From assembly GCA_037833965.1 (NCBI GenBank), contig AP031357.1, positions 9,568,001 through 9,632,000 on the forward strand: DNA of 64,000 nt, written 5' to 3'. The translations under genes and the position numbers were made by a program. This document shows, piece after piece, positions 1-64,000 of this stretch; within the stretch, counting starts at the first letter, position 1, and each line of letters opens with the position of its first letter. The notes under the pieces are model-generated. The model was not told the origin of the DNA. It saw nothing but the letters and a program-made list of their open reading frames with translations, and did not search any database. Source of the DNA: Marchantia polymorpha subsp. ruderalis (Eukaryota; Streptophyta; Marchantiopsida; Marchantiales; Marchantiaceae).

Positions 1-369
1 AACTTGACAGGTTTTACATGTCACATGCTAGGAGGTAGCTGGTTGGTGTTTGACATGTTTTGCACCAAGCACGGAGTACTCTTCCTGATCATTTACCAAT
101 CTCTAAGGTTGTTCATCTAGGAATGTTGTGTGATGCGGATGGAAAATCTTTCTTAGGTGGCCCTACTATGTTCAAATGGAACTTGTCAATATTTAGTAAA
201 GTGATGAAGCTTATCTACATTCAAAAGATTTGTCGTAAAAGTCAGAAACGAGGCGATTCTCATCTCTAGTACCATTGCGGCATGAACCATGTCCAAAAGT
301 TTATGCGTGCAAAACAGAAGAAGCATAGAAGCCAATTTTCATGGATCAACTTCATGATCATCTACTTTT
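1..369. other. No gene seen
   Basis: No ORF here has recognisable similarity to a known protein. The only open frame of note, 60-269 (+), is short and looks incidental. Confidence 0.5.
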
Positions 370-515
370 GTAGAGATAACTTGCGTTTTGTTAACCATAG
401 TTAGTCTAATCCTGGTTAGGCTTGAACTCTAATCAGAGTCTGGAATACTTAATCCGAGTGCAATCACGTCTTTGTTTCAGTCTCACATGTATAGCGCAGT
501 GGAGAAATAGTGAAG
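370..515 (+). repeat. Copia LTR fragment
   Basis: The stretch with GTTAACCATAGTTAGTCTAA, the following GGTTAGGCTTGA and then TTTCA(GT)CTCACATGTA...GCAGTGGAGA matches the reverse complement of about 14,290-14,420. There it sits beside copia RNase H remnants. This is therefore an isolated LTR piece on the opposite strand from the 14-kb copy. No coding part of the element accompanies it. Confidence 0.55.
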
Positions 516-549
516 AGTTTCACTAAAGAGTGAAACTCTTCACTATTTC
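504..549. repeat. Perfect 21-bp inverted repeat (hairpin)
   Basis: The left arm at 504-524 (GAAATAGTGAAGAGTTTCAC plus T) is the exact reverse complement of the right arm at 529-549, with a 4-nt loop AAAG. It lies at the end of the LTR fragment. It could be a snap-back scar or a small-RNA precursor. The fold is certain from the sequence; the role is unknown. Confidence 0.85.
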
Positions 550-832
550 AAGTATTTTGGCACGTCGACCAAGTATGCCCAAGAGAGCATCTGAAACTTC
601 TCTCTATGCAGAGAGCATATGTGGCCGAAAGACTCCTCTTAAACCATTCATTTCATGCTCAGGACAGTAAGTACATGAAGAAAACTTCACGAAAGTTTAC
701 CATGTAATCTGTTTTCCTCCATGAGAAAAATACACGAGTTCAACGTGGAGCAAATTCTTCATTTGTTTCGTAGACATTGTAAAAAGTCAATACAGACGAA
801 GTATAAATCTCGGTTTCAAAAGCCTTGTTCAG

Positions 833-1090
833 ATATTAGTTTGTACTATCTATCGTGGAGAATTCGATCACGGACGAGAACGCCGTATAGTTTCTCCAGC
901 TCGGGTGCCTGTGCAATTCCAAGCCATCAAGGACGCCACCACGAAGCTGATCATGTACGAAGCTTTTCTCTCGAGAAGCGACTACAACATGCTGGCTCAG
1001 AAGGATCCCGAGGTGGTAACTGAGTTCTACCAGGAGCTTGTACAGAGGCTTAAGAAAACGATGAAGATTCATGTGCTCATCGAAGATTGA
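833..1090 (+). CDS. Orphan exon-like ORF, unknown product
   Basis: An open frame runs from a possible splice acceptor (CAG at 830-832) to a TGA at 1088-1090, giving 85 codons. The peptide looks like real protein rather than random sequence: it is charged and helix-prone, with segments such as YRGEFDHGRE, TTKLIMYEAFL, EVVTEFYQELVQRLKK and MKIHVLIED at the C terminus. I do not recognise a family. No ATG lies in frame near its start, so it would be a terminal exon, or a gene fragment left by a rearrangement. A dispersed repeat (R1) begins about 70 bp downstream. No convincing upstream exon was found in 1-830. Confidence 0.35.
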   Translation: MLVCTIYRGEFDHGRERRIVSPARVPVQFQAIKDATTKLIMYEAFLSRSDYNMLAQKDPEVVTEFYQELVQRLKKTMKIHVLIED

Positions 1091-1159
1091 AGGAAGATTC
1101 ACTCCTTGAAGAATCGACGAACGACATATGCCAGACGGTGCATACCATTTATAATCTCT

Positions 1160-1745
1160 TCTTTCTTTTCATTCTTCCTTTCTCTCTTTTATCTTTCTGT
1201 GTCTCTCTCGAAAAACGCTCTCTTTTATATAGATAGATTTAAACATCATCCACGAATAAGAATGTGCACAACAACTCATGAACAGCTCTGTACATGACCA
1301 CATGTACATACAACACCGAACCAGAAACGATAAGGCCTCCCAGGTTTCACACAGAGACAAGAAGAGATGCTGTTGCGTGGAAATCTAAGATCTGAGCAGT
1401 GTAGCGGCTGTCTGTGTGAACCCGAGCGGAAGTAGGAGAGATGGAAGCTGCGGCTCTTGCAGAGGACTGCTGGGATCACGTCAAAAGCACGTCCACTTCA
1501 AGCGTGGAGTCTCTTATATGGGCTCTACCGCGGAAGCGAGAGAAGTCTGGGGAGATGATGTGGAAGGCACAGCTTGAGGCGGGTGACCGAGCAGCGAACT
1601 ATTCCTGCTCTGCGCAGTCAAGGGACAAATGAATGTGCTTGAATGCTTGCCAGCGATCATCCGACTTGAGCAGCCTCCTGCGACCTCTTCTGTCTTGTCT
1701 CTTTTGGGGGACGATTATGAGCATCTTGAATCCTCCAAATCGTAA
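1160..1745 (-). repeat. Dispersed repeat R1, copy 1
   Basis: On the minus strand this matches about 17,910-18,420 on plus, with shared blocks CTGCGACCTC, the GACCGAGCAGCGAA region, the AGACAGCCGC region and TTTCTGGTTCGGTGTT, in the same order. A shorter relative lies at 19,150-19,440. Short ORFs inside show no known domain. The class is unresolved; no terminal repeats were recognised. Confidence 0.6.
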
Positions 1746-4700
1746 GTTAGTTTCATTTGAATGCAGTCTTTTGGGAAGAGTCTCTAATAAATCATTTGGT
1801 GCACGCACAGGGAGGAAAATTTGTGAAGCTTGATTCAAAGTCTCCGCTGTGAAAATTCAAACAGTTGTATTAAAATTCCGGCCGATGATAGTGAAGTATA
1901 TATGGCGCAGAATTCACAACTGCGCTCTGTTGTTCTCTGATCGTTTGCATGAGATCGAGGGTCTACAAGCTTTATCAAGAGCATTGTCGGGCTATAACAA
2001 AAATAACAGAGAAACGAATGTTCTATAGCTTGCAATTTGCTCTTTTCAAATGGTAACATCTCGTTCCGAAAGCATTGTTTCTAATGCAATCGCATTTCAG
2101 CCAAAGCTTGTATATGTTAATTGGTGTTCACACAACACCAACTACCACCAAACAAAGCCGATCCCTCTCAATCAACGTCATCCTTCCCCCTCTACATCTA
2201 ACCTTTCGCCCAAACTGCAACACCCGTCGATCTTCCTCTCATTCCTACTCCATATAAAAGTTTCCCCTCAAAATTCTCTGGTTGGTTTTGCCCAACGTAT
2301 TCCCTTCGCCATAGGAATAATGCTCCTCCTAGGTTCTTCAGTTGCAATGTGTATTCGGAAGTCCATCATTGGTATTGATAGTCGTACTCACCCCAATGCC
2401 AGTTTCTTGGAATACTGGAATGGGTTAACATGTCTTACTTTTATTTCGTTCACATGATAGAATTATAAGTGGACACAATATATTTTTCTCATAGTGCACC
2501 CAGTATTTTGAGAAGCATACAAGCATTGTATTACAAAGCCTTTGCTACTGAAGTGAAGATAGTTCTTATTCGTGGATAGCATTATTGTAAAACCCATCAA
2601 TTCAGTTTCCTTACTGGTAGGTTTGCTCTACATCGATTCAACATTCCTACAAAAACTCGTGCTTTGTGCTGCAAATAAGGACAGGTTTCTCCTTTCGTTG
2701 AACGTGCTGTTCTCTTCTGGTTCAAAGCAGTAACGCCATCCTCCTCTTGGCAAGATGAATATGACTCCAATCTTCACACTTCCAAATCCAATATTTGGTA
2801 CTTCTGCCCTTATCCTCAGATTTCGTATCATGAAGGACACTCGTAATCAAAAAATCAATCGTTTATCTCAAAGAAAAAATAATAAATTTGAAAATCCCAG
2901 CTATACTTTTATGGCACACTGATAAGCTAAGTCTATGCAGGGATTTTCTATCAAAGACTTTTTTTGTCGTTGGACATGGAATTCTGAAGAAGGATTTAAA
3001 TCACGTCCCGAACTAGCTCCACACATGCTCTCGATGATCAAACAACTGCTTGTGCCTGCTCAGTGAGGCTCCCTGCCGATAAAAATTCTCGACCAAGTCA
3101 ATGGATTCACAAGCATTAGCGTGTCTCATGAATGTTCCGCTGCTTCGAATTTGCTCCACGAACACAAGCGCCATCGACACGCAATATCTCCTGCTTTCAT
3201 CTTCCTCGTCATCAGGCAAAACTATTTCTCAAAAGCTCTCGTAGCCTGACACGGAATAACCTGTCGTAGTAATGGAGTCTCGAAAGATCATGGAGTAGCA
3301 AACGTCAGATAGCAAACCACACAGATAACCCAATGCTTTATTCCATTGTATCTTCGTTTTCTCGAAGGACCGTAATCCTGGCAGCAACTAAGGGATGTGA
3401 TGTTCTGACGGAAGAATGTGGATGAGGAAACGTTCCTGTCAAAACCCACGTGTGTCAATTCCTCACACTGAATCTTACCATCCCTCACAAAGGCCTGCCC
3501 TTCTCCTCTTTTCCATCTCCTGTGCAGTCAGTTTCGCATTACCAAGGCCCATAAGTCACCAAAGAAAAGTATACAACAAACGAGCAGGCATGTTCACCCA
3601 TATCATCCACAGCGCGACTGATCCGTTGATTCCATCTTCTTGAGACATATTATTTTGTCAGCATTTTATCAGGTCTGAGGAGTCTTCCAACGGACGTCGA
3701 ACAGTAATTGTTGTGGAAACGTGGCAGACAACACAAAAAGGTCAAAGGAAACTATGAGAATACACAAGTTTGCTGTTATAGGTCTCTCAATTCCGAGGAT
3801 GCTTGATCGATGTTGATTGAGGGCTTTTGGATGATTTCAGTTCTTGTGTGAATGCTGGCCATTAGTATTCATGATTTCAATGTTGATGACTACAAGATTG
3901 TTCACAGTTCTTCCAACTTGGCCAAGGTCTTGAATTAGTATATTCCATTTTTGTAACTGGTGTTACGTGACGGCTCGCATACACTCTTTGTGTCGCTTAT
4001 TGGGATCAAATGTGAATGTCTGCAGAAGCTACTTGTGGTACAGGATAGAATTCAACTGAAGGCGGTTACATGTGAAGTCATTTTCGATGCAATGTTCGAG
4101 AGGATCAGATCATATTTGCTACACTGTTTTGAACTCAAAAGAATTTCCATAAAACGTTTTTCAAGTATAAGATTTATGTTTTAATAATGATATTATTGAA
4201 TTATATAAAATTGGACTTTTTGAAATTACAAAATATTATGAGTAAATAAATAAAAATGAAAAAATAAAATTCCAACTAAATATTAGGTCATTTTATGTAT
4301 CAATTCATATACGAGATTTCTTGGTATAAATAAATAAATTCATATTACGTTCTTTTAATGATTGGAATATCTTACCTAGTATCATAATTAAATTAATTTG
4401 TATCCAAATCATAAGTTCTATTCCTTTCTTTTCTTGTATTTTTATGGTTTTTCACTCCTTTTTTTAATCATATTGGGCATGGTTTGCATGATAGTTATTT
4501 TTTAAAACATCTCTTGATACTATATTATAAAAATGATAAATATATGATGTGATATTTCAAATTATACCGATTCAAAGAAATAGAGGTTGCAGGTACACCA
4601 AGCACGCATCATGGATCAGGAAGTATGTCTTTATTCGAATGAGAATCAAATCGTGTAATATGACATGGAACTATACATAGCCTCGACATAAATACATTAT

Positions 4701-6480
4701 CTGATCACATGAAGGGGTTTGCAACAAACCTCCACGACGGTGTGGAGCTTCCTCCTGTGGATCCCACGCTTACAAGAACAAATGCTCGTGTAGCAGGAGT
4801 AGACCTGAACTCGGACATCTCGAGTCTTCCGGGCGCAAGTGGATCTGACCATGTCCTGGCTGACATGGTCGCACTGGGGCAAAAGAGACAAGGTCGTCTT
4901 GACTTTCATGACCTCAATCCATCCATGCATCCCGCAAAGATATGCTCCATGGTACACTTTAGTCTCAGGACTGACTGACATACACATCCACATACATCCA
5001 GATCGTGAACCCACCTCCTCTTCATCCTCCTCCTACAGTACATGGACCCACCGTCATCGTCGATGATGCCTTTCCTCATCCATCGATCCACCATCGAGGT
5101 AAAAATATTCGACGTGAATTAAAGGAAACTTACCGTATCCACTGGAGGAGATCTAAAAACAGGGGCACCGAGTAAAAGGAGTTCCCCCAACTTCGTTCCG
5201 TATCAGTTTTTGTCGCGTCTTCCCGCGCTCATGGGTCTGACGGTCTGACGGTCTGACCCAGCTGTTTCTCTGACCGGCAACATATTAATATTCACTGAAC
5301 TTTCTCGAGATCTGGCGGTCTTCTCATTGCGCCGCTGATAACTCTGCGGTCTGGCAACTGCTTTGCAGCGGTTCGGTGGCTTTCGTCTGACGCGGGGCAT
5401 GTTTACTGTAGTGATAGCGGAGCCTTCACGGATGGATGTGCATGCCGCTGGATGTATTCGGTTTGGATTCCCCTGCCGATCCCTTTCAGCAGTCTACTCT
5501 TTTGCTGCAGTCCTTTATCTGTCATGTGAAGGTTTGCGGTAACACAACATCATCTGAGTTCGAAGCGATTGACTTTCCTTGCTAGATTTTCCGCACTTGT
5601 GTATCATAACTTTGGTCGATTTATTTCAACACTCTCGATTTTACGTGGAATTAACGCACAATTACGTTGTGTGGTTTCGACGCTATATGTTTTCATAAAT
5701 CCCCACTCCGCAGTGTTTTAACTCTCTGTGATTCTAAAGAGCACATGTTGTCCGATAAGGTGATGGTGGTACGAATAAGTCGAATGGACGACGTTGTTGC
5801 CGGGTACTTTCTCGTTCTTGTCTCCTCTGCTTTCCAGTTCCCGACGTATGGCAAGGTCAACCTTGGTGGCTTTGACGGTTTCTTCATGAGATTCAGGACG
5901 TGCGAAGGCCAAATAATATTGTCGAGTATATCCTCTCGCCAATTAGGAACATTAGCTTCCAATGGCTCGCTTTTAGGGGTGGACGACGTCTTGCTGAACT
6001 CCCTGAGGACTTCGATGCCAAGCAAGTTTGTCCCCGAAGGTTGCTCGGCAACTCGACCAGCGTGCCAGGCAAGGTCCTTCTACTCCTTCAGGAGTCTCAC
6101 AATACTTCTCTGGATCGAATGCGCATGCAGCACCTCATAAAAAGTCTGCGTCTCGGTTTGACAAACCAGATTCGAGCACAATTCCAGGCAAGCAAGTTGT
6201 AGCATCATCATCGCCTGGGATTTTCACTACCCGCCAACTCGTACCCGAGCATGTGGTTAAAGACGGCTTCCATTAATTGACCTGCGTAGGTGTATAACTC
6301 CCTCAGTCAAATCACTCGAGATTACCAAACTCTTCTCACCCAAGAAAGCCTTTCGATCGGGTTTAGAGCATAGAATATTCCGTTGACCGTGACCGGAACA
6401 CCAACCGAGAGAGGTCTGGTGAAGGCCGTTTCGCAAACCCGCACCGTCGCCCGCGCGTGGCAGCACGAGAACCCACCGGA
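1746..6480. other. Intergenic, no supported gene
   Basis: Several ORFs of 60-157 codons occur on both strands (for example 2050-2457 + and 5667-6140 +), but none shows a recognisable domain or a consistent coding pattern. The 5.7-6.3 kb part has competing open frames on both strands and may be an old element. A short tandem repeat of GGTCTGACG lies at about 5,235-5,262. The 4.2-4.6 kb part is AT-rich. Confidence 0.5.
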
Positions 6481-7183
6481 CATTCGCATGATACAGGCGG
6501 GTTCGGTACGGGAGCCCGCGGAGTCACGGCGGGAGGTACAGTAGCACCATCAGAAACTCCCGGCAGGTTGCGCGGGAAGGCAGGACGGGCAGGCGGGGTG
6601 GCAGGCCGCTCCTCTTGACTCGGGAACCTAACCCTGGTTTACGGACGGGTTGGTGGGCCATGAGGCGCGTGAGTGAAGGAGAAAGAGGACTTGACCGCGA
6701 CCCTGCGTACTGCAACTGCGTACGCTGGCTAACAACAGCCGCCTGGTCGCTCACCGTCGCCACGCGCCTAGACTTGGACAAGAGGACTGTTATCTATCGG
6801 TTGAGCTTCGAGCGCTCTTGTGTGTGCGTGTGCGTGTGCTTGTTCGTGTGTGTGAGTCTGTGCGTGCTCTTTGATTTGAACCCCAAGCAACTGCCCTTAA
6901 GCCTCGAAGCCCGATTCCGATTATCGGCTTCTAGCGTAGCGGGCTTTCAGTTGCGTTATTCAGAAAATCAGGCGTTGCAGTGGTGCTCTCTGTCGATCCT
7001 TCTGATCGTTGTCACTGCAATTGTCACGAGATCGCTTTGTGTGGGTGTTTTATCAGGCGGGATTGGAGCAGAGTGAGGTGACTCTGTTGAGGCGAATTGT
7101 AGATTTTTTCGTGGAGAATCGTGTTTTCAGTGTTGGCGAAGCCGGGCGAACACATCTTTTCTTTGATTTCTGGAGGGTAAAAC
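6481..7183 (+). promoter_or_regulatory. Probable promoter and 5' UTR region of the SNAP33-type gene
   Basis: This GC-richer stretch lies directly upstream of the SNAP33-type start codon. It contains a GT-rich tract at about 6,820-6,870. No TATA box or start site could be pinned down, and the long ORF at 6615-7076 has no recognisable product. The assignment rests on position only. Confidence 0.4.
6820..6870. repeat. GT-rich simple repeat
   Basis: Imperfect alternation of GTGTGCGTGTGCGTGTGC followed by related GTGTGTGTGAG units. It falls in the presumed 5' region of the SNAP33-type gene. Confidence 0.7.
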
Positions 7184-9478
7184 ATGACCTCCGTGCATAG
7201 TAACCATGCAGGGCACACGGCAATTAATGATAGATCAGCGATGTCCCGTCGTGTGTCGAACCCTTTCGACTCGGACGATGACGAGTCTCCTCAGATCGTC
7301 ACATCTAAAGTTCGGAGTGCAACCAATTCGGCCACTTCCAGCTCTCGTTTTACCAATCCTTTTGATGATGATGTTCCTGCACATTCTGTGAGCAAGTACG
7401 CGCCCCGTCGCTCTGTGGATTCTCTGAATCCATTTGACGACGACGAGCCTGTAGCAGTTAAGCATGTTACTAATGGGCACAAGGCCAAGCCTTCGCAATC
7501 TGGTTACAGCAGCGCGAGTGGCCGGGGCGCCTCCAATCCTTTTGACGATGCCGATGAAGTTACTTCGAAACCTAAATCGCGAGGTGACAGCATTCTTGAT
7601 GATGGATCGCTCTTCGACGATGATGAGAGAGCAGCCAAACCAACCAAAGAACCTTCATCGCGAGGTTTTACAGCGAAGCTTAAAGCAGGTGGGACGAAGT
7701 TTGTGGAAGGTAGCGCTAGAATGAAAGACACCGCGGCCAGTACTTTGAGTAGTGTGAGGCTGCCGTCCTTACCGGCATTTTCGTCGTCCTCGTCGAGTCA
7801 TTCAGACGAAAAGGCTGAATCTAAGAGAGGCAAGGCGAAGCAACAGATGAGAGATTTGTATGGCGAACCGCAGCCGAGCTACATGGCACCTCAGCAATAC
7901 TCAAATTATGCTGACGAAAGTAGGTATGCGGATCAAACCGTCGAGCAGCTTGAACAGCATGCGATCTCCAAGTCTCAAGACACCACCAGTAGTATAAAAA
8001 ATTGTGTCAGAATTGCTGAAGATACCGTGGGAGTGGCCACAAAGACCATGGAGACTTTGCACGACCAAGGCGACCAGATTCGGCGCACTCATGAAACCGC
8101 TCTTCGTGTCGACGACGAACTCAGCCGGGTAAGATTCTTGGACTTCACATTCGTTATTGAGGGACGTTCAGCTGTAACTCCATGTTTGATATTAGGCGAT
8201 ATGCTTTCGCAGAAGATATGACGCCACAAGGCTGGTAGTCAAGACAGTGAGAAGTAGTGGTTTGCCCCTGATAACTGATCTTGGATCATCTTGCTCCATA
8301 TATTTACGCGTCGTCGGGTTCCTCTTCTTCCCTCTGTTCCGAAGACTGTTTCAGTATCCAAGAACACACTTCTTGTCATTCTTGCCAAAGCCTCATCAAA
8401 ATTTTCTCGATGTTGCCCTCTGCCGCTTTAATCAAGACGTGCAATCCATTTTCGGTCATCATCTTTTTCAAGGTTCTAGTCAGCCATCACTTTCGCAACA
8501 GACATGATGGCTGATAACTTTCTCATCCAAGAGTCTTTCCTATCTCTCATGCAGTTTCGAATCATCGCATTAGAATTAGTACCCCTTTGAAATTGCTACA
8601 AAAATCTGTGTACCATTGTTACTATCAGCGGCCTTAACTGATCTCTCGCATTTATTTGGGTTTTGGAAATAAAGGGCGAGAAGCTCCTAGGAAGTCTCGG
8701 CGGTATGTTCACCAAGACGTGGAAACCCAAGAAAGGTCGGCCTATCACTGGACCCGAACCAAACAGTAAGTGCTGCGAAACCTGACTTTAGGATCTTGTG
8801 AAGTGTTTTAAAGTTTACTGAAACTCCTCCTGAAACTTTCCTCTGTATTGCTCGTCCTCAGCCTTTCCTTGACCTATTACTGGTATATTGTCATACAGCG
8901 GAGCAGTACAGGAGGAGAGGACAGAATTCAGGGGATAGGGATAGGGCAAATCTTGGCTTGACTGGAAACCACGATCAAGGAAGGCGCACTTCGAATATGT
9001 CGGGCTTGTCCGGTGCTCAAGCACAATTGGAGGTATGGCAACCTGTCACTTCCACTTGATTCTTCGTATTTTTCGTCCACAGTTCTCGTTCTTTCAGCTC
9101 CTATTCGTATTGCACTGTGCTAATTCTGGAATGCTCTGATTTAACAGATGGAACGAGAGAAGCAAGACGATGCTTTGACGGATTTAAGCAACGTTTTAGG
9201 TCAACTGAAAAACATGACTTTAGATATGGGCAACGAAATTCAAAGGTCAGTAACTAACTTGCAGATCAGTTTTTGATGTTTTTTGCTCAAGACATGCAAT
9301 ATTTGAGACCGTGAAGTGCAAACTTGTTAGTTAGCTAGTCACTTTATTCTTATTGGACGTATGCCAACATGTATGCAGACAAAACGGTGACTTGGATCGT
9401 ATGTCCGATGATGTAACTGAGTTGAATGTGAGGGTGAGGGGTGCGAACGACCGCACACGACGACTCATCCACCGATAA
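7184..9478 (+). CDS. SNAP33: SNAP-25-family Qb+Qc-SNARE (SNAP33 type)
   Basis: A soluble t-SNARE of plant SNAP33 type. It gives two of the four helices of a SNARE bundle with a plasma-membrane or cell-plate syntaxin and a VAMP. Five exons with GT-AG borders: 7184-8128, 8675-8765, 8899-9032, 9148-9245 and 9379-9478, encoding 455 residues. The N-terminal part is low-complexity and acidic, with four NPF motifs at about residues 26, 58, 82 and 118. The Qb helix lies at about 248-315, with DQGDQI around the central layer. The diagnostic GEKLLGSLGGMF and KTWKPKKGRPI segment spans exon 2. The Qc helix lies at about 395-450 (QDDALTDLSNVLGQLKNM, then RQNGDLDRM). There is no cysteine cluster for palmitoylation, as in other plant SNAP33 proteins. 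It is longer than the roughly 300-residue Arabidopsis protein, mostly at the N terminus. Met20 at 7241 is an alternative start. The symbol denotes the family. Confidence 0.93.
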
Positions 9479-11120
9479 AGTTCCTGATAGGCCTCGCATA
9501 CGAGACTTTGTTGTGCTACCACTATTTTTCTGTCCAACTCAATTAGGTGATCCAATGATTCTGAGGTTGATTCTACCTTAGGCCAACATTATTTAGGTAA
9601 AGACTAAGTCCGTCTCTCTCTGACGGATTTCAACAAGTTGAACTGTATGCCACTGTATATATTGGTGAAGATCTAGAGCCACAGTTCAACTGAAAGCCGA
9701 AGTTTAGTGCTGTGTAGTGTGACAGTCACTTGTTAACGTGTACTCATCCTTGCCACGTAAGTGGTGGGAGACCAAAGCATGTCGTAAAAGCGAGAAATGC
9801 CATTATTCTGTTAATGTTCATGCAATCGAGAGTCGTCAATGGTCTTGATCGGATGATGTAGCCTTACTGAACGCGAACAGGTTCAAAGTCTTATCAGATA
9901 TACTCGTTTAACAATACATTGTACAGATCATCCACATCTTCATATTTAGGAGTTTTCACTCGCCACCTAGTTGATCCAAGAAGATGAGGTCTCCTACTGT
10001 AATATCTTGGCCTGTAATGTCTTGGCCTTGGAGTTTTGTACTTTCTAATGAAATTTTAATGATCAGATTTTCTGAACAAGCTGCTGCCGTGGAGAATTGT
10101 CAGTTTAACATTAGTTTAATTGTGTATCTGCCTTCGTGCAGTGACCTGCGGAAACTTTTTGTAAATCATCTGCATCTATTATGTTTCTTTGATGTTTTAA
10201 TCTGATAGACTTTCCATTTGGCTGCTTGTTTCTTCCACATTGTCCCTTATGTTTTGGAACATGTTAGTTAGTACGTTTTGACAATATGGACTTTGTTCCA
10301 GTTCATTAGGACGTATTGCAGACGTATCACCAGCAGTTGCTGATGTTCCTATTGACTCTCGTGAATGGGCCATAGCTTGTTACTATTCCCCGTTAGTTTA
10401 ACTTACTGCATTGACTCTTCACTGTGTGATATGTTTGCACTGCATCTTACTTTTATGGATGTTGTTTGAGTGGAGAGACACTTCCTCTTATCTCTCGGTT
10501 TTTCCTTTCTGCTTGTGGTCTCCTGTACTGCTAGGCAATATATGTCCACAGGTTTGGGCAACAGCCATCCATATGTATGTTGTTTGTTGGGTTTCAAGCT
10601 ATTTTCAACCCCTGAGCAGTCGAGTGAAAAGTCCTATGGACCTTGGTTTTTACAGATGAAACTGCTGACGTATGTTCTGTGGATTTGACGTTTCCCATTC
10701 CAACTATTGTTTATGGTCACTGGATACCTTCTTTCGTTGAAATGGCACTTTTATACTGTTCCATTAGTGCCCAAGGGCTGTCGATATTACAGTTGTTGGG
10801 TTTCTTTCTCTTAATTATATCACTAGCTTCCATTAACCATCGCTTTTATGGTCATCGTTTGCATGTTTGCATCTATTTGTTTCTACCAAGGTGACATCGC
10901 TCTGTGCTCTTTGGTCTTTGTCTACATGGTTCTTTTCCGTTCGCCACCACCCACTTAGTACCCGTGGGAAGTACCACCTGGGTCCGAGATTTTTTTTTGT
11001 CCCTTTGTTTGTTATGCCCCTTTGGAATACCATGTATTTCATGTATTTGAGATAATTTAGCTCGTCTTAATATGATTTACATGTTATTCTATACCTTGTG
11101 AAGTGGAGTGCCTGTAGTTC
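9479..11120. other. 3' flank of SNAP33-type gene; no gene seen
   Basis: A T-rich plus-strand sequence with only short open frames (for example 10,411-10,659). No known domain, RNA gene or repeat was recognised. Confidence 0.45.
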
Positions 11121-11366
11121 GTGAAACCAGCGACAGCTGCTGAAGAATTGCGCGGACGCATGAAACAATGTAGACAAAAACGATCTCAAATCAATGACGA
11201 GAATACCGCCGTCGAAGTATACAAGTTCAACGAAAGTGAACTTCGTAAACTTGTTGTTTATGATGTTTCCTTTTTAGTAGGAGATTGTAGGATGCTGACG
11301 TTTATTGATTGGTTCAGTATTTGTAGACTCACTTCGCCCACATCGTATATAACGTACCTTCCCTAA
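11121..11366 (+). CDS. Short exon-like ORF, unknown
   Basis: A plus-strand frame of 81 codons. The first 45 codons are strongly charged and helix-like (ATAAEELRGRMKQCRQKR, then VYKFNESELRKLV); the tail is hydrophobic and unconvincing. A CTGTAG just upstream could be a splice acceptor. It might be a gene fragment or an exon of an unannotated transcript. No family recognised; could be chance. Confidence 0.25.
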   Translation: MKPATAAEELRGRMKQCRQKRSQINDENTAVEVYKFNESELRKLVVYDVSFLVGDCRMLTFIDWFSICRLTSPTSYITYLP

Positions 11367-12580
11367 AAGGTCCGTCCACTCAGAGCCGAGTCTACTTGAT
11401 TGTATTAAGTTCGTATTTGGTAACGTTTGCATCCGCTCATTTCTTATAATTGGATGTTAGTTCTAAATGTGTAAGATTTCCCTTTCTTTCTGCGAGGGAC
11501 TAGATTGTACGCATGTCCTGTGAAAGAGCGGCTTTAACATAAGGTAGTCATTGTGCTTACGTTTAGAGTTGAGTCATCCAGTATTACTTAGACGCTTATT
11601 CCACGCATACCCTGTATGAAGCAATACCTTTGTGTTAATGTTGAATGCTAGCATCCCATGACCAGAGGTGGTTTCTGTTTTGTTGGAATCGAGAATACTA
11701 ACGTAAATGCTAACTTTGTTAGTACAATTGTGAAGTGTTTCTACTCATATGATTCATCAAGAGATTTTCCCGGTGCTAGAAACCTGCTTGTCGAGTGGAG
11801 AATTTTTTTTGGAAGTGAAAGTATCTACACAGCAAGACAAATTAAAATATTTACAATCCACCTTGAGAATTTAAAATATCTTACATAGATGTATCTCAAC
11901 ATATTGAAATAAAATTGAAAGACAAGTATAGTACTCTGAAATATCCCCACAAAAATTGTTTGTACAATTGTTAAATCTTTTTGCACGCTCCAGTCGAAAC
12001 GCGCATCAAAGACGTTTAAAAGGTAGGTTGTGCTTGTAGTAGAGTGAGACGCGATTCAAAGGAGAGGAAAGTAGAATCCCAACCACCTACGTGAAAGTTT
12101 ACCTTCATACAGCTCCATTTCATTCTCAAAACTCCCTTACACGCCTACGCACCGGAAATGGCTTGACGATTTCCACGCACGAGCACTATAGGGAGAGGCA
12201 CGTAGTGCGAAGACCCTTCTTTCTCAGCCATTTCGGCAAAGAGTGTCCTTCAAACACTCGACCAAAGAGAGAGGGCATTCTAGAATTTCCCGCATACAGC
12301 CAAATTTAGCCATATCCTTTTAGGTACCTTTTCCATTCAGAAATCGTCACGGTGTTTAGAGGTAATTCCATACCAGTATGAGTACCAAGATATTTGTGTA
12401 TAGTCCCACCTTCCAGCAGTTTGCAACGAGCACTATCCAGTCAGGGTTCTGTCCATACCTAGCAAGAGAATAGAATATTTGGCTAGATTAAGTCTAGCAC
12501 CACTCCCAGCTTCATATTTGGATATCATTGCTTTGAGTTCCTAAAAAGAGCATAAGCAATCATCAAGAAAAACTCTCATG
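11367..12580. other. No gene seen
   Basis: AT-rich in the first half. No supported ORF, RNA gene or element terminus was recognised before the LINE remnant. Confidence 0.45.
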
Positions 12581-12584
12581 TCAT

Positions 12585-12980
12585 AAGCAAAGAGAGAGTA
12601 ATCAAAAACAACAATTTTGTCTATCTTGAATCCTTGAACTGTCCAATAGAAGACTTGTGTTGCATCTCAGCCATCAAGAGTTGAATAGCAAGTGCAAACA
12701 ATAGGAGAGGTAGAGTACAACCTTGACGAACAACTCTCTCCACATAAAATCGAAATGTTTTAGAACCAATAAGGTTTACAACAAGCAAAGAGAGAGTAAT
12801 CAAAAACAACAATTTCGTCTATCTTGAATCCTTGAGCTGTCCAATAGAAGATTTGTGTTGCATCTCAGCCATCAAGAGTTGAATAGCAAGTGCAAACAAT
12901 AGGAGAGGTAAAGTACAACCTTGACGAACACCTCTCTCCACATGAAATCGAAATGTTTTAGAACCATTAAGGTTTACAAC
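12585..12980 (-). repeat. 198-bp direct duplication inside LINE RT
   Basis: Two adjacent copies of a 198-bp unit. For example AAGCAAAGAGAGAGTAATCA occurs at 12,585 and again at 12,783. Each copy encodes the VRQGCTLPLLLFALAIQLL segment on minus. The unit is 66 codons, so the frame is kept. Confidence 0.85.
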
Positions 12981-13253
12981 AAGGAAGTGCCAAGAGTGAG
13001 ACCTTTGAACACCTCTCTCCACAAGAAATCAAAATGTTTTAGAACAATTAAGGTGTACAACAAGGAAGTGCCAAGAGTGAGACCTTTGAAGACCTCTCTA
13101 CACAAGAAATCAAAATGTTTTAGAACAATTAAGGTGTACAACAATGGAGCGCCAAGAGTAAGATCTTTGAACACCTCTCTCCGCAAGAAATCAAAACGTT
13201 TTAGAACCATTAAGATGTACAATAGTGGAGGCATCAAGAAAAAGACTTTTGAC
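12930..13253 (-). repeat. 81-bp tandem repeat, about four copies
   Basis: Units begin at 12,930, 13,011, 13,092 and 13,173 (each starting near ACCTCTCTCC). The period is exactly 81 bp, or 27 codons, and on minus each encodes a variant of the KHFDFL-REVFK-LTLG peptide. The array lies inside the LINE RT remnant and overlaps the end of the 198-bp duplication. Confidence 0.9.
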
Positions 13254-14129
13254 CAGCGTAACAAAATGCTTATCCAAGCGACAAATAAGCATAGTGTCCA
13301 AGTACGTGTGATTCACCCTATCATAGGCTTTCTAAAAGTCAAACTTGACAAACAAACCCTTAATATTGCAGGCTTTTGCGGCATCTTCAGCCATCCAAAG
13401 AGTCATAGCATTCTCGAACAAACTTAGGTCTTTAATGAACCCGATTTGAAATGAATGTTGGAAGAAGCAATTGAAGCCTGCTAGCAAGAATTTTAAAATA
13501 ATTTTATAATCAGTGCTAAGCATAGTCAGCGGCCTCCAATCTTTGAAATTAATGTGGTTTATAGTTTTCAGGATGAGTCCTATCATACCTTCAGTAATGA
13601 TTTCAGCCAAAACTTCATTCTTCCAAAATTTGTGCACTGTGGCCAAGTAGAAGTTCTTCATCAGAGGCCAAATTTTTGGTAATGCTTCAGCAAAAACTCT
13701 ATTGATCCCATATGTCTTCTTGGAAGGAAGAAGAAACAACACATCTTCAATCGCTTTGAATGTGGGAGTTGCAGATAGCATACAGCGTTCAACATAGATA
13801 AGTTTATCAGAAATCCTAGTCATGAGATCAAGATGTATAAGCTATTACTTGTAAGAGTGAGGTTCAGTCTTGTAAAGACAAGCATAATATTGTCCTACTG
13901 AGCACAAAATCTTAGTTTGATAACGAATCACTTTTTTAGAGTTGAGCTTTAGCTGAAGAATTTATAATCTAGTAGAAATCTCTCTATGCATATTAAAAAA
14001 GTATTTAGTAGAAGCATCTGATCTTCTTGTACCATTCGTGTTCTCTCAATCGATTTTTAATGTCCAGCCAATCAAGTCAAGAAAGTTGAGTAGAAAGTTA
14101 TTCTTGCCTGGTGTAGTGAAAGTTGTAGG

Positions 14130-14796
14130 ATCTCACCTCTATTCTTCAAACAAGCTCAAACAAACAAAACTCTACGAGAATCACACACCAATCTACTAAG
14201 TTCATCTTCACATGAAACTACGTTCAAGGCCGAGATAAAACTTTCACTAAAGCAAGAATGTACATGAGGACTCCATAGCCAAGCTCTCCACAGTCTCTCC
14301 ACTGCAATTACATGTGAAACTAAAACAAAAACAAAAACGTGCCTGTCCCCAGATTAAGACTTTGACTAGAGGTCAAGCCTAACTAGGATTAGACTAACTA
14401 TGAATAACAAGACACGGATTAACTTTATAAACTTTTCCTTAACTCAAGTCTTGGAGGAGACCGTTTCTATGATCCATATATAGTTTCAACGAGAAGTTCT
14501 AGAAAGTAAAACTAAACCATAGCTTTTTCCCTATGAACAAGGCTTAACTAGAAGTAAACCAACAACATGTCAGAGAAAAACTACATATATAGAAACTATC
14601 ATGTAATCTAAGTTAGTGCTGCAAAATTTGCAAAGTTGCAGGGTGTCTTGAAAAATTACAGAAGAAATCACCTTGGTATAGCTATCAGCCGGGTTAAGCT
14701 CTCCATCAATTTTGATGAGCTTAAGCACGTTCTCAAACACAGCCTATCTGATAATGTGGTAACTGATGTCAATGGGTTTCACTCTAAAGCATTTCT
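14130..14796 (-). mobile_element. Truncated Ty1/copia 3' end with LTR
   Basis: The minus strand at 14,640-14,795 matches the RNase H end of the copia element at about 32,500-32,660 (the shared segment with CTCCATCAATTTTGATGAGC is the equivalent of IKIDGKLNLADALTK). Below it, 14,400-14,600 matches the 3' noncoding part at about 32,220-32,450, including ACTCAAGTCTTGGAG and GAGAAGTTCTAGAAAGTAAA. LTR sequence follows down to about 14,130 (GGCTATGGAGTCC, CTCGGCC on minus). The element is cut off at about 14,796, where an R1 copy begins. No coding capacity remains. Confidence 0.7.
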
Positions 14797-15000
14797 TCTT
14801 GTCTCTGTATGAATCTTGTCGTGCCTTGCAGTTTCTGGTTCAGTGTTGTACGTGAATGTAGCCATGCTGAGAGAGCTCTTCGTAAGTTGTTTTGAATGTT
14901 CTTAATACTAGATTCATTCACATATATCCATATAATTGATACCTTTCCGTGGATCAAATACATCACAAACTAATAGCTGAACAATGCTTCTGAAGCCCAT
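14797..15000 (+). repeat. Dispersed repeat R1, partial copy
   Basis: Starting at CTTGTCTCTGTATGAA, it matches 18,285-18,540 (TTTCTGGTTC-GTGTT, GTAGCCATG-T-AGAGAGCT, GTGGATCA-A, AATAGCTGA-CAA). It abuts the truncated copia end, so the R1 junction either cut the copia or was its insertion point. Weaker similarity may continue towards 15,200. Confidence 0.55.
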
Positions 15001-15610
15001 AGACATTGTTTGTCTTCATTGACTTCCTCTAGAATGTGTTGTAGAATAAAATAATTTTCAACATTATGTAAAGAAGAAAAGACAATTTGCACTTAAAAAT
15101 ACAAGTGGTAATATATAGTTCATCTCTGTTCATATTAATGATAGAAAGAGCTAAGTTGTGATCAACCTTTGCAGAGATGCTCTGAGTGAACTATTTGGAT
15201 CATTAATCAGGTTAAATAATTCACGGATCAGTAAACAACAGAGTGCAGAGTGATGTTTTGCCATCTGTGTCATACAAAGATTCACTCTGGTCCGTCGGAC
15301 ATATGGAAAGGAAAATCCTATTGAATGATAATAGTCAAACATTCGTATTGGCTGTCTCATTCACTGAGCATGAAATTTTATATTTTCGGGTACTCCTAAG
15401 GCCGGTCATGATGTGCAATCTGCTGTGATGGAATTTTAAACGTTTTCTTGTCCAACGTGCCAACATACTTGAAATGCTTCCTCATCTTAATTTTTAATCA
15501 AGATGTGATCTTCGTATACTTGTGATATACAGTTTCATATAAAATTTACATTTTATTTGATGTTTAGTTTCCTATCACATGCTCTTGGTTAAACCAGGAA
15601 TATATATGTT
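15001..15610. other. No gene seen
   Basis: AT-rich; short ORFs only, none with a recognisable product. Confidence 0.4.
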
Positions 15611-15942
15611 TCTTCTTAGCATTACTGTCATTCTACGCAATACCCAGATTCGGATGGCTAAGTTGTTCTGGAAAGTGGAACGATCATCTTCAATGTTTCC
15701 TGATCATTGTTGTAAAAAGGTTGATTTTTCTGGATTTTGTTGAGATTAGAGAGGATTGATTACAACGCATTCGTTTCCTAGCATTACTGTCATTCTTCGC
15801 TATACCCAGATTCGGGTGGCTAAGTTGTTCTGGAAAGTGGAACGATCATCTTCAATGTTTCCTGATCATTGTTCTCAGAAAGTTGATTTCTCTCGATTTT
15901 CTTGAGATTAGAGAGGATTGATTACAACGCATTCATTTCTGA
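15611..15942. repeat. 162-bp tandem duplication
   Basis: Two near-identical copies. AGCATTACTGTCATTCT begins at 15,618 and again at 15,780, and both copies contain GGCTAAGTTGTTCTGGAAAG and GATTAGAGAGGATTGATTAC. No coding frame is conserved. Confidence 0.9.
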
Positions 15943-16189
15943 GCGTTATACTGTGTTGAAATAAGTACGAGTTCTATAAAAAATATTCACAGATAATTTT
16001 TTTTCTTAAAGTTATAATAAGAATATATCACCTTCTGCTGCAACTGTCCAAACAAGTGTTTCCCAAAAATGGAATATCTCACAAAATATTTACTGTTTAC
16101 AATTTCCTTCGATGAGGTAAAACACTGTTTGAAGTAAATTCTTGTTCATCCGCATCAAAATATAAGAGATCGTTCACATTGGCCGTCTA

Positions 16190-17010
16190 GTAGGTTTGTC
16201 TGATCCAAGTAGATATTATAGTCCAACAACAATGCTCAATAAGCTACATGGCCATCTGTAAGGTAGGTAGAAGGTGATGAATACATACAAGTATCTATCA
16301 CACTCCAGGACTAATGGACTTTTACAGTCCATGCATTTACTCTGTTTTCGGTCATGTTCTCATAAATGATCCGCTCTTCGAGCCGAGGCAGGACTTGAAC
16401 ATGCAGAACCATCCATGTTTGAAAGGCTCTCGAATTGAGCTCTACTGGAGCGTTCACATGAAGAGACATGATGACTGAATAACACAAGATACCATACTCC
16501 GGGTCTGTTGATCAATCTGCACCTTGTTCGGTTGTGTTTTCATAGCAGACACCATAAATTTTGCAGCCCAGGCAGGACATAACCCGCAGAACAGATTCAT
16601 GACTTCGAAGGTTCTTTCTTTGAGCTAGTGGACCCTTCATCTGAAGAGACGTGATGACTGTTTAAAGGAGGTAAACATCCTCTGGAAACACTGGATTCTA
16701 AAAGTCCACAAATCTACAGTATATTCAATTATGTTGTAATAAAATACACCCTAAATATGACTACCCAAGCAGGTCTTAAACTAGCAGCACAGATCCATGT
16801 TTGGAAGGCTCTCGCATTGAGCTACTGGATAATACACATGAAGAGGCATGATGACTTACTATTAGAAGACACCATCATTTGGGAATACTTGACTTTCATA
16901 TCTGATGAATATTCATAGTATATTTGGTTATATTCTCATAACAGACACCAAAGTATTTACAGCCAAGGCAGGACTTGAACCCGCAGCACAGAATACTTCA
17001 ACAGTCGTGA
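16190..17010 (-). repeat. Tandem array of tRNA-derived units (SINE-like), four copies
   Basis: Four units of about 184-199 bp, with anchors CAGGACTTGAAC or variants at 16,389, 16,573, 16,770 and 16,969. On minus each resembles a tRNA. The third copy reads ATCCAGTAGCTCAATGCGAG followed by AGC, giving a D-arm with the box A pattern TAGCTCAATGCG. The fourth gives a T-arm GCGGGTTCAAGTCCTGC, a five-pair stem with a box B loop. The third copy can also pair its two ends as an acceptor stem. No convincing anticodon stem was found and the arms vary, so these are tRNA-derived rather than working tRNA genes. A CAGACACC-containing spacer repeats with them. Confidence 0.65.
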
Positions 17011-17669
17011 CGAATCTTGACAATTTCTCGCGTCCTCTTAAAAAGGAGGATTTCTTTTTAGTTTTATGGTATAGGACTAGTTTTAGGTCTCTTGGGGATG
17101 AATGAAAACGTTGGGTGCTCTTTGCGGGTTCATCCGTGAGCATACATTTACTGTACAGGAGAGTCTTGACAGTCACCTCGCCGCGATTGTGCCCTAATTC
17201 TGGAATGATCATCGTGTTGTTCTTGTGGTTTCTAGGGTTGGAGCTCTTGTAGAAGTATATATTGGAGGTAACACTCTGATCTGCCCACTGTCTTCTGCTT
17301 ACCGCCCTCACCGTAAGTTAGTGTAGTGCAAGTATTACACTTGGTTCTGCGATTACTGACGAAGACAGTTTACCTTGTGGAAGCAGAAGATCGATATCAG
17401 TCGAAGTCAGTCCTCATCTCTCAGTGTTTGATTTACAGTCTAGTAGCCGATGAAATTTTCAGGTCTTTCCCGTGCGCAGTGTTCAGTTTAATCCGAATAG
17501 AAGCCGGATTCCATGTGCCATAGAAGCCTCATACCTCTGCTCTCATCAGTGAAGTGATGAATATTGTTTCCCTATTGGTTTGACTTGCCGCTATGATGGC
17601 TACTATTGCTTCAAACTTTCTGATCACTGATGACTCACGGCTTTCTCAATCAGGGGATTTGAAGGTTGG
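17011..17669. other. No gene seen
   Basis: Short ORFs on both strands (for example 16,928-17,311 minus and 17,326-17,523 plus) without recognisable domains. Confidence 0.4.
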
Positions 17670-17830
17670 TGTGAGGATGGCAGGCTCCTGCATTAATCTG
17701 GGCCATTAACATGAGGGACATGATGACTGAGTACAACAAGCTACCGTAATTCGGGACTAATGGAGCGTAACAGCTGATAAATCTACACTTCATTCGGTTA
17801 TGATCTCATAGAAGATCCCTAACAAAATGT
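17670..17830 (-). repeat. Partial fifth unit of the tRNA-derived repeat
   Basis: It shares with the array the order ATGATGACTGA, GGGACTAATGGA, GATAAATCTACAC and the TTCGGTTATG-TCTCATA spacer. The tRNA-like part itself is degraded (GGCTCCTGCATTAATCTGG). Confidence 0.45.
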
Positions 17831-17909
17831 TGAAATGTTTACTTTGCCTCATATGGTGACCATAACATTTTCTCCCAAATTGTTAGACTCCACACATCCA
17901 ATAACACTC

Positions 17910-18570
17910 TGGCACAAGTTGGAGGTTTAAAGGTACTCCTAATCGCTCCCAAAGTGGCAAGAAAGAGGGAGGTCGCAGGAGCTGCACACGCTGGATGATA
18001 GCTGGTAAGCACTCCAGTACGCTGACCCTTGACTGCGCTGAGCGGAAAGGGTTCGCTGCTCGGTCACCTGCCTAATGCTGTGCCTTCCTCATCAACTCCC
18101 CAGACTCCTCTCGCTTCCGCGAGGGAGTCCATATCAGAAACTCCACGCTCCAAGTGGAAGTAACTTCGACATGATCCCAGCGGTCCTCTGAAGGAGCACC
18201 AGCTTCCATCTCTCCTTATCCCGCTCGGGTTACAGACAGCCGCAACACTGCCCACATACTGGATGTCCACGCAAAAACATGTGTTTTTGTCTATGTAAGA
18301 AACCTTTTAGTTTCTGGTATGGACCTTATAATTTCTGGTTCGGTGTTCAATATTTTCCAGTGTTCAATGTAGCCATGTTCAGAGAGCTGTTCATAAGTTC
18401 TTGTGCATATTCTTATTCTGACATAGAGTTGGATCTATCTATATAGTTGATGCCTTTTTGTGGATCAGAAACAGGACAAATTAATAGCTGAGCAAGGAGT
18501 CTGAAACCGAAAGATTTATAGTTTAAAATTGACTTCCTTTTCAATGTCTTTGTGATGGAAACAATATACA
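17910..18570 (+). repeat. Dispersed repeat R1, fullest copy
   Basis: The longest copy of the repeat. Its 5' half matches 1,745-1,260 in reverse and its 3' half matches both 1,320-1,160 in reverse and 14,797-15,000. The 3' border is unclear and the related sequence may run to about 18,900. No transposase or reverse transcriptase was seen. Confidence 0.6.
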
Positions 18571-18630
18571 TGATTTTTGAGAGAGAAGAAAAAGAAATTG
18601 CATTCGGAACTCGTATCGCTATGTAGGTGA

Positions 18631-18716
18631 GCTCTGTTCGAAGTCGTGATAATTCCATCAAGGTTAATTTATTGCTCTGTTCGAAGTCGTGATAATTCCA
18701 TCAAGGTTAATTTATT
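18631..18716. repeat. 43-bp perfect direct repeat
   Basis: Two adjacent copies of a 43-bp unit beginning GCTCTGTTCGAAGTCGTGAT, at 18,631 and 18,674. The copies appear identical, so this is a recent slippage or repair duplication. Confidence 0.9.
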
Positions 18717-19149
18717 GCTCGCAAGGTTGCCGTGAAGGAAACCAGTAATCACCCATGATCACATCCATAAATCCATGGATCAGATAGGAGCAGAGCGCTG
18801 CCATGTGCAATAAGTGTGAACTTTGGCCTATGTAAAATCTCACGAGATCTGTTTTGAGATGATCATAGGGCAGCATTGAAGCTGCAATTCGAGAGGTTAG
18901 TATCACTCTATGTTCATCACATCATCTTCCGAGCGTCATCTGATCTCCTGGAAAGACTCGGAACCGCTTCTCGACATGGCCTCGACAGAACTTCTGCTCA
19001 AGAAGTAAATTTAGTCTCCAGCATCATCAATTAGCAATGCTCCAAGCCCAGTCTCAAGAAAAAATCATCACATCAGATCTGCAGGTCGATAAGACTTAGT
19101 ATTTTATAATGGACCCAAAACAGATTTACTGGGAGAGAGGTCGGACGAA

Positions 19150-19440
19150 GCTGCTCGCATAGGATGATCCTGATCACAAGCATACACGCACGCTGTTCCT
19201 TGGCTGCGCAGACCGAGAAATTATTGCTGCTTGGCCACCCGCCTCACGCTGTGACTTCCACATCATCTCTCCAAATCCTTCATGCTTCAGCGGAAGAGCC
19301 CAGGTCAGAGACTCCACGCTTCAAGCGGGTGTGCCTTCAGCATTGTCCCAACTTTCCCTTTCAGAGCTCCAGCTCCCATTTCTCCTAGTCCCGCTTGGCA
19401 CAGGCAGCCGCAGCACCGTCCACATGTTACGTGTCTTTGC
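19150..19440 (+). repeat. Dispersed repeat R1, short copy
   Basis: It matches 17,990-18,260 through GGATGAT, CTTGGCTGCGCAGACCGA, CACGCTGTG-CTTCC, TCAGAGACTCCACGCTTCAA and GGCAGCCGCAGCACCG. It is diverged and lacks the 3' half. Confidence 0.55.
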
Positions 19441-20585
19441 CAAAGCAGCTCATGTTGTCTGAGTATGAAACTTTAGTTGTGTTACGGATTTTCTTTTTAC
19501 CAACAGTTTACAATGTCATCAGTTTTTTACCATGTGTATCATCTCCGAGTCTATAAATTTCGAGATGTTAGTGTACTGTACCTCAAGATTTGAACCCATT
19601 CTGTAAAGAATGTTTTACCATGCATCAATGGAAGAGAATACTTGTATGTAAGTGTTAACCTTTTCTGTGAGGGATAGCGACAATCTTAGATTTAACAAGA
19701 TTGATTACCATTCAATTGTGGCTGTAGAGAGTATTGCATTTCTGGCTATTATACTTTTACAGTTGTTCAAGCCAACTGTTACAAATATCTCTCACTGTCC
19801 AGATGTTTTATTATGATTTAAGTGAGTTTATTCCACTTGGCCTTCTTTTTCCTGTTTTCCCACTTTTGGTGCATACGAGATTAAGTTATTTTACTGCCAG
19901 AAGGTAGCTGTTTTCATTTTGTATTTTTTGTAAATTACGACATTTCATATTACTGCACGTAAATTTTCTTATTTTTTGTTTTTCCTGCGCAGATGGGGCC
20001 ATATAGCTACATTGTTGGTGAAAATATAGGTGGCCTTGTTGGAAAGTGACTTATAGCTCGTTTTTTCTTTTCACTTCTGTCTTCATTCCTCCTTCTGAAA
20101 TCGCAGTATGGAAAGGTCTTTTTTTTAATCTAGATGTGAGCAAGAATGCACAGTTCAGTCATAAAATGTTGAGTGGTAGTACTCAACAGTTTACGAGAGA
20201 GACATGGGGACTACTTTCAATTATATCGTAACTATACTTTCTCGAATTGATACCCATCTTTCTCGACGAGTTTCTCGATAAATAACGACTGTCGATCCAG
20301 ACCGCAACTACAGAATATCACATTTGAGAACTCGAAGTACACAGAATGTAGGTAACACATATTTATTACAAGTACATCATGTACATACGCCCGCTCTGTT
20401 CATAGATACAACTTTGATAGACAACGTCGATCATCTGTCAATTCTATTACAAAACTGAAGACAGGTCTTATAATTTCACAAGAGGAGTCTTGACGAGAAA
20501 GCTCACATGATTGGTTCGATCACACCGGGGTGGACTCACAGTCACTGGGAGTGCTCATCTAAAACTTGAAGTATCGGCTAATTGT
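19441..20585. other. Intergenic and 3' flank of LHCB A
   Basis: T-rich sequence with no supported ORF. The part next to 20,585 must hold the 3' UTR of LHCB A (minus strand); the polyadenylation site was not placed. Confidence 0.45.
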
Positions 20586-21551
20586 CTATGATCCGGGGGT
20601 GAAGTTGGTGGCGTAGGCCCAGGCGTTGTTCACAGTCGGGTCAGCCAAGTGGTCGGACAAGTTCTCGATCGGGCCCTTGCCGGTGACAATAGCCTGAACG
20701 AAGAATCCGAACATGGAGAACATGGCAAGTCTTCCGTTCTTCAGCTCCTTCACCTTCAGCTCGGCGAAGGTGTCTGGGTCCTCAGCCAAGTTCAGGGGGT
20801 CGAATGAGCCTCCGGGGTAGATTGGGTCGACAACATCACCCAAGGGTCCTCCTGCCACTCTGTATCCCTCGATGGCTCCCATGAGCACGACCTGGCAGGC
20901 CCAGATGGCCAGAATGCTCTGCGCGTGGATGAGGCTCGAGTTGCCGAGGTAGTCCAAACCTCCCTCAGCGAAGATCTGGGATCCGGCCTTGAACCATACT
21001 GCCTCGCCGAACTTCACTCCGTTCTTCGACAGCAGCTCGGGGGTCACACATCCCAAAGCTCCCAACATGGCCCATCGGGAGTGGATCACCTCCAGCTCCC
21101 GGTTCTTGGCGAAGGTCTCGGGGTCAGCAGAGAGTCCGGCAGTGTCCCAACCGTAGTCACCGGGGAACTCACCGGTCAAGTACGATGGGGTGGCACCGGA
21201 GAATGGGCCCAAGTACTTGGGTCGGTCCTCACCGTACCTGCAGAAGTCACGACGGTCTCAGACTCAAACATGCGACTCGGGGATGTTGAACTTCGACGAG
21301 AAAATCGGGGCACCGCACGAAATTCCGCCGAAAATTAGCGAAAATGCAAAGTTCGCAATGGGCGTGATCGTTGCGCGCGGAATTCTCGGGCGTGGGAGTG
21401 AGAACGCTTACCAGATGCTCGAGGGGGCGCTGCCCTTGCGCATGACGACGCGCGCCTCTCCAACGTTAACCTTGCCTGCGAGCGCATTGCTGGAGGCTCC
21501 GAGGGCCTGGCCGGCCAAGCTGGTGGAAGCACATGCAGTGACAGCTGCCAT
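20586..21551 (-). CDS. LHCB: LHCB A: LHCII chlorophyll a/b-binding protein, no-Thr type
   Basis: A thylakoid antenna protein of photosystem II that binds chlorophylls a and b and forms trimers. Exon 1 is 21551-21412 (transit peptide). The intron is 174 nt. Exon 2 is 21237-20586. The total is 263 residues. The intron splits the Trp codon of the trimerisation motif WYGEDR. Helix B has [12 protein letters not shown], helix C has [14 protein letters not shown], and helix A has [15 protein letters not shown]. The predicted mature start is [10 protein letters not shown], lacking the phosphorylatable Thr3. It differs from B-D by [30 protein letters not shown] and a C-terminal GS. Several of these features are shared with LHCB I, so it looks like a mosaic. 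A TATA-like CTATATG lies about 95 bp upstream of the ATG. Confidence 0.97.
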
Positions 21552-21640
21552 TTTGCAAGGATGAGTTCGAGAGTCTCAATGCAGGAGCGGGCAATTCGGC
21601 TGAATGAATGTGTGACAGGATTTGGGTCGAGAAGTGGTCT

Positions 21641-21755
21641 ACATATAGAACGAGAGGGAAGCAAGGTCTACGCGCTTACTTGGCACACTAGGATGATCTC
21701 CCCGCCCTCATGAGATTGAAAGCGCCAATGGCATCGCTCGCGTGGATGATATCAT
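21641..21755 (-). promoter_or_regulatory. LHCB A promoter elements
   Basis: On minus, reading towards the gene: GATATC (21,753-21,748) preceded by CCCAT; then ATTGGCGC (21,729-21,722), an inverted CCAAT box; then CTATATG as TATA (about 21,649-21,643). GATA plus CCAAT upstream of TATA is the known light-responsive layout of plant Lhcb promoters. Related motifs precede LHCB C and D. Confidence 0.5.
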
Positions 21756-23154
21756 GGGACCACCAGATTACCCGTAACATGCTTGTACACTATATTTTTA
21801 TACTTCCTCGAGCATTTGACCCTGAGTTACGAGCCCCGTCATGATCAGATTCAAAATGTACTCCATGTCCGGAACATAGCTTTGACTCACGATAGGTTGC
21901 TCAGATTTCCTGCTCGAGCCCATCCAAACCAATGCCAGCGCTTTTCACAAATTTAGCAATAATGCTGTCGGTACTGTTCTCGTAAAACAGAACGTCGAGC
22001 ATGGTGGCGCCATGATTACGCTGGCCAATCGTAGTTCGTGTGTACGGAATGGTTGTAAGGACTCACTGGACGCACTACTGTACTATTCTGTGGCCGTAAT
22101 AGGCTCCTTGAGAATATGCTCGCAATGTGGTGGATGTGAGTGTAGGTCGACTTTCCCGACTACTACCGCTGTTCGCTGGAACTTGAGAGCGAAGGGAGTT
22201 TCTAATCGAATTCATGATTTACGTCGATACGTATTCACATGTTCAATTCTCTTCATTTAGCATGTCCGAGAACGTAAAAAGTTTCTTGTCATCTGAGAGA
22301 GAACATCATCATAGGTAGATCTGTCCTGGCAGAAAGAGGTGGATGAGCCGTTCAGAATATAAGCTAAGGATTTAAGAATGAGGATTTTCTATCATGATGG
22401 CTTCTTCAGGATTTGAACCATGATTTCAGTGTTGGTAGAAAAAGCAAACGTATGTGTTCACGAACTTTTTTGCACGGTAAATTCCCGAGAGTGTATTATT
22501 GAGAGTTGTATACTTTTCCTCTACACATGATAACAACACAAATCCATTAGCGAAGGTATATGTATTCTTTCTTTGACAAACTTTCCCCCAATGTGCTAAT
22601 TTTGATCATTTCATTTATCAGACAACGATGGTTCATGTTTACAATATTCTATTTTGAAGTGTCACAGTCAGTTCATTGTGATTTTCTGGCTTTTATTTTC
22701 ACTTTTTCCAACGAGGAAATAAGTAAAGTGCATATATCGATGTTTTCAAAGTAGTCTGCTATTAAATTTTCTTGTTTCCTAACTGTCCTCAAGTTTTCAA
22801 CAGTGAATAATAGTCAGAATTGTGTTTTATATTCGACGTCAGGCTCTGGTCGAGTTGAAGCCTCTCGAGATGAATAGTACTAAATCTGACAACTCAAAAT
22901 ATACACGTATGAAAGCCGGATTTCTGCATCTTGTAAATTGAAACTCTCACTCGCGGGGGGAACAGTCAGAACACTGCTCGACCATGGCTACAACGGATAT
23001 TCAAATCAGACTGCGCGACATCAAGATTGAGATGAAAGCTGAGTATCGTATGATATATAAATTCAACTTCGGTCACCTGTTCACAAGAGAATTTACACTG
23101 AAAACTAATTTACACCGTTCCTAATCTCCGTTACATAATCCCCAACAGCACAAT
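21756..23154. other. Intergenic, no gene seen
   Basis: Only short ORFs. The end near 23,154 includes the 3' flank of LHCB B. Confidence 0.45.
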
Positions 23155-24169
23155 CTAATTTCCGGGGGTGAAGTTGGTGGCGTAGGCCCAGGCGTTGTTC
23201 ACAGTCGGGTCAGCCAAGTGGTCGGACAAGTTCTCGATGGGTCCCTTTCCGGTAACGATGGCCTGGACGAAGAATCCGAACATGGAGAACATCGCAAGTC
23301 TTCCGTTCTTCAGCTCCTTCACCTTCAGCTCGGCGAAGGTGTCTGGGTCCTCAGCCAAGTTCAGGGGGTCAAATTGGCCTCCGGGGTAGATCGGGTCGCT
23401 CACTTCTCCCAAGGGTCCTCCTGCTACTCTGTATCCCTCGATGGCTCCCATGAGCACGACCTGGCAGGCCCAGATTGCCAGAATGCTCTGCGCGTGGACG
23501 AGGCCAGAGTTGCCGAGGTAGTCCAGACCTCCCTCTGAGAAGATCTGCGATCCGGCCTTGAACCATACTGCCTCGCCGAACTTCACTCCGTTCTTGGCCA
23601 GCAGCTCGGGGGTGACACATCCCAAAGCTCCCAACATGGCCCATCGGGCGTGGATCACCTCCAGCTCCCGGTTCTTGGCGAAGGTCTCGGGGTCGGCCGA
23701 GAGTCCGGCGGTGTCCCAACCGTAGTCACCGGGGAACTCACCGGTCAAATACGATGGGGTGGCACCGGAGAATGGGCCCAAGTACTTGGGTCGGTCCTCA
23801 CCGTACCTGCATCACAAACAATCCTGCACGATTAGCCACGGATCGAAGCTGACATGGATCGGATCGGCTGGAGCTTCAGAGTCAGGGACTCGCCCTTGTT
23901 CGCACAGAGCACTTTCGAGTTGAGAACTTTCAAATTTTCGAAACGTTCTACGTTAAAATTGAAATAGCGGACGGGGCGCGTCAAAGAGCGGGAGAGGCTT
24001 TCCATCGGCGCTGGGGAAGATTCTCTCACCAGATGCTGGAGGGCGCACTGCCCTTGCGCATGGTGACGCGCGCCTCTCCGACGTTCACCTTCTTCGCCAA
24101 TTCATTGCTGGAAGCTCCGAGCGCTTGGCCCGCGATGGAGCTCGATGCGCAGGCAGTCACGGTCGCCAT
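23155..24169 (-). CDS. LHCB: LHCB B: LHCII protein, no-Thr type
   Basis: Exon 1 is 24169-24030, the intron is 223 nt and exon 2 is 23806-23155, giving 263 residues. The transit peptide begins [14 protein letters not shown] and carries [18 protein letters not shown] before the predicted mature start [10 protein letters not shown]; the threonine at position 3 of the kinase-target paralogues is absent. The second-exon protein has [40 protein letters not shown] and C-terminal GN, and is identical at the amino-acid level to that of C and D. All three LHC membrane helices, the chlorophyll-ligand residues (Glu and His of ELEVIH, Glu, Asn and Arg of KELKNGR) and the WYGEDR trimer motif are present. 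No frameshift was seen. Confidence 0.97.
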
Positions 24170-24342
24170 CTCGACACAAGATTGAAGGAGGTTTCCTTGA
24201 TGTCTGAAGATCTGGAGGCTTTGATGTTCTCAAAGATCGAGCTGCCGATGTTGGAGACAGGTTCGAGCTTATGAAGCAACTGGGATTGGGACCTGGCGGG
24301 AGTGTCAAAGTAGAGGCTGCGGTAAGGTGGATTTACGAGTCT

Positions 24343-24396
24343 CACGTGGCAGCAGAGAAGAGGCACGGGTAACCCCAAGATATCGCAAGCACCAAT
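24343..24396 (-). promoter_or_regulatory. LHCB B promoter elements (CCAAT, GATATC, G-box)
   Basis: On minus the order is ATTGGTGC (24,396-24,389), GATATC (24,384-24,379) and CACGTG within GCCACGTGAG (24,348-24,343). The G-box lies about 175 bp upstream of the ATG. G-boxes are bound by bZIP, bHLH and HY5-type light regulators in plants. No clear TATA box was seen between here and the start codon. Confidence 0.5.
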
Positions 24397-24419
24397 AGAC
24401 AAATTAGGAATGTCTTCGG

Positions 24420-26211
24420 ATTAATCTAAAATTCACGAACCGATTTAAGACGAATAGTTGCAACTACTGGGTAACTAGGAGGTGACGAAATGTCTGCAAC
24501 AATAGGAAGAAGTCAAGTTCAGAAGTCTACAGGTGAGGAAATCCAGTCATCCAGTGGTGTTCGAGTCGTTTCTTAGTTTAGATTCTCTCTTGTCGTGTTT
24601 TGCGCTTCTGATCTGATCTAATAATTTCTTCGAATCAATGTATGGAATTTGGGTCGCGAATATCCTCTGGTTGCAGTAGTGGTGTTTTGATGGTCGCAGA
24701 AGATGACTGGAACACTTTCAGTCAATTTGCCTTCTCTACAACCATATGAATCACTTATGAATTCCTCCGTTACCAAGGAAAAAACGAAAAAGTAATAAGA
24801 AGACAGCCACTTGCCTGACACTACGCTCTGTAGTTGTGGTGGATGGGTTACCCCCTCTGCCACAAGTTAACTCTCCACTCAGCAAGGAAGAAAACGATGA
24901 CAAATAAACAGTGTACGGTAGCAGAAGTGTTCCATACCCTGCACGTTTGACAAGAAGAACTTTACTTCCATGTCAGGCTGGTTCCAGTGGTCATACTTGG
25001 CCGCTTTTCACACTTAAAAATGTAGCGTAACTAGTCTAGTAAATCTCACGGGAGGCAATTTGGTAACCATTTTCACCTCTTCACCAGAATTTCACGAGTA
25101 TAAAGCTCAAACCCACAGGAAAGATAAACGAGGTTGCTCTGTCCTTTCTGTCCAATTTGTGTTGCATTGTTGAACATGATGCGGATAGTGCATTAACTTT
25201 GGCACCGATGTTTTATTCGGAAAATTGTCCGATCGTTGTCTTTCTTGGGGACGGAGAAGAACAGTTCAAATTGTCAAGTTCCGTGGAAGAGAATTTTGAC
25301 AGCGTTGACTGTATTGTATTGCCCGATGCGTGGTCGAGAACTTACCTTCTCAGACGACCAGTGTTGAAGCCGTAACTCCGCTGTAAAACTGAACGCTACT
25401 AATTTCCCAATGCCTCCCAAGGAATCTTTTTTCTTACACAGTAGTCTGACAATTTCCTCCGTTCGAGTGAAGGACAAATTTGTTTCAATCCATATGTTCA
25501 CTTCACTTCTTTCTCCTCTGAAATCGTTCCCATTATGGAATTTTTTCATAATCGTCCTCACATTGTACCATCGGTGGTATAATGTCAGAACAGAAATTGT
25601 TCTACACAACGTTACAGGCGGTGGATTAAATTTGATGTTGCACATTTCATTTGATTTTTGGAAACCAGTTTTTGTCTGAGAAATTTTTTTCTTTCAACAT
25701 CTAGTTAATTTTGCAGACTACGAACTACATTGGTTACATCGCGAATGGTACACTACTAGTGAACGATTCTTCATTTTACTCGCATTGCTGCAGAGAAGAA
25801 TGATGTCTAAGGATTTGTTAAGTGCATGTCAACCGATCATTGATTTTTCTGTTCAAGTAGCAGTTCTGTGCTTCGGTCTGCACACCTTCTACTTTCGTTC
25901 CGTTTCAAGGACGACGCATGAAGTAGATGTTCGAGTATACTTCGACAAAGTGTTTCTGATGAGCATTTCCAGATTTTTGGAACAGTCAGATAATCTGAGT
26001 TTGAATGTAACATTTTTATTCATTACATCGACTTCAGACATGTAATATACAAGCTTCTCGAGCCATGAGCGAATATCCGGAACCTGAAACTATGATACAA
26101 TTGCTCGCACGAGGTAGCTCACAAGTGAGACAACCTGTACACAGCAGAAGCACTCCTCCAACGGGAAGGTGACAAGCTTCACTAACCCCTTGCTTCATAA
26201 TAACAAACACT
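24420..26211. other. Intergenic, no gene seen
   Basis: Scattered ORFs of 70-125 codons on both strands (for example 25,274-25,645 minus) without recognisable domains. The end near 26,211 holds the 3' flank of LHCB C. Confidence 0.45.
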
Positions 26212-27290
26212 CTAGTTTCCGGGAGTGAAGTTCGTGGCGTACGCCCAAGCATTGTTCACGGTTGGGTCAGCCAAGTGATCGGACAAGTTCTCGATCGGGC
26301 CCTTGCCGGTGACAATAGCCTGGACGAAGAATCCGAACATGGAGAACATCGCCAGCCTTCCGTTCTTCAGCTCCTTCACCTTCAGCTCGGCGAAGGTGTC
26401 TGGGTCCTCAGCCAAGTTCAGGGGGTCGAATTGACCTCCGGGGTAGATCGGGTCGCTCACCTCTCCCAGGGGTCCTCCTGCTACTCTGTATCCCTCGATG
26501 GCTCCCATGAGCACGACCTGGCAGGCCCAGATGGCCAGAATGCTCTGGGCGTGGACAAGGCCAGAATTGCCGAGGTAGTCCAGGCCTCCCTCGGAGAAGA
26601 TCTGCGATCCGGCCTTGAACCACACCGCCTCGCCGAACTTGACGCCGTTCTTGGCCAGCAGCTCGGGGGTCACACATCCCAAAGCTCCCAACATGGCCCA
26701 TCGAGCGTGGATCACCTCCAATTCACGGTTCTTGGCGAAGGTCTCGGGATCGGCAGAGAGTCCGGCGGTGTCCCAACCGTAGTCACCGGGGAATTCACCG
26801 GTCAAGTAGCTTGGGGTGGCACCGGAGAATGGGCCCAAGTACTTGGGTCGGTCCTCACCATACCTTCAAGAAGGAATCACGCAGAATTAGACTGATTTCG
26901 AAGTGTCGAGACGATGACCATCAGATAACAAATGATGAGGGTGATTGAGCTAGGGACGATGCGCATTCCTTTGAATATTTCAACAGTCACGGTAGCAATC
27001 ATCATTAAGCTGCAGAAGATTTTCTGGACAAAGGACATTGTATGACAAAGCGGTTTACTTCGAATATTTTATATACATCTTCACTAACTGTAAACTTGAA
27101 AAGGAGATCACAGCCAAGGCAAATAAATTTGTCGAGGGTTGAGTAGCCACCAGATGCTGGATGGAGCAGATCCTTTGCGCATAACAACGCGGGCTTCACC
27201 GACGTTGACTTTCTTGGCGAGCTCATTGCTGGAGGCTCCGAGAGCCTGTCCAGCCAAGAAGGTAGATGCGCAAGCTGTTGCTGTGGCCAT
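26212..27290 (-). CDS. LHCB: LHCB C: LHCII protein, no-Thr type
   Basis: Exon 1 is 27290-27151, the intron is 287 nt (donor GTGGCT) and exon 2 is 26863-26212, giving 263 residues. The transit peptide starts [18 protein letters not shown]; the predicted mature start is [10 protein letters not shown]. The second-exon protein equals that of B and D residue for residue, though many synonymous bases differ, which points to purifying selection or protein-level homogenisation. The segment reading GATCGGGCCCTTGCCGGTGA on plus is shared with A but not with D-I, and matches the broken LHCB fragment near 35.8 kb. TTTATATAC, a clear TATA box, lies about 91-100 bp before the ATG. Confidence 0.97.
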
Positions 27291-27380
27291 CCTGATAGTC
27301 GTAAGAACACTTCGCAAACTGACTTCTGTGCAGCAACAGTTGGAACGATGTAGTGTTGAGTCTGTGTGTGCAGAACCAAA

Positions 27381-27459
27381 GTATATAAAGGTGGAGCTGC
27401 AGCTGATGTGGCGGGGGAAGGATGAGAAGAGCGAAAGGAACAAGATCAAAAGCACCAAT
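27381..27459 (-). promoter_or_regulatory. LHCB C promoter elements
   Basis: On minus: ATTGGTGC (27,459-27,452), followed by TTTTGATCTTG as in LHCB D, and TTTATATAC (27,390-27,381). A CCCATGATAGTAC segment just upstream (about 27,490-27,475) parallels CCCATGATATC of LHCB A. Confidence 0.5.
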
Positions 27460-29752
27460 AGTACTCGAGTGCGATCGTACTATCATGGGATTCATCAAAA
27501 CCAAGGTCCTAGCAGTTTTACTCCCCTCCGTTTGTCCCACCTATTTCCCCATCATGTGATGCATTCTAATCGACTGCGCTTGACCAACTCACATGGTCAA
27601 TAGCGTGTGGACAGGTGGACAGTCGAGATTTGAGTCGCAGTTTCTAAATTTGTCCAGATTTAACTTTTCTCTCTTCTATTTCAGCGTTCCCCAGTTGGTC
27701 CTCAGTGTGTAGTCGCCAGTACAAACTTGGCGTTTTCCAACACCTCGTCCACAAAGACACGAAGCACGTGGTAAAAATTGACGCTCTGACGTGAGAGTGG
27801 CTGTCTTTTCCCGTTGTTGAGCAAATTTTTTAGCACAGTGATTGCACAAGGGGGTATATACTTTATATGATCATCATCATCATCATGACAAAGGATGGTT
27901 TTATTTTGAGTTGAAGTGTCCAACTGCGTATGAGTTGAGCGATGCTTGTCAGAATGGTGTTTCTCGGTACGTTTCGCTTGGTGTTGTTTGTCGCCTAATT
28001 GAAGTCGAGTTTGCCTGCTCGCGTACTAAAGACTATGGCTTCTGCGTGGCCGTGGACTATAATTGAGCTTCAGATAAATATGTGAGAATCTTTCACATTT
28101 GAAGCCCACTGTCCCGGTTTCGATATGTGTCTGCTCATGTAGATTCCCTTTACATTCCGGGTGTGACCAGCAGAGGTGATCATATGATGTTAATCTCGGA
28201 TGAGTTTTTCCCACGATGTATTACAATAATTTGGAGAAAAAATAGTTGTATTTATCACACTGTATACTTCTGTTTCAATTTTAGATATTTAGACATTGTG
28301 GATTTTTGAACAAGATGTTTCATTGAGTTTGTTATTTCTAACATTTCTCTCATCTCTGATTGATTTTAAAGTTGTAATTATGATGAAAGTCATATGTTTT
28401 TTTCATTTAATATATAATAATTTTATATCCAACATATTAAATTTTAAATTGATTTATTATATCTTCATCAAACTTTGTGCGTCAACCAAGATGTAAAATT
28501 AATATGATTGGGATTTAGAATTTTTTTTACCTTTAAGTGTGTATCAACTAATTCCTTATACTGTATAATTAGAAGACGGAAAATATGGATGGGTAAATGT
28601 TGATACTAATCATATCTTTTATATTTCAGGAGATTACTTAGTTCATTATATCAGGTTTTTTTTTATCGTATATATAATCATTATTTTATTTGATATCATA
28701 TAGAATTAAAAGTAAATAACTTTCCCAGGAAAAAATGTCAGTACGAGATGTTGTGGACAAGGACCCCACAGGGTACTTCTCCTTGTTCCGTTTGAAAGGC
28801 CAGTCTCTATTGAGAAGTTGTCATCCTACAGCGAGAATCACGTGATTGTGCTTCTACATTAAAAACGATGTATAAACTTTTTTGGTTGAAAATATTATAT
28901 TTGGCACGAAGAACAATCAAATTGACGAAGTTTTCTTTTGATTGAAGATCCTTCCTTGTCGATTTTGAATCCGTCTCTGGTGATTATCTTTGACCTTCAA
29001 ACAGCTTACACGAGGCCGCACTTGTTTCTACTTGGTTTTAAGATACATCTTGTGTGTGATTGCAAGAGTTGTCTCTGGTGACAAATTCGGGGTGAGGACA
29101 TTCCCGAAGCTGCCAGGGATTGCTTTTACAGTTGAACAGAGCCGATATAGGTGGACCCACATATTTTAGTTGCCATAGATTGTCCAAAGAAATGCTGGGC
29201 GGAGCGACTAACCGTTGTGCTACTCCTGAGGTTAGTGAGTTGCAACACTTCCGCACACTGTTTAAATTCAAACAAGCACATTTTAGGCCTTTTGATGCTT
29301 CAAATTGACTGACATCTATTCTTGAATCTTCGAGTTTAAATTCAGAACACAAACAAAACCATCTTTTTAAACCATCTTTTTATTGCAAGATTTTTCATTC
29401 AAATTTGGATATGAGATTTAAATAAGTAGCAAGAATGATACAGAATCATAAAATTCATGAGATCCATAAAGATTGGAGTCGTTAAGGTTGACATTGTCAA
29501 TTATGACTTACAATTTGATGATTTTGGTAAAAATATTATGTGAAAATGCATGGTTAAGTTTCCCAAAAAGTGTTTGAAAAACTTTTCAGGCAAAAAATTG
29601 ATTTGATGATAGAAATGAATTGAATGATATGTAAGATAACTTTCATAGGAGTACTAAGCAACTATAAACTTGAAAATAGATTTAAAATCTCTAGGTTAAA
29701 AAACAATAGCTTGTTTCAAATAAAAATTAACTAAAGATGATTCACTAAACAA

Positions 29753-29793
29753 CATAAAACGATAGAGTTAGAGGACAAATCTATCGTTTTATG
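29753..29793. repeat. 13-bp perfect inverted repeat
   Basis: CATAAAACGATAG at 29,753-29,765 pairs with CTATCGTTTTATG at 29,781-29,793. Confidence 0.75.
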
Positions 29794-29937
29794 ATTTATC
29801 ATGAACTTGTTAGATGTATCGCCATGTGAATCTACTAAGAGTAAAATAGATGGTGAAAGTGAGATATTATTCCTTAAGCTCGTTAAATATCTATATAATA
29901 AATCAATTCAATAAATTTTTGTTGAATAATAATAGAG

Positions 29938-29968
29938 TAATAGAGTTGCGTGAACCGCAACTCTATTA
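29938..29968. repeat. 13-bp perfect inverted repeat
   Basis: TAATAGAGTTGCG at 29,938-29,950 pairs with CGCAACTCTATTA at 29,956-29,968 around a 5-nt loop (TGAAC). Confidence 0.8.
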
Positions 29969-30059
29969 TGGAACAAAACACTAAATTGAGATAATACCTC
30001 AAAGAAATACCCATATAGACCAAAAGTGGGGAGTTTACTCACATAAGACTTGAAATAAC

Positions 30060-30480
30060 ACTCTAAATTGTTGGGGTTTAACTCGGATTTGGGTTAACCT
30101 TTGATTGGTAACTTACTTAATTTTTCAATTTTAAGAACGTCCAAACATCTTGCTGTCCTATAAGATTAACCCATGTCCTATTAACCTTGTACTCTAGATA
30201 AAGTTTGGGTTTGTTTGGGTTAATTAGAGTTATAGTTCACTGTAGACTCATAATTCGGGTATTAATTCGTACGGATGAGCACTTTTAAGTTGAATTCAAA
30301 ATTTACAATTAATAGAGAGAGATAGTGTAAAGCTTGGCTATGAAGACCTGATGTAATGTTCTCACTTTATTGAAGTTTTTATCTCGGCCGTGAATGTAAT
30401 CTCATGTAGAGAGGTGAATCACGTATATATTGACGTGTAATTTTTGTTGCGTTGGAACTACATATACATCAACTTTTAAA
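30060..30480 (+). mobile_element. Copia LTR remnant (solo or truncated)
   Basis: AGCTTGGCTATGAAGACC, TTTTATCTCGGCCGTGAATG and AGAGGTGAATCAC match the LTR parts at about 35,240-35,330 (same strand) and 14,300-14,200 (reverse). TTAACC/GGGTTAA-rich sequence precedes it, as in the other LTRs. No internal region is attached. Confidence 0.5.
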
Positions 30481-31804
30481 ATTTCATGAGTGAGTAGTTG
30501 CACTCTAATCATTAATCTTCATTTTATTCTAATCTTAATAATACTTCACTCATCATACTAACCCAATCTTTCATAGAATTTTTGCGACCATCAAGTAAAG
30601 CGTAAATGTTATGCATATCCTTGTATATGATATAACTCTAAAAATATAGATCATGCAAACTTGATATAACTCTAAAAAGATATATCATGCAAACTTGATC
30701 TCTGAAAAGATTAATTTAGGTAACACATTTGTAGCAAACATTTAAACTATTATATTGAGTTGATAATATCCCATGCAATTTTGTAGATTTTACTATAAAT
30801 ATCAATTTAAAACCAACATCACATAAATATTACTATATCAGTTAACACTAATTTCTAATCTACAAAAACTTTAAATTGTAAGCTATTTACTGATAAATTC
30901 TAGTACTTTCAAAACCTCACAACATTTATAAAGTCAATCAAACCAAGCAATGAGGTGTTAATTTCACTCCTAAACATAGACAATCTATAAAATGATCTAG
31001 ACTTGTTCAAAATTCTTGATTTTAAAGCTCGTGGCTAGTTCATTTTGTCAAGTTTTTGAACTTGTTACAAGCTTTTTTCCAAATGCTCAGCACAAATTAT
31101 CAAAAGTCAATAAACTGTCAAAGAAATTGTCAAAGAAGCTACTTTGGTTTAAAATCTCCATCAATAAGATTGAAGAGTGGATTTGAAATTCTAATGAAGT
31201 CAAAAAATTTAACTTGACTTAGATTTTAAAATCTAGTCAGAAATTTATATTTAGCTCTAATATAAAATTTTCAAGTTGGATTTAATAAACAGTCAACCGT
31301 ACAACTTTGAATCCGTCAATCATGAATAAAATAAGATGAATAATTAATGAAGTTATTATTTGAAGATTATTAGAAGAATTTTCTAACAATAAATATTTTA
31401 TTAAATATTTTAGTATAACATAAGTGATTAAATTAAATTCAAGTGTGAAAAGATGCAACGATTGTTAAATTCAAATCCATAACATTTAGCAAAGTAATAG
31501 TAAACTTCAACGTTTTAACATGACAATTGTGTACTTGAACTGCAGGAAACAACTTGCGTATGTTGTTTCACGAATATCATGCCTTAATCATGCTATTAAA
31601 TTAAAAATTTAAGTTGATTAATGAATCCAAATGATATGTTTAAAAGAAAACAAGGCTAAAATAATCTTAAGTTTGACTTTTCACAAACAGTATATATAAA
31701 TTTTACAAGATTGAATATTATATAGAATAATTTTGTCAAAATATCATGACAGTCATTGCAATTTCATGTTAAAATGCATAATGCATTGTAAAGCATAAAT
31801 GAAA
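30481..31804. other. AT-rich, no gene seen
   Basis: Very AT-rich. It includes a short direct duplication at about 30,630-30,700 (GATATAACTCTAAAAA units). Nothing else was recognised. Confidence 0.45.
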
Positions 31805-31895
31805 AAAGGTAGCGACTAGTTATACTTCATTTTAGGCTAATTATACCTCAACCTACTATACTGGAATAAGGGATAATTAGCCAAGTCAACCAAGT
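31805..31895 (+). repeat. Outer inverted repeat, left arm
   Basis: TTTTAGGCTAATTATACCTC, then GGGATAATTAGCCAAGTCA-CCAAGT, is the reverse complement, with some mismatches, of 35,840-35,925. The two arms are about 4 kb apart and bracket the decayed copia element. Confidence 0.75.
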
Positions 31896-32129
31896 ACGTG
31901 TTATTAGTTTATGTTGAACCTTTGCCAAGAATTGGGAGCTATTGTAATCTGAGTAGCCTTCCGGAATCATGCTATTGTCACTACAAAACCGATCTATGGC
32001 TCCAGTGGGGTAACTATTCCAACCAAAAACTCAAGTGAAGTCAAAGTCCGTGTCAATGGGTTTTATAAGTCTGAGAGTGTTTTTGGCGTCAAAAATGAAA
32101 CTATGAGTTTAGATTCAATCAGCTTCCCA

Positions 32130-35100
32130 TTATCAAAAAAGTGAAAGACCCTTCATCCAGATAGACCAGCACGCACGACAGTCACAACACCGAGATTATG
32201 TGGTTCACCTAATACTTAACCTAACCTAAGCTAACATAACCACAGTTAACTTCCTAACCATGGTTACCACTAACTGTAGTTAATCCAAGATAGAGTTAAC
32301 CTAACAAACTTCCCCTTGACTCAAGTCTTGGAGAGGTAACTAATGTAATCTACATGTATCTCTGCGAGAAGTTCTAGAAAGTAAAGCTAAATCACGTTTT
32401 TCCTCTATAGTCGAGAGTTGACTAGAACCAAGCCATAGCCGGCAAAATACTGGATGGAGAATACATGTACAACTGTTACTAGACTAACTATCCCTATGCA
32501 AAATTTGCAACTTTGCACAATGCTTGGAAAAAATCTCCAAAGGAATTACTTTGGTCAATGCATCGGCAAGGTTGAGCTTACCATCAATTTTGATAAGCTT
32601 AAGTGCACTATCAGACACTACTTGTCTGATATAATGATATCGAATATCAATGTGCTTTACCCTACCATCCATCACATTGTTTGATGCTAGATGAAGTGCG
32701 CTTTGGCTGTCACAATAAAGACTCACATCACTGTGTGGCAGCCCCATCTAAGTGGCCAACTTGTTTGACCAAATTGACTCCTTCGCTACTTCTGCTGCTG
32801 CAACATATTCAACTTCTGTGGACGACTGAGAAATGCATTTTTGAAGCGTAGATCTCCAACTTATGCATCCACTAGCAAGAATGAAAACATACCCAGTTGT
32901 TGATCTCCGCATATCCAAATCTCTTCCATAATCAGCATCAAACAATAATCCTGTATCAAGTGAAGCCTTGATATACCTCATAATCCACTTTATAGCTTCC
33001 CAATGCTCTCGTTTAGGATTTGACATGTACCTACTCACTTTCCCAACTACATATGCTATATCAGGTCTAGTGCGCAGCATAAGATACATAATACTGCCAA
33101 CTGCACTTTCATAAGGAATAGAAGACATCAATCTTTTAGCAGGTGCATCAATTGGACAGAAAGCTGCCGAAAGTTTAAAGTGTGCAGCTAATGGAGTACT
33201 TACAGCTTTAGCATATGACATGTTAAACCTAGCAAGTACTTTTTTGCATACCGTGTCTGTGTCAACCAAAGTTTGCTTGATGACTTGTACCTATTAATCT
33301 CCATGCCTAGTATACGCTTACCAGGACCTAAATCTTTCATATTAAACTCAGAACTGAGCTGGACTTTGAGTTTAATAACCTCAGACCTATCCTTAGCGGC
33401 AATAAGCATATCATCTACATACAGCACGAGTTATATCAAGCCAAAACTTGTGTTGCTAACACGCTTTATGTACACACAAGGGTCATATGCACTTCATATG
33501 AAATCTTGCGTATGCATGAACTCATCAAAACGCTTGTTTCATTGTCGGGGACTTTGCTTAAGTCCATACAAGGATTTAAGCAACCGACAAACCAAACGTT
33601 ACTCTCCTATCTTCAAAAAACCCTCCAGTTGTCTCATGTAAATCACATCGTCCAAAGCTCCATGTAAAAAGGTTGTAACAACATCCATTTGGTCGAGGAA
33701 TAAATCAAATAATGTGACAAGTGCACACAACAAGCATATAGTTGAAAACTTAGCAACTGGTGAAAAAAACTAAGTCTAGTCGATGCCCTTCCGTTGTTCA
33801 AAGCCCTTGGCCACCAATCTTGCCTTGAAGATTTTCTCAACTACATCAGTGGATCCATCCTTCATTGTGTAGACCTATTTGCAATCTATGGCTTGTTTTC
33901 CAGTGGGCAACTCCACGAGTTCCCGAGTCTAGTTGTCATGAAGTGATTTCATCTCCTTTCGCATTGCTACATCCAAATCAAGCTTCTTGGGGACTGATCG
34001 AGATTCAGCATAAGAGGATGGACTTCCATCCTCCGTGAACAACGCTTCTCCTAAGTCATCAACAAGTAGGTACTCGTCCCTGACAGCATGTTCTGTTGGA
34101 AACCAGGTACCACACCTTTCGGGCACACGACGAACACGCGTTGGTCTTGCAGTTGAAGACTCTGCTTGATCACTGTGTGCTGGTTCAGATGGTGGCCCAC
34201 CAGCAATGTGTTGCTCCTCATGGACCTCTTCAAGAGCAAAATCTTGCTCTTTTGCCTCGCCCGTCATTTGTGGAGCACCTCCTTGTGGCCCGTCATGAGA
34301 AATTTCATGATAAATATCCCCCTCAATGGTGATTGAGGAAGATAAATTACCTTCGTTAGTAGCAAGATTAACAATCTCTCCCTCTTTCGATGATCTGGAC
34401 TCATTGAAAGAAACATCTCTACTAACAGTAAGTTTACCGCTTACAGGATACCAAAGTCGTTATACTTTGACATCACGCTGATAACCAAGAAAAATACACT
34501 TGGTAGTCTTGGGATGAGCTTAGTCCTCAATTCCCTGGGAACATAGGTAAGCATCACATCCAAACACTCCAATATAAGAGTAATGAGCATTCCATTTATG
34601 CCACATTTCAAACGGAGTTTTGTAACTTATTGCACTACAATGAGACAAGTTTATCAAATAAGCCGCAGTATTGATGGCTTCAGCCCAAAAAATCTGTGGT
34701 AAACCAGCATGGCTCAACATACTCCGTGATCTATCCAACAGCGTTCGATTGAGTCTCCCTAACACGTTGTTTTGTTGTGGAGTATAAACATTGGTGAAGT
34801 GGCGGGTAACCCCCTCATTTTCACAGAACGCTCCAAACTCCTGAGACACGTACTCCCCACCGTTGTCCGATCGCAAGAACTTCACCTTCTCTCATCACTG
34901 AGTCTAAACTTGGGCTTTTCACTTCTTAAAAGTGACAAAGACTTCAGACTTGTGTGGAAGAAAGTAGATCCACACATACCTTGAGTAATCATCAATAAAC
35001 GTAACATAATACTCCTTCCCAGAATGTGAGGCAACAAGGGAAGGGCCCCACACATCAGAATGAACATACTCAAGAACTGTCTTGAAACTATGAACGTTAG

Positions 35101-35170
35101 TTCCAAAAGCACGTCGAGTGTGCTTTCCAAATATACAGTACTCATAGAATTCAAGCTTATCTCTTCTCGT
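32130..35170 (-). mobile_element. Decayed Ty1/copia retrotransposon (IN-RT-RH)
   Basis: On minus the order is integrase (35,165-34,520), linker (34,267-33,929), reverse transcriptase (about 33,840-33,200) and RNase H (about 32,850-32,484), the Ty1/copia order. Integrase shows HSDVWGP and LRSDNGGEYVSQEF. The PQQNNVLGRLNRTL segment has lost the catalytic Glu normally found in VAERMNR. RT shows MLYVDDMLIAA and KDLGPGKRILGMEI. RNase H shows the SSTEVEYVAAAEVAKE and LYCDSQSALHLASNN segments and DIRYHYIRQ. Frameshifts (near 33,270 and 34,885) and a TAG between the two RNase H parts break it. Gag, protease and the zinc finger of the integrase are missing beyond about 35,165, where LTR sequence in the opposite orientation begins. 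Confidence 0.9.
32141..32209 (+). repeat. Inner inverted repeat, left arm (LTR-derived)
   Basis: GTGAAAGACCCTTCATC, CAGCACGCACGACAGTCACA and ATTATGTGGTTCACC are the reverse complement of 35,319-35,393 (GGTGAACCACATTATCTCAG and onward). Confidence 0.75.
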
Positions 35171-35580
35171 ATAGAAGAGAAGAGGTGACTCTCTCTGTGT
35201 ACAATTTAGGATAGCATCGAGAGAGTGAAGGAGTTGGAGTAGCGCTTGGCTATGGGGCTGTGTAATCATCCGTGCTTTAGTGAAGTTCTGCTCTTGCCCG
35301 TGGACGTAGCCTATGAAAGGTGAACCACATTATCTCAGTGTTGTGACTGTTGTGCGTGCTAGTCGATCTCGATGAGGGGTCTTTCAAAAAGCTAGTGTTG
35401 TGACTGTTGTGCGTGCTAGTCGATCTCAATGAGGGGTCTTTCAAAAAGCTATTGATTACTTCATGAAGCGTATCATCTCCAGTGACTCCAATGACGGTTG
35501 TTGTTCGTACCAAATGGCCTCCCGCGCAAGCTGAATGGCATGTTGAGGTCATGCGGTGAATTTTTCCGAAATGTTTCAAT
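35171..35580 (+). mobile_element. Copia LTR and leader in opposite orientation to the adjoining element
   Basis: GCTTGGCTATGGGGCTG, GCTTTAGTGAAGTTCTGCTC and GTGGACGTAGCCTATGAAAG correspond to the LTR read at 30,300 (+) and 14,200 (-). Here the LTR is on plus while the integrase it abuts at about 35,170 is on minus. This looks like a nested insertion or an inversion that replaced the 5' half of the element. Confidence 0.6.
35337..35450 (+). repeat. 57-bp tandem duplication
   Basis: Units at 35,337-35,393 and 35,394-35,450 differ by one base seen (GATCTCGATG versus GATCTCAATG). The length is a multiple of three. It lies in the LTR or leader region. Confidence 0.9.
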
Positions 35581-35793
35581 AGTTGCCCAAGCGAGCTATC
35601 AATTTGAGGAGAAGCTTCTTCTATGAATTTTCTGATCTTCCCTTGACATCATTCGATCCACGATGAAAACATCTTGTTTCCGGATGATCTTGTGCGACGA
35701 AGATTTCATCGGCCTCACAGGATGGAAAGACGACAATCTCGAAGCTATATCATTCCACAAATTGACGATTCTAGATTACAAGCCATTATGACA

Positions 35794-35850
35794 CAAGCTA
35801 TTGTCGCCGGCAAGGGCCCGATCTAAAACTTGTCTGACCACTTGGCTGAC
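35794..35850 (+). pseudogene. LHCB: LHCB exon 2 fragment, broken
   Basis: Fifty-seven bases match the sense strand of LHCB exon 2 over the [19 protein letters not shown] segment, with five differences from LHCB A. These include a GAG to TAA stop and an ACC to GCC change. The block GGCAAGGGCCCGATC is shared with LHCB A and C only, so the donor was of that type. It is directly followed by the outer inverted-repeat arm (TTGGCTAATTATCCCT), with about 10-14 bp shared by both. There is no flanking LHC sequence, so it is a captured or relocated scrap, not a decayed full copy. Confidence 0.85.
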
Positions 35851-35925
35851 TTGGCTAATTATCCCTCACCTTAATATAGTAGCGTGAGGTATCATTAGCC
35901 TAAAATGAGGAATAACTAACCACTT
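35840..35925 (+). repeat. Outer inverted repeat, right arm
   Basis: Reverse complement of 31,805-31,895. It overlaps the end of the LHCB fragment by about 10 bp. Confidence 0.75.
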
Positions 35926-37480
35926 CTTAAAAAAACTATTGACTTCAAATACGTGAAGATATCACAATTTTTATTTGCAATTGTGTAGCATGTCAATAAA
36001 ACAAGGAAAATAATAAAAAAAATCATCTAGTTTTTATTAATATTTATTATCCCTTAAAAAAATGAAAAAATGTCTTCATATAATTTTTATATAAATGATC
36101 AAAAACCTTATGAAAAAAATATTCAATTGTAAATATTGTGAACAAAGTATGTAAGATGATTCATTGATTAGCAATCATCAAAACAATAATGCTCTCAAAT
36201 TTTGCTTGATTAAAAATTATTTTTTGCCAGTCAAGACTTAATAATAAGATTTATCATTAAAAAAATTTGTTTCATTAGTTTTTTTTAAAATCCTTATCTA
36301 GTTTATTCAAAACAAAACTAATGTCATTGAATTAATGTCAACAGCCTATTGTTTTTTAATTGATAATCGAAATTTTTTTTTTATATAACTCTATCAATTT
36401 TAATGCAACTTAAAAAAAAAGTTTCTTATCAATAAAGTAACGGTCAACAATCATATCAAAGTTCTACATCAAGCTACTTGATGGTTTGAATCAACAAAAA
36501 CAACACAATGATCTTCATTGTATCTTGTAGGATTAAACTTTTAAAAATCAATGTCTAATCATAGATTCATGGTGTATGGTTCTTTTTGTTATATTGAACC
36601 ATGTTGAAAAAGTGTCAAATAAAGTGAAACTTTAGTCATATATTAAAATGGATTAAATCTTGATCAAATAAACTCTATATTGAAGCTTTTAAGCTTATTC
36701 AAAGACATGACTTATCTATCAATTAAACATTATTTACTGAAATTAGTAAGGATTTAATGTCATAATAAGCCAAGTAGCAAAAAATTGCAAGAGAATTAAA
36801 AGTCAAGATTACTTGTGAACAATATTACTTCTGATTGACCAATGTTCAAGTGCATGTGGTTCGATTATGAGATGAATGAAATAAGATTGAAAGAAATGTA
36901 TAAAATTTTAAAGTTATAACCGTTGAGACTGACTACAAACTTACCTGGCCTATTGATTCAACATTGGACTTTTTACGACCTTTCAATTAGCACTTAGTTA
37001 TGGTTACCAATACTGTAATCTACTCGTATATACTACGCTCCGAAGATAACTCATGTCAGATTACTCGGATTAACCGTGTCATAACAACAACCCGAAACAA
37101 GCCGAGGCCTTATGCGCAAAATGAGGGAACTGCCGATGACAATCAGGCCTAGTTACCGTTACCCGGGGAGCACTGAAAGAACTGGGTGGCTGGCATTCTA
37201 TTTTTTTTCCATGTCAATTTTGTTGAAGTACATTCCGCTAGTCAAGTATCTGACTTGCTCAAACGTATGTTGATTAGTGCAGATGATTCTGTACCTCTCA
37301 TTAATGTAGAGAAAGTGTAAACTGTACACCTGCTCGGTTTAATCTGGTGAGGCTTGACAGCTTACTCGCCTACCTTTTCTTGTTATAATCTTGGCCCCTG
37401 TTACCGATAAGAGTATATACTAGAACGAAAATCAGTATAATACAATCAGTGAAATTATCACTAAATTGACCTTTGGTGGG
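35926..37480. other. AT-rich, no gene seen
   Basis: Poly-A/T-rich sequence without a supported ORF or recognisable element. Confidence 0.45.
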
Positions 37481-39540
37481 CGTTACTGAGGTGAGTACTC
37501 ACTCTTTCTGCTGTCTTTCAAGTCTTAGCATCAAGTCATCAGAGGAGGGCTCCACGGTCTGAGGATCCAGACACAGGACACTCGACTGCAAGTCATCTAC
37601 GTGGTAGGAATGAAGAATAACTACAACCGTATACATGTACTCCTGCAGTAAAGGCAAGGCACATAGTCTGTCTGCGAATCTCTGGCAAAGGATCGGTATG
37701 AGTACAATGGATGCCTGTCGTGCGCATCTGCGCAATCCACAGCTGAACAGTCGAGGAGTCAATGCGTGCAGCTGCCAGAGGAAAGTACAAAACGGTGTGG
37801 CCAGTCCACATCCGACTGAGCAGGGCAGGGCAGGGCAGCTTGCGGTACGGCCTGGCAAGTTACTGAGCAACAGAATCATTCCTTTTGGAAAAAAGTCGGC
37901 CCAGGGCCCGCCACGAATCCAGCGCTGACAGTGGTGCATCAAATCCGTGCTCCTCGGCAGCTTTATCAGGCCGATGTAGATGTAGATGTAGCTGAGCGGC
38001 CTTGTCGGTATCGTCTACTGTGCTGGTGCTCGATCACGCAGAGCCAGGCATTTGGTGAGGCGACAGGGGACAGCAGAACCTCTAATCCAGCAGACCTCGT
38101 GATTGCTCCATTTCGCCTCCATAAGGATCTCGTTAGAGATGACCGAATCACTGCGCGAAGCTTGACACTCGCAGCCCAATGAGACTCTTTCTCGAGCTCG
38201 GGCCATTCGGAGTTGTGCAACCGAAGCGATAAGTCATAGCTGCGTTGTTTGCTATTGGGAGATCAGGTCCTCGGCTACTGGTAGGCGACGAATGCATGGC
38301 TGGGCTGGCTGAAGCACAGCTGGTCCAGTCGATGTCGTCTATCGACAAAATCGTTTCGACGGTAGGTGCCGCGGAAGGCAATCGTAGAACGGGAGCAAAC
38401 CGGCACGCCCATGCACGATCGTCCCTGTGCTCCTACAGTGCTGTCACACTCCACCACGAGAAAACGTCTGCGTTGGTGCTGCCGAGCTCGTGATCTCGAC
38501 TCCATAATACTTTCCTGCTCAAGATGTGACGGTCCTGCGTCGGCTGATTTGAAGGCGACAATAAAAGACAAACCTTTGGTTTCCGCTTCCGTTGCCCTGC
38601 AAATGCTTGAAGGGCAATCTGAGAATAGTATAAACATGTGAGTTCGATCGACTCAAGGGCAATTTCGACAGCTGGATAGAACAACGTGACTGGACAAAGT
38701 CTGTAACAACTGGGCCGTATGGGGCTGAGAGTAGATGGAGCATGTCCCGCCATGCTAGTAACGGAATGTCAGTAATTTACCTCAATTTTGGACCAGCATT
38801 CAGCAGAAGAAACCTGCAATGCTCTCTGAGCACGTAAATAAAGTATTCACAGAAAGTAAATACGATATTAATGTCTGATAAATACACTTCTAAGCCAGTG
38901 CAATACACTGCATCAGCACGAGAAAAGTTTTGTGGCTTACAGTGGGAGAATTCGGAATAGTGAAGAGTTGTCAAATCAAAAGAGGATAACTCTCATTCGA
39001 AAGTCACAGTTTGTTATTAGTACTATCCCCCCACTCAAAGTACTCGTTGCTACATAAGGACAAGAAAGTAGTGGTATCATCAGTAACTGATAATCGACAT
39101 CTAATCTGTCACTGCTGCCTGTCGAAGGTTTGGATTGTACGATTAGTACGTCGATGTAGTGTTCTTATCATTGATTCGCTTGTTCTATATTTAGCGTAAG
39201 ATCAGACTTCTATCCAGACAGTTGACTTCGTAAATGAGGTCAATTTCAATAGTATTACGCAAATCATCGTGACATTTCAGCTGCTCTTGTACATGAGAAT
39301 ACAGAATTCTTGTGGATTATTCAGGCTACTGACGAGCTTCTTGAACAAAGGGACAAGTTAATTCAGTGTATTATACCATTCTCCTCATTGGCATCTTCAC
39401 AGATCGAGGGTTAAGAAGTGGTAGAAAGTTATTTGAAACATCTATGAATTGAGGTATGAATAAATCTGGCAGCTGAACCAATTTCGGCATCGAATTCTCG
39501 TAAAACTTTCCACTCTGCCTGCTGTTCTGGCGTGGTGGCC
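37481..39540. other. Intergenic with unassigned GC-richer block
   Basis: 37.5-38.8 kb is GC-richer and open in several frames at once, for example 37,499-37,942 minus (147 codons, starting MMHHCQRWIRGG) and 38,275-38,637 minus. None has a recognisable domain. Multi-frame openness is expected of GC-rich noncoding DNA, so no gene is called. Confidence 0.35.
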
Positions 39541-39545
39541 CCAAC

Positions 39546-39660
39546 GATATCCTCGTCCTCGAGTGTCATTGGTGCATTTGATCTCAGGTTACGAACAGGA
39601 GCTATTGCAGCATTTCATCAACGTCGAATCAAGACACGGCTTCCCCATATTATATATTCA
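39546..39660 (+). promoter_or_regulatory. LHCB D promoter elements
   Basis: GATATC (39,546-39,551), ATTGGTGC (39,568-39,575, followed by ATTTGATCTC) and TTATATATTC (39,651-39,660), about 100 bp before the ATG. The order GATATC, ATTGG, TATA equals that of LHCB A. Confidence 0.55.
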
Positions 39661-39754
39661 GCTCCATTGCAAGTCACTGTCACCTCAGTACTCAAGTTCT
39701 ACACCGTAGCGCAGCCCCACTCCTCAACAACACAGGCATCTCCAGCCATCAACC

Positions 39755-40925
39755 ATGGCAGCCGTCACTGCTTGTGCATCCACCAGCTTGGCTGGACAGG
39801 CTCTTGGAGCCTCCAGCAATGCACTCGCCAGCAGGGTGAATGTTGGAGAGTCCCGCGTTGTTATGGCCAAGGGATCTGCTTCTAACAGTATCTGGTGAGT
39901 TGGTTTTCAGTATTTGTAGGTTTAAGGTCGTGTCCGTGTTTGCTCCGTCTAAGAAAAAGTCACAGAAGAGAAGGAATCCTCCGATCAGTCATCCGTCGCC
40001 TTAATTCGAGAAAAAATGTCTGAGCGGGCCTTAATCTGTTCTCACTTATAAAAAAATTCAGGACTACTGAATTATAGTAAGTAACTACATGATGTCTTAG
40101 GAACACCGCTGTATGAAATGTTGCAGTCGCTACTTCCAACATGTCGAAACGATGAGTTCGGTGGTGGGCTAGTGGGATTGTGGTTGCTGCCAGTGGGCAT
40201 TATGAGCTGAGAAGTGAGCTTGAGGGGATTTGGTTGTGGAGCTCTGTAACTGACGAGGCTTCGTAATGCACAGGTACGGTGAGGACCGACCCAAGTACTT
40301 GGGCCCATTCTCCGGCGCTACCCCATCTTACTTGACCGGTGAGTTCCCCGGTGACTACGGCTGGGACACCGCTGGACTCTCTGCCGACCCCGAGACCTTC
40401 GCCAAGAACCGTGAATTGGAAGTGATCCACGCCCGATGGGCCATGTTGGGAGCTTTGGGATGTGTCACCCCCGAGCTGCTGGCCAAGAACGGCGTCAAGT
40501 TCGGCGAGGCAGTGTGGTTCAAGGCCGGATCGCAGATTTTCTCAGAGGGAGGTCTGGACTACCTCGGCAACTCTGGCCTCGTCCACGCGCAGAGCATTCT
40601 GGCAATCTGGGCCTGCCAGGTCGTGCTCATGGGAGCCATCGAGGGATACAGAGTAGCAGGAGGACCCTTGGGAGAAGTGAGCGACCCGATCTACCCCGGA
40701 GGCCAATTCGACCCCCTGAACTTGGCTGAGGACCCAGACACCTTCGCTGAGCTGAAGGTGAAGGAGCTGAAGAACGGAAGGCTGGCCATGTTCTCCATGT
40801 TCGGATTCTTCGTCCAGGCCATCGTTACCGGAAAGGGACCCATCGAGAACTTGTCCGACCACTTGGCTGACCCGACTGTGAACAACGCCTGGGCCTACGC
40901 CACCAACTTCACCCCCGGAAACTAG
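39755..40925 (+). CDS. LHCB: LHCB D: LHCII protein, no-Thr type, only + strand copy
   Basis: Exon 1 is 39755-39894, the intron is 379 nt (the longest of the nine) and exon 2 is 40274-40925, giving 263 residues. The transit peptide starts [18 protein letters not shown]. The presequence end differs from all paralogues: GESRVVM then [10 protein letters not shown], so the predicted mature start lacks both the basic Arg1 and Thr3. Exon 2 encodes a protein identical to those of B and C. The gene is divergent from C (12 kb away, with transposon DNA between) and convergent with E. All helices and the WYGEDR motif are intact. Confidence 0.97.
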
Positions 40926-42338
40926 AGACATGTGAAGATAGAAAAGCTCCACGGTCATCTCTGGTGGGCATGATATTGTAATTCAATGTACATTACTACA
41001 TCATTAAAGCAACCTTATTCAATTGGGTCATCAACAACTTTGTAGTCCTTCACTTCCTCGTCTCTTTTACTCAATCGTGCGTGACTGTTATCGTTTGGTG
41101 TATTATTTACGCAAAATTCCAATTTATGAACACAGTGAACTCTTAGAACGGTAGATGATGTACGTGGCCGATAATGTGCAATAATCAGAACGAAAGACTC
41201 TCACTTTGTATACCGAGAAAGTATCCAATTTAAAATTAATAAGAAACTAAATAAGATAACAAATAGAGGAAAAACAACGTCTATGAAACGGAAAAGAAAA
41301 ATCCTCAATCCTCAACCCTCAACCCTCAATAAACGTAAAGCAGGTGTTAATAACCCAGTTTTTATTTGAGAAAAATCAATATAGAAGAAAAGTGAAAGAA
41401 AATTTACAATCGATAATTTTGATATTATTCTTGTCACTTTTAATGTTTAAAGAAAATCAATTATCCACAACCGTAAATCATCTTCAGGTGCAGGAAACAT
41501 CCAATCAGTGAAACTATGTAGACTGCATGGATTTTCAGTAAAGTAAAAAATGAGATAGCCTGTTCAGAAGAAAACTGTACAATAGCGTCTGTATTCACAC
41601 CGTTCCTTGGAATATTTTGTCAGTTTTGGGTGTCGGATTAAAAAGTCTGATCGATTCTGATTGTTAAATAAAATAATAAAATTTCATAAATGTTGAATAG
41701 TAATAACAGAAGAAGTTTTACATATGTGAGGTTATGTCAATAATGCACGATTTTTCCAGTGAGGGACACTACTCACATATTAAGTATTTTCTCTTCAAAT
41801 ATTCTATTTCATTTTTTGTGATTATTTCTTTTTTATTACATTTTTTCCCTCCTTTATAATGGTTAATTGTTTTTATATCTTTTCTTTAACTTTTCTCCAT
41901 TAATGTTTATTTTATAGACGTTTCTTTTCCGAAGCTAGTGTGAATGTTACATTCATAATTAATTTTTATTTTTCCCACAATTCTTACGTTAGTATTTCCA
42001 GTACTGTGAATAGTTCCGATTGATTTCGTGCATTTTTGCACAGATTATCACAATAACCAGAGGCACCTTAGTTTCCACAGAAAACTTCATTGCAAGAGAA
42101 CAGAGTACACTCTGCTTCAGACATCCACGTTGACAATTTATATCAGAAATGTAAAACCTGTATGTAGCTGCTGAACTCGGGTTCAATAAAAAAGCCGATG
42201 AAACATGATTGTGTCCAGAATTACACTTCTCAGGTCAATGGATACTGACTACTCTACTTCTAATCCTAAAGTACTCGTATATTACAGCTCGCTCAAGTCA
42301 AAATTGAACGGCGGCCTGGAAGGAAACGCTTCGACGGC
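40926..42338. other. Convergent intergenic between LHCB D and E
   Basis: It holds the 3' flanks of both genes. It is AT-rich in 41.2-41.9 kb, with a short run of CCTCAAC/T units at about 41,303-41,330. No gene seen. Confidence 0.45.
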
Positions 42339-43335
42339 TTAGTTTCCGGGGGTGAAGTTGGTGGCGTAGGCCCAGGCGTTGTTGGCAACGGGGTCAGCCA
42401 AGTGGTCGGACAAGTTCTCGATGGGTCCCTTTCCGGTGACGATGGCCTGGACGAAGAATCCGAACATGGAGAACATCGCCAACCTTCCGTTCTTCAGCTC
42501 CTTCACCTTCAGCTCGGCGAAGGTGTCTGGGTCCTCGGCCAAGTTCAGGGGGTCGAATTGACCTCCGGGGTAGATCGGGTCGCTCACCTCTCCCAGGGGT
42601 CCTCCTGCCACTCTGTATCCCTCGATGGCTCCCATGAGCACGACCTGGCAGGCCCAGATGGCCAAAATGCTCTGGGCGTGAATGAGGCTCGAGTTGCCGA
42701 GGTAGTCCAAACCTCCCTCAGCGAAGATCTGAGATCCGGCCTTGAACCACACTGCCTCTCCGAAGGAGACACCGTTCTTGCTCAAAAGCTCGGGGAAGAC
42801 GCATCCCAAAGCTCCCAACATGGCCCATCGCGCGTGGATCACTTCCAATTCACGGTTCTTGGCGAAGGTCTCGGGGTCAGCAGAGAGTCCAGCGGTGTCC
42901 CAGCCGTAGTCACCGGGGAATTCACCGGTCAAGTAGCTTGGCGTGGCACCGGAGAATGGGCCCAAGTACTTGGGTCGGTCCTCGCCATACCTGCGAGACG
43001 TAAAATGAGCACGATCAGATCTACGAATCAGAGAATGCTTTCTGAACAAGAATGGTGTAAATTGGCAAATCTACATCAGATTAGAGCTATGCAATGCATG
43101 CTTATCAAGTGACTATGTCGACATTTACAACTGCATTTGATTGTGATCATACTGGACTGTTGAAATTGAGCTTCAGGCGGTGTCCTCACCAGATGCTGGT
43201 GGGGGTGCTCTTGACAGTCTTGCGCATAACAACTCGAGCTTCACCAACGTTGACCTTGGCAGCAAGAGCATTGCTGGAGGCTCCGATAGCCTGACCAGCG
43301 AGGACGGTCGAAGCACAGGCGGTGGCGGAGGCCAT
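42339..43335 (-). CDS. LHCB: LHCB E: LHCII protein, Thr3 type
   Basis: Exon 1 is 43335-43190, the intron is 199 nt and exon 2 is 42990-42339, giving 265 residues, two more than A-D. The transit peptide starts [18 protein letters not shown]. The predicted mature start is Arg38 in [12 protein letters not shown], with Thr40 at mature position 3, the site that STN7-type kinases phosphorylate in seed-plant LHCB1/2. The trimer motif WYGEDR is at 49-54, helix B ligands Glu98 and His101, helix C about 153-175, helix A about 208-228, with a C-terminal amphipathic segment at 248-261. Exon 2 has [40 protein letters not shown] and GN. GTATATAGC lies about 84 bp before the ATG. Confidence 0.97.
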
Positions 43336-43416
43336 GGTGTCTGACTGATGAGAGTAGGGAGAATCTGAGTGTACAGTACGAAAGTGCTGCTGTGATTCTC
43401 GAGAGAAGCGAAGTGA

Positions 43417-43425
43417 GCTATATAC
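43417..43425 (-). promoter_or_regulatory. LHCB E TATA box
   Basis: GTATATAGC on minus, about 84 bp upstream of the start codon. No GATATC-ATTGG pair like those of A, B and D was found above it. The stop codon of the cysteine-rich ORF lies only about 28 bp upstream. Confidence 0.55.
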
Positions 43426-43452
43426 GAGCACTGAGAGGATGCAGCCTGGATT

Positions 43453-43983
43453 TCACCCGGTGAATCTTCGACGGGTCGTTTGGCCCTGAACGTAAACCCT
43501 AGCTGTGGTGGCCCATGAAGCAGGGGCAATTCGCCAGAATCCACTGGAGCCACAAGAGGTTTTGTCGTGTGCGTCCAGCTGGTGCAGTCGTCGTTCTTCG
43601 CAAGTCACTAAAATCCTGATAGTCTCTGTTATCTCTTCAGGATCGTGTACATTTGTCAGATCGATCTCACCTTGTCCAGATGCTGCGCACGCATGAGCCC
43701 AAGCGCATTCGAATTTGTCGCACACCTGATCGTAAGACTTGCCAGGTAACTTGAACATGCAGCTCCGAGGATTTACTCGACTGCCACGGATTGGCCGCGC
43801 ATATTTTCCGTGCCTGCCTCCGCTTTTAGCAAAGAAACACTCCGCGAGACAATTCGTGCACAGTTCACCCAAAAATACCTTTCTGATCGAACTGCACTTG
43901 TCTCCGAGGTCCCGGTGAGGACGATTGAAGGCGTTCGTAGCTAATATCCAGTTAGCTTTGTCGTTGATATCGAATTTTCTACC
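43453..43983 (-). CDS. Cysteine-rich ORF upstream of LHCB E, unknown
   Basis: A minus-strand frame is open from 43,983 to a TGA at 43,455-43,453 (177 codons). It starts after a possible acceptor (TAAG) and has no ATG near its 5' end, so it would be an internal or last exon. The peptide looks protein-like: KFDINDKANWILATNAF, HRDLGDKCSSIRKVFLGELC, CTNCLAECFFAKSGGRHGKY, RPIRGSRVNPRSCMFKLPG and QVCDKFECAWAHAC. The last 60 codons are less convincing, and the true exon may end at a GTGACT donor near 43,610. The Cys-X2-Cys and spaced cysteines suggest zinc binding, but I do not recognise the family. It may be a fragment left by a rearrangement. Confidence 0.35.
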   Translation of the reverse strand, partial: GRKFDINDKANWILATNAFNRPHRDLGDKCSSIRKVFLGELCTNCLAECFFAKSGGRHGKYARPIRGSRVNPRSCMFKLPGKSYDQVCDKFECAWAHACAASGQGEIDLTNVHDPEEITETIRILVTCEERRLHQLDAHDKTSCGSSGFWRIAPASWATTARVYVQGQTTRRRFTG

Positions 43984-44736
43984 TTACAGACGATTAGATT
44001 TCTAATTTTGCTCAGTGATAAATTTCAATATACATTTGTGTGAAGTTGGGTGTAAACATTAGAAGAGTGTAAACATTAGAAGAGTTGACTTTTCTTGTTA
44101 TACAATTTGTTTTATTATTGTGTACATATATCCTTTCAATTTAGCTTTTATTTATGAGTTTTAAAGATATATAAATAATAGTTTTAAATTTTTTCTTTGT
44201 ATAATTTATTTTGTTTAAGCTTTTTTTGACTTTGTGAAGTAGCGTTTCTTTTCTTGACAGGTTTTTTTTCCAAAGTTTAGGGTGTTCTAATAACGTGTTA
44301 GTGCGCTTCTTTTTATGTTTTTTCCTTCCATTTATTAGTGCATTTTCTCTGCTTGCCTTTTTCTATGCTCTTCTTTTCCTCCGGTTATTTTACTCTCCTG
44401 AACTTCATGTTTGACTGATCCTGAACGAACAAGTTGCGTCTCTCAGAGGTTCAAAACATGATAGGATTCACAAGCACAATTTCCACGTAATCTCCTCCTT
44501 CGTAGTAATGCACAGGTGACATGAAGTCGTACGGCAAGTTTCGCTTTCATAAATTTTATAAATTTGATCAAGCGATCAAAGGCTCTCCGCCTCGGGAACA
44601 GATACACAAAATGGTTCGCCTCCACACAGCGGGCAAAATATACACTAATAGATTAATTTTAATCAAAGAATGGCCATAGTGGATGCGACTCGATATTGTA
44701 CAGGAGTACCCAATCAAATCTGTGATCAAGACATCT
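43984..44736. other. Intergenic, no gene seen
   Basis: AT-rich, with a 19-bp direct duplication (GTAAACATTAGAAGAGT units) at about 44,050-44,085. It includes the 3' flank of LHCB F. Confidence 0.45.
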
Positions 44737-45713
44737 CTAGTTTCCGGGGGTGAAGTTGGTGGCGTAAGCCCAGGCGTTGTTGGCAACGGGGTCAGCCAAG
44801 TGGTCGGACAAGTTCTCGATGGGTCCCTTTCCGGTGACGATGGCCTGGACGAAGAATCCGAACATGGAGAACATCGCCAACCTTCCGTTCTTCAGCTCCT
44901 TCACCTTCAGCTCGGCGAAGGTGTCTGGGTCCTCAGCCAAGTTCAGGGGGTCGAATGAGCCTCCGGGGTAGATTGGGTCGACAACATCACCCAAGGGTCC
45001 TCCTGCCACTCTGTATCCCTCGATGGCTCCCATGAGCACGACCTGGCAGGCCCAGATGGCCAGAATGCTCTGAGCGTGGATGAGGCTCGAGTTGCCGAGG
45101 TAGTCCAAACCTCCCTCAGCGAAGATTTGAGATCCGGCCTTGAACCACACTGCCTCTCCGAAGGAGACACCGTTCTTGCTCAAAAGCTCGGGGAAGACGC
45201 ATCCCAAAGCTCCCAACATGGCCCATCGGGCGTGGATCACCTCCAATTCACGGTTCTTGGCGAAGGTCTCTGGGTCAGCAGAGAGTCCAGCGGTGTCCCA
45301 GCCGTAGTCACCGGGGAATTCACCGGTCAAGTAGCTTGGGGTGGCGCCGGAGAATGGGCCCAAGTACTTGGGTCGGTCCTCACCGTACCTGTAATCGTTC
45401 AGAAAAAATGAATCATATGCATACTGTAGGAAATAGAAGACTAAAGCACAACGGACCCCGAAAAAGAACGACATTTCGTCGAAGACAGCAAACTCGGTCT
45501 GAGCTCCTTCCGACCTCGAGCGAGCAGTTCAGACAGTCACAAAACAGTACGTGCAGAGCGAACATACCAGATGCTGGTGGGAGTGCTCTTCACGGTCTTG
45601 CGCATCACCACGCGAGCCTCACCAACGTTGACCTTGGCAGCGAGGGCATTGCTGGAGGCTCCGAGAGCCTGACCAGCGAAGGTGGAGGAGGCACAGGCGG
45701 TAGCGGCGGCCAT
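44737..45713 (-). CDS. LHCB: LHCB F: LHCII protein, Thr3 type
   Basis: Exon 1 is 45713-45568, the intron is 179 nt and exon 2 is 45388-44737, giving 265 residues. The transit peptide starts [18 protein letters not shown] and the predicted mature start is [12 protein letters not shown] with the kinase-target threonine. Exon 2 carries [18 protein letters not shown] and NSSLI as in E, but [12 protein letters not shown] as in A and I, a block switch within one exon. GTATATAG lies about 88 bp upstream of the ATG. Sequence further upstream (to about 46,010) is clearly related to the upstream region of LHCB G. Confidence 0.97.
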
Positions 45714-45798
45714 CGTGTCCTGGTGAGGTGAGAGAGAAGCTTTCTGGTGAACTGAGGGTTTAGTGAGTGCTTCTGAGGATCTTGGGAGGAACAGACGA

Positions 45799-46010
45799 CT
45801 ATATACCCCAATTCAGCGGCCTAGTTCATCCTACGGGTGATGTGAGGAATTGGAGGAGGACCCCCGACCACAAACATTGTACCGCGATCCTGGGGAACCA
45901 CAAATGGTCGTCTCCGAAGATCCACTTGTAAATCCGGATTCGGATTGCCCTCTGCGAGCGCTAGAGATGTGGTCGTTGAATGGCTTCGTCATTATATTCC
46001 AACTTGTTTG
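45799..46010 (-). promoter_or_regulatory. LHCB F promoter region, homologous to that of G
   Basis: TATA as GTATATAG (45,806-45,799). The stretch 45,880-46,010 (plus: GTACCGCGATC, AGATCCAC, GGATTCGGATT, ATGTGGTCGTTGA, CTTGTTTGTCGC) aligns with 55,710-55,845 upstream of LHCB G. Conservation over this length suggests shared regulatory sequence or a shared duplication. Confidence 0.6.
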
Positions 46011-49000
46011 TCGCCTGAAAATTGGCTTAGACTTGCTCATTACATGACATTCATGACATTGTTCTGACAGAATGACCTCATGACTCGAAAGGTATGTACT
46101 GACCATCCTTACTATGATATATCCCGCTTGACATTTACATCTTAAAGTGAACCGAATGTGGAAAATGTTCTCAGTGCGGAAACCGATACAATTTATTCGA
46201 CAAGGTGATTTGAGGTTATATGTTCTCTAGCGCTCTAGAGGAATACACGTGGAAGTAGCACACTCATGGCTCTCCCTTCATGACTCTCCACTTTCACATG
46301 TCATCGACCAAATCTGTAACAATATAAAATCATTCTATTCACGTGATTTTCCATCCTCATTTATAGTTTACGTCTTGGTCCCATGTGATTGACGGAATGC
46401 CTTTGATAAATTAAGATTCCTCATAAATCTTCTCGACTAGGTATCCTATACTCAACTTGTTCACATGATCGTTGCGGGATAGCTTTTAATGACATCAGAA
46501 GCATCATACATGAATAATTTATACTGAGAGTGGTATAGTTTCTATGGCTTTTAAAAATTCTGATTAAAGATGGAGGCTAACTTTGGAAATCTTTCACTGT
46601 ATTGCACTAAATTAAATATGACCGAATGGTATGTTTTATGATACCTCTCGTTGAAGTACAGATTGCAACTGTGGTTAGAGGTAAATATATAACTTATAAA
46701 CTCCCAATTTCATGGAAAAAAATAAACTCAGCAACCTGACGTCATAGTTCATCATGATTAGATCCCATAGCAAGGAACATATTGTCCCGGGAATCCTTTA
46801 CAACAAGATTCTTTCCAGTACTTCAGTGCAAGCAAGACATATAGGAAGAATGGTAACATGTTAGAATGAATGACGATATGATCGTCAACTTACTCTATAT
46901 GTTTTACAACTTTCACCTTCTGTACTTTGGTTCATGCAGAAAGAAAATAAATTCCATAAAGAAATACAATGGTCCATTTACAACATATGATTCTTGCCCT
47001 ACAGCTCCTACCATTGGGCAGATCAATATATTATCAAGAAATTTACATTTTCCCTGCTTGAAGCTCATATTATCTTCTATAGAGAGTTGTCTCGATACTA
47101 CCTATTTTTCTTCGCATTTATCCTCCTACTACCAACTCAGTTCGACAAATACATTCACTTTTATGTTATTTGGATTTTGGTATCTTTCTTGACGAATTGA
47201 GCTCTAGAAGTGTTGACTCTGCACATTTGTTACCTCTAGTCTTAAAAATGCTTTTCTTAAGGAGCAGAGCATACACGCAATCTAGGTCGGGGCAGAAGGT
47301 TGTTGAGTAGGTTGTTTTATTATTTTCCGTACGGATGGAAAAGAAGCAAGATTGGTGACAAACAACACCAGAGATGAATTTGAAGGCCAAAACAGATGAG
47401 ATACTAGTATTAAAGATTTGAGGTTGTAGCAAAAAAAGATACACAAGTGTAATTAAATTTTAGTTTTTTTAGTTTTTTTTTCTATGAGAATTGAGAACAA
47501 CACACAATCAGGAGGCAATTTTCGAATTCATATTTCTTTAAATACTGAAGACTAAATATGTCCCAAATGCAGAGCAAATTTGAGAGGAATACATACTCTA
47601 GTCCTCTCAAAGGATAAATTTAAATATTATAAATTTCACATAAAAAATCACACTAAAATATTAAGACTGGTTGTAAAGTAATGTGTTCTTAATTTACTCA
47701 GTAATGTTTTGATAATTCCAATTACGAGATGAAAGTATGTTTAGCTTGTGACAGGAATTTAGATTGGCCGTGGAATTCCATCCCAAGATCAAAAAGAATT
47801 TTTGGGGAAACAAATGTAAAGTCTACATAATCAAATTTGAATACACAAGATTTTGGAAATTTTCATTTTATTGCTCTCTAAGTATCACTTTAAGATTTTT
47901 TGATACTTCATCATGAATAACTGAAAGTCATAGTTTTCCATGTAGTATAAATAAAACATAATCTAACATAACATACCCACTTATTATTTCATACATATCA
48001 ACATACATAAACACTCAATGTGTTTTGCAAAATGTAATCTTTGTTAATAAAATCATGTTCAGTTTTTATAACATCCTCAATCTTGCTTAAATAGTGAATT
48101 TAACTCTTTATACAATCTACTTTATAATCAATAAAAATTTATAATCGTAATAATCATTTCATTTCAAATTATTGAGTTTATTTTCAGTAAATATCACTTA
48201 TTTTGATTTCAAAAACAAAATGCATACTACTTACATACTTGAAATTTTTTAAAAACCTCACTTGTTCCTATGCTCAGATGACAATATACAATTCGAGATC
48301 ATGAATCTTCTACAGTCACATTTGTCAAATAATATATGAAGTAAATATTTATTTTTTATTTATGAATGTTACTGTTAAGATAATCTAATTAAATACTAAA
48401 GCTTGATTACAAATTATTGATCATAGAATATTCAGTTGAATTATTTTTCAAATCAGGTGATTTTCATTCAAAATCCTCACAACCAATCTTGTAGAATTGT
48501 CAAATACACAAACATATGTAGAATACAAGATAATTGAATAAAAAATTATATCTAATATGTTTTATGATGTAGAATATTTCTACATGTGGATTACATGAAT
48601 TAACTTGATATATATGTCAATTTCCAATGTGATATGCACTATTAATGTGTCTACAAAAGAGTCAATTTTGTTTGCAATTTGATTTATATCCAGCTAAAGA
48701 AAGCATTACATAGCACACCAAAATCAACGTTTTTTTTCAATTGATTGAATCACGCCAATATCTTTATTCTTCACAAAACTTGCATATAGTATAATATTAT
48801 CATCATTTTTTTTAAATTTTATTTTTTTAATATTTAATGATTAAATAAAATTAATTTTTCTTATACATTTAATGCAATGACATACAAATTTACATGCAAT
48901 GTGCTTGTTAACATAATCATTAAAGAGACTTTAGTGAAAACGAGTATCCATGATACACGTTTTCAAATGCAAATGATAAGAGTACCCATGATACACTTAA

Positions 49001-52000
49001 TCTTTGTAATTAAGTCTTGTATTAATATTGGATGCACACAATTATTTCAATAAAATTAAAAAAGCGTGATGTAAAATATTGTACTATTTTGAATTCGGTT
49101 GTGTGTATTTTTTTGCTCTCTAATTTATATTTTCATCATAAATTTTTTTGTTTTGTGTTATCTAGATTTATCTTCATAATTTCTATCATAATTAACAGTA
49201 AAAAAATGTATATCCAATCAAATTTTACACAAAATAGATATGATTTTACTCCTTATATAAAATTTCTTTATTATCACATTTTTTTTTCAACTTCCATTTT
49301 CATAACTATGTGTATTAATTGATATTCAAACAGTTTTTTTGTGTAAAGATTCATTATTGTTTTTCAAATTTCATATATTTAAAAAAAAGTTTAACTAGAA
49401 ATAAAAATTTTATCATATGCAAAAAATATGTTGTATCAAAAGTTTTAATTATTATATTAAATCATTGATAGCTAATTGCAACATAGCTCAAAGTGATATA
49501 TATATATAGCTTAATATGAATTTGAATTGAATTATTTGCAGTTGATAATTACAAAATGTTAGGATTTTTAACAATAAATTATATTTTTTTACTTTACTTG
49601 ATTTTTTCTTCAAGATTCAAAATTGCTATTAAAATCAAAAAATACAAGGTTCTGATATTTTTTGTACTCATTGACTTTAAATTTATATTTTAAAGTTATT
49701 AAAGTTTTTCCACTTTCAAGAATTTTTTGAAATTTTTTCATGACATTATTTCAAACACATTTTCTAATTTTTAAAAGAATTCTGATATTTATTATTTGAA
49801 CGTGTTTTACAAATTTTCTAAATAAATTTTTACCATAATATTTTTTTATTCTCAAATAATATTCTTTCAATAATATTAAGTTGATATTTTTTGAATCAAT
49901 ATTTATTTGATGTTGTTACGTTAAGCTATTATTGATGTCAATTTTTTTAATGTTTTATAAATTGGAATTTTATTTTGTTGAATTTTGACTTAAAATTTTA
50001 ATCATCCTGACTTTCATGAATTACATGTTTTGATTTTTGTATCAGCAATTATTTGGAAACTTTTATGCATTAAGTTTGGCATTTTTGCACTCTGTACTAA
50101 ACATTTCGTATCAAAATTTAATCCTTGTGAATTCAATACACTTTGTATCAATAATTTCTTTGTATAGTTTTTGTAACAATATTTTATTAAAATAATTTTG
50201 CATGTACATTTATTTATTTTTCTCTTGTATAAATAATTTTATTCTAACATTTGGAATTAAAAAAATAGCTCATTCGGAGATGAAGCATAGCTTTGAAAAT
50301 GAAATATAGTTAGAATGATGCTACTCTTCATTATCTAGATTTTTTTTAACAAATGCAATGGGATAATGTCTTGACTCTAACATCCATTTCAGTCATAGGA
50401 AAGTGATGACATGAAGAATAAACTCGATAAACATACTTGTTGATATATTATTCTCAACTAACACACTGGATATTACTGTCAATTCTTATCTTACAAAATA
50501 ACGTTTTGACAATACATACTCGTCTACTAACACATTTACTTTTTACCTAATAATAATAATAATAATTGCTAACATGTTGAATATTGATAGTACACATTAT
50601 TGCAATTGTATGTGCATTAGAGTAACATTCAATCATATGGTTGAACTAAATGAAAAAATGATTACATTTTATGCATTATTATTTATATTCATGTTTTATT
50701 TTATTAAATAAATAAGTATATCAATAATTTACATCATTATTTTTGCTTTATATTTTTTATTTAATATATTTACTTTTGTATCACTTAATCTAGTATAAAT
50801 ATGTCCAAAAATCGTTTAAGACAAGTTTTATTGTGATTTTGACTTCAATATTTTCAATGAACATATACAAAATATTTTTCAAACACTGCATATTAGCTTG
50901 TATCAACATATTGATGCATTTTGTATGAACTCAGAATGATGTATGTATTGATGTATTTATCTATATCAACATTTTATAATCATTATTTTATACTATCATG
51001 TAATTTAGTACGTTTGAGCATTTTAATTTAATATCTTTTATCAAAATTTTGTATCAATAATAATACGTCTTTATATATTTGTCACAATTAAATTATTAAA
51101 AAATTTTAACAAGTAACTTTGTGTATTTAACATCAATCTGATGTAAATCATAAAAAATGTAATAATCAAGTAGAACTTTTGATAAGTCAAAAAATAATAA
51201 AGTGATTATTTTCATTAATTGAGATTTTTTTAAAGTATTAAATATCGTAAGAAATATCAAGTCTTTGGTCAAAATATTAAATTTTGATAATTATAATTTT
51301 AGTTTAAAATATTTGATAGATTTGCTTGCAATATGTACTTTAAACTTCAAATTGTTAAATTTTAAATAAAGATTTGTGACATTATCCTAAATTTAGTTCA
51401 TATGTAATTCAAATGAATTCTTTGATTGTTTGATTTGATGTGGTGGTTGTCTAAATTGCTTTTATTCATCATATTTGTTGATTTTTTATGATTTTAACCT
51501 ATGTTGTTTGCCAAATTGTTATGCACCTTTCATTCTAATGATTAAATTTTTAAATGCATTTTGTCAAAAAATATGTTTTAGTCATATGAATGTTTCAAGG
51601 AAAAAAATGTGAGAATATATTGCTTTCTTGGCATGATCAATTTTGTGGCCTTGCATTAATTTTATGTGCATATAGTATATTATGAATCTATGAAATATAT
51701 GATAAGTCCATTTGCCACCAACATACAATAGAGTGACGATGCGAAGACGGTGCCAAATCCAAACAACTTTAAATACGATATTTTATTTTTAACTTTGAAA
51801 TCGGTGACTCTTTCTAACCTTGAAATGTATAAGAAATGTTTTTGCAATATATTATTACTCACTTTCGCCAACATTAATCGTACTTACTATTTCAATTGAT
51901 GATATAACTTCCAATTTTTTATTTTTGAGTGTTACTATTTTTAGTTTCCTTACTTTGATAGCTATTTCAAGTATTTTGTAAGCGGCCATCAGTAATAGTT

Positions 52001-54543
52001 TGATAAGATTTCAATATCTGTATTGTTCATTTTACATTGAGATGCATCACGTGGTTATCATGCTACAACAACTAGAACAAGAGATTGCACTTTTATGAAA
52101 TGCCATGGAATAGCTTTAAGTTGTTCAAGATACAATCCATGTCCCAACTCTTGCAGCAAATTCAATTCTACGAATACCAAAAAAACCTCAAGTAAGCTTG
52201 TGAAAGAAGTTTGACAGAGACGGTTCAAAATTTCAAGATTTTGTCAATCAAGTTTAACTTGTTTTTGTGTTTAATCACACATGATTCAACAGAAGAAAAA
52301 CACGTTTGAGTTCCTGGATTATTGTTGATCAAAATGGCATTTTTTTGATTTTTTGTCATTATTGGAAAAAAACTCCACTTTTGATATACCTTGATAGATA
52401 GTTGGAAAATCCAACAAGACGTTTGAAGATTGACAGTTATTCCTTATAGCAACAACAAAACACTGCAAGAATGATTGCGGCTAGCTTTAGCATACATTGC
52501 AAAATTTATGATTGATACGATACTACTCTCATCATCATATTTTGATGAATATTCCGTTACAATATCAAAATAATGTTGTTGAACTTGCATTATTCTCTAG
52601 ATTAGGCAAAGAGTGAAATTACTCTGTTAGAAGCCATTATTCAGATAGTTGACTTTGACAACTATTTATTTGATCAACTACAAAAGCAACAAGTGTTTTT
52701 TGATCATAATGAGCGGATTACATATCTCTAGTCCAATTTTATTAATCATTTAAATCCTTCCTACTATAAAAACGTTGTTAGCATGATATAGAGTATTACT
52801 AGATATAAATTATTTATCCATATGTTATCAATCCACAAGATGAAATTTCCATCTAATGAATAATGAAATATGAACATGAGTATGATAATTGCTTTGTTTG
52901 CAAATTGAACTCAAGGATTTTTTATACTTGATTTTTCCACATGTAATTATAATATTTAAACATAAATACGTATATACTTGGTAGTTTTTTCAATCTAATA
53001 GGATACAACTTCAAATTGATTAATTTGACCTAAACTTGTGTAGTGTTTTAGGTACAACCGCATGTAATCATGTCAATTCAGCGTCTAGCAAGTTTCTAGA
53101 TGTCATGCGCATACCACTGGCACATCATATTTCTAGATGTCATGCGCATACCACTGTCACATCATATTGTCATTGTATTCATATTCAATTGGCTGGCCGA
53201 TAATTACCAGAGTCAAACCTAAAAAGGAAAGTTACATTATAAATTTTTTGAAATAGTAGCACAAAATTCAAAACAATAAGTTTGGACCATCTCTCAAGTA
53301 CATTTGGAGATATATTGTATTGAATATCTGTTTCATCAATAAAGTAATAATGTACATTCGATACATCAAACTTCCCAACAACCATCTCAAGAATGTTTTC
53401 ATTGTAAAATATTTCTGTAAAGATGTTCTTCTACTAGGCAAAGCTCTCAAATCAAAGTGGGGCATAGATGCTCATGGGAGGGATGCTAATAATGAATGAA
53501 GAGCCGCGTCGGTCATTCGAGAAGTGTCAGGTTCTGTATGTCGAGACAGATGCTTGTTGGTTGCAATCTGTAAGTTGCTGACACGAGTTTCCCCTGTTGT
53601 GGATGGATGACCTGCGTTTTAACTTGTTTCCCGATGTGGTGTTGTGTATGAAAGCTTCAGTCTTCGCTCCTCTTGTCAGGGCGTCATTTTAATACTTTAA
53701 TCGAGATTTCGTGTATCGGTTTTCACACATTACTTCTGGCTTACATGCGAAATGATATTCCGATCACATGAGTCCGCACCGCGAAACAGAGTTATATGAC
53801 AGTAAGCATTTGCGATTCAAAGGATCTGAACAATACCTCCCGAAAGATGTTAGTTAGGCGGTTTACCATAAATAAACCGACCTGCGGACTTCGATTAGAC
53901 GCGAGATAATGTTTCTTTCACACTTATCAACCATAGATTGGCATTGCCTCATTTACGTTAATGTGACAGTGTTGATTGTTGCGCATGTAGTAGTAAGAGA
54001 GTTTTTTCAGATTTTAGCTAATGACTAAAGCATTATATTGCACATTTCAAGGTTACTTCGTATTTTATTATTCAACCACGCTTTCTATTCATGTTTACGG
54101 ATGACACATATATTTGGCAGTTGTGACGTTCTGATTAGTATTCATTCTTTCATACAGTCATTGTTCACTGTGGGCAATTCTAAACGGTTCTAAACACTGT
54201 ACTACGTTTTCGAAATGTATTGCGCATGTTAAGTAAACAAATTCCAATCCTCGTCGTTTGAGTCGCTTGCAATGCATACTTTTTGGTAAATATCACATTT
54301 TTGATTGGGCCTAGAGCACGCACGGAGTGACAAAAGGATCGATTTTCTTTGAATCTTTCAATTGTATTTTCATGATGTATGCGGTTAACATAATCTCTCT
54401 CACGGAGTAACAGCTCATCTACTCACAGTTGCGCAATGTACACTAATTCATCTACTCAAAGAATGTCTACTGTGGAAAGCCTCATTGTACAAATCCGTGC
54501 TGGGAGAGACCAGTTCGACCATCTGTATAAATTCACAAGTTCT
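46011..54543. other. Long AT-rich gene-free stretch
   Basis: About 8.5 kb dominated by A/T-rich sequence, especially 47.4-53.4 kb. ORFs are short and look AT-driven (for example 49,032-49,322 plus and 51,680-51,874 minus). A 37-bp direct repeat (TTTCTAGATGTCATGCGCAT and onward) starts at 53,093 and 53,130. No reverse transcriptase, transposase, rRNA or convincing tRNA was seen. 53.5-54.5 kb is less AT-rich and leads into the 3' flank of LHCB G, which is homologous to that of H. Confidence 0.5.
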
Positions 54544-55525
54544 CTAGTTTCCGGGGGTGAAGTTGGTGGCGTAGGCCCAGGCGTTGTTGGCAACGGGGTC
54601 AGCCAAGTGGTCGGACAAGTTCTCGATGGGTCCCTTTCCGGTGACGATGGCCTGGACGAAGAATCCGAACATGGAGAACATCGCAAGTCTTCCGTTCTTC
54701 AGCTCCTTCACCTTCAGCTCGGCGAAGGTGTCTGGGTCCTCAGCCAAGTTCAGGGGGTCGAATTGACCTCCGGGGTAGATCGGGTCGCTCACCTCTCCCA
54801 GGGGTCCTCCTGCCACTCTGTATCCCTCGATGGCTCCCATGAGCACGACCTGGCAGGCCCAGATGGCCAGAATGCTCTGGGCGTGGACGAGGCTCGAGTT
54901 GCCGAGGTAGTCCAAACCTCCCTCAGCGAAGATCTGAGATCCGGCCTTGAACCACACAGCCTCTCCGAAGGAGACACCGTTCTTGCTCAAAAGCTCGGGG
55001 AAGACGCATCCCAAAGCTCCCAACATGGCCCATCGCGCGTGGATTACCTCCAATTCACGGTTCTTGGCGAAGGTCTCGGGGTCGGCAGAGAGTCCAGCGG
55101 TGTCCCAGCCGTAGTCACCGGGGAACTCACCGGTCAAGTACGATGGGGTGGCACCGGAGAATGGGCCCAAGTACTTGGGTCGGTCCTCGCCGTACCTGTT
55201 ACAGTGAGAGAGCGAGTTCAGCGAAATGATGGTCGGACATCAACAGCATTGCATTCCCTGTGTATTGTTGGGCAGTTCCGAGGTAAATGCAGAATTTCGA
55301 AACTCAGTGTGTGTATACTGCAATTACGGTTCAATCATACCAAAATTGCCAGAGCTGCACAGAAGACTTCGATGCTTACCAGATGCTGGTGGGAGTGCTC
55401 TTCACGGTCTTGCGCATCACCACGCGGGCCTCGCCGACGTTAACCTTGGCGGCGAGAGCATTGCTGGAAGCTCCAAGAGCTTGACCAGCGAAGGTGGAGG
55501 AGGCACAGACAGTAGCGGACGCCAT
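54544..55525 (-). CDS. LHCB: LHCB G: LHCII protein, Thr3 type
   Basis: Exon 1 is 55525-55380, the intron is 184 nt and exon 2 is 55195-54544, giving 265 residues. The transit peptide starts [18 protein letters not shown] and the predicted mature start is [12 protein letters not shown]. Exon 2 carries [40 protein letters not shown] and GN. Its 5' flank is related to that of F and its 3' flank to that of H (CACTAATTCATCTACTCAAA), so the three belong to one duplication series. The TATA is weak (TATTAAG, about 88 bp upstream). The long plus-strand frame across the gene is a codon-bias shadow. Confidence 0.97.
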
Positions 55526-55857
55526 TGCGCTGGTCGTGCGAGGAGTTGAGAGACTCGGAATTGATGGAGGATGGAGTGAGCTTCTGCAGTAGCCGGGAGA
55601 ACACGAAGGCTTAATAGCAGCACTTCGGCACGAGAATCGAACGGGCCGATTTCTGCTTCAGGCTAAAATCCTGGAAGAGAAGGAGGACCTCAGACTGAGC
55701 CCACAATCTTGGCACCGCGATCTAGTGGGACGACAAATAATCATATCTAGAGATCCACAAGTGGCAGATTCGGATTTCATTTCCGGAAGCAGTAGAATGT
55801 GGTCGTTGAGTTGCTACGTCATATATACAAACTCGGTTGTCGCGTTGGAAGTCGTCG

Positions 55858-55920
55858 GCCTGCCATGGGGTCACGCGGTCACCTCGGTGACCGCGGTGAC
55901 CGCGTGACCCCGAGGCAGGC
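55858..55920. repeat. GC-rich long hairpin upstream of LHCB G
   Basis: GCCTGCC, a 2-nt mismatch, then GGGGTCACGCGGTCACC pairs with GGTGACCGCGTGACCCC, a 2-nt mismatch, then GGCAGGC. The loop is small and holds a further GGTGACC copy. The arms of about 26 nt contain 24 pairs. It lies about 330 bp upstream of the LHCB G start codon. Confidence 0.85.
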
Positions 55921-56021
55921 TAAGGTCGCCGGCAGGCTAGGTAAGACGACCGAGGCTCGGTCCTCTTACGTTGCGCGGTTATCATGAACTGCGCAGTTTG
56001 TTACCTCTTGCTTCATTAGAT

Positions 56022-56077
56022 GTCGCCGAAGGTGAGGGGGCTTGAACAAATGTTCAAGCCTCTTCACCTTCGGCGAC
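56022..56077. repeat. Second long hairpin upstream of LHCB G
   Basis: GTCGCCGAAGGTGA at the left pairs with TCACCTTCGGCGAC at the right, and CTTGAACA with TGTTCAAG, around a 2-nt loop. The arms are about 27 nt with only two or three mismatches. It lies 100 bp from the GC-rich hairpin. Confidence 0.85.
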
Positions 56078-56099
56078 CTTCACTAAGACTCCAAATTTT

Positions 56100-58075
56100 A
56101 AGTTACCAGGAAATCTAGCCTGGTAACCGAATCTTGTAACCTGGTAACAGAATCACGAATCTTGTCACTGGAAGATAACTTAATCACGTCGGTCGTCAGT
56201 CTCGACTGCTCTGTTCGGCAACTGCTCCTCTCCGTAAGGTCCACAATCAAGTAATACTGCAAAAACAACGGGAATACCACATTAATACCACCCAAATAGG
56301 TAGTAAGAAATTAGTCAACTATATATACTGTAGTATACATAGAATATTCAGACTTCCAGTTTGAACTATCTCCAAACATAGTTCACTCAAAATATTATAC
56401 TATATTTCGCTATTTAATATGGATAATGTATTTTACCGGAAGGGAAAAAAAATTTAAAATAAAAAAATGCTTATTAATAGGAAATATATATATATATATA
56501 TATATGTCAGTTGATAAATATATAGCATACGATATGCTAAAAAGATTAATATTCAAGGATACCAAGTATAATACATTCTCATAAATTGATTCGTAAGTCT
56601 ATAAGATATGCAAATTAGATTTGTCATGAATGACATATAGAATAATACATTTCATAAAAAAATATCAAGATCCTCTAGCATGCATCCATTCCGAGAGAAG
56701 AGGATGATCCAGTTTGGTGTTTGGAAGAAATGGTAGTTTATATTGTAAACTAACTTTGGGATTACAAAGCTGGTAAAATACAGTATAACTAGATATCGAT
56801 AGAATTGTGTTGCAACCCATTGGTCTATCAAAGTAGAGATAGGACTCCAATTCCAGTTGTTGAATGACGAAGAAAATTAGTGGTTTGCTAAGAAGGGTAG
56901 GTAGATTCAAGTCATTAATTATCACTTTTATATCAATCGTATCTTGTATTCATATATTTTTATGGACATTATGCTAATCCTAGACTTGAAGTTCAGTTTA
57001 TTTCATATATGTTAAATGAAAATCGGACTTTCTAGACAGAAGTCTCACTCTCTATAAAAAAAAATGAAGCTAACTTCTGAGTATAACTTAAATTTCTGTA
57101 GCATGCTTGCTTACAATGAAGTTAATAATGAGAGGCATAAAACAAATCGGTGCATATAAATAATACAGTAAACAATATATCGAAGTGATTTCAATTATCT
57201 TTTGATTGAAATTTCGATACTTAAGGTACACAAGTACTTTACTTTTGCGACTATATTGGTATATATTGTTTTCTGTAGTTTTTACTCAAATTATCGAATT
57301 ATGTGTACGTTCACTTGAATAATAGTATTCTCCCTTTTTAAAAAAACATTTTATTCTTTCCAAGCCATATACCACTAATTCTTTTCATATTGTTCAGTAT
57401 TAACGTGATTTTTGCGGAACAGTATTTGACTTTTTGACATGCTCTACAGTTAATATGTTTTGAACTGTTCGTATTAATCGTAATATTTTAATATACTCAA
57501 CGTGGGCGCAAAGTTTTACATATGTTTCGTCTCTTCTTACAATCAAAGGTCCTGGATTGTAAACTTCACTGACATATGTCTTTACTCAGTATAATTGCAT
57601 GCATATTCTGTCTCATTAGTTCCGGCGAAGTAAATGGTAAATGGTAAACAGACAACTTAATAATTCTGCGTTCCATTTGCACGTTACTCCTTTTGTTGCA
57701 TGCGCTTGGCGAAACAGATACTAAATCGGAGTCTTAGGAGCTAATTAGAAGCTTCCGCTAGTGTCCACAACAAGACACTCTCTCATTTCCAGCCATATCT
57801 TGCAACTCCGCAAAGAGAGAGACTCAATTTCGCAAGCGAATGACATCACACTCAAAGAATAGAGAGAATTGCAGAAAAAGTCGCATTATATTAAGTCAGT
57901 CAAATTGGCTTCCACCCACAGGAGGAGAAAGCGCGGCTCAGCTACTCACGACGGTGCAATGCACACTAATTCATCTACTCAAAGAATGTCCGCTGTGGAG
58001 AGCCAGAAGATATTGTACAATTCATGGGCGGAGAACCAAAATTTACTACGAGACTCTTTAAAACATGCAACATCT
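56100..58075. other. Intergenic, no gene seen
   Basis: Repeated CTGGTAAC motifs at 56,105-56,150, an (AT)n tract at about 56,487-56,506, then AT-rich sequence. 57,940-58,010 matches 54,420-54,480 as the shared 3' flank of G and H. Confidence 0.5.
56487..56506. repeat. AT dinucleotide microsatellite
   Basis: Uninterrupted TA/AT alternation of about 20 bp. Confidence 0.8.
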
Positions 58076-59064
58076 CTAGTTTCCGGGGGTGAAGTTGGTG
58101 GCGTAGGCCCAGGCGTTGTTCACAGCCGGGTCAGCCAAGTGGTCCGACAAGTTCTCGATGGGTCCCTTTCCGGTGACGATGGCCTGGACGAAGAATCCGA
58201 ACATGGAAAACATGGCAAGTCTTCCGTTCTTCAGCTCCTTCACCTTCAGCTCGGCGAAGGTGTCTGGGTCCTCAGCCAAGTTCAGGGGGTCGAATTGACC
58301 TCCGGGGTAGATCGGGTCGCTCACCTCTCCCAGGGGTCCTCCTGCCACTCTGTATCCCTCGATGGCTCCCATGAGCACGACCTGGCAGGCCCAGATGGCC
58401 AGAATGCTCTGGGCGTGGACGAGGCTCGAGTTGCCGAGGTAGTCCAAACCTCCCTCAGCGAAGATCTGAGATCCGGCCTTGAACCACACTGCCTCTCCGA
58501 AGGAGACACCGTTCTTGCTCAAAAGCTCGGGGAAGACGCATCCCAAAGCTCCCAACATGGCCCATCGCGCGTGGATTACCTCCAATTCACGGTTCTTGGC
58601 GAAGGTCTCGGGGTCGGCAGAGAGTCCAGCGGTGTCCCAGCCGTAGTCACCGGGGAACTCACCGGTCAAGTACGATGGGGTGGCACCGGAGAATGGGCCC
58701 AAGTACTTCGGTCGGTCCTCACCGTACCTGTTACAGACGAAGCGAAATTTAGCAAGAAGCAACATACATTTCGAGAAGACAATTGCGGCCTAACACTTTA
58801 TAGAGGAAGATGAAACCTCAGACGGAGATACGTATTTCCACTAATGTAGTTCAAGTGTGAATTGCAATTACTTTGACATGCAATTGCTGTGAAAGTAGTC
58901 GAAGTTTGGTACACGTACCAGATGCTGGTTGGGGTGCTCTTCACGGTCTTGCGCATGACCACGCGGGCTTGTCCCACATTCACCTTCTTCGCGAGCTCAT
59001 TGCTGGTGGCTCCGAGGGCCACTCCAGCAAGGCTCGTAGATGCGCAGGCGGTGACGGAAGCCAT
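58076..59064 (-). CDS. LHCB: LHCB H: LHCII protein, Thr3 type
   Basis: Exon 1 is 59064-58919, the intron is 191 nt and exon 2 is 58727-58076, giving 265 residues. The transit peptide is the most divergent of the Thr3 group: [18 protein letters not shown], then [19 protein letters not shown], with the NELAKK block otherwise seen only in B and C. The predicted mature start is [12 protein letters not shown]. Exon 2 is like G ([17 protein letters not shown]) but ends PAVNN instead of PVANN. No clear TATA box was found within 120 bp of the ATG. Confidence 0.97.
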
Positions 59065-59129
59065 GTTTTCCTGTATCTGATGAGTGAGTACAGAAGAAAC
59101 GAGGCTGATGGCTACAGAAAGTGTGAGTC

Positions 59130-59864
59130 TGCAAGTGAACACTAGGCTGTGTTATGTGTTTGAAGGCGGCAGGAAGTATGCCCTGTGGACCCAGGGAGCT
59201 GGGATTGCACCTCTGATGAAGATGATCATGTCGGTTCTGGCAATCAGAAGAACGAATAGTATTGCAGGCCTTGCTGACGGGGCCACATGTGGTGGATTTC
59301 TAATCATGCATGAACTTGAGCCATCGGACCTCCGACATGGTTGTGCTCAGCTTGCACTAGACTCCAAACTTCTCGTAAAGTCCCAACAGCCAGCTGGACA
59401 GAGAATAGGATTGATCCAGTAGGAAAACTGCGCTGACGAAAGCTGCACTAAAATCCACTGGCAAGTTGCGACTGATGGATGCATCGAGGATTTACTGCGG
59501 AGAGTAACGCTGCGGTATCTTGAATGTTGCATGTGGGGAAGTCCATTGGCACCGATTTTGATGCCCTGTTTGTCCAGTAATTGTTATTGTAAAGCACAAT
59601 AGATCCGGTCGAGATAACATGGAAGTCAGAAACAGTTTATCTTATCGTGAAACGGATCAGTGGGACCCAGGTGCTCTCTGACGTTCTATTGTCACGGGAG
59701 AACCATGAATTCGCGTGGCTTGCGCTTCTCGACAGAACTTACAAGCAATGGGAATCTTCAAAATGATCTTCGTGGACTTTTGTGGATTTTCCACGAAGAA
59801 GTTATTCGTTTGGTCGATTTTCTTTGAGAGTTAATTAGTTTGAGAGATTGAAGACATTATAATT
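59130..59864. other. 5' flank of LHCB H; no other gene seen
   Basis: It should contain the LHCB H promoter, but no strong TATA, GATATC or G-box was spotted. The ORF at 59,084-59,422 (+) has no recognisable product. Confidence 0.4.
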
Positions 59865-60395
59865 AAGTAACCACTTAACGTTTTCTTCCATTTCCAATTA
59901 GTGAATTTCGTCTCACTTTAGGAATTTATGGTTGAAGGAAACGAGACTTTTCTTTATGGTGGAAGGCATTAACAAGTGACAATTTTACGTTTTCTGCTAT
60001 GTCCAACTAGTACATTTCGTCTCACTTTAGGAAGTTTTAGTTGAAGGAAACGAGACGTTTCATGATGGTGAAAGGCATTGACAAGTAACAATTTTACGTT
60101 TTCTGTTATGTCCAATTAGTGATTTTCGTCTCACTTTAACACTTTATAATTGAAGGAAACGAGACGTTTCACGATGGTGGAAGGCACTATCAAGTAACCA
60201 TTTCACGTTTTCTGTTATGTCGGAGTAGTGATTTTCGTCACGCTTTAGAATGTTATAAATGAAGGAAATTAAACGTTTCATGATGGTATAAGGCATTAAC
60301 GTGAAACAATTTCATTTTCTCTTTTGTACAAGAGTGATTTACATTTCACTTTCAGTATTGTTGTTGAGGAAGACATGTAATGAGATGGTACGCAT
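59865..60395. repeat. 109-bp tandem repeat, about 4.5 copies
   Basis: The anchor GAAGGAA occurs at 59,934, 60,043, 60,152 and 60,261, an exact 109-bp period. Each unit holds CGTTTTCT, TTCGTC-CACTTTA and GAAGGAAACGAGACGTTTCA with variants. The last units are more diverged. No frame is conserved across it. Confidence 0.9.
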
Positions 60396-61096
60396 TGTTT
60401 TCCCGTTGCTAGTGGTTGAAATTAATGTTGTAATCCTTTCACATTTTGCCTAAGTAGTTTTGATCATTGTTTAGTTTTTTTTCATTTGTTTGTTTTTTGT
60501 TTTTTGTTGTCCACAGTTTTCATTTGTTTGTTTTTTGATCATTTATTTCTCCTTTTTATCTTTTTCTATATTTGTGAGAGCTATTACAGGGCCATATTTT
60601 CTGATGTTTTTCATGTTTGAGAAATATTTTTCTCCGTTTCGTCATTTTTCTCGTAACCACATGCACAGTGTTGCATGGACTTTCGTTTGATTGAACCTCA
60701 ACATGATTTGTATCTCAGAACACGTTTGATACACTCTTTATCACCTCAGTGCGTTTTCGTTTATGAAATTCTCCCACCCTGTATACATCAAGTGATCTTT
60801 CCCTCCGTTTCCTGTTTTCAGATCTACTATTTACATCGTGGAAAATACCAGGATACTTCAGAACACATGATACTCAAGGGTTTACACCACTTAACCTTGC
60901 AAATGATGAAAAACATCCTGAAGGATGACGTTTTTATTCCGATCAAGCACCAGGACATTTCCCAAGCTCAAAATTGGGTGGAACGCTAAGAAAATTACAG
61001 TCTACTCCTTTACAAGTACCGGGGCGAGACCACTATACCACTATACATGTCCAGAACTGGGGATCGTGAATTCCTTTCACGAAGACCCGTCGTAGT
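60396..61096. other. No supported gene
   Basis: T-rich sequence. The ORF at 60,675-60,989 (+, 104 codons) has some protein-like segments but no recognisable domain. The end near 61,096 is the 3' flank of LHCB I. Confidence 0.4.
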
Positions 61097-62126
61097 CTAT
61101 GATCCGGGGGTGAAGTTGGTGGCGTAAGCCCACGCGTTGTTGGCAACGGGGTCAGCCAAGTGGTCGGACAAGTTCTCGATGGGTCCCTTTCCGGTAACGA
61201 TGGCCTGGACGAAGAATCCGAACATGGAGAACATGGCGAGTCTTCCGTTCTTCAGCTCCTTCACCTTCAGCTCGGCGAAGGTGTCTGGGTCCTCAGCCAA
61301 GTTCAGGGGGTCGAATGAGCCTCCGGGGTAGATTGGGTCGACAACGTCACCCAAGGGTCCTCCTGCCACTCTGTATCCCTCGATGGCTCCCATGAGCACG
61401 ACCTGGCAAGCCCAGATGGCCAGAATGCTCTGAGCGTGGATGAGGCTCGAGTTGCCGAGGTAGTCCAAACCTCCCTCGGCGAAGATCTGAGATCCAGCCT
61501 TGAACCACACAGCCTCTCCGAAGGTGACTCCGTTCTTGCTCAAAAGCTCGGGGAAGACGCATCCCAAAGCTCCCAACATAGCCCATCGGGAGTGGATCAC
61601 CTCCAATTCACGGTTCTTAGCGAAGGTCTCTGGGTCAGCAGAGAGTCCAGCAGTGTCCCAACCGTAGTCCCCGGGGAACTCACCGGTCAAGTAGCTTGGG
61701 GTGGCGCCGGAGAATGGGCCCAAGTACTTGGGTCGGTCCTCACCGTACCTGCATTTCATCGAACAGTGAGTAATACTTCCCAGCGGAAAGAAAGGGACTC
61801 GTAGAAATACGAGACAGCATCATTCTCTCGCCCTCTCAACAGTGATCAACAGAAATCGAAATTTAAAACTCTCGAGCCACAAGAGAAAACTGTCACTGAC
61901 AAGAGTTCTAGAGCGCGACGGACACAATCCCTCACGCTTTCCAGAAAAAATGGACCACAGGAATCAGGGCGAGGACATACCAGATGCTGGTGGGGGTGCT
62001 CTTCACGGTCTTACGCATGACGACGCGGGCTTCGCCGACGTTCACCTTGGCGGCGAGGGCGTTGCTGGAGGCTCCGAGAGCCTGTCCAGCGAGGGAGGTG
62101 GAAGCGCAAGCGGTGACGGCGGCCAT
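61097..62126 (-). CDS. LHCB: LHCB I: LHCII protein, Thr3 type
   Basis: Exon 1 is 62126-61981, the intron is 232 nt and exon 2 is 61748-61097, giving 265 residues. The transit peptide starts [18 protein letters not shown], close to those of A and D, but the predicted mature start is [12 protein letters not shown]. Exon 2 has [20 protein letters not shown] (unique Thr), [26 protein letters not shown] and C-terminal GS. HSRW and the GS terminus are shared only with A, at the other end of the cluster. GATATAGAA serves as TATA about 88 bp upstream. Confidence 0.97.
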
Positions 62127-62210
62127 GGCTTCGACTTGCAGAAGCTCTGGGAAATGGAAGAGAAATGCTGAACAAATGATTCAGTTTCCCTCCTCCGAGG
62201 AACGAGGTGT

Positions 62211-62320
62211 TCTATATCACCGAAGGCGGCACTGCCTCGGCGATGTGTAGACGGGAGGAGGACACGTGTCGTGGTGGCAGTGTGTGCTGACTGGTCGGGA
62301 AATCATGGGAGCCAATAATA
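62211..62320 (-). promoter_or_regulatory. LHCB I promoter elements
   Basis: On minus: TATTGGCTCCCATGATTTCC near 62,320-62,300, a palindromic ACACGTGT G-box (CACGTG at 62,268-62,263) about 137 bp before the ATG, and GATATAGAA (about 62,219-62,211). The G-box and CCAAT parts fit light-regulated Lhcb promoters. Confidence 0.5.
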
Positions 62321-62793
62321 GTCGAGCATTGAGAGCCGCCTGATCCTTGTTTTTAGCTGAGGATTTTTGCGCGCCTTGAATATCTGGAAGTCGACGACCA
62401 TTGGTCTTCGCTATTCCGCGAGGGTTCTCGACCACAAGTGTCTGGACATAGACCTTCAGCTCCGGGACCATTCACACTTGGCCCAGTCCCCTGCCTTAAC
62501 TCGTTTGGACTCTAGAGAACGCAGAGCAAGTATAAGGACGTTCCCTCGATCTGGTCCGGCTAAAGTAGTTGCGACTCTAAAGGTTCCCTCCGGAAGATGG
62601 AGCTGACCTAACTATCAACGATGTATCTGTTACTATTGAGCGCTCCAATATAGAGGCTTTCAGTTTGGCCAACATTTCTCCGCTTGTTTTAGATCCCGAC
62701 CCTCTAAAGTCTCTGCCAACTACGCGCGCTCCAAAAGAGTTCCTTCGCCTCGCCCACTAGCGGCTTGCCTGGCTGACCATCAGTTCTAGGAGC
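62321..62793. other. No gene seen
   Basis: Short ORFs only; no element recognised. Confidence 0.4.
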
Positions 62794-63154
62794 CCGTTCC
62801 TTAGACATGGTCACGTAGCCGGCTAATCGTCGGCTAGCCGGCTACCCGGTACAAAGGACTAGCCGGCTAGGGACTCAAATCGGCTAGCCGATTAATTAGC
62901 CGGCCAATTAGCCGATTAACCCACGGCTATCGGCCGAAAACGCATTGCGGTTGAAATATTCGGTCGAAATAAGGGTTCGGGGTATAATTTCGTACAATTC
63001 GGCCGAAACAATCAACCGAAAACTCAGAGTCGGTCCGAGTTTTCGGATAATTTTCGGCTACAGATAGTGTTTCGGCTAGCCGGTAAGTCGACGGCTAACA
63101 AAAAATATGAGCCGGCTAGCAGTTAGCCGAGCCGTGAGCATCCCTGCCGTCCTT
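62794..63154. mobile_element. Non-autonomous hAT-like MITE
   Basis: About 345 bp bounded by imperfect terminal inverted repeats: TAGACATGGTCACGTAGCCG at the left, and at the right the complement CAGGGATGCTCACGGCTCGG. Possible 8-bp target duplications are CCGTTCCT and CCGTCCTT (6 of 8 match). The interior is full of CGGCTAGCCG-type palindromes and AGCCGATTAA-like repeats, typical of hAT subterminal regions. No transposase frame. Confidence 0.55.
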
Positions 63155-64000
63155 CCCGCCGTTTCGCTGTCATTACCGCTAATTTTTTTGGCGATGTACT
63201 GCTACTCCTCCTATCCCTGGAGATGTTTGGACCAGCCTCGGTTGAAATATTTGTTGGCCGTTTGGTTCCAAGCTTACTAGCTTCATCTTAAGGATAGCGC
63301 CTTGAGAATCTGATGTCTCTTCGTATGTGGTAAGCTCTTACCGCGTACAAGAGGCACAGTAAAACTGCATCTGGAGCTGCTCTCTGACGCTCCTCAAGTT
63401 ACAAAACCTCGTTCATGGTAAGTCGGACCCTGGTCTGCGAGCTGTGGTTGCGAATTTACTCGGTCGACTTGTTTATTCATCCCTTCGGACGAAGAATATT
63501 CTGAAAAATTATTCATACATGCGTACTCACGTTTTTGTTCAAGTACAGTTTGATGTATCTAGATAAAACTTTGGGAAGTAGGGCTTTCCAGCACTTGGAT
63601 CCCGATTCATGTATAGCATTTAGGCAAAGAACCTCTGTGGAAAGATTTATCAATTACATTCAGCTATTGAATTTTGCTAAAAGACATCAAAGTAAAAAAA
63701 TATGCCCCTGCTTACAAGCTCGCAGGAAGTATTACTATTTGGTCGTGGTCGTTGTTATCGAAATCCGCCGTAAATTTCAATACTGCGGGCATTCGGAATC
63801 ATTCCTTCATTTGATACTAATAACGGTGAATGATGAAACAAGTCATGCAAAAGGTTGAAACCCAGAATCCAAATTATCGAACAAAGTAGTCTACTAGAGG
63901 TAAAGCCACAAACACGGCTGATGAAAACATTCCAGCCGGAGACACGTAGATTATCTTAGGCAACAGCCCAAGCATCGGCAAAGTGAAAAACCAATGAACA
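63155..64000. other. No gene seen
   Basis: One ORF at 63,535-63,858 (+, 107 codons) without a recognisable domain. Confidence 0.4.

Follow-up and report, generated by a model that had tools for sequence, protein, structure and literature searches.

The 64-kb window of Marchantia polymorpha DNA analyzed here (the whole stretch) encodes nine intact LHCII genes in two classes: four (A–D) whose predicted mature N-termini, or heads, lack Thr at position 3 (Thr3), and five (E–I) in which it is present. We consider it probable that A–D are ordinary major LHCII proteins with a Thr-less head that serve as non-phosphorylated partners, that E–I are substrates of STN7, and that PSI docking depends more on a gene encoded outside the window (L016).

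Gene Models and Layout of the Cluster

Each gene was rebuilt exon by exon (Table 1). All nine comprise two exons separated by a single intron that splits a Trp codon (TG/G), with a GT donor, an AG acceptor, and zero internal stops. The Chloroa_b-bind domain (PF00504) was detected in gene A (E = 2.7e-50), all nine genes are among the 45 domain matches identified genome-wide, and the whole protein encoded by gene F is identical to M. polymorpha entry P0041. Gene D is an inverted copy on the plus strand, with the other eight genes on the minus strand. The span 20586..62126 assigned to the cluster holds, since 20586 is the end of gene A and 62126 the start codon of gene I. We rejected the possibility that A–D are pseudogenes, because all nine genes are intact and the replacement rate in exon 2 is low (ratio of replacement to silent proportions of ~0.07 within A–D and ~0.12 within E–I).

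TABLE 1. Exons of the nine LHCII genes, numbered from the first letter of the window.
Feature	Position	Strand	Basis
Gene A exon 2, LHCII body	20586..21237	-	gene model
Gene A exon 1, head without Thr3	21412..21551	-	gene model, head reading
Gene B exon 2	23155..23806	-	gene model
Gene B exon 1, head without Thr3	24030..24169	-	gene model, head reading
Gene C exon 2	26212..26863	-	gene model
Gene C exon 1, head without Thr3, donor GTGGCT 6/9	27151..27290	-	gene model, donor score
Gene D exon 1, head without Arg1 and without Thr3	39755..39894	+	gene model
Gene D exon 2, inverted copy	40274..40925	+	gene model
Gene E exon 2	42339..42990	-	gene model
Gene E exon 1, head with Thr3	43190..43335	-	gene model, RKTVK motif search
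Gene F exon 2	44737..45388	-	gene model
Gene F exon 1, Thr3; protein = P0041	45568..45713	-	gene model, identity to named entry
Gene G exon 2	54544..55195	-	gene model
Gene G exon 1, Thr3	55380..55525	-	gene model
Gene H exon 2	58076..58727	-	gene model
Gene H exon 1, Thr3	58919..59064	-	gene model
Gene I exon 2	61097..61748	-	gene model
Gene I exon 1, Thr3	61981..62126	-	gene model

Two Classes of Head and the STN7 Motif

The rebuilt models bear out the two antenna classes proposed in the first-pass annotation, along with the Thr-free predicted heads RKGSAPSS (A–C) and AKGSASNS (D) and a length change of two codons in exon 1 (140 nt in A–D versus 146 nt in E–I). The heads that it gave end before Ile-Trp; counted to the Trp, heads comprise 10, 12, or 13 residues among the 15 LHCB1/2-type genes modeled.

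The mature protein is assumed, by homology to the Arabidopsis Thr3 numbering, to start after Met. The motif described for STN7, basic-basic-Thr-X-basic (PMC12852261), is then located at the predicted mature N-terminus of five of five E–I proteins (RKTVK) and zero of four A–D proteins (RKGSA or AKGSA). A degenerate search for R-K-T-V-K recovered exactly five sites, all in E–I, compared to 0.02 expected by chance. By this motif, E–I should be STN7 substrates. A–D cannot be phosphorylated on Thr in the head, because their heads contain none; serines are found in the A–C head at Ser4, Ser7, and Ser8. The head of gene D lacks Arg1 as well as Thr3 and has one basic residue left. This further degraded head, together with the weak donor of gene C (GTGGCT, 6 of 9 positions fitting the consensus), suggests that A–D need not be equally active.

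Anti-phosphothreonine is reported to detect LHCII in lower plants, Marchantia being included by citation (PMC6306036). The literature searched yielded no thylakoid phosphoproteomics of Marchantia. LHC had zero occurrences in a Physcomitrella N-terminome paper, and in the available part of a Marchantia chloroplast proteome preprint LHCA is present and LHCB isoforms were not found.

Comparison With Known LHCII Proteins

Thr-less LHCII has been described before, both in moss and in flowering plants; A–D are a further case. In Physcomitrium patens, LHCBM5, LHCBM6, and LHCBM7 are reported to have a shorter, Ser-containing N-terminus in which the basic pair is not followed by Thr (PMC9434285). A–C fit this type and D retains only one basic residue, in a comparison with moss genes made by description, not by sequence. 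Arabidopsis Lhcb1.4 likewise lacks the STN7 Thr beside Thr-bearing siblings, and is reported to be enriched in mobile trimers (PMC10463614); this is a seed-plant LHCB1, again compared by description, not sequence. The first-pass annotation had contrasted seed-plant LHCB1/2 with Thr to LHCB3 without. LHCB3 indeed has no phosphorylatable N-terminal Thr, a trait that it shares with A–D (PMC12852261), but the contrast is too simple given Lhcb1.4 (PMC10463614) and several other seed-plant entries. Among fetched entries, Ala, Gly, or Phe takes the place of the Thr in those labeled Solanum, Capsicum, Eucalyptus, Ipomoea, and Momordica.

The possibility that A–D represent LHCB3 was evaluated with gene A and was rejected. 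Gene A scored 364 bits with 7oui_2 (named protein 3), a chain that we take to be LHCB3, and 444–470 bits with most LHCB1/LHCB2 chains (maximum of 470 for LHCB2 and 460 for LHCB1); gene E scored 368 bits with protein 3 and up to 488 and 460 bits with LHCB2 and LHCB1, respectively. The head of E–I resembles those of LHCB2 and moss LHCBM2 (RRTVKSTPQSIW and RRTVKSTSDSIW), where PDB 8htu chain U is presumably Physcomitrium LHCBM2. Unlike both, E–I have RK rather than RR. In the trees, the E–I bodies cluster with the other LHCBM of Marchantia.

Conservation and Origin of the Thr-Less Head

The head codons of A, B, and C contain nine base differences and zero residue changes, where two of the nine constitute a single Ser codon switch (AGC/TCT) that is not silent singly. 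Neutral simulations did equally well in 31 of 200,000 cases; with transition biases of 1, 2, and 4, the counts were 29, 43, and 75 per 200,000. The identical Thr-less head was identified in M. paleacea P0035 (Mapa_014193). P0123 (Mapa_014195) from the same species is RKTVKTTPTSIW, and each is listed on a contig of 1,379,221, so that both head types very likely reside on one M. paleacea contig. Calypogeia has the head KKGVSESIW. The Thr-less class thus looks old and under selection, as judged from head codons kept through nine base differences and from the presence of both heads in M. paleacea. Such conservation shows that the head matters, without saying why.

Twenty genomic regions were fetched, of which eight yielded modeled genes; the remaining 12 (L017–L028) are outside the classification. 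Thr3 is present in 11 of the 15 LHCB1/2-type genes modeled genome-wide, including six beyond the five in the window, and absent in four, which are A–D. L009 and L015 do not have an RKT head, and their initial designation by eye as LHCB3-like was dropped after comparison of bit scores (up to 411 with LHCB1/LHCB2 chains versus 368 with protein 3 for L009; up to 382 versus 354 for L015); they were therefore classed only as two divergent LHCII genes.

Over the 217 residues of the body, B, C, and D are one residue away from Thr-bearing L010 and L011, located 1.0–1.7 Mb from the cluster, and 6–13 residues away from E–I. The head change therefore did not simply arise inside the E–I array. Given this, and the presence of both heads in M. 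paleacea, the earlier claim that the difference arose within one tandem family is unsupported in that form. The body of gene A is four residues from I and nine from B, C, and D; such mosaic similarities suggest gene conversion. For a shared origin, exon 2 DNA gave p-AU values of 0.134 (A–D as a single clade) and 0.074 (B–D), and transit-peptide DNA gave 0.209.

Recurrence of Thr3-Less Heads

On a tree of 39 bodies, the Thr3 trait requires eight changes, four of which are forced by starred branches; stricter labels require nine and seven. P0123 and P0131 were too short for this tree and were included in the tree that places L016. A single origin of Thr3-less heads in the sampled non-seed plants was rejected under all three label sets, with the Thr3-less group defined by the trait itself in each AU test. 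The p-AU was 6e-15 for the first set (14 of 39 rows), which included P0049 and P0072 (Thr at position 2) and P0059 and P0069 (Ser at position 3), 1.7e-5 when P0049 and P0072 were counted as Thr, and 0.0013 when all four were left out. Totals from the wider head survey are not frequencies, since the head could not be read in 12 of the 136 proteins fetched and was mis-parsed in some others (P0013, P0014, P0026, and P0114 were read from the wrong Met). P0071 was also mis-parsed in this survey; its head is RRTKKMSEDSIW.

A Candidate LHCB2 Outside the Window

L016, on another contig, is the only RRT-headed gene among those modeled. It groups with seed-plant LHCB2 in an LHCB2-like group (support 94/94), and among chains named LHCB1 or LHCB2 its best score is with LHCB2. 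Forcing L016 together with other Marchantia rows gave a p-AU of 0.00024, on a long branch and with groups picked after the tree had been seen. L016 thus has both an RRT head and a body within the LHCB2 clade; E–I have neither (RKT heads; bodies with Marchantia LHCBM). In Arabidopsis, Lhcb1 T38V is reported to be without effect on state transitions and Lhcb2 T40V to lose PSI-LHCII (PMC12852261, PMC10463614). Formation of the PSI complex is reported to require the Thr of LHCB2, to which ~60% of the fluorescence change is attributed. L016 is the likelier PSI-docking subunit when compared to the window genes, as far as head and tree position can indicate. The phospho-Ser subunit LHCBM13 is also reported in moss PSI-LHCI-LHCII (PMC9434285), so that docking may also be possible with heads other than RRT.

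Discussion

We favor a scenario in which A–D are major LHCII subunits of the LHCBM/LHCB1 type with a short, Ser-containing mature head without Thr3. They would enter LHCII trimers yet escape STN7-type Thr phosphorylation, as permanently non-phosphorylated partners comparable to Arabidopsis Lhcb1.4 or moss LHCBM5/6/7. E–I would retain the older Thr3 head and act as STN7 substrates, and the PSI-docking signal of state transitions would more probably come from the LHCB2-lineage L016.

The recurrence of Thr3-less heads in many plants suggests that they may simply be tolerated, in which case nine genes would supply much LHCII and the head difference would be inconsequential. The eight, nine, or seven changes and the rejection of a single clade each time agree with this, as do Arabidopsis Lhcb1 T38V plants with normal state transitions (PMC12852261, PMC10463614). 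We nevertheless consider dosage as the sole explanation unlikely, given the silent divergence of the A/B/C head codons and the identical head in M. paleacea. Shifts in expression between A–D and E–I might instead tune the phosphorylatable share of LHCII and hence the size of state transitions, and the two classes do share a cluster and both occur in M. paleacea. However, six more Thr3 genes lie outside the window, and removal of the Arabidopsis LHCB1 Thr leaves state transitions unaffected (PMC12852261, PMC10463614). Eight simple motifs, counted by eye in 500-bp promoter stretches of 15 genes, likewise revealed no clear class pattern (ATTGG in 4/4 A–D and 2/5 E–I, RGATTY in 1/4 and 4/5, with too few genes to judge), and no data on LHCB expression in Marchantia were found in the literature searched. 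Such tuning appears quite improbable.

It is more doubtful still that the A–D heads are regulated by phosphorylation of Ser4, Ser7, or Ser8 by STN7 or another kinase. Physcomitrium LHCBM3/9/10, 11/12, and 13 are reported to carry phospho-Ser at the STN7 site, and many sites in the Ser-rich region are used (PMC9434285). Yet phosphorylation of the moss Ser-rich region is reported as not STN7-dependent, Ser phosphorylation of Arabidopsis LHCB is reported to be independent of STN7 and light, and gene D lacks Arg1.

Implications

Our preferred reading, non-phosphorylated A–D beside STN7-substrate E–I, may tentatively be extended to a selected division of labor, which we regard as possible rather than probable: L016 would dock to PSI, RKT subunits would be phosphorylated in PSII-bound trimers, and A–D would form a dedicated Thr-less class. 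As an A–D protein may differ in its body by a single residue from a sibling with Thr3, the head alone would then set the role. The role of LHCB1 phosphorylation has been called a conundrum (PMC10463614). B, C, and D versus L010 and L011 constitute a natural head-swap, with 217-residue bodies one residue apart that differ in the presence of Thr3. Gene editing is common practice in Marchantia. Should L016 prove to be a true LHCB2, a single gene would suffice to test state-transition function in a liverwort, and if the division of labor is true, the LHCB2 lineage would predate the split between bryophytes and vascular plants, earlier than the cited papers state.

Two Head Classes in One LHCII Cluster

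The window occupies G000:C8:9568001-9632000. Exon-by-exon gene models resolved nine LHCII genes (A–I) in it, each with two exons and an intron that splits the Trp codon in IW-YGED. The reading frame is open and splicing is possible in all nine, and the spliced protein of F is identical over 265/265 residues to P0041, a database protein from M. polymorpha subsp. ruderalis. Post-Met heads (the N-terminal stretch up to Trp) take three forms: one common to A, B, and C (RKGSAPSS start), a second in D (AKGSASNS start), and a third in E–I (RKTVK). Exon 1 measures 140 nt in A–D versus 146 nt in E–I. These models bear out the proposal of the first-pass annotation that heads with and without Thr at position 3 (Thr3), the STN7 target in seed plants, occur in one cluster. 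The Met-Arg point of the window genes aligned with one preceding RRT in Arabidopsis LHCB2 and PDB chain 8htu_U; by homology, the mature Marchantia proteins are predicted to start after the Met of this point.

One of the two open reading frames (ORFs) between C and D gave a weak, below-cut-off integrase match (PF00665); the other reads by eye as a copia-type polymerase and had no Pfam match. The interval looks like a retroelement within the cluster, near inverted D.

Locations of the LHCII genes and of other features in the window and genome
Feature	Location	Strand	Description
A, B, C, E–I		minus	LHCII genes
D		inverted relative to A–C, E–I	LHCII gene
Two ORFs between C and D	window 32748-34885	minus	
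Chlorophyll-binding fragment	window 35752-35850		degenerate; 50% identity to gene A residues 209-246
ORF outside cluster	window 7184-8221		SNARE-region match PF12352; NPF-repeat match below cut-off
L010	window's contig		head RKTGSKAASSSIW; Thr3
L011	window's contig		head RKTSKSASSSIW; Thr3
L012, L013	window's contig		head RKTSSKSSSSIW; Thr3
L014	window's contig		head RKTSKAAAPASIW; Thr3
L016	contig C2, G000:C2:31058300-31061800		head RRTKTSTPESIW; Thr3
L009	C3:14584500-14588500		divergent LHCII; long N-terminus ending DLTLW, without RKT head
L015	C8:12242200-12245600		divergent LHCII; long N-terminus ending DLSLW, without RKT head
L022	C8:5544900-5547900		LHCII body like B/C/D; frame-broken, no exon 1 recognised
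L026	C2:28593500-28596600		LHCII body like B/C/D; frame-broken, no exon 1 recognised

Thr3 in the Marchantia Genome

Screening of the genome (241 Mb, nine contigs) revealed at least 45 chlorophyll-binding matches. The best 17 were all modelled; nine are the genes of the window and eight lie elsewhere. Among these best 17, Thr3 is present in 11 of the 15 LHCB1/2-type genes and absent from four (A–D); six of the eight genes outside the window are of this type, all with Thr3 (loci L010–L014 and L016). The STN7 motif in the excerpted text of PMC12852261, basic-basic-Thr-X-basic, is fully matched by E–I, L011, and L014, whereas the basic residue lies three positions past Thr in L010, L012, and L013 and one past it in L016. 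The divergent L009 and L015 score closer to LHCB1/LHCB2 chains than to LHCB3. L022 and L026, whose bodies are split over more than one frame and in which exon 1 was not recognised, look like pseudogene copies.

Origin and Age of the Head Difference

B, C, and D have identical 217-residue bodies, which differ from those of L010 and L011 at a single residue (T/A at position 202) and from those of E–I at 6–13 residues; the A body is four residues from I and nine from B, C, and D. In a DNA tree of exon 2, which codes for the body, L010 and L011 group with B, C, and D (82/99, open fork), and these nearest Thr-bearing relatives have heads of 13 and 12 residues. Because the B, C, and D bodies are nearest L010 and L011 rather than E–I, a single mutational step within the array probably does not account for the two-codon difference between A–D and E–I, contrary to the earlier suggestion that it arose within one tandem family. 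Constraining A–D to one clade gave p-AU of 0.134 (exon 2) and 0.209 (transit peptide). The E–I head looks ancestral, since RRTVKSTPQSIW occurs in Arabidopsis P0082, RRTVKSTSDSIW in 8htu_U, and a 12-residue head in P0131, presumably from the alga Spirogloea, judging by gene name. LHCII heads of P0031 and P0055 from the alga Closterium (RKTAKAASSS) keep Thr3.

In M. paleacea, P0035 (Mapa_014193) has the Thr-less head of A–C, P0123 (Mapa_014195) has RKTVKTTPTSIW, and P0044 has the L010 head. The tags Mapa_014193 and Mapa_014195 are two apart with the same listed contig size (1,379,221), and the two genes very likely share one contig. Both head classes occur in M. paleacea and thus predate its split from M. 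polymorpha.

In the nine codons of the head that precede Trp, at least nine bases and no residue differ among A, B, and C; two of these bases form one AGC/TCT serine switch and are not silent singly. Such conservation was matched in 31 of 200,000 neutral simulations (29, 43, and 75 of 200,000 in reruns with transition biases of 1, 2, and 4). The E–I head has five differences (500 of 200,000 simulations as good), and the D head has diverged from that of A, B, and C. Ratios of replacement to silent proportions in exon 2 are 0.07 within A–D, 0.12 within E–I, and 0.13 between them.

Thr-Less LHCII in Other Plants

Thr3-less heads occur in the leafy liverwort Calypogeia fissa (P0048, KKGVSESIW), in Sphagnum (RGSKAKAVSGSIW, with Ser3 instead), in some sampled Ceratopteris LHCII, in Adiantum (KTSKGSSSSIW, Thr at position 2), and in named angiosperm entries, among them Solanum (RKAVAK), Eucalyptus (RKAVRK), and Ipomoea (RKGAAK). 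The P0048 and A–C heads have a basic-Lys-Gly start in common. Mapped onto a body tree of 39 rows, the trait requires eight changes, and starred branches force four of them. A single clade of the 14 Thr3-less rows was rejected, as it was under two stricter labellings (nine and seven changes; p-AU 1.7e-5 and 0.0013).

In excerpts of published work, the N-terminus of Physcomitrium LHCBM5/6/7 is shorter and lacks the Thr (PMC9434285), Arabidopsis Lhcb1.4 lacks it, one or both sites are missing in Pteris vittata, Sphagnum fallax, and Zostera marina (PMC10463614), and LHCB3 lacks it (PMC12852261). Titles and abstract openings yielded no paper on Thr-less LHCII in Marchantia, which is weak evidence of absence.

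L016 and Predicted Roles

Among the Marchantia genes modelled, L016 alone has an RRT head. A 47-row tree places it with P0083, P0071 (from a filmy fern), and seed-plant LHCB2 at a support of 94/94, with bootstrap values that had not entirely stabilised. Forcing L016 with other Marchantia rows (p-AU 0.00024) or with liverwort rows (p-AU 0.0036) was rejected, the groups having been picked after the tree was viewed. Among named PDB chains, L016 scores 466 bits against LHCB2 versus 414 against a chain named Lhcb1. Only three strictly diagnostic columns emerged (122, 136, and 137). L016 has an LHCB2 letter at 122 and 137 and departs from it at 136, whereas P0071 and P0083 match at 136 and 137 and depart at 122. 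Excerpts of two papers describe LHCB1 and LHCB2 as indistinguishable in Physcomitrella (PMC2323573, PMC9434285), one adding that they split in seed plants only. L016 is a candidate LHCB2-lineage gene, and in view of these statements its placement deserves a fuller test.

As excerpted, PMC10463614 reports that in Arabidopsis the LHCB2 Thr is required for PSI-LHCI-LHCII and ~60% of the fluorescence change, that the LHCB1 Thr is dispensable for both, and that Thr-less Lhcb1.4 is enriched in mobile trimers. In moss, RR precedes the Thr of PSI-bound phospho-Thr LHCBM, and LHCBM13 with phospho-Ser is also present in PSI-bound LHCII (PMC9434285, excerpt). Thr phosphorylation of Marchantia LHCII is reported by citation within PMC6306036. 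Because the LHCB2 Thr is required in Arabidopsis and RR precedes the Thr of PSI-bound moss LHCBM, and L016 is the only RRT gene among those modelled and groups with LHCB2, we favour a predicted division in which A–D would supply non-phosphorylatable partner subunits, L016 the docking subunit, and E–I phosphorylated, LHCB1-like subunits.
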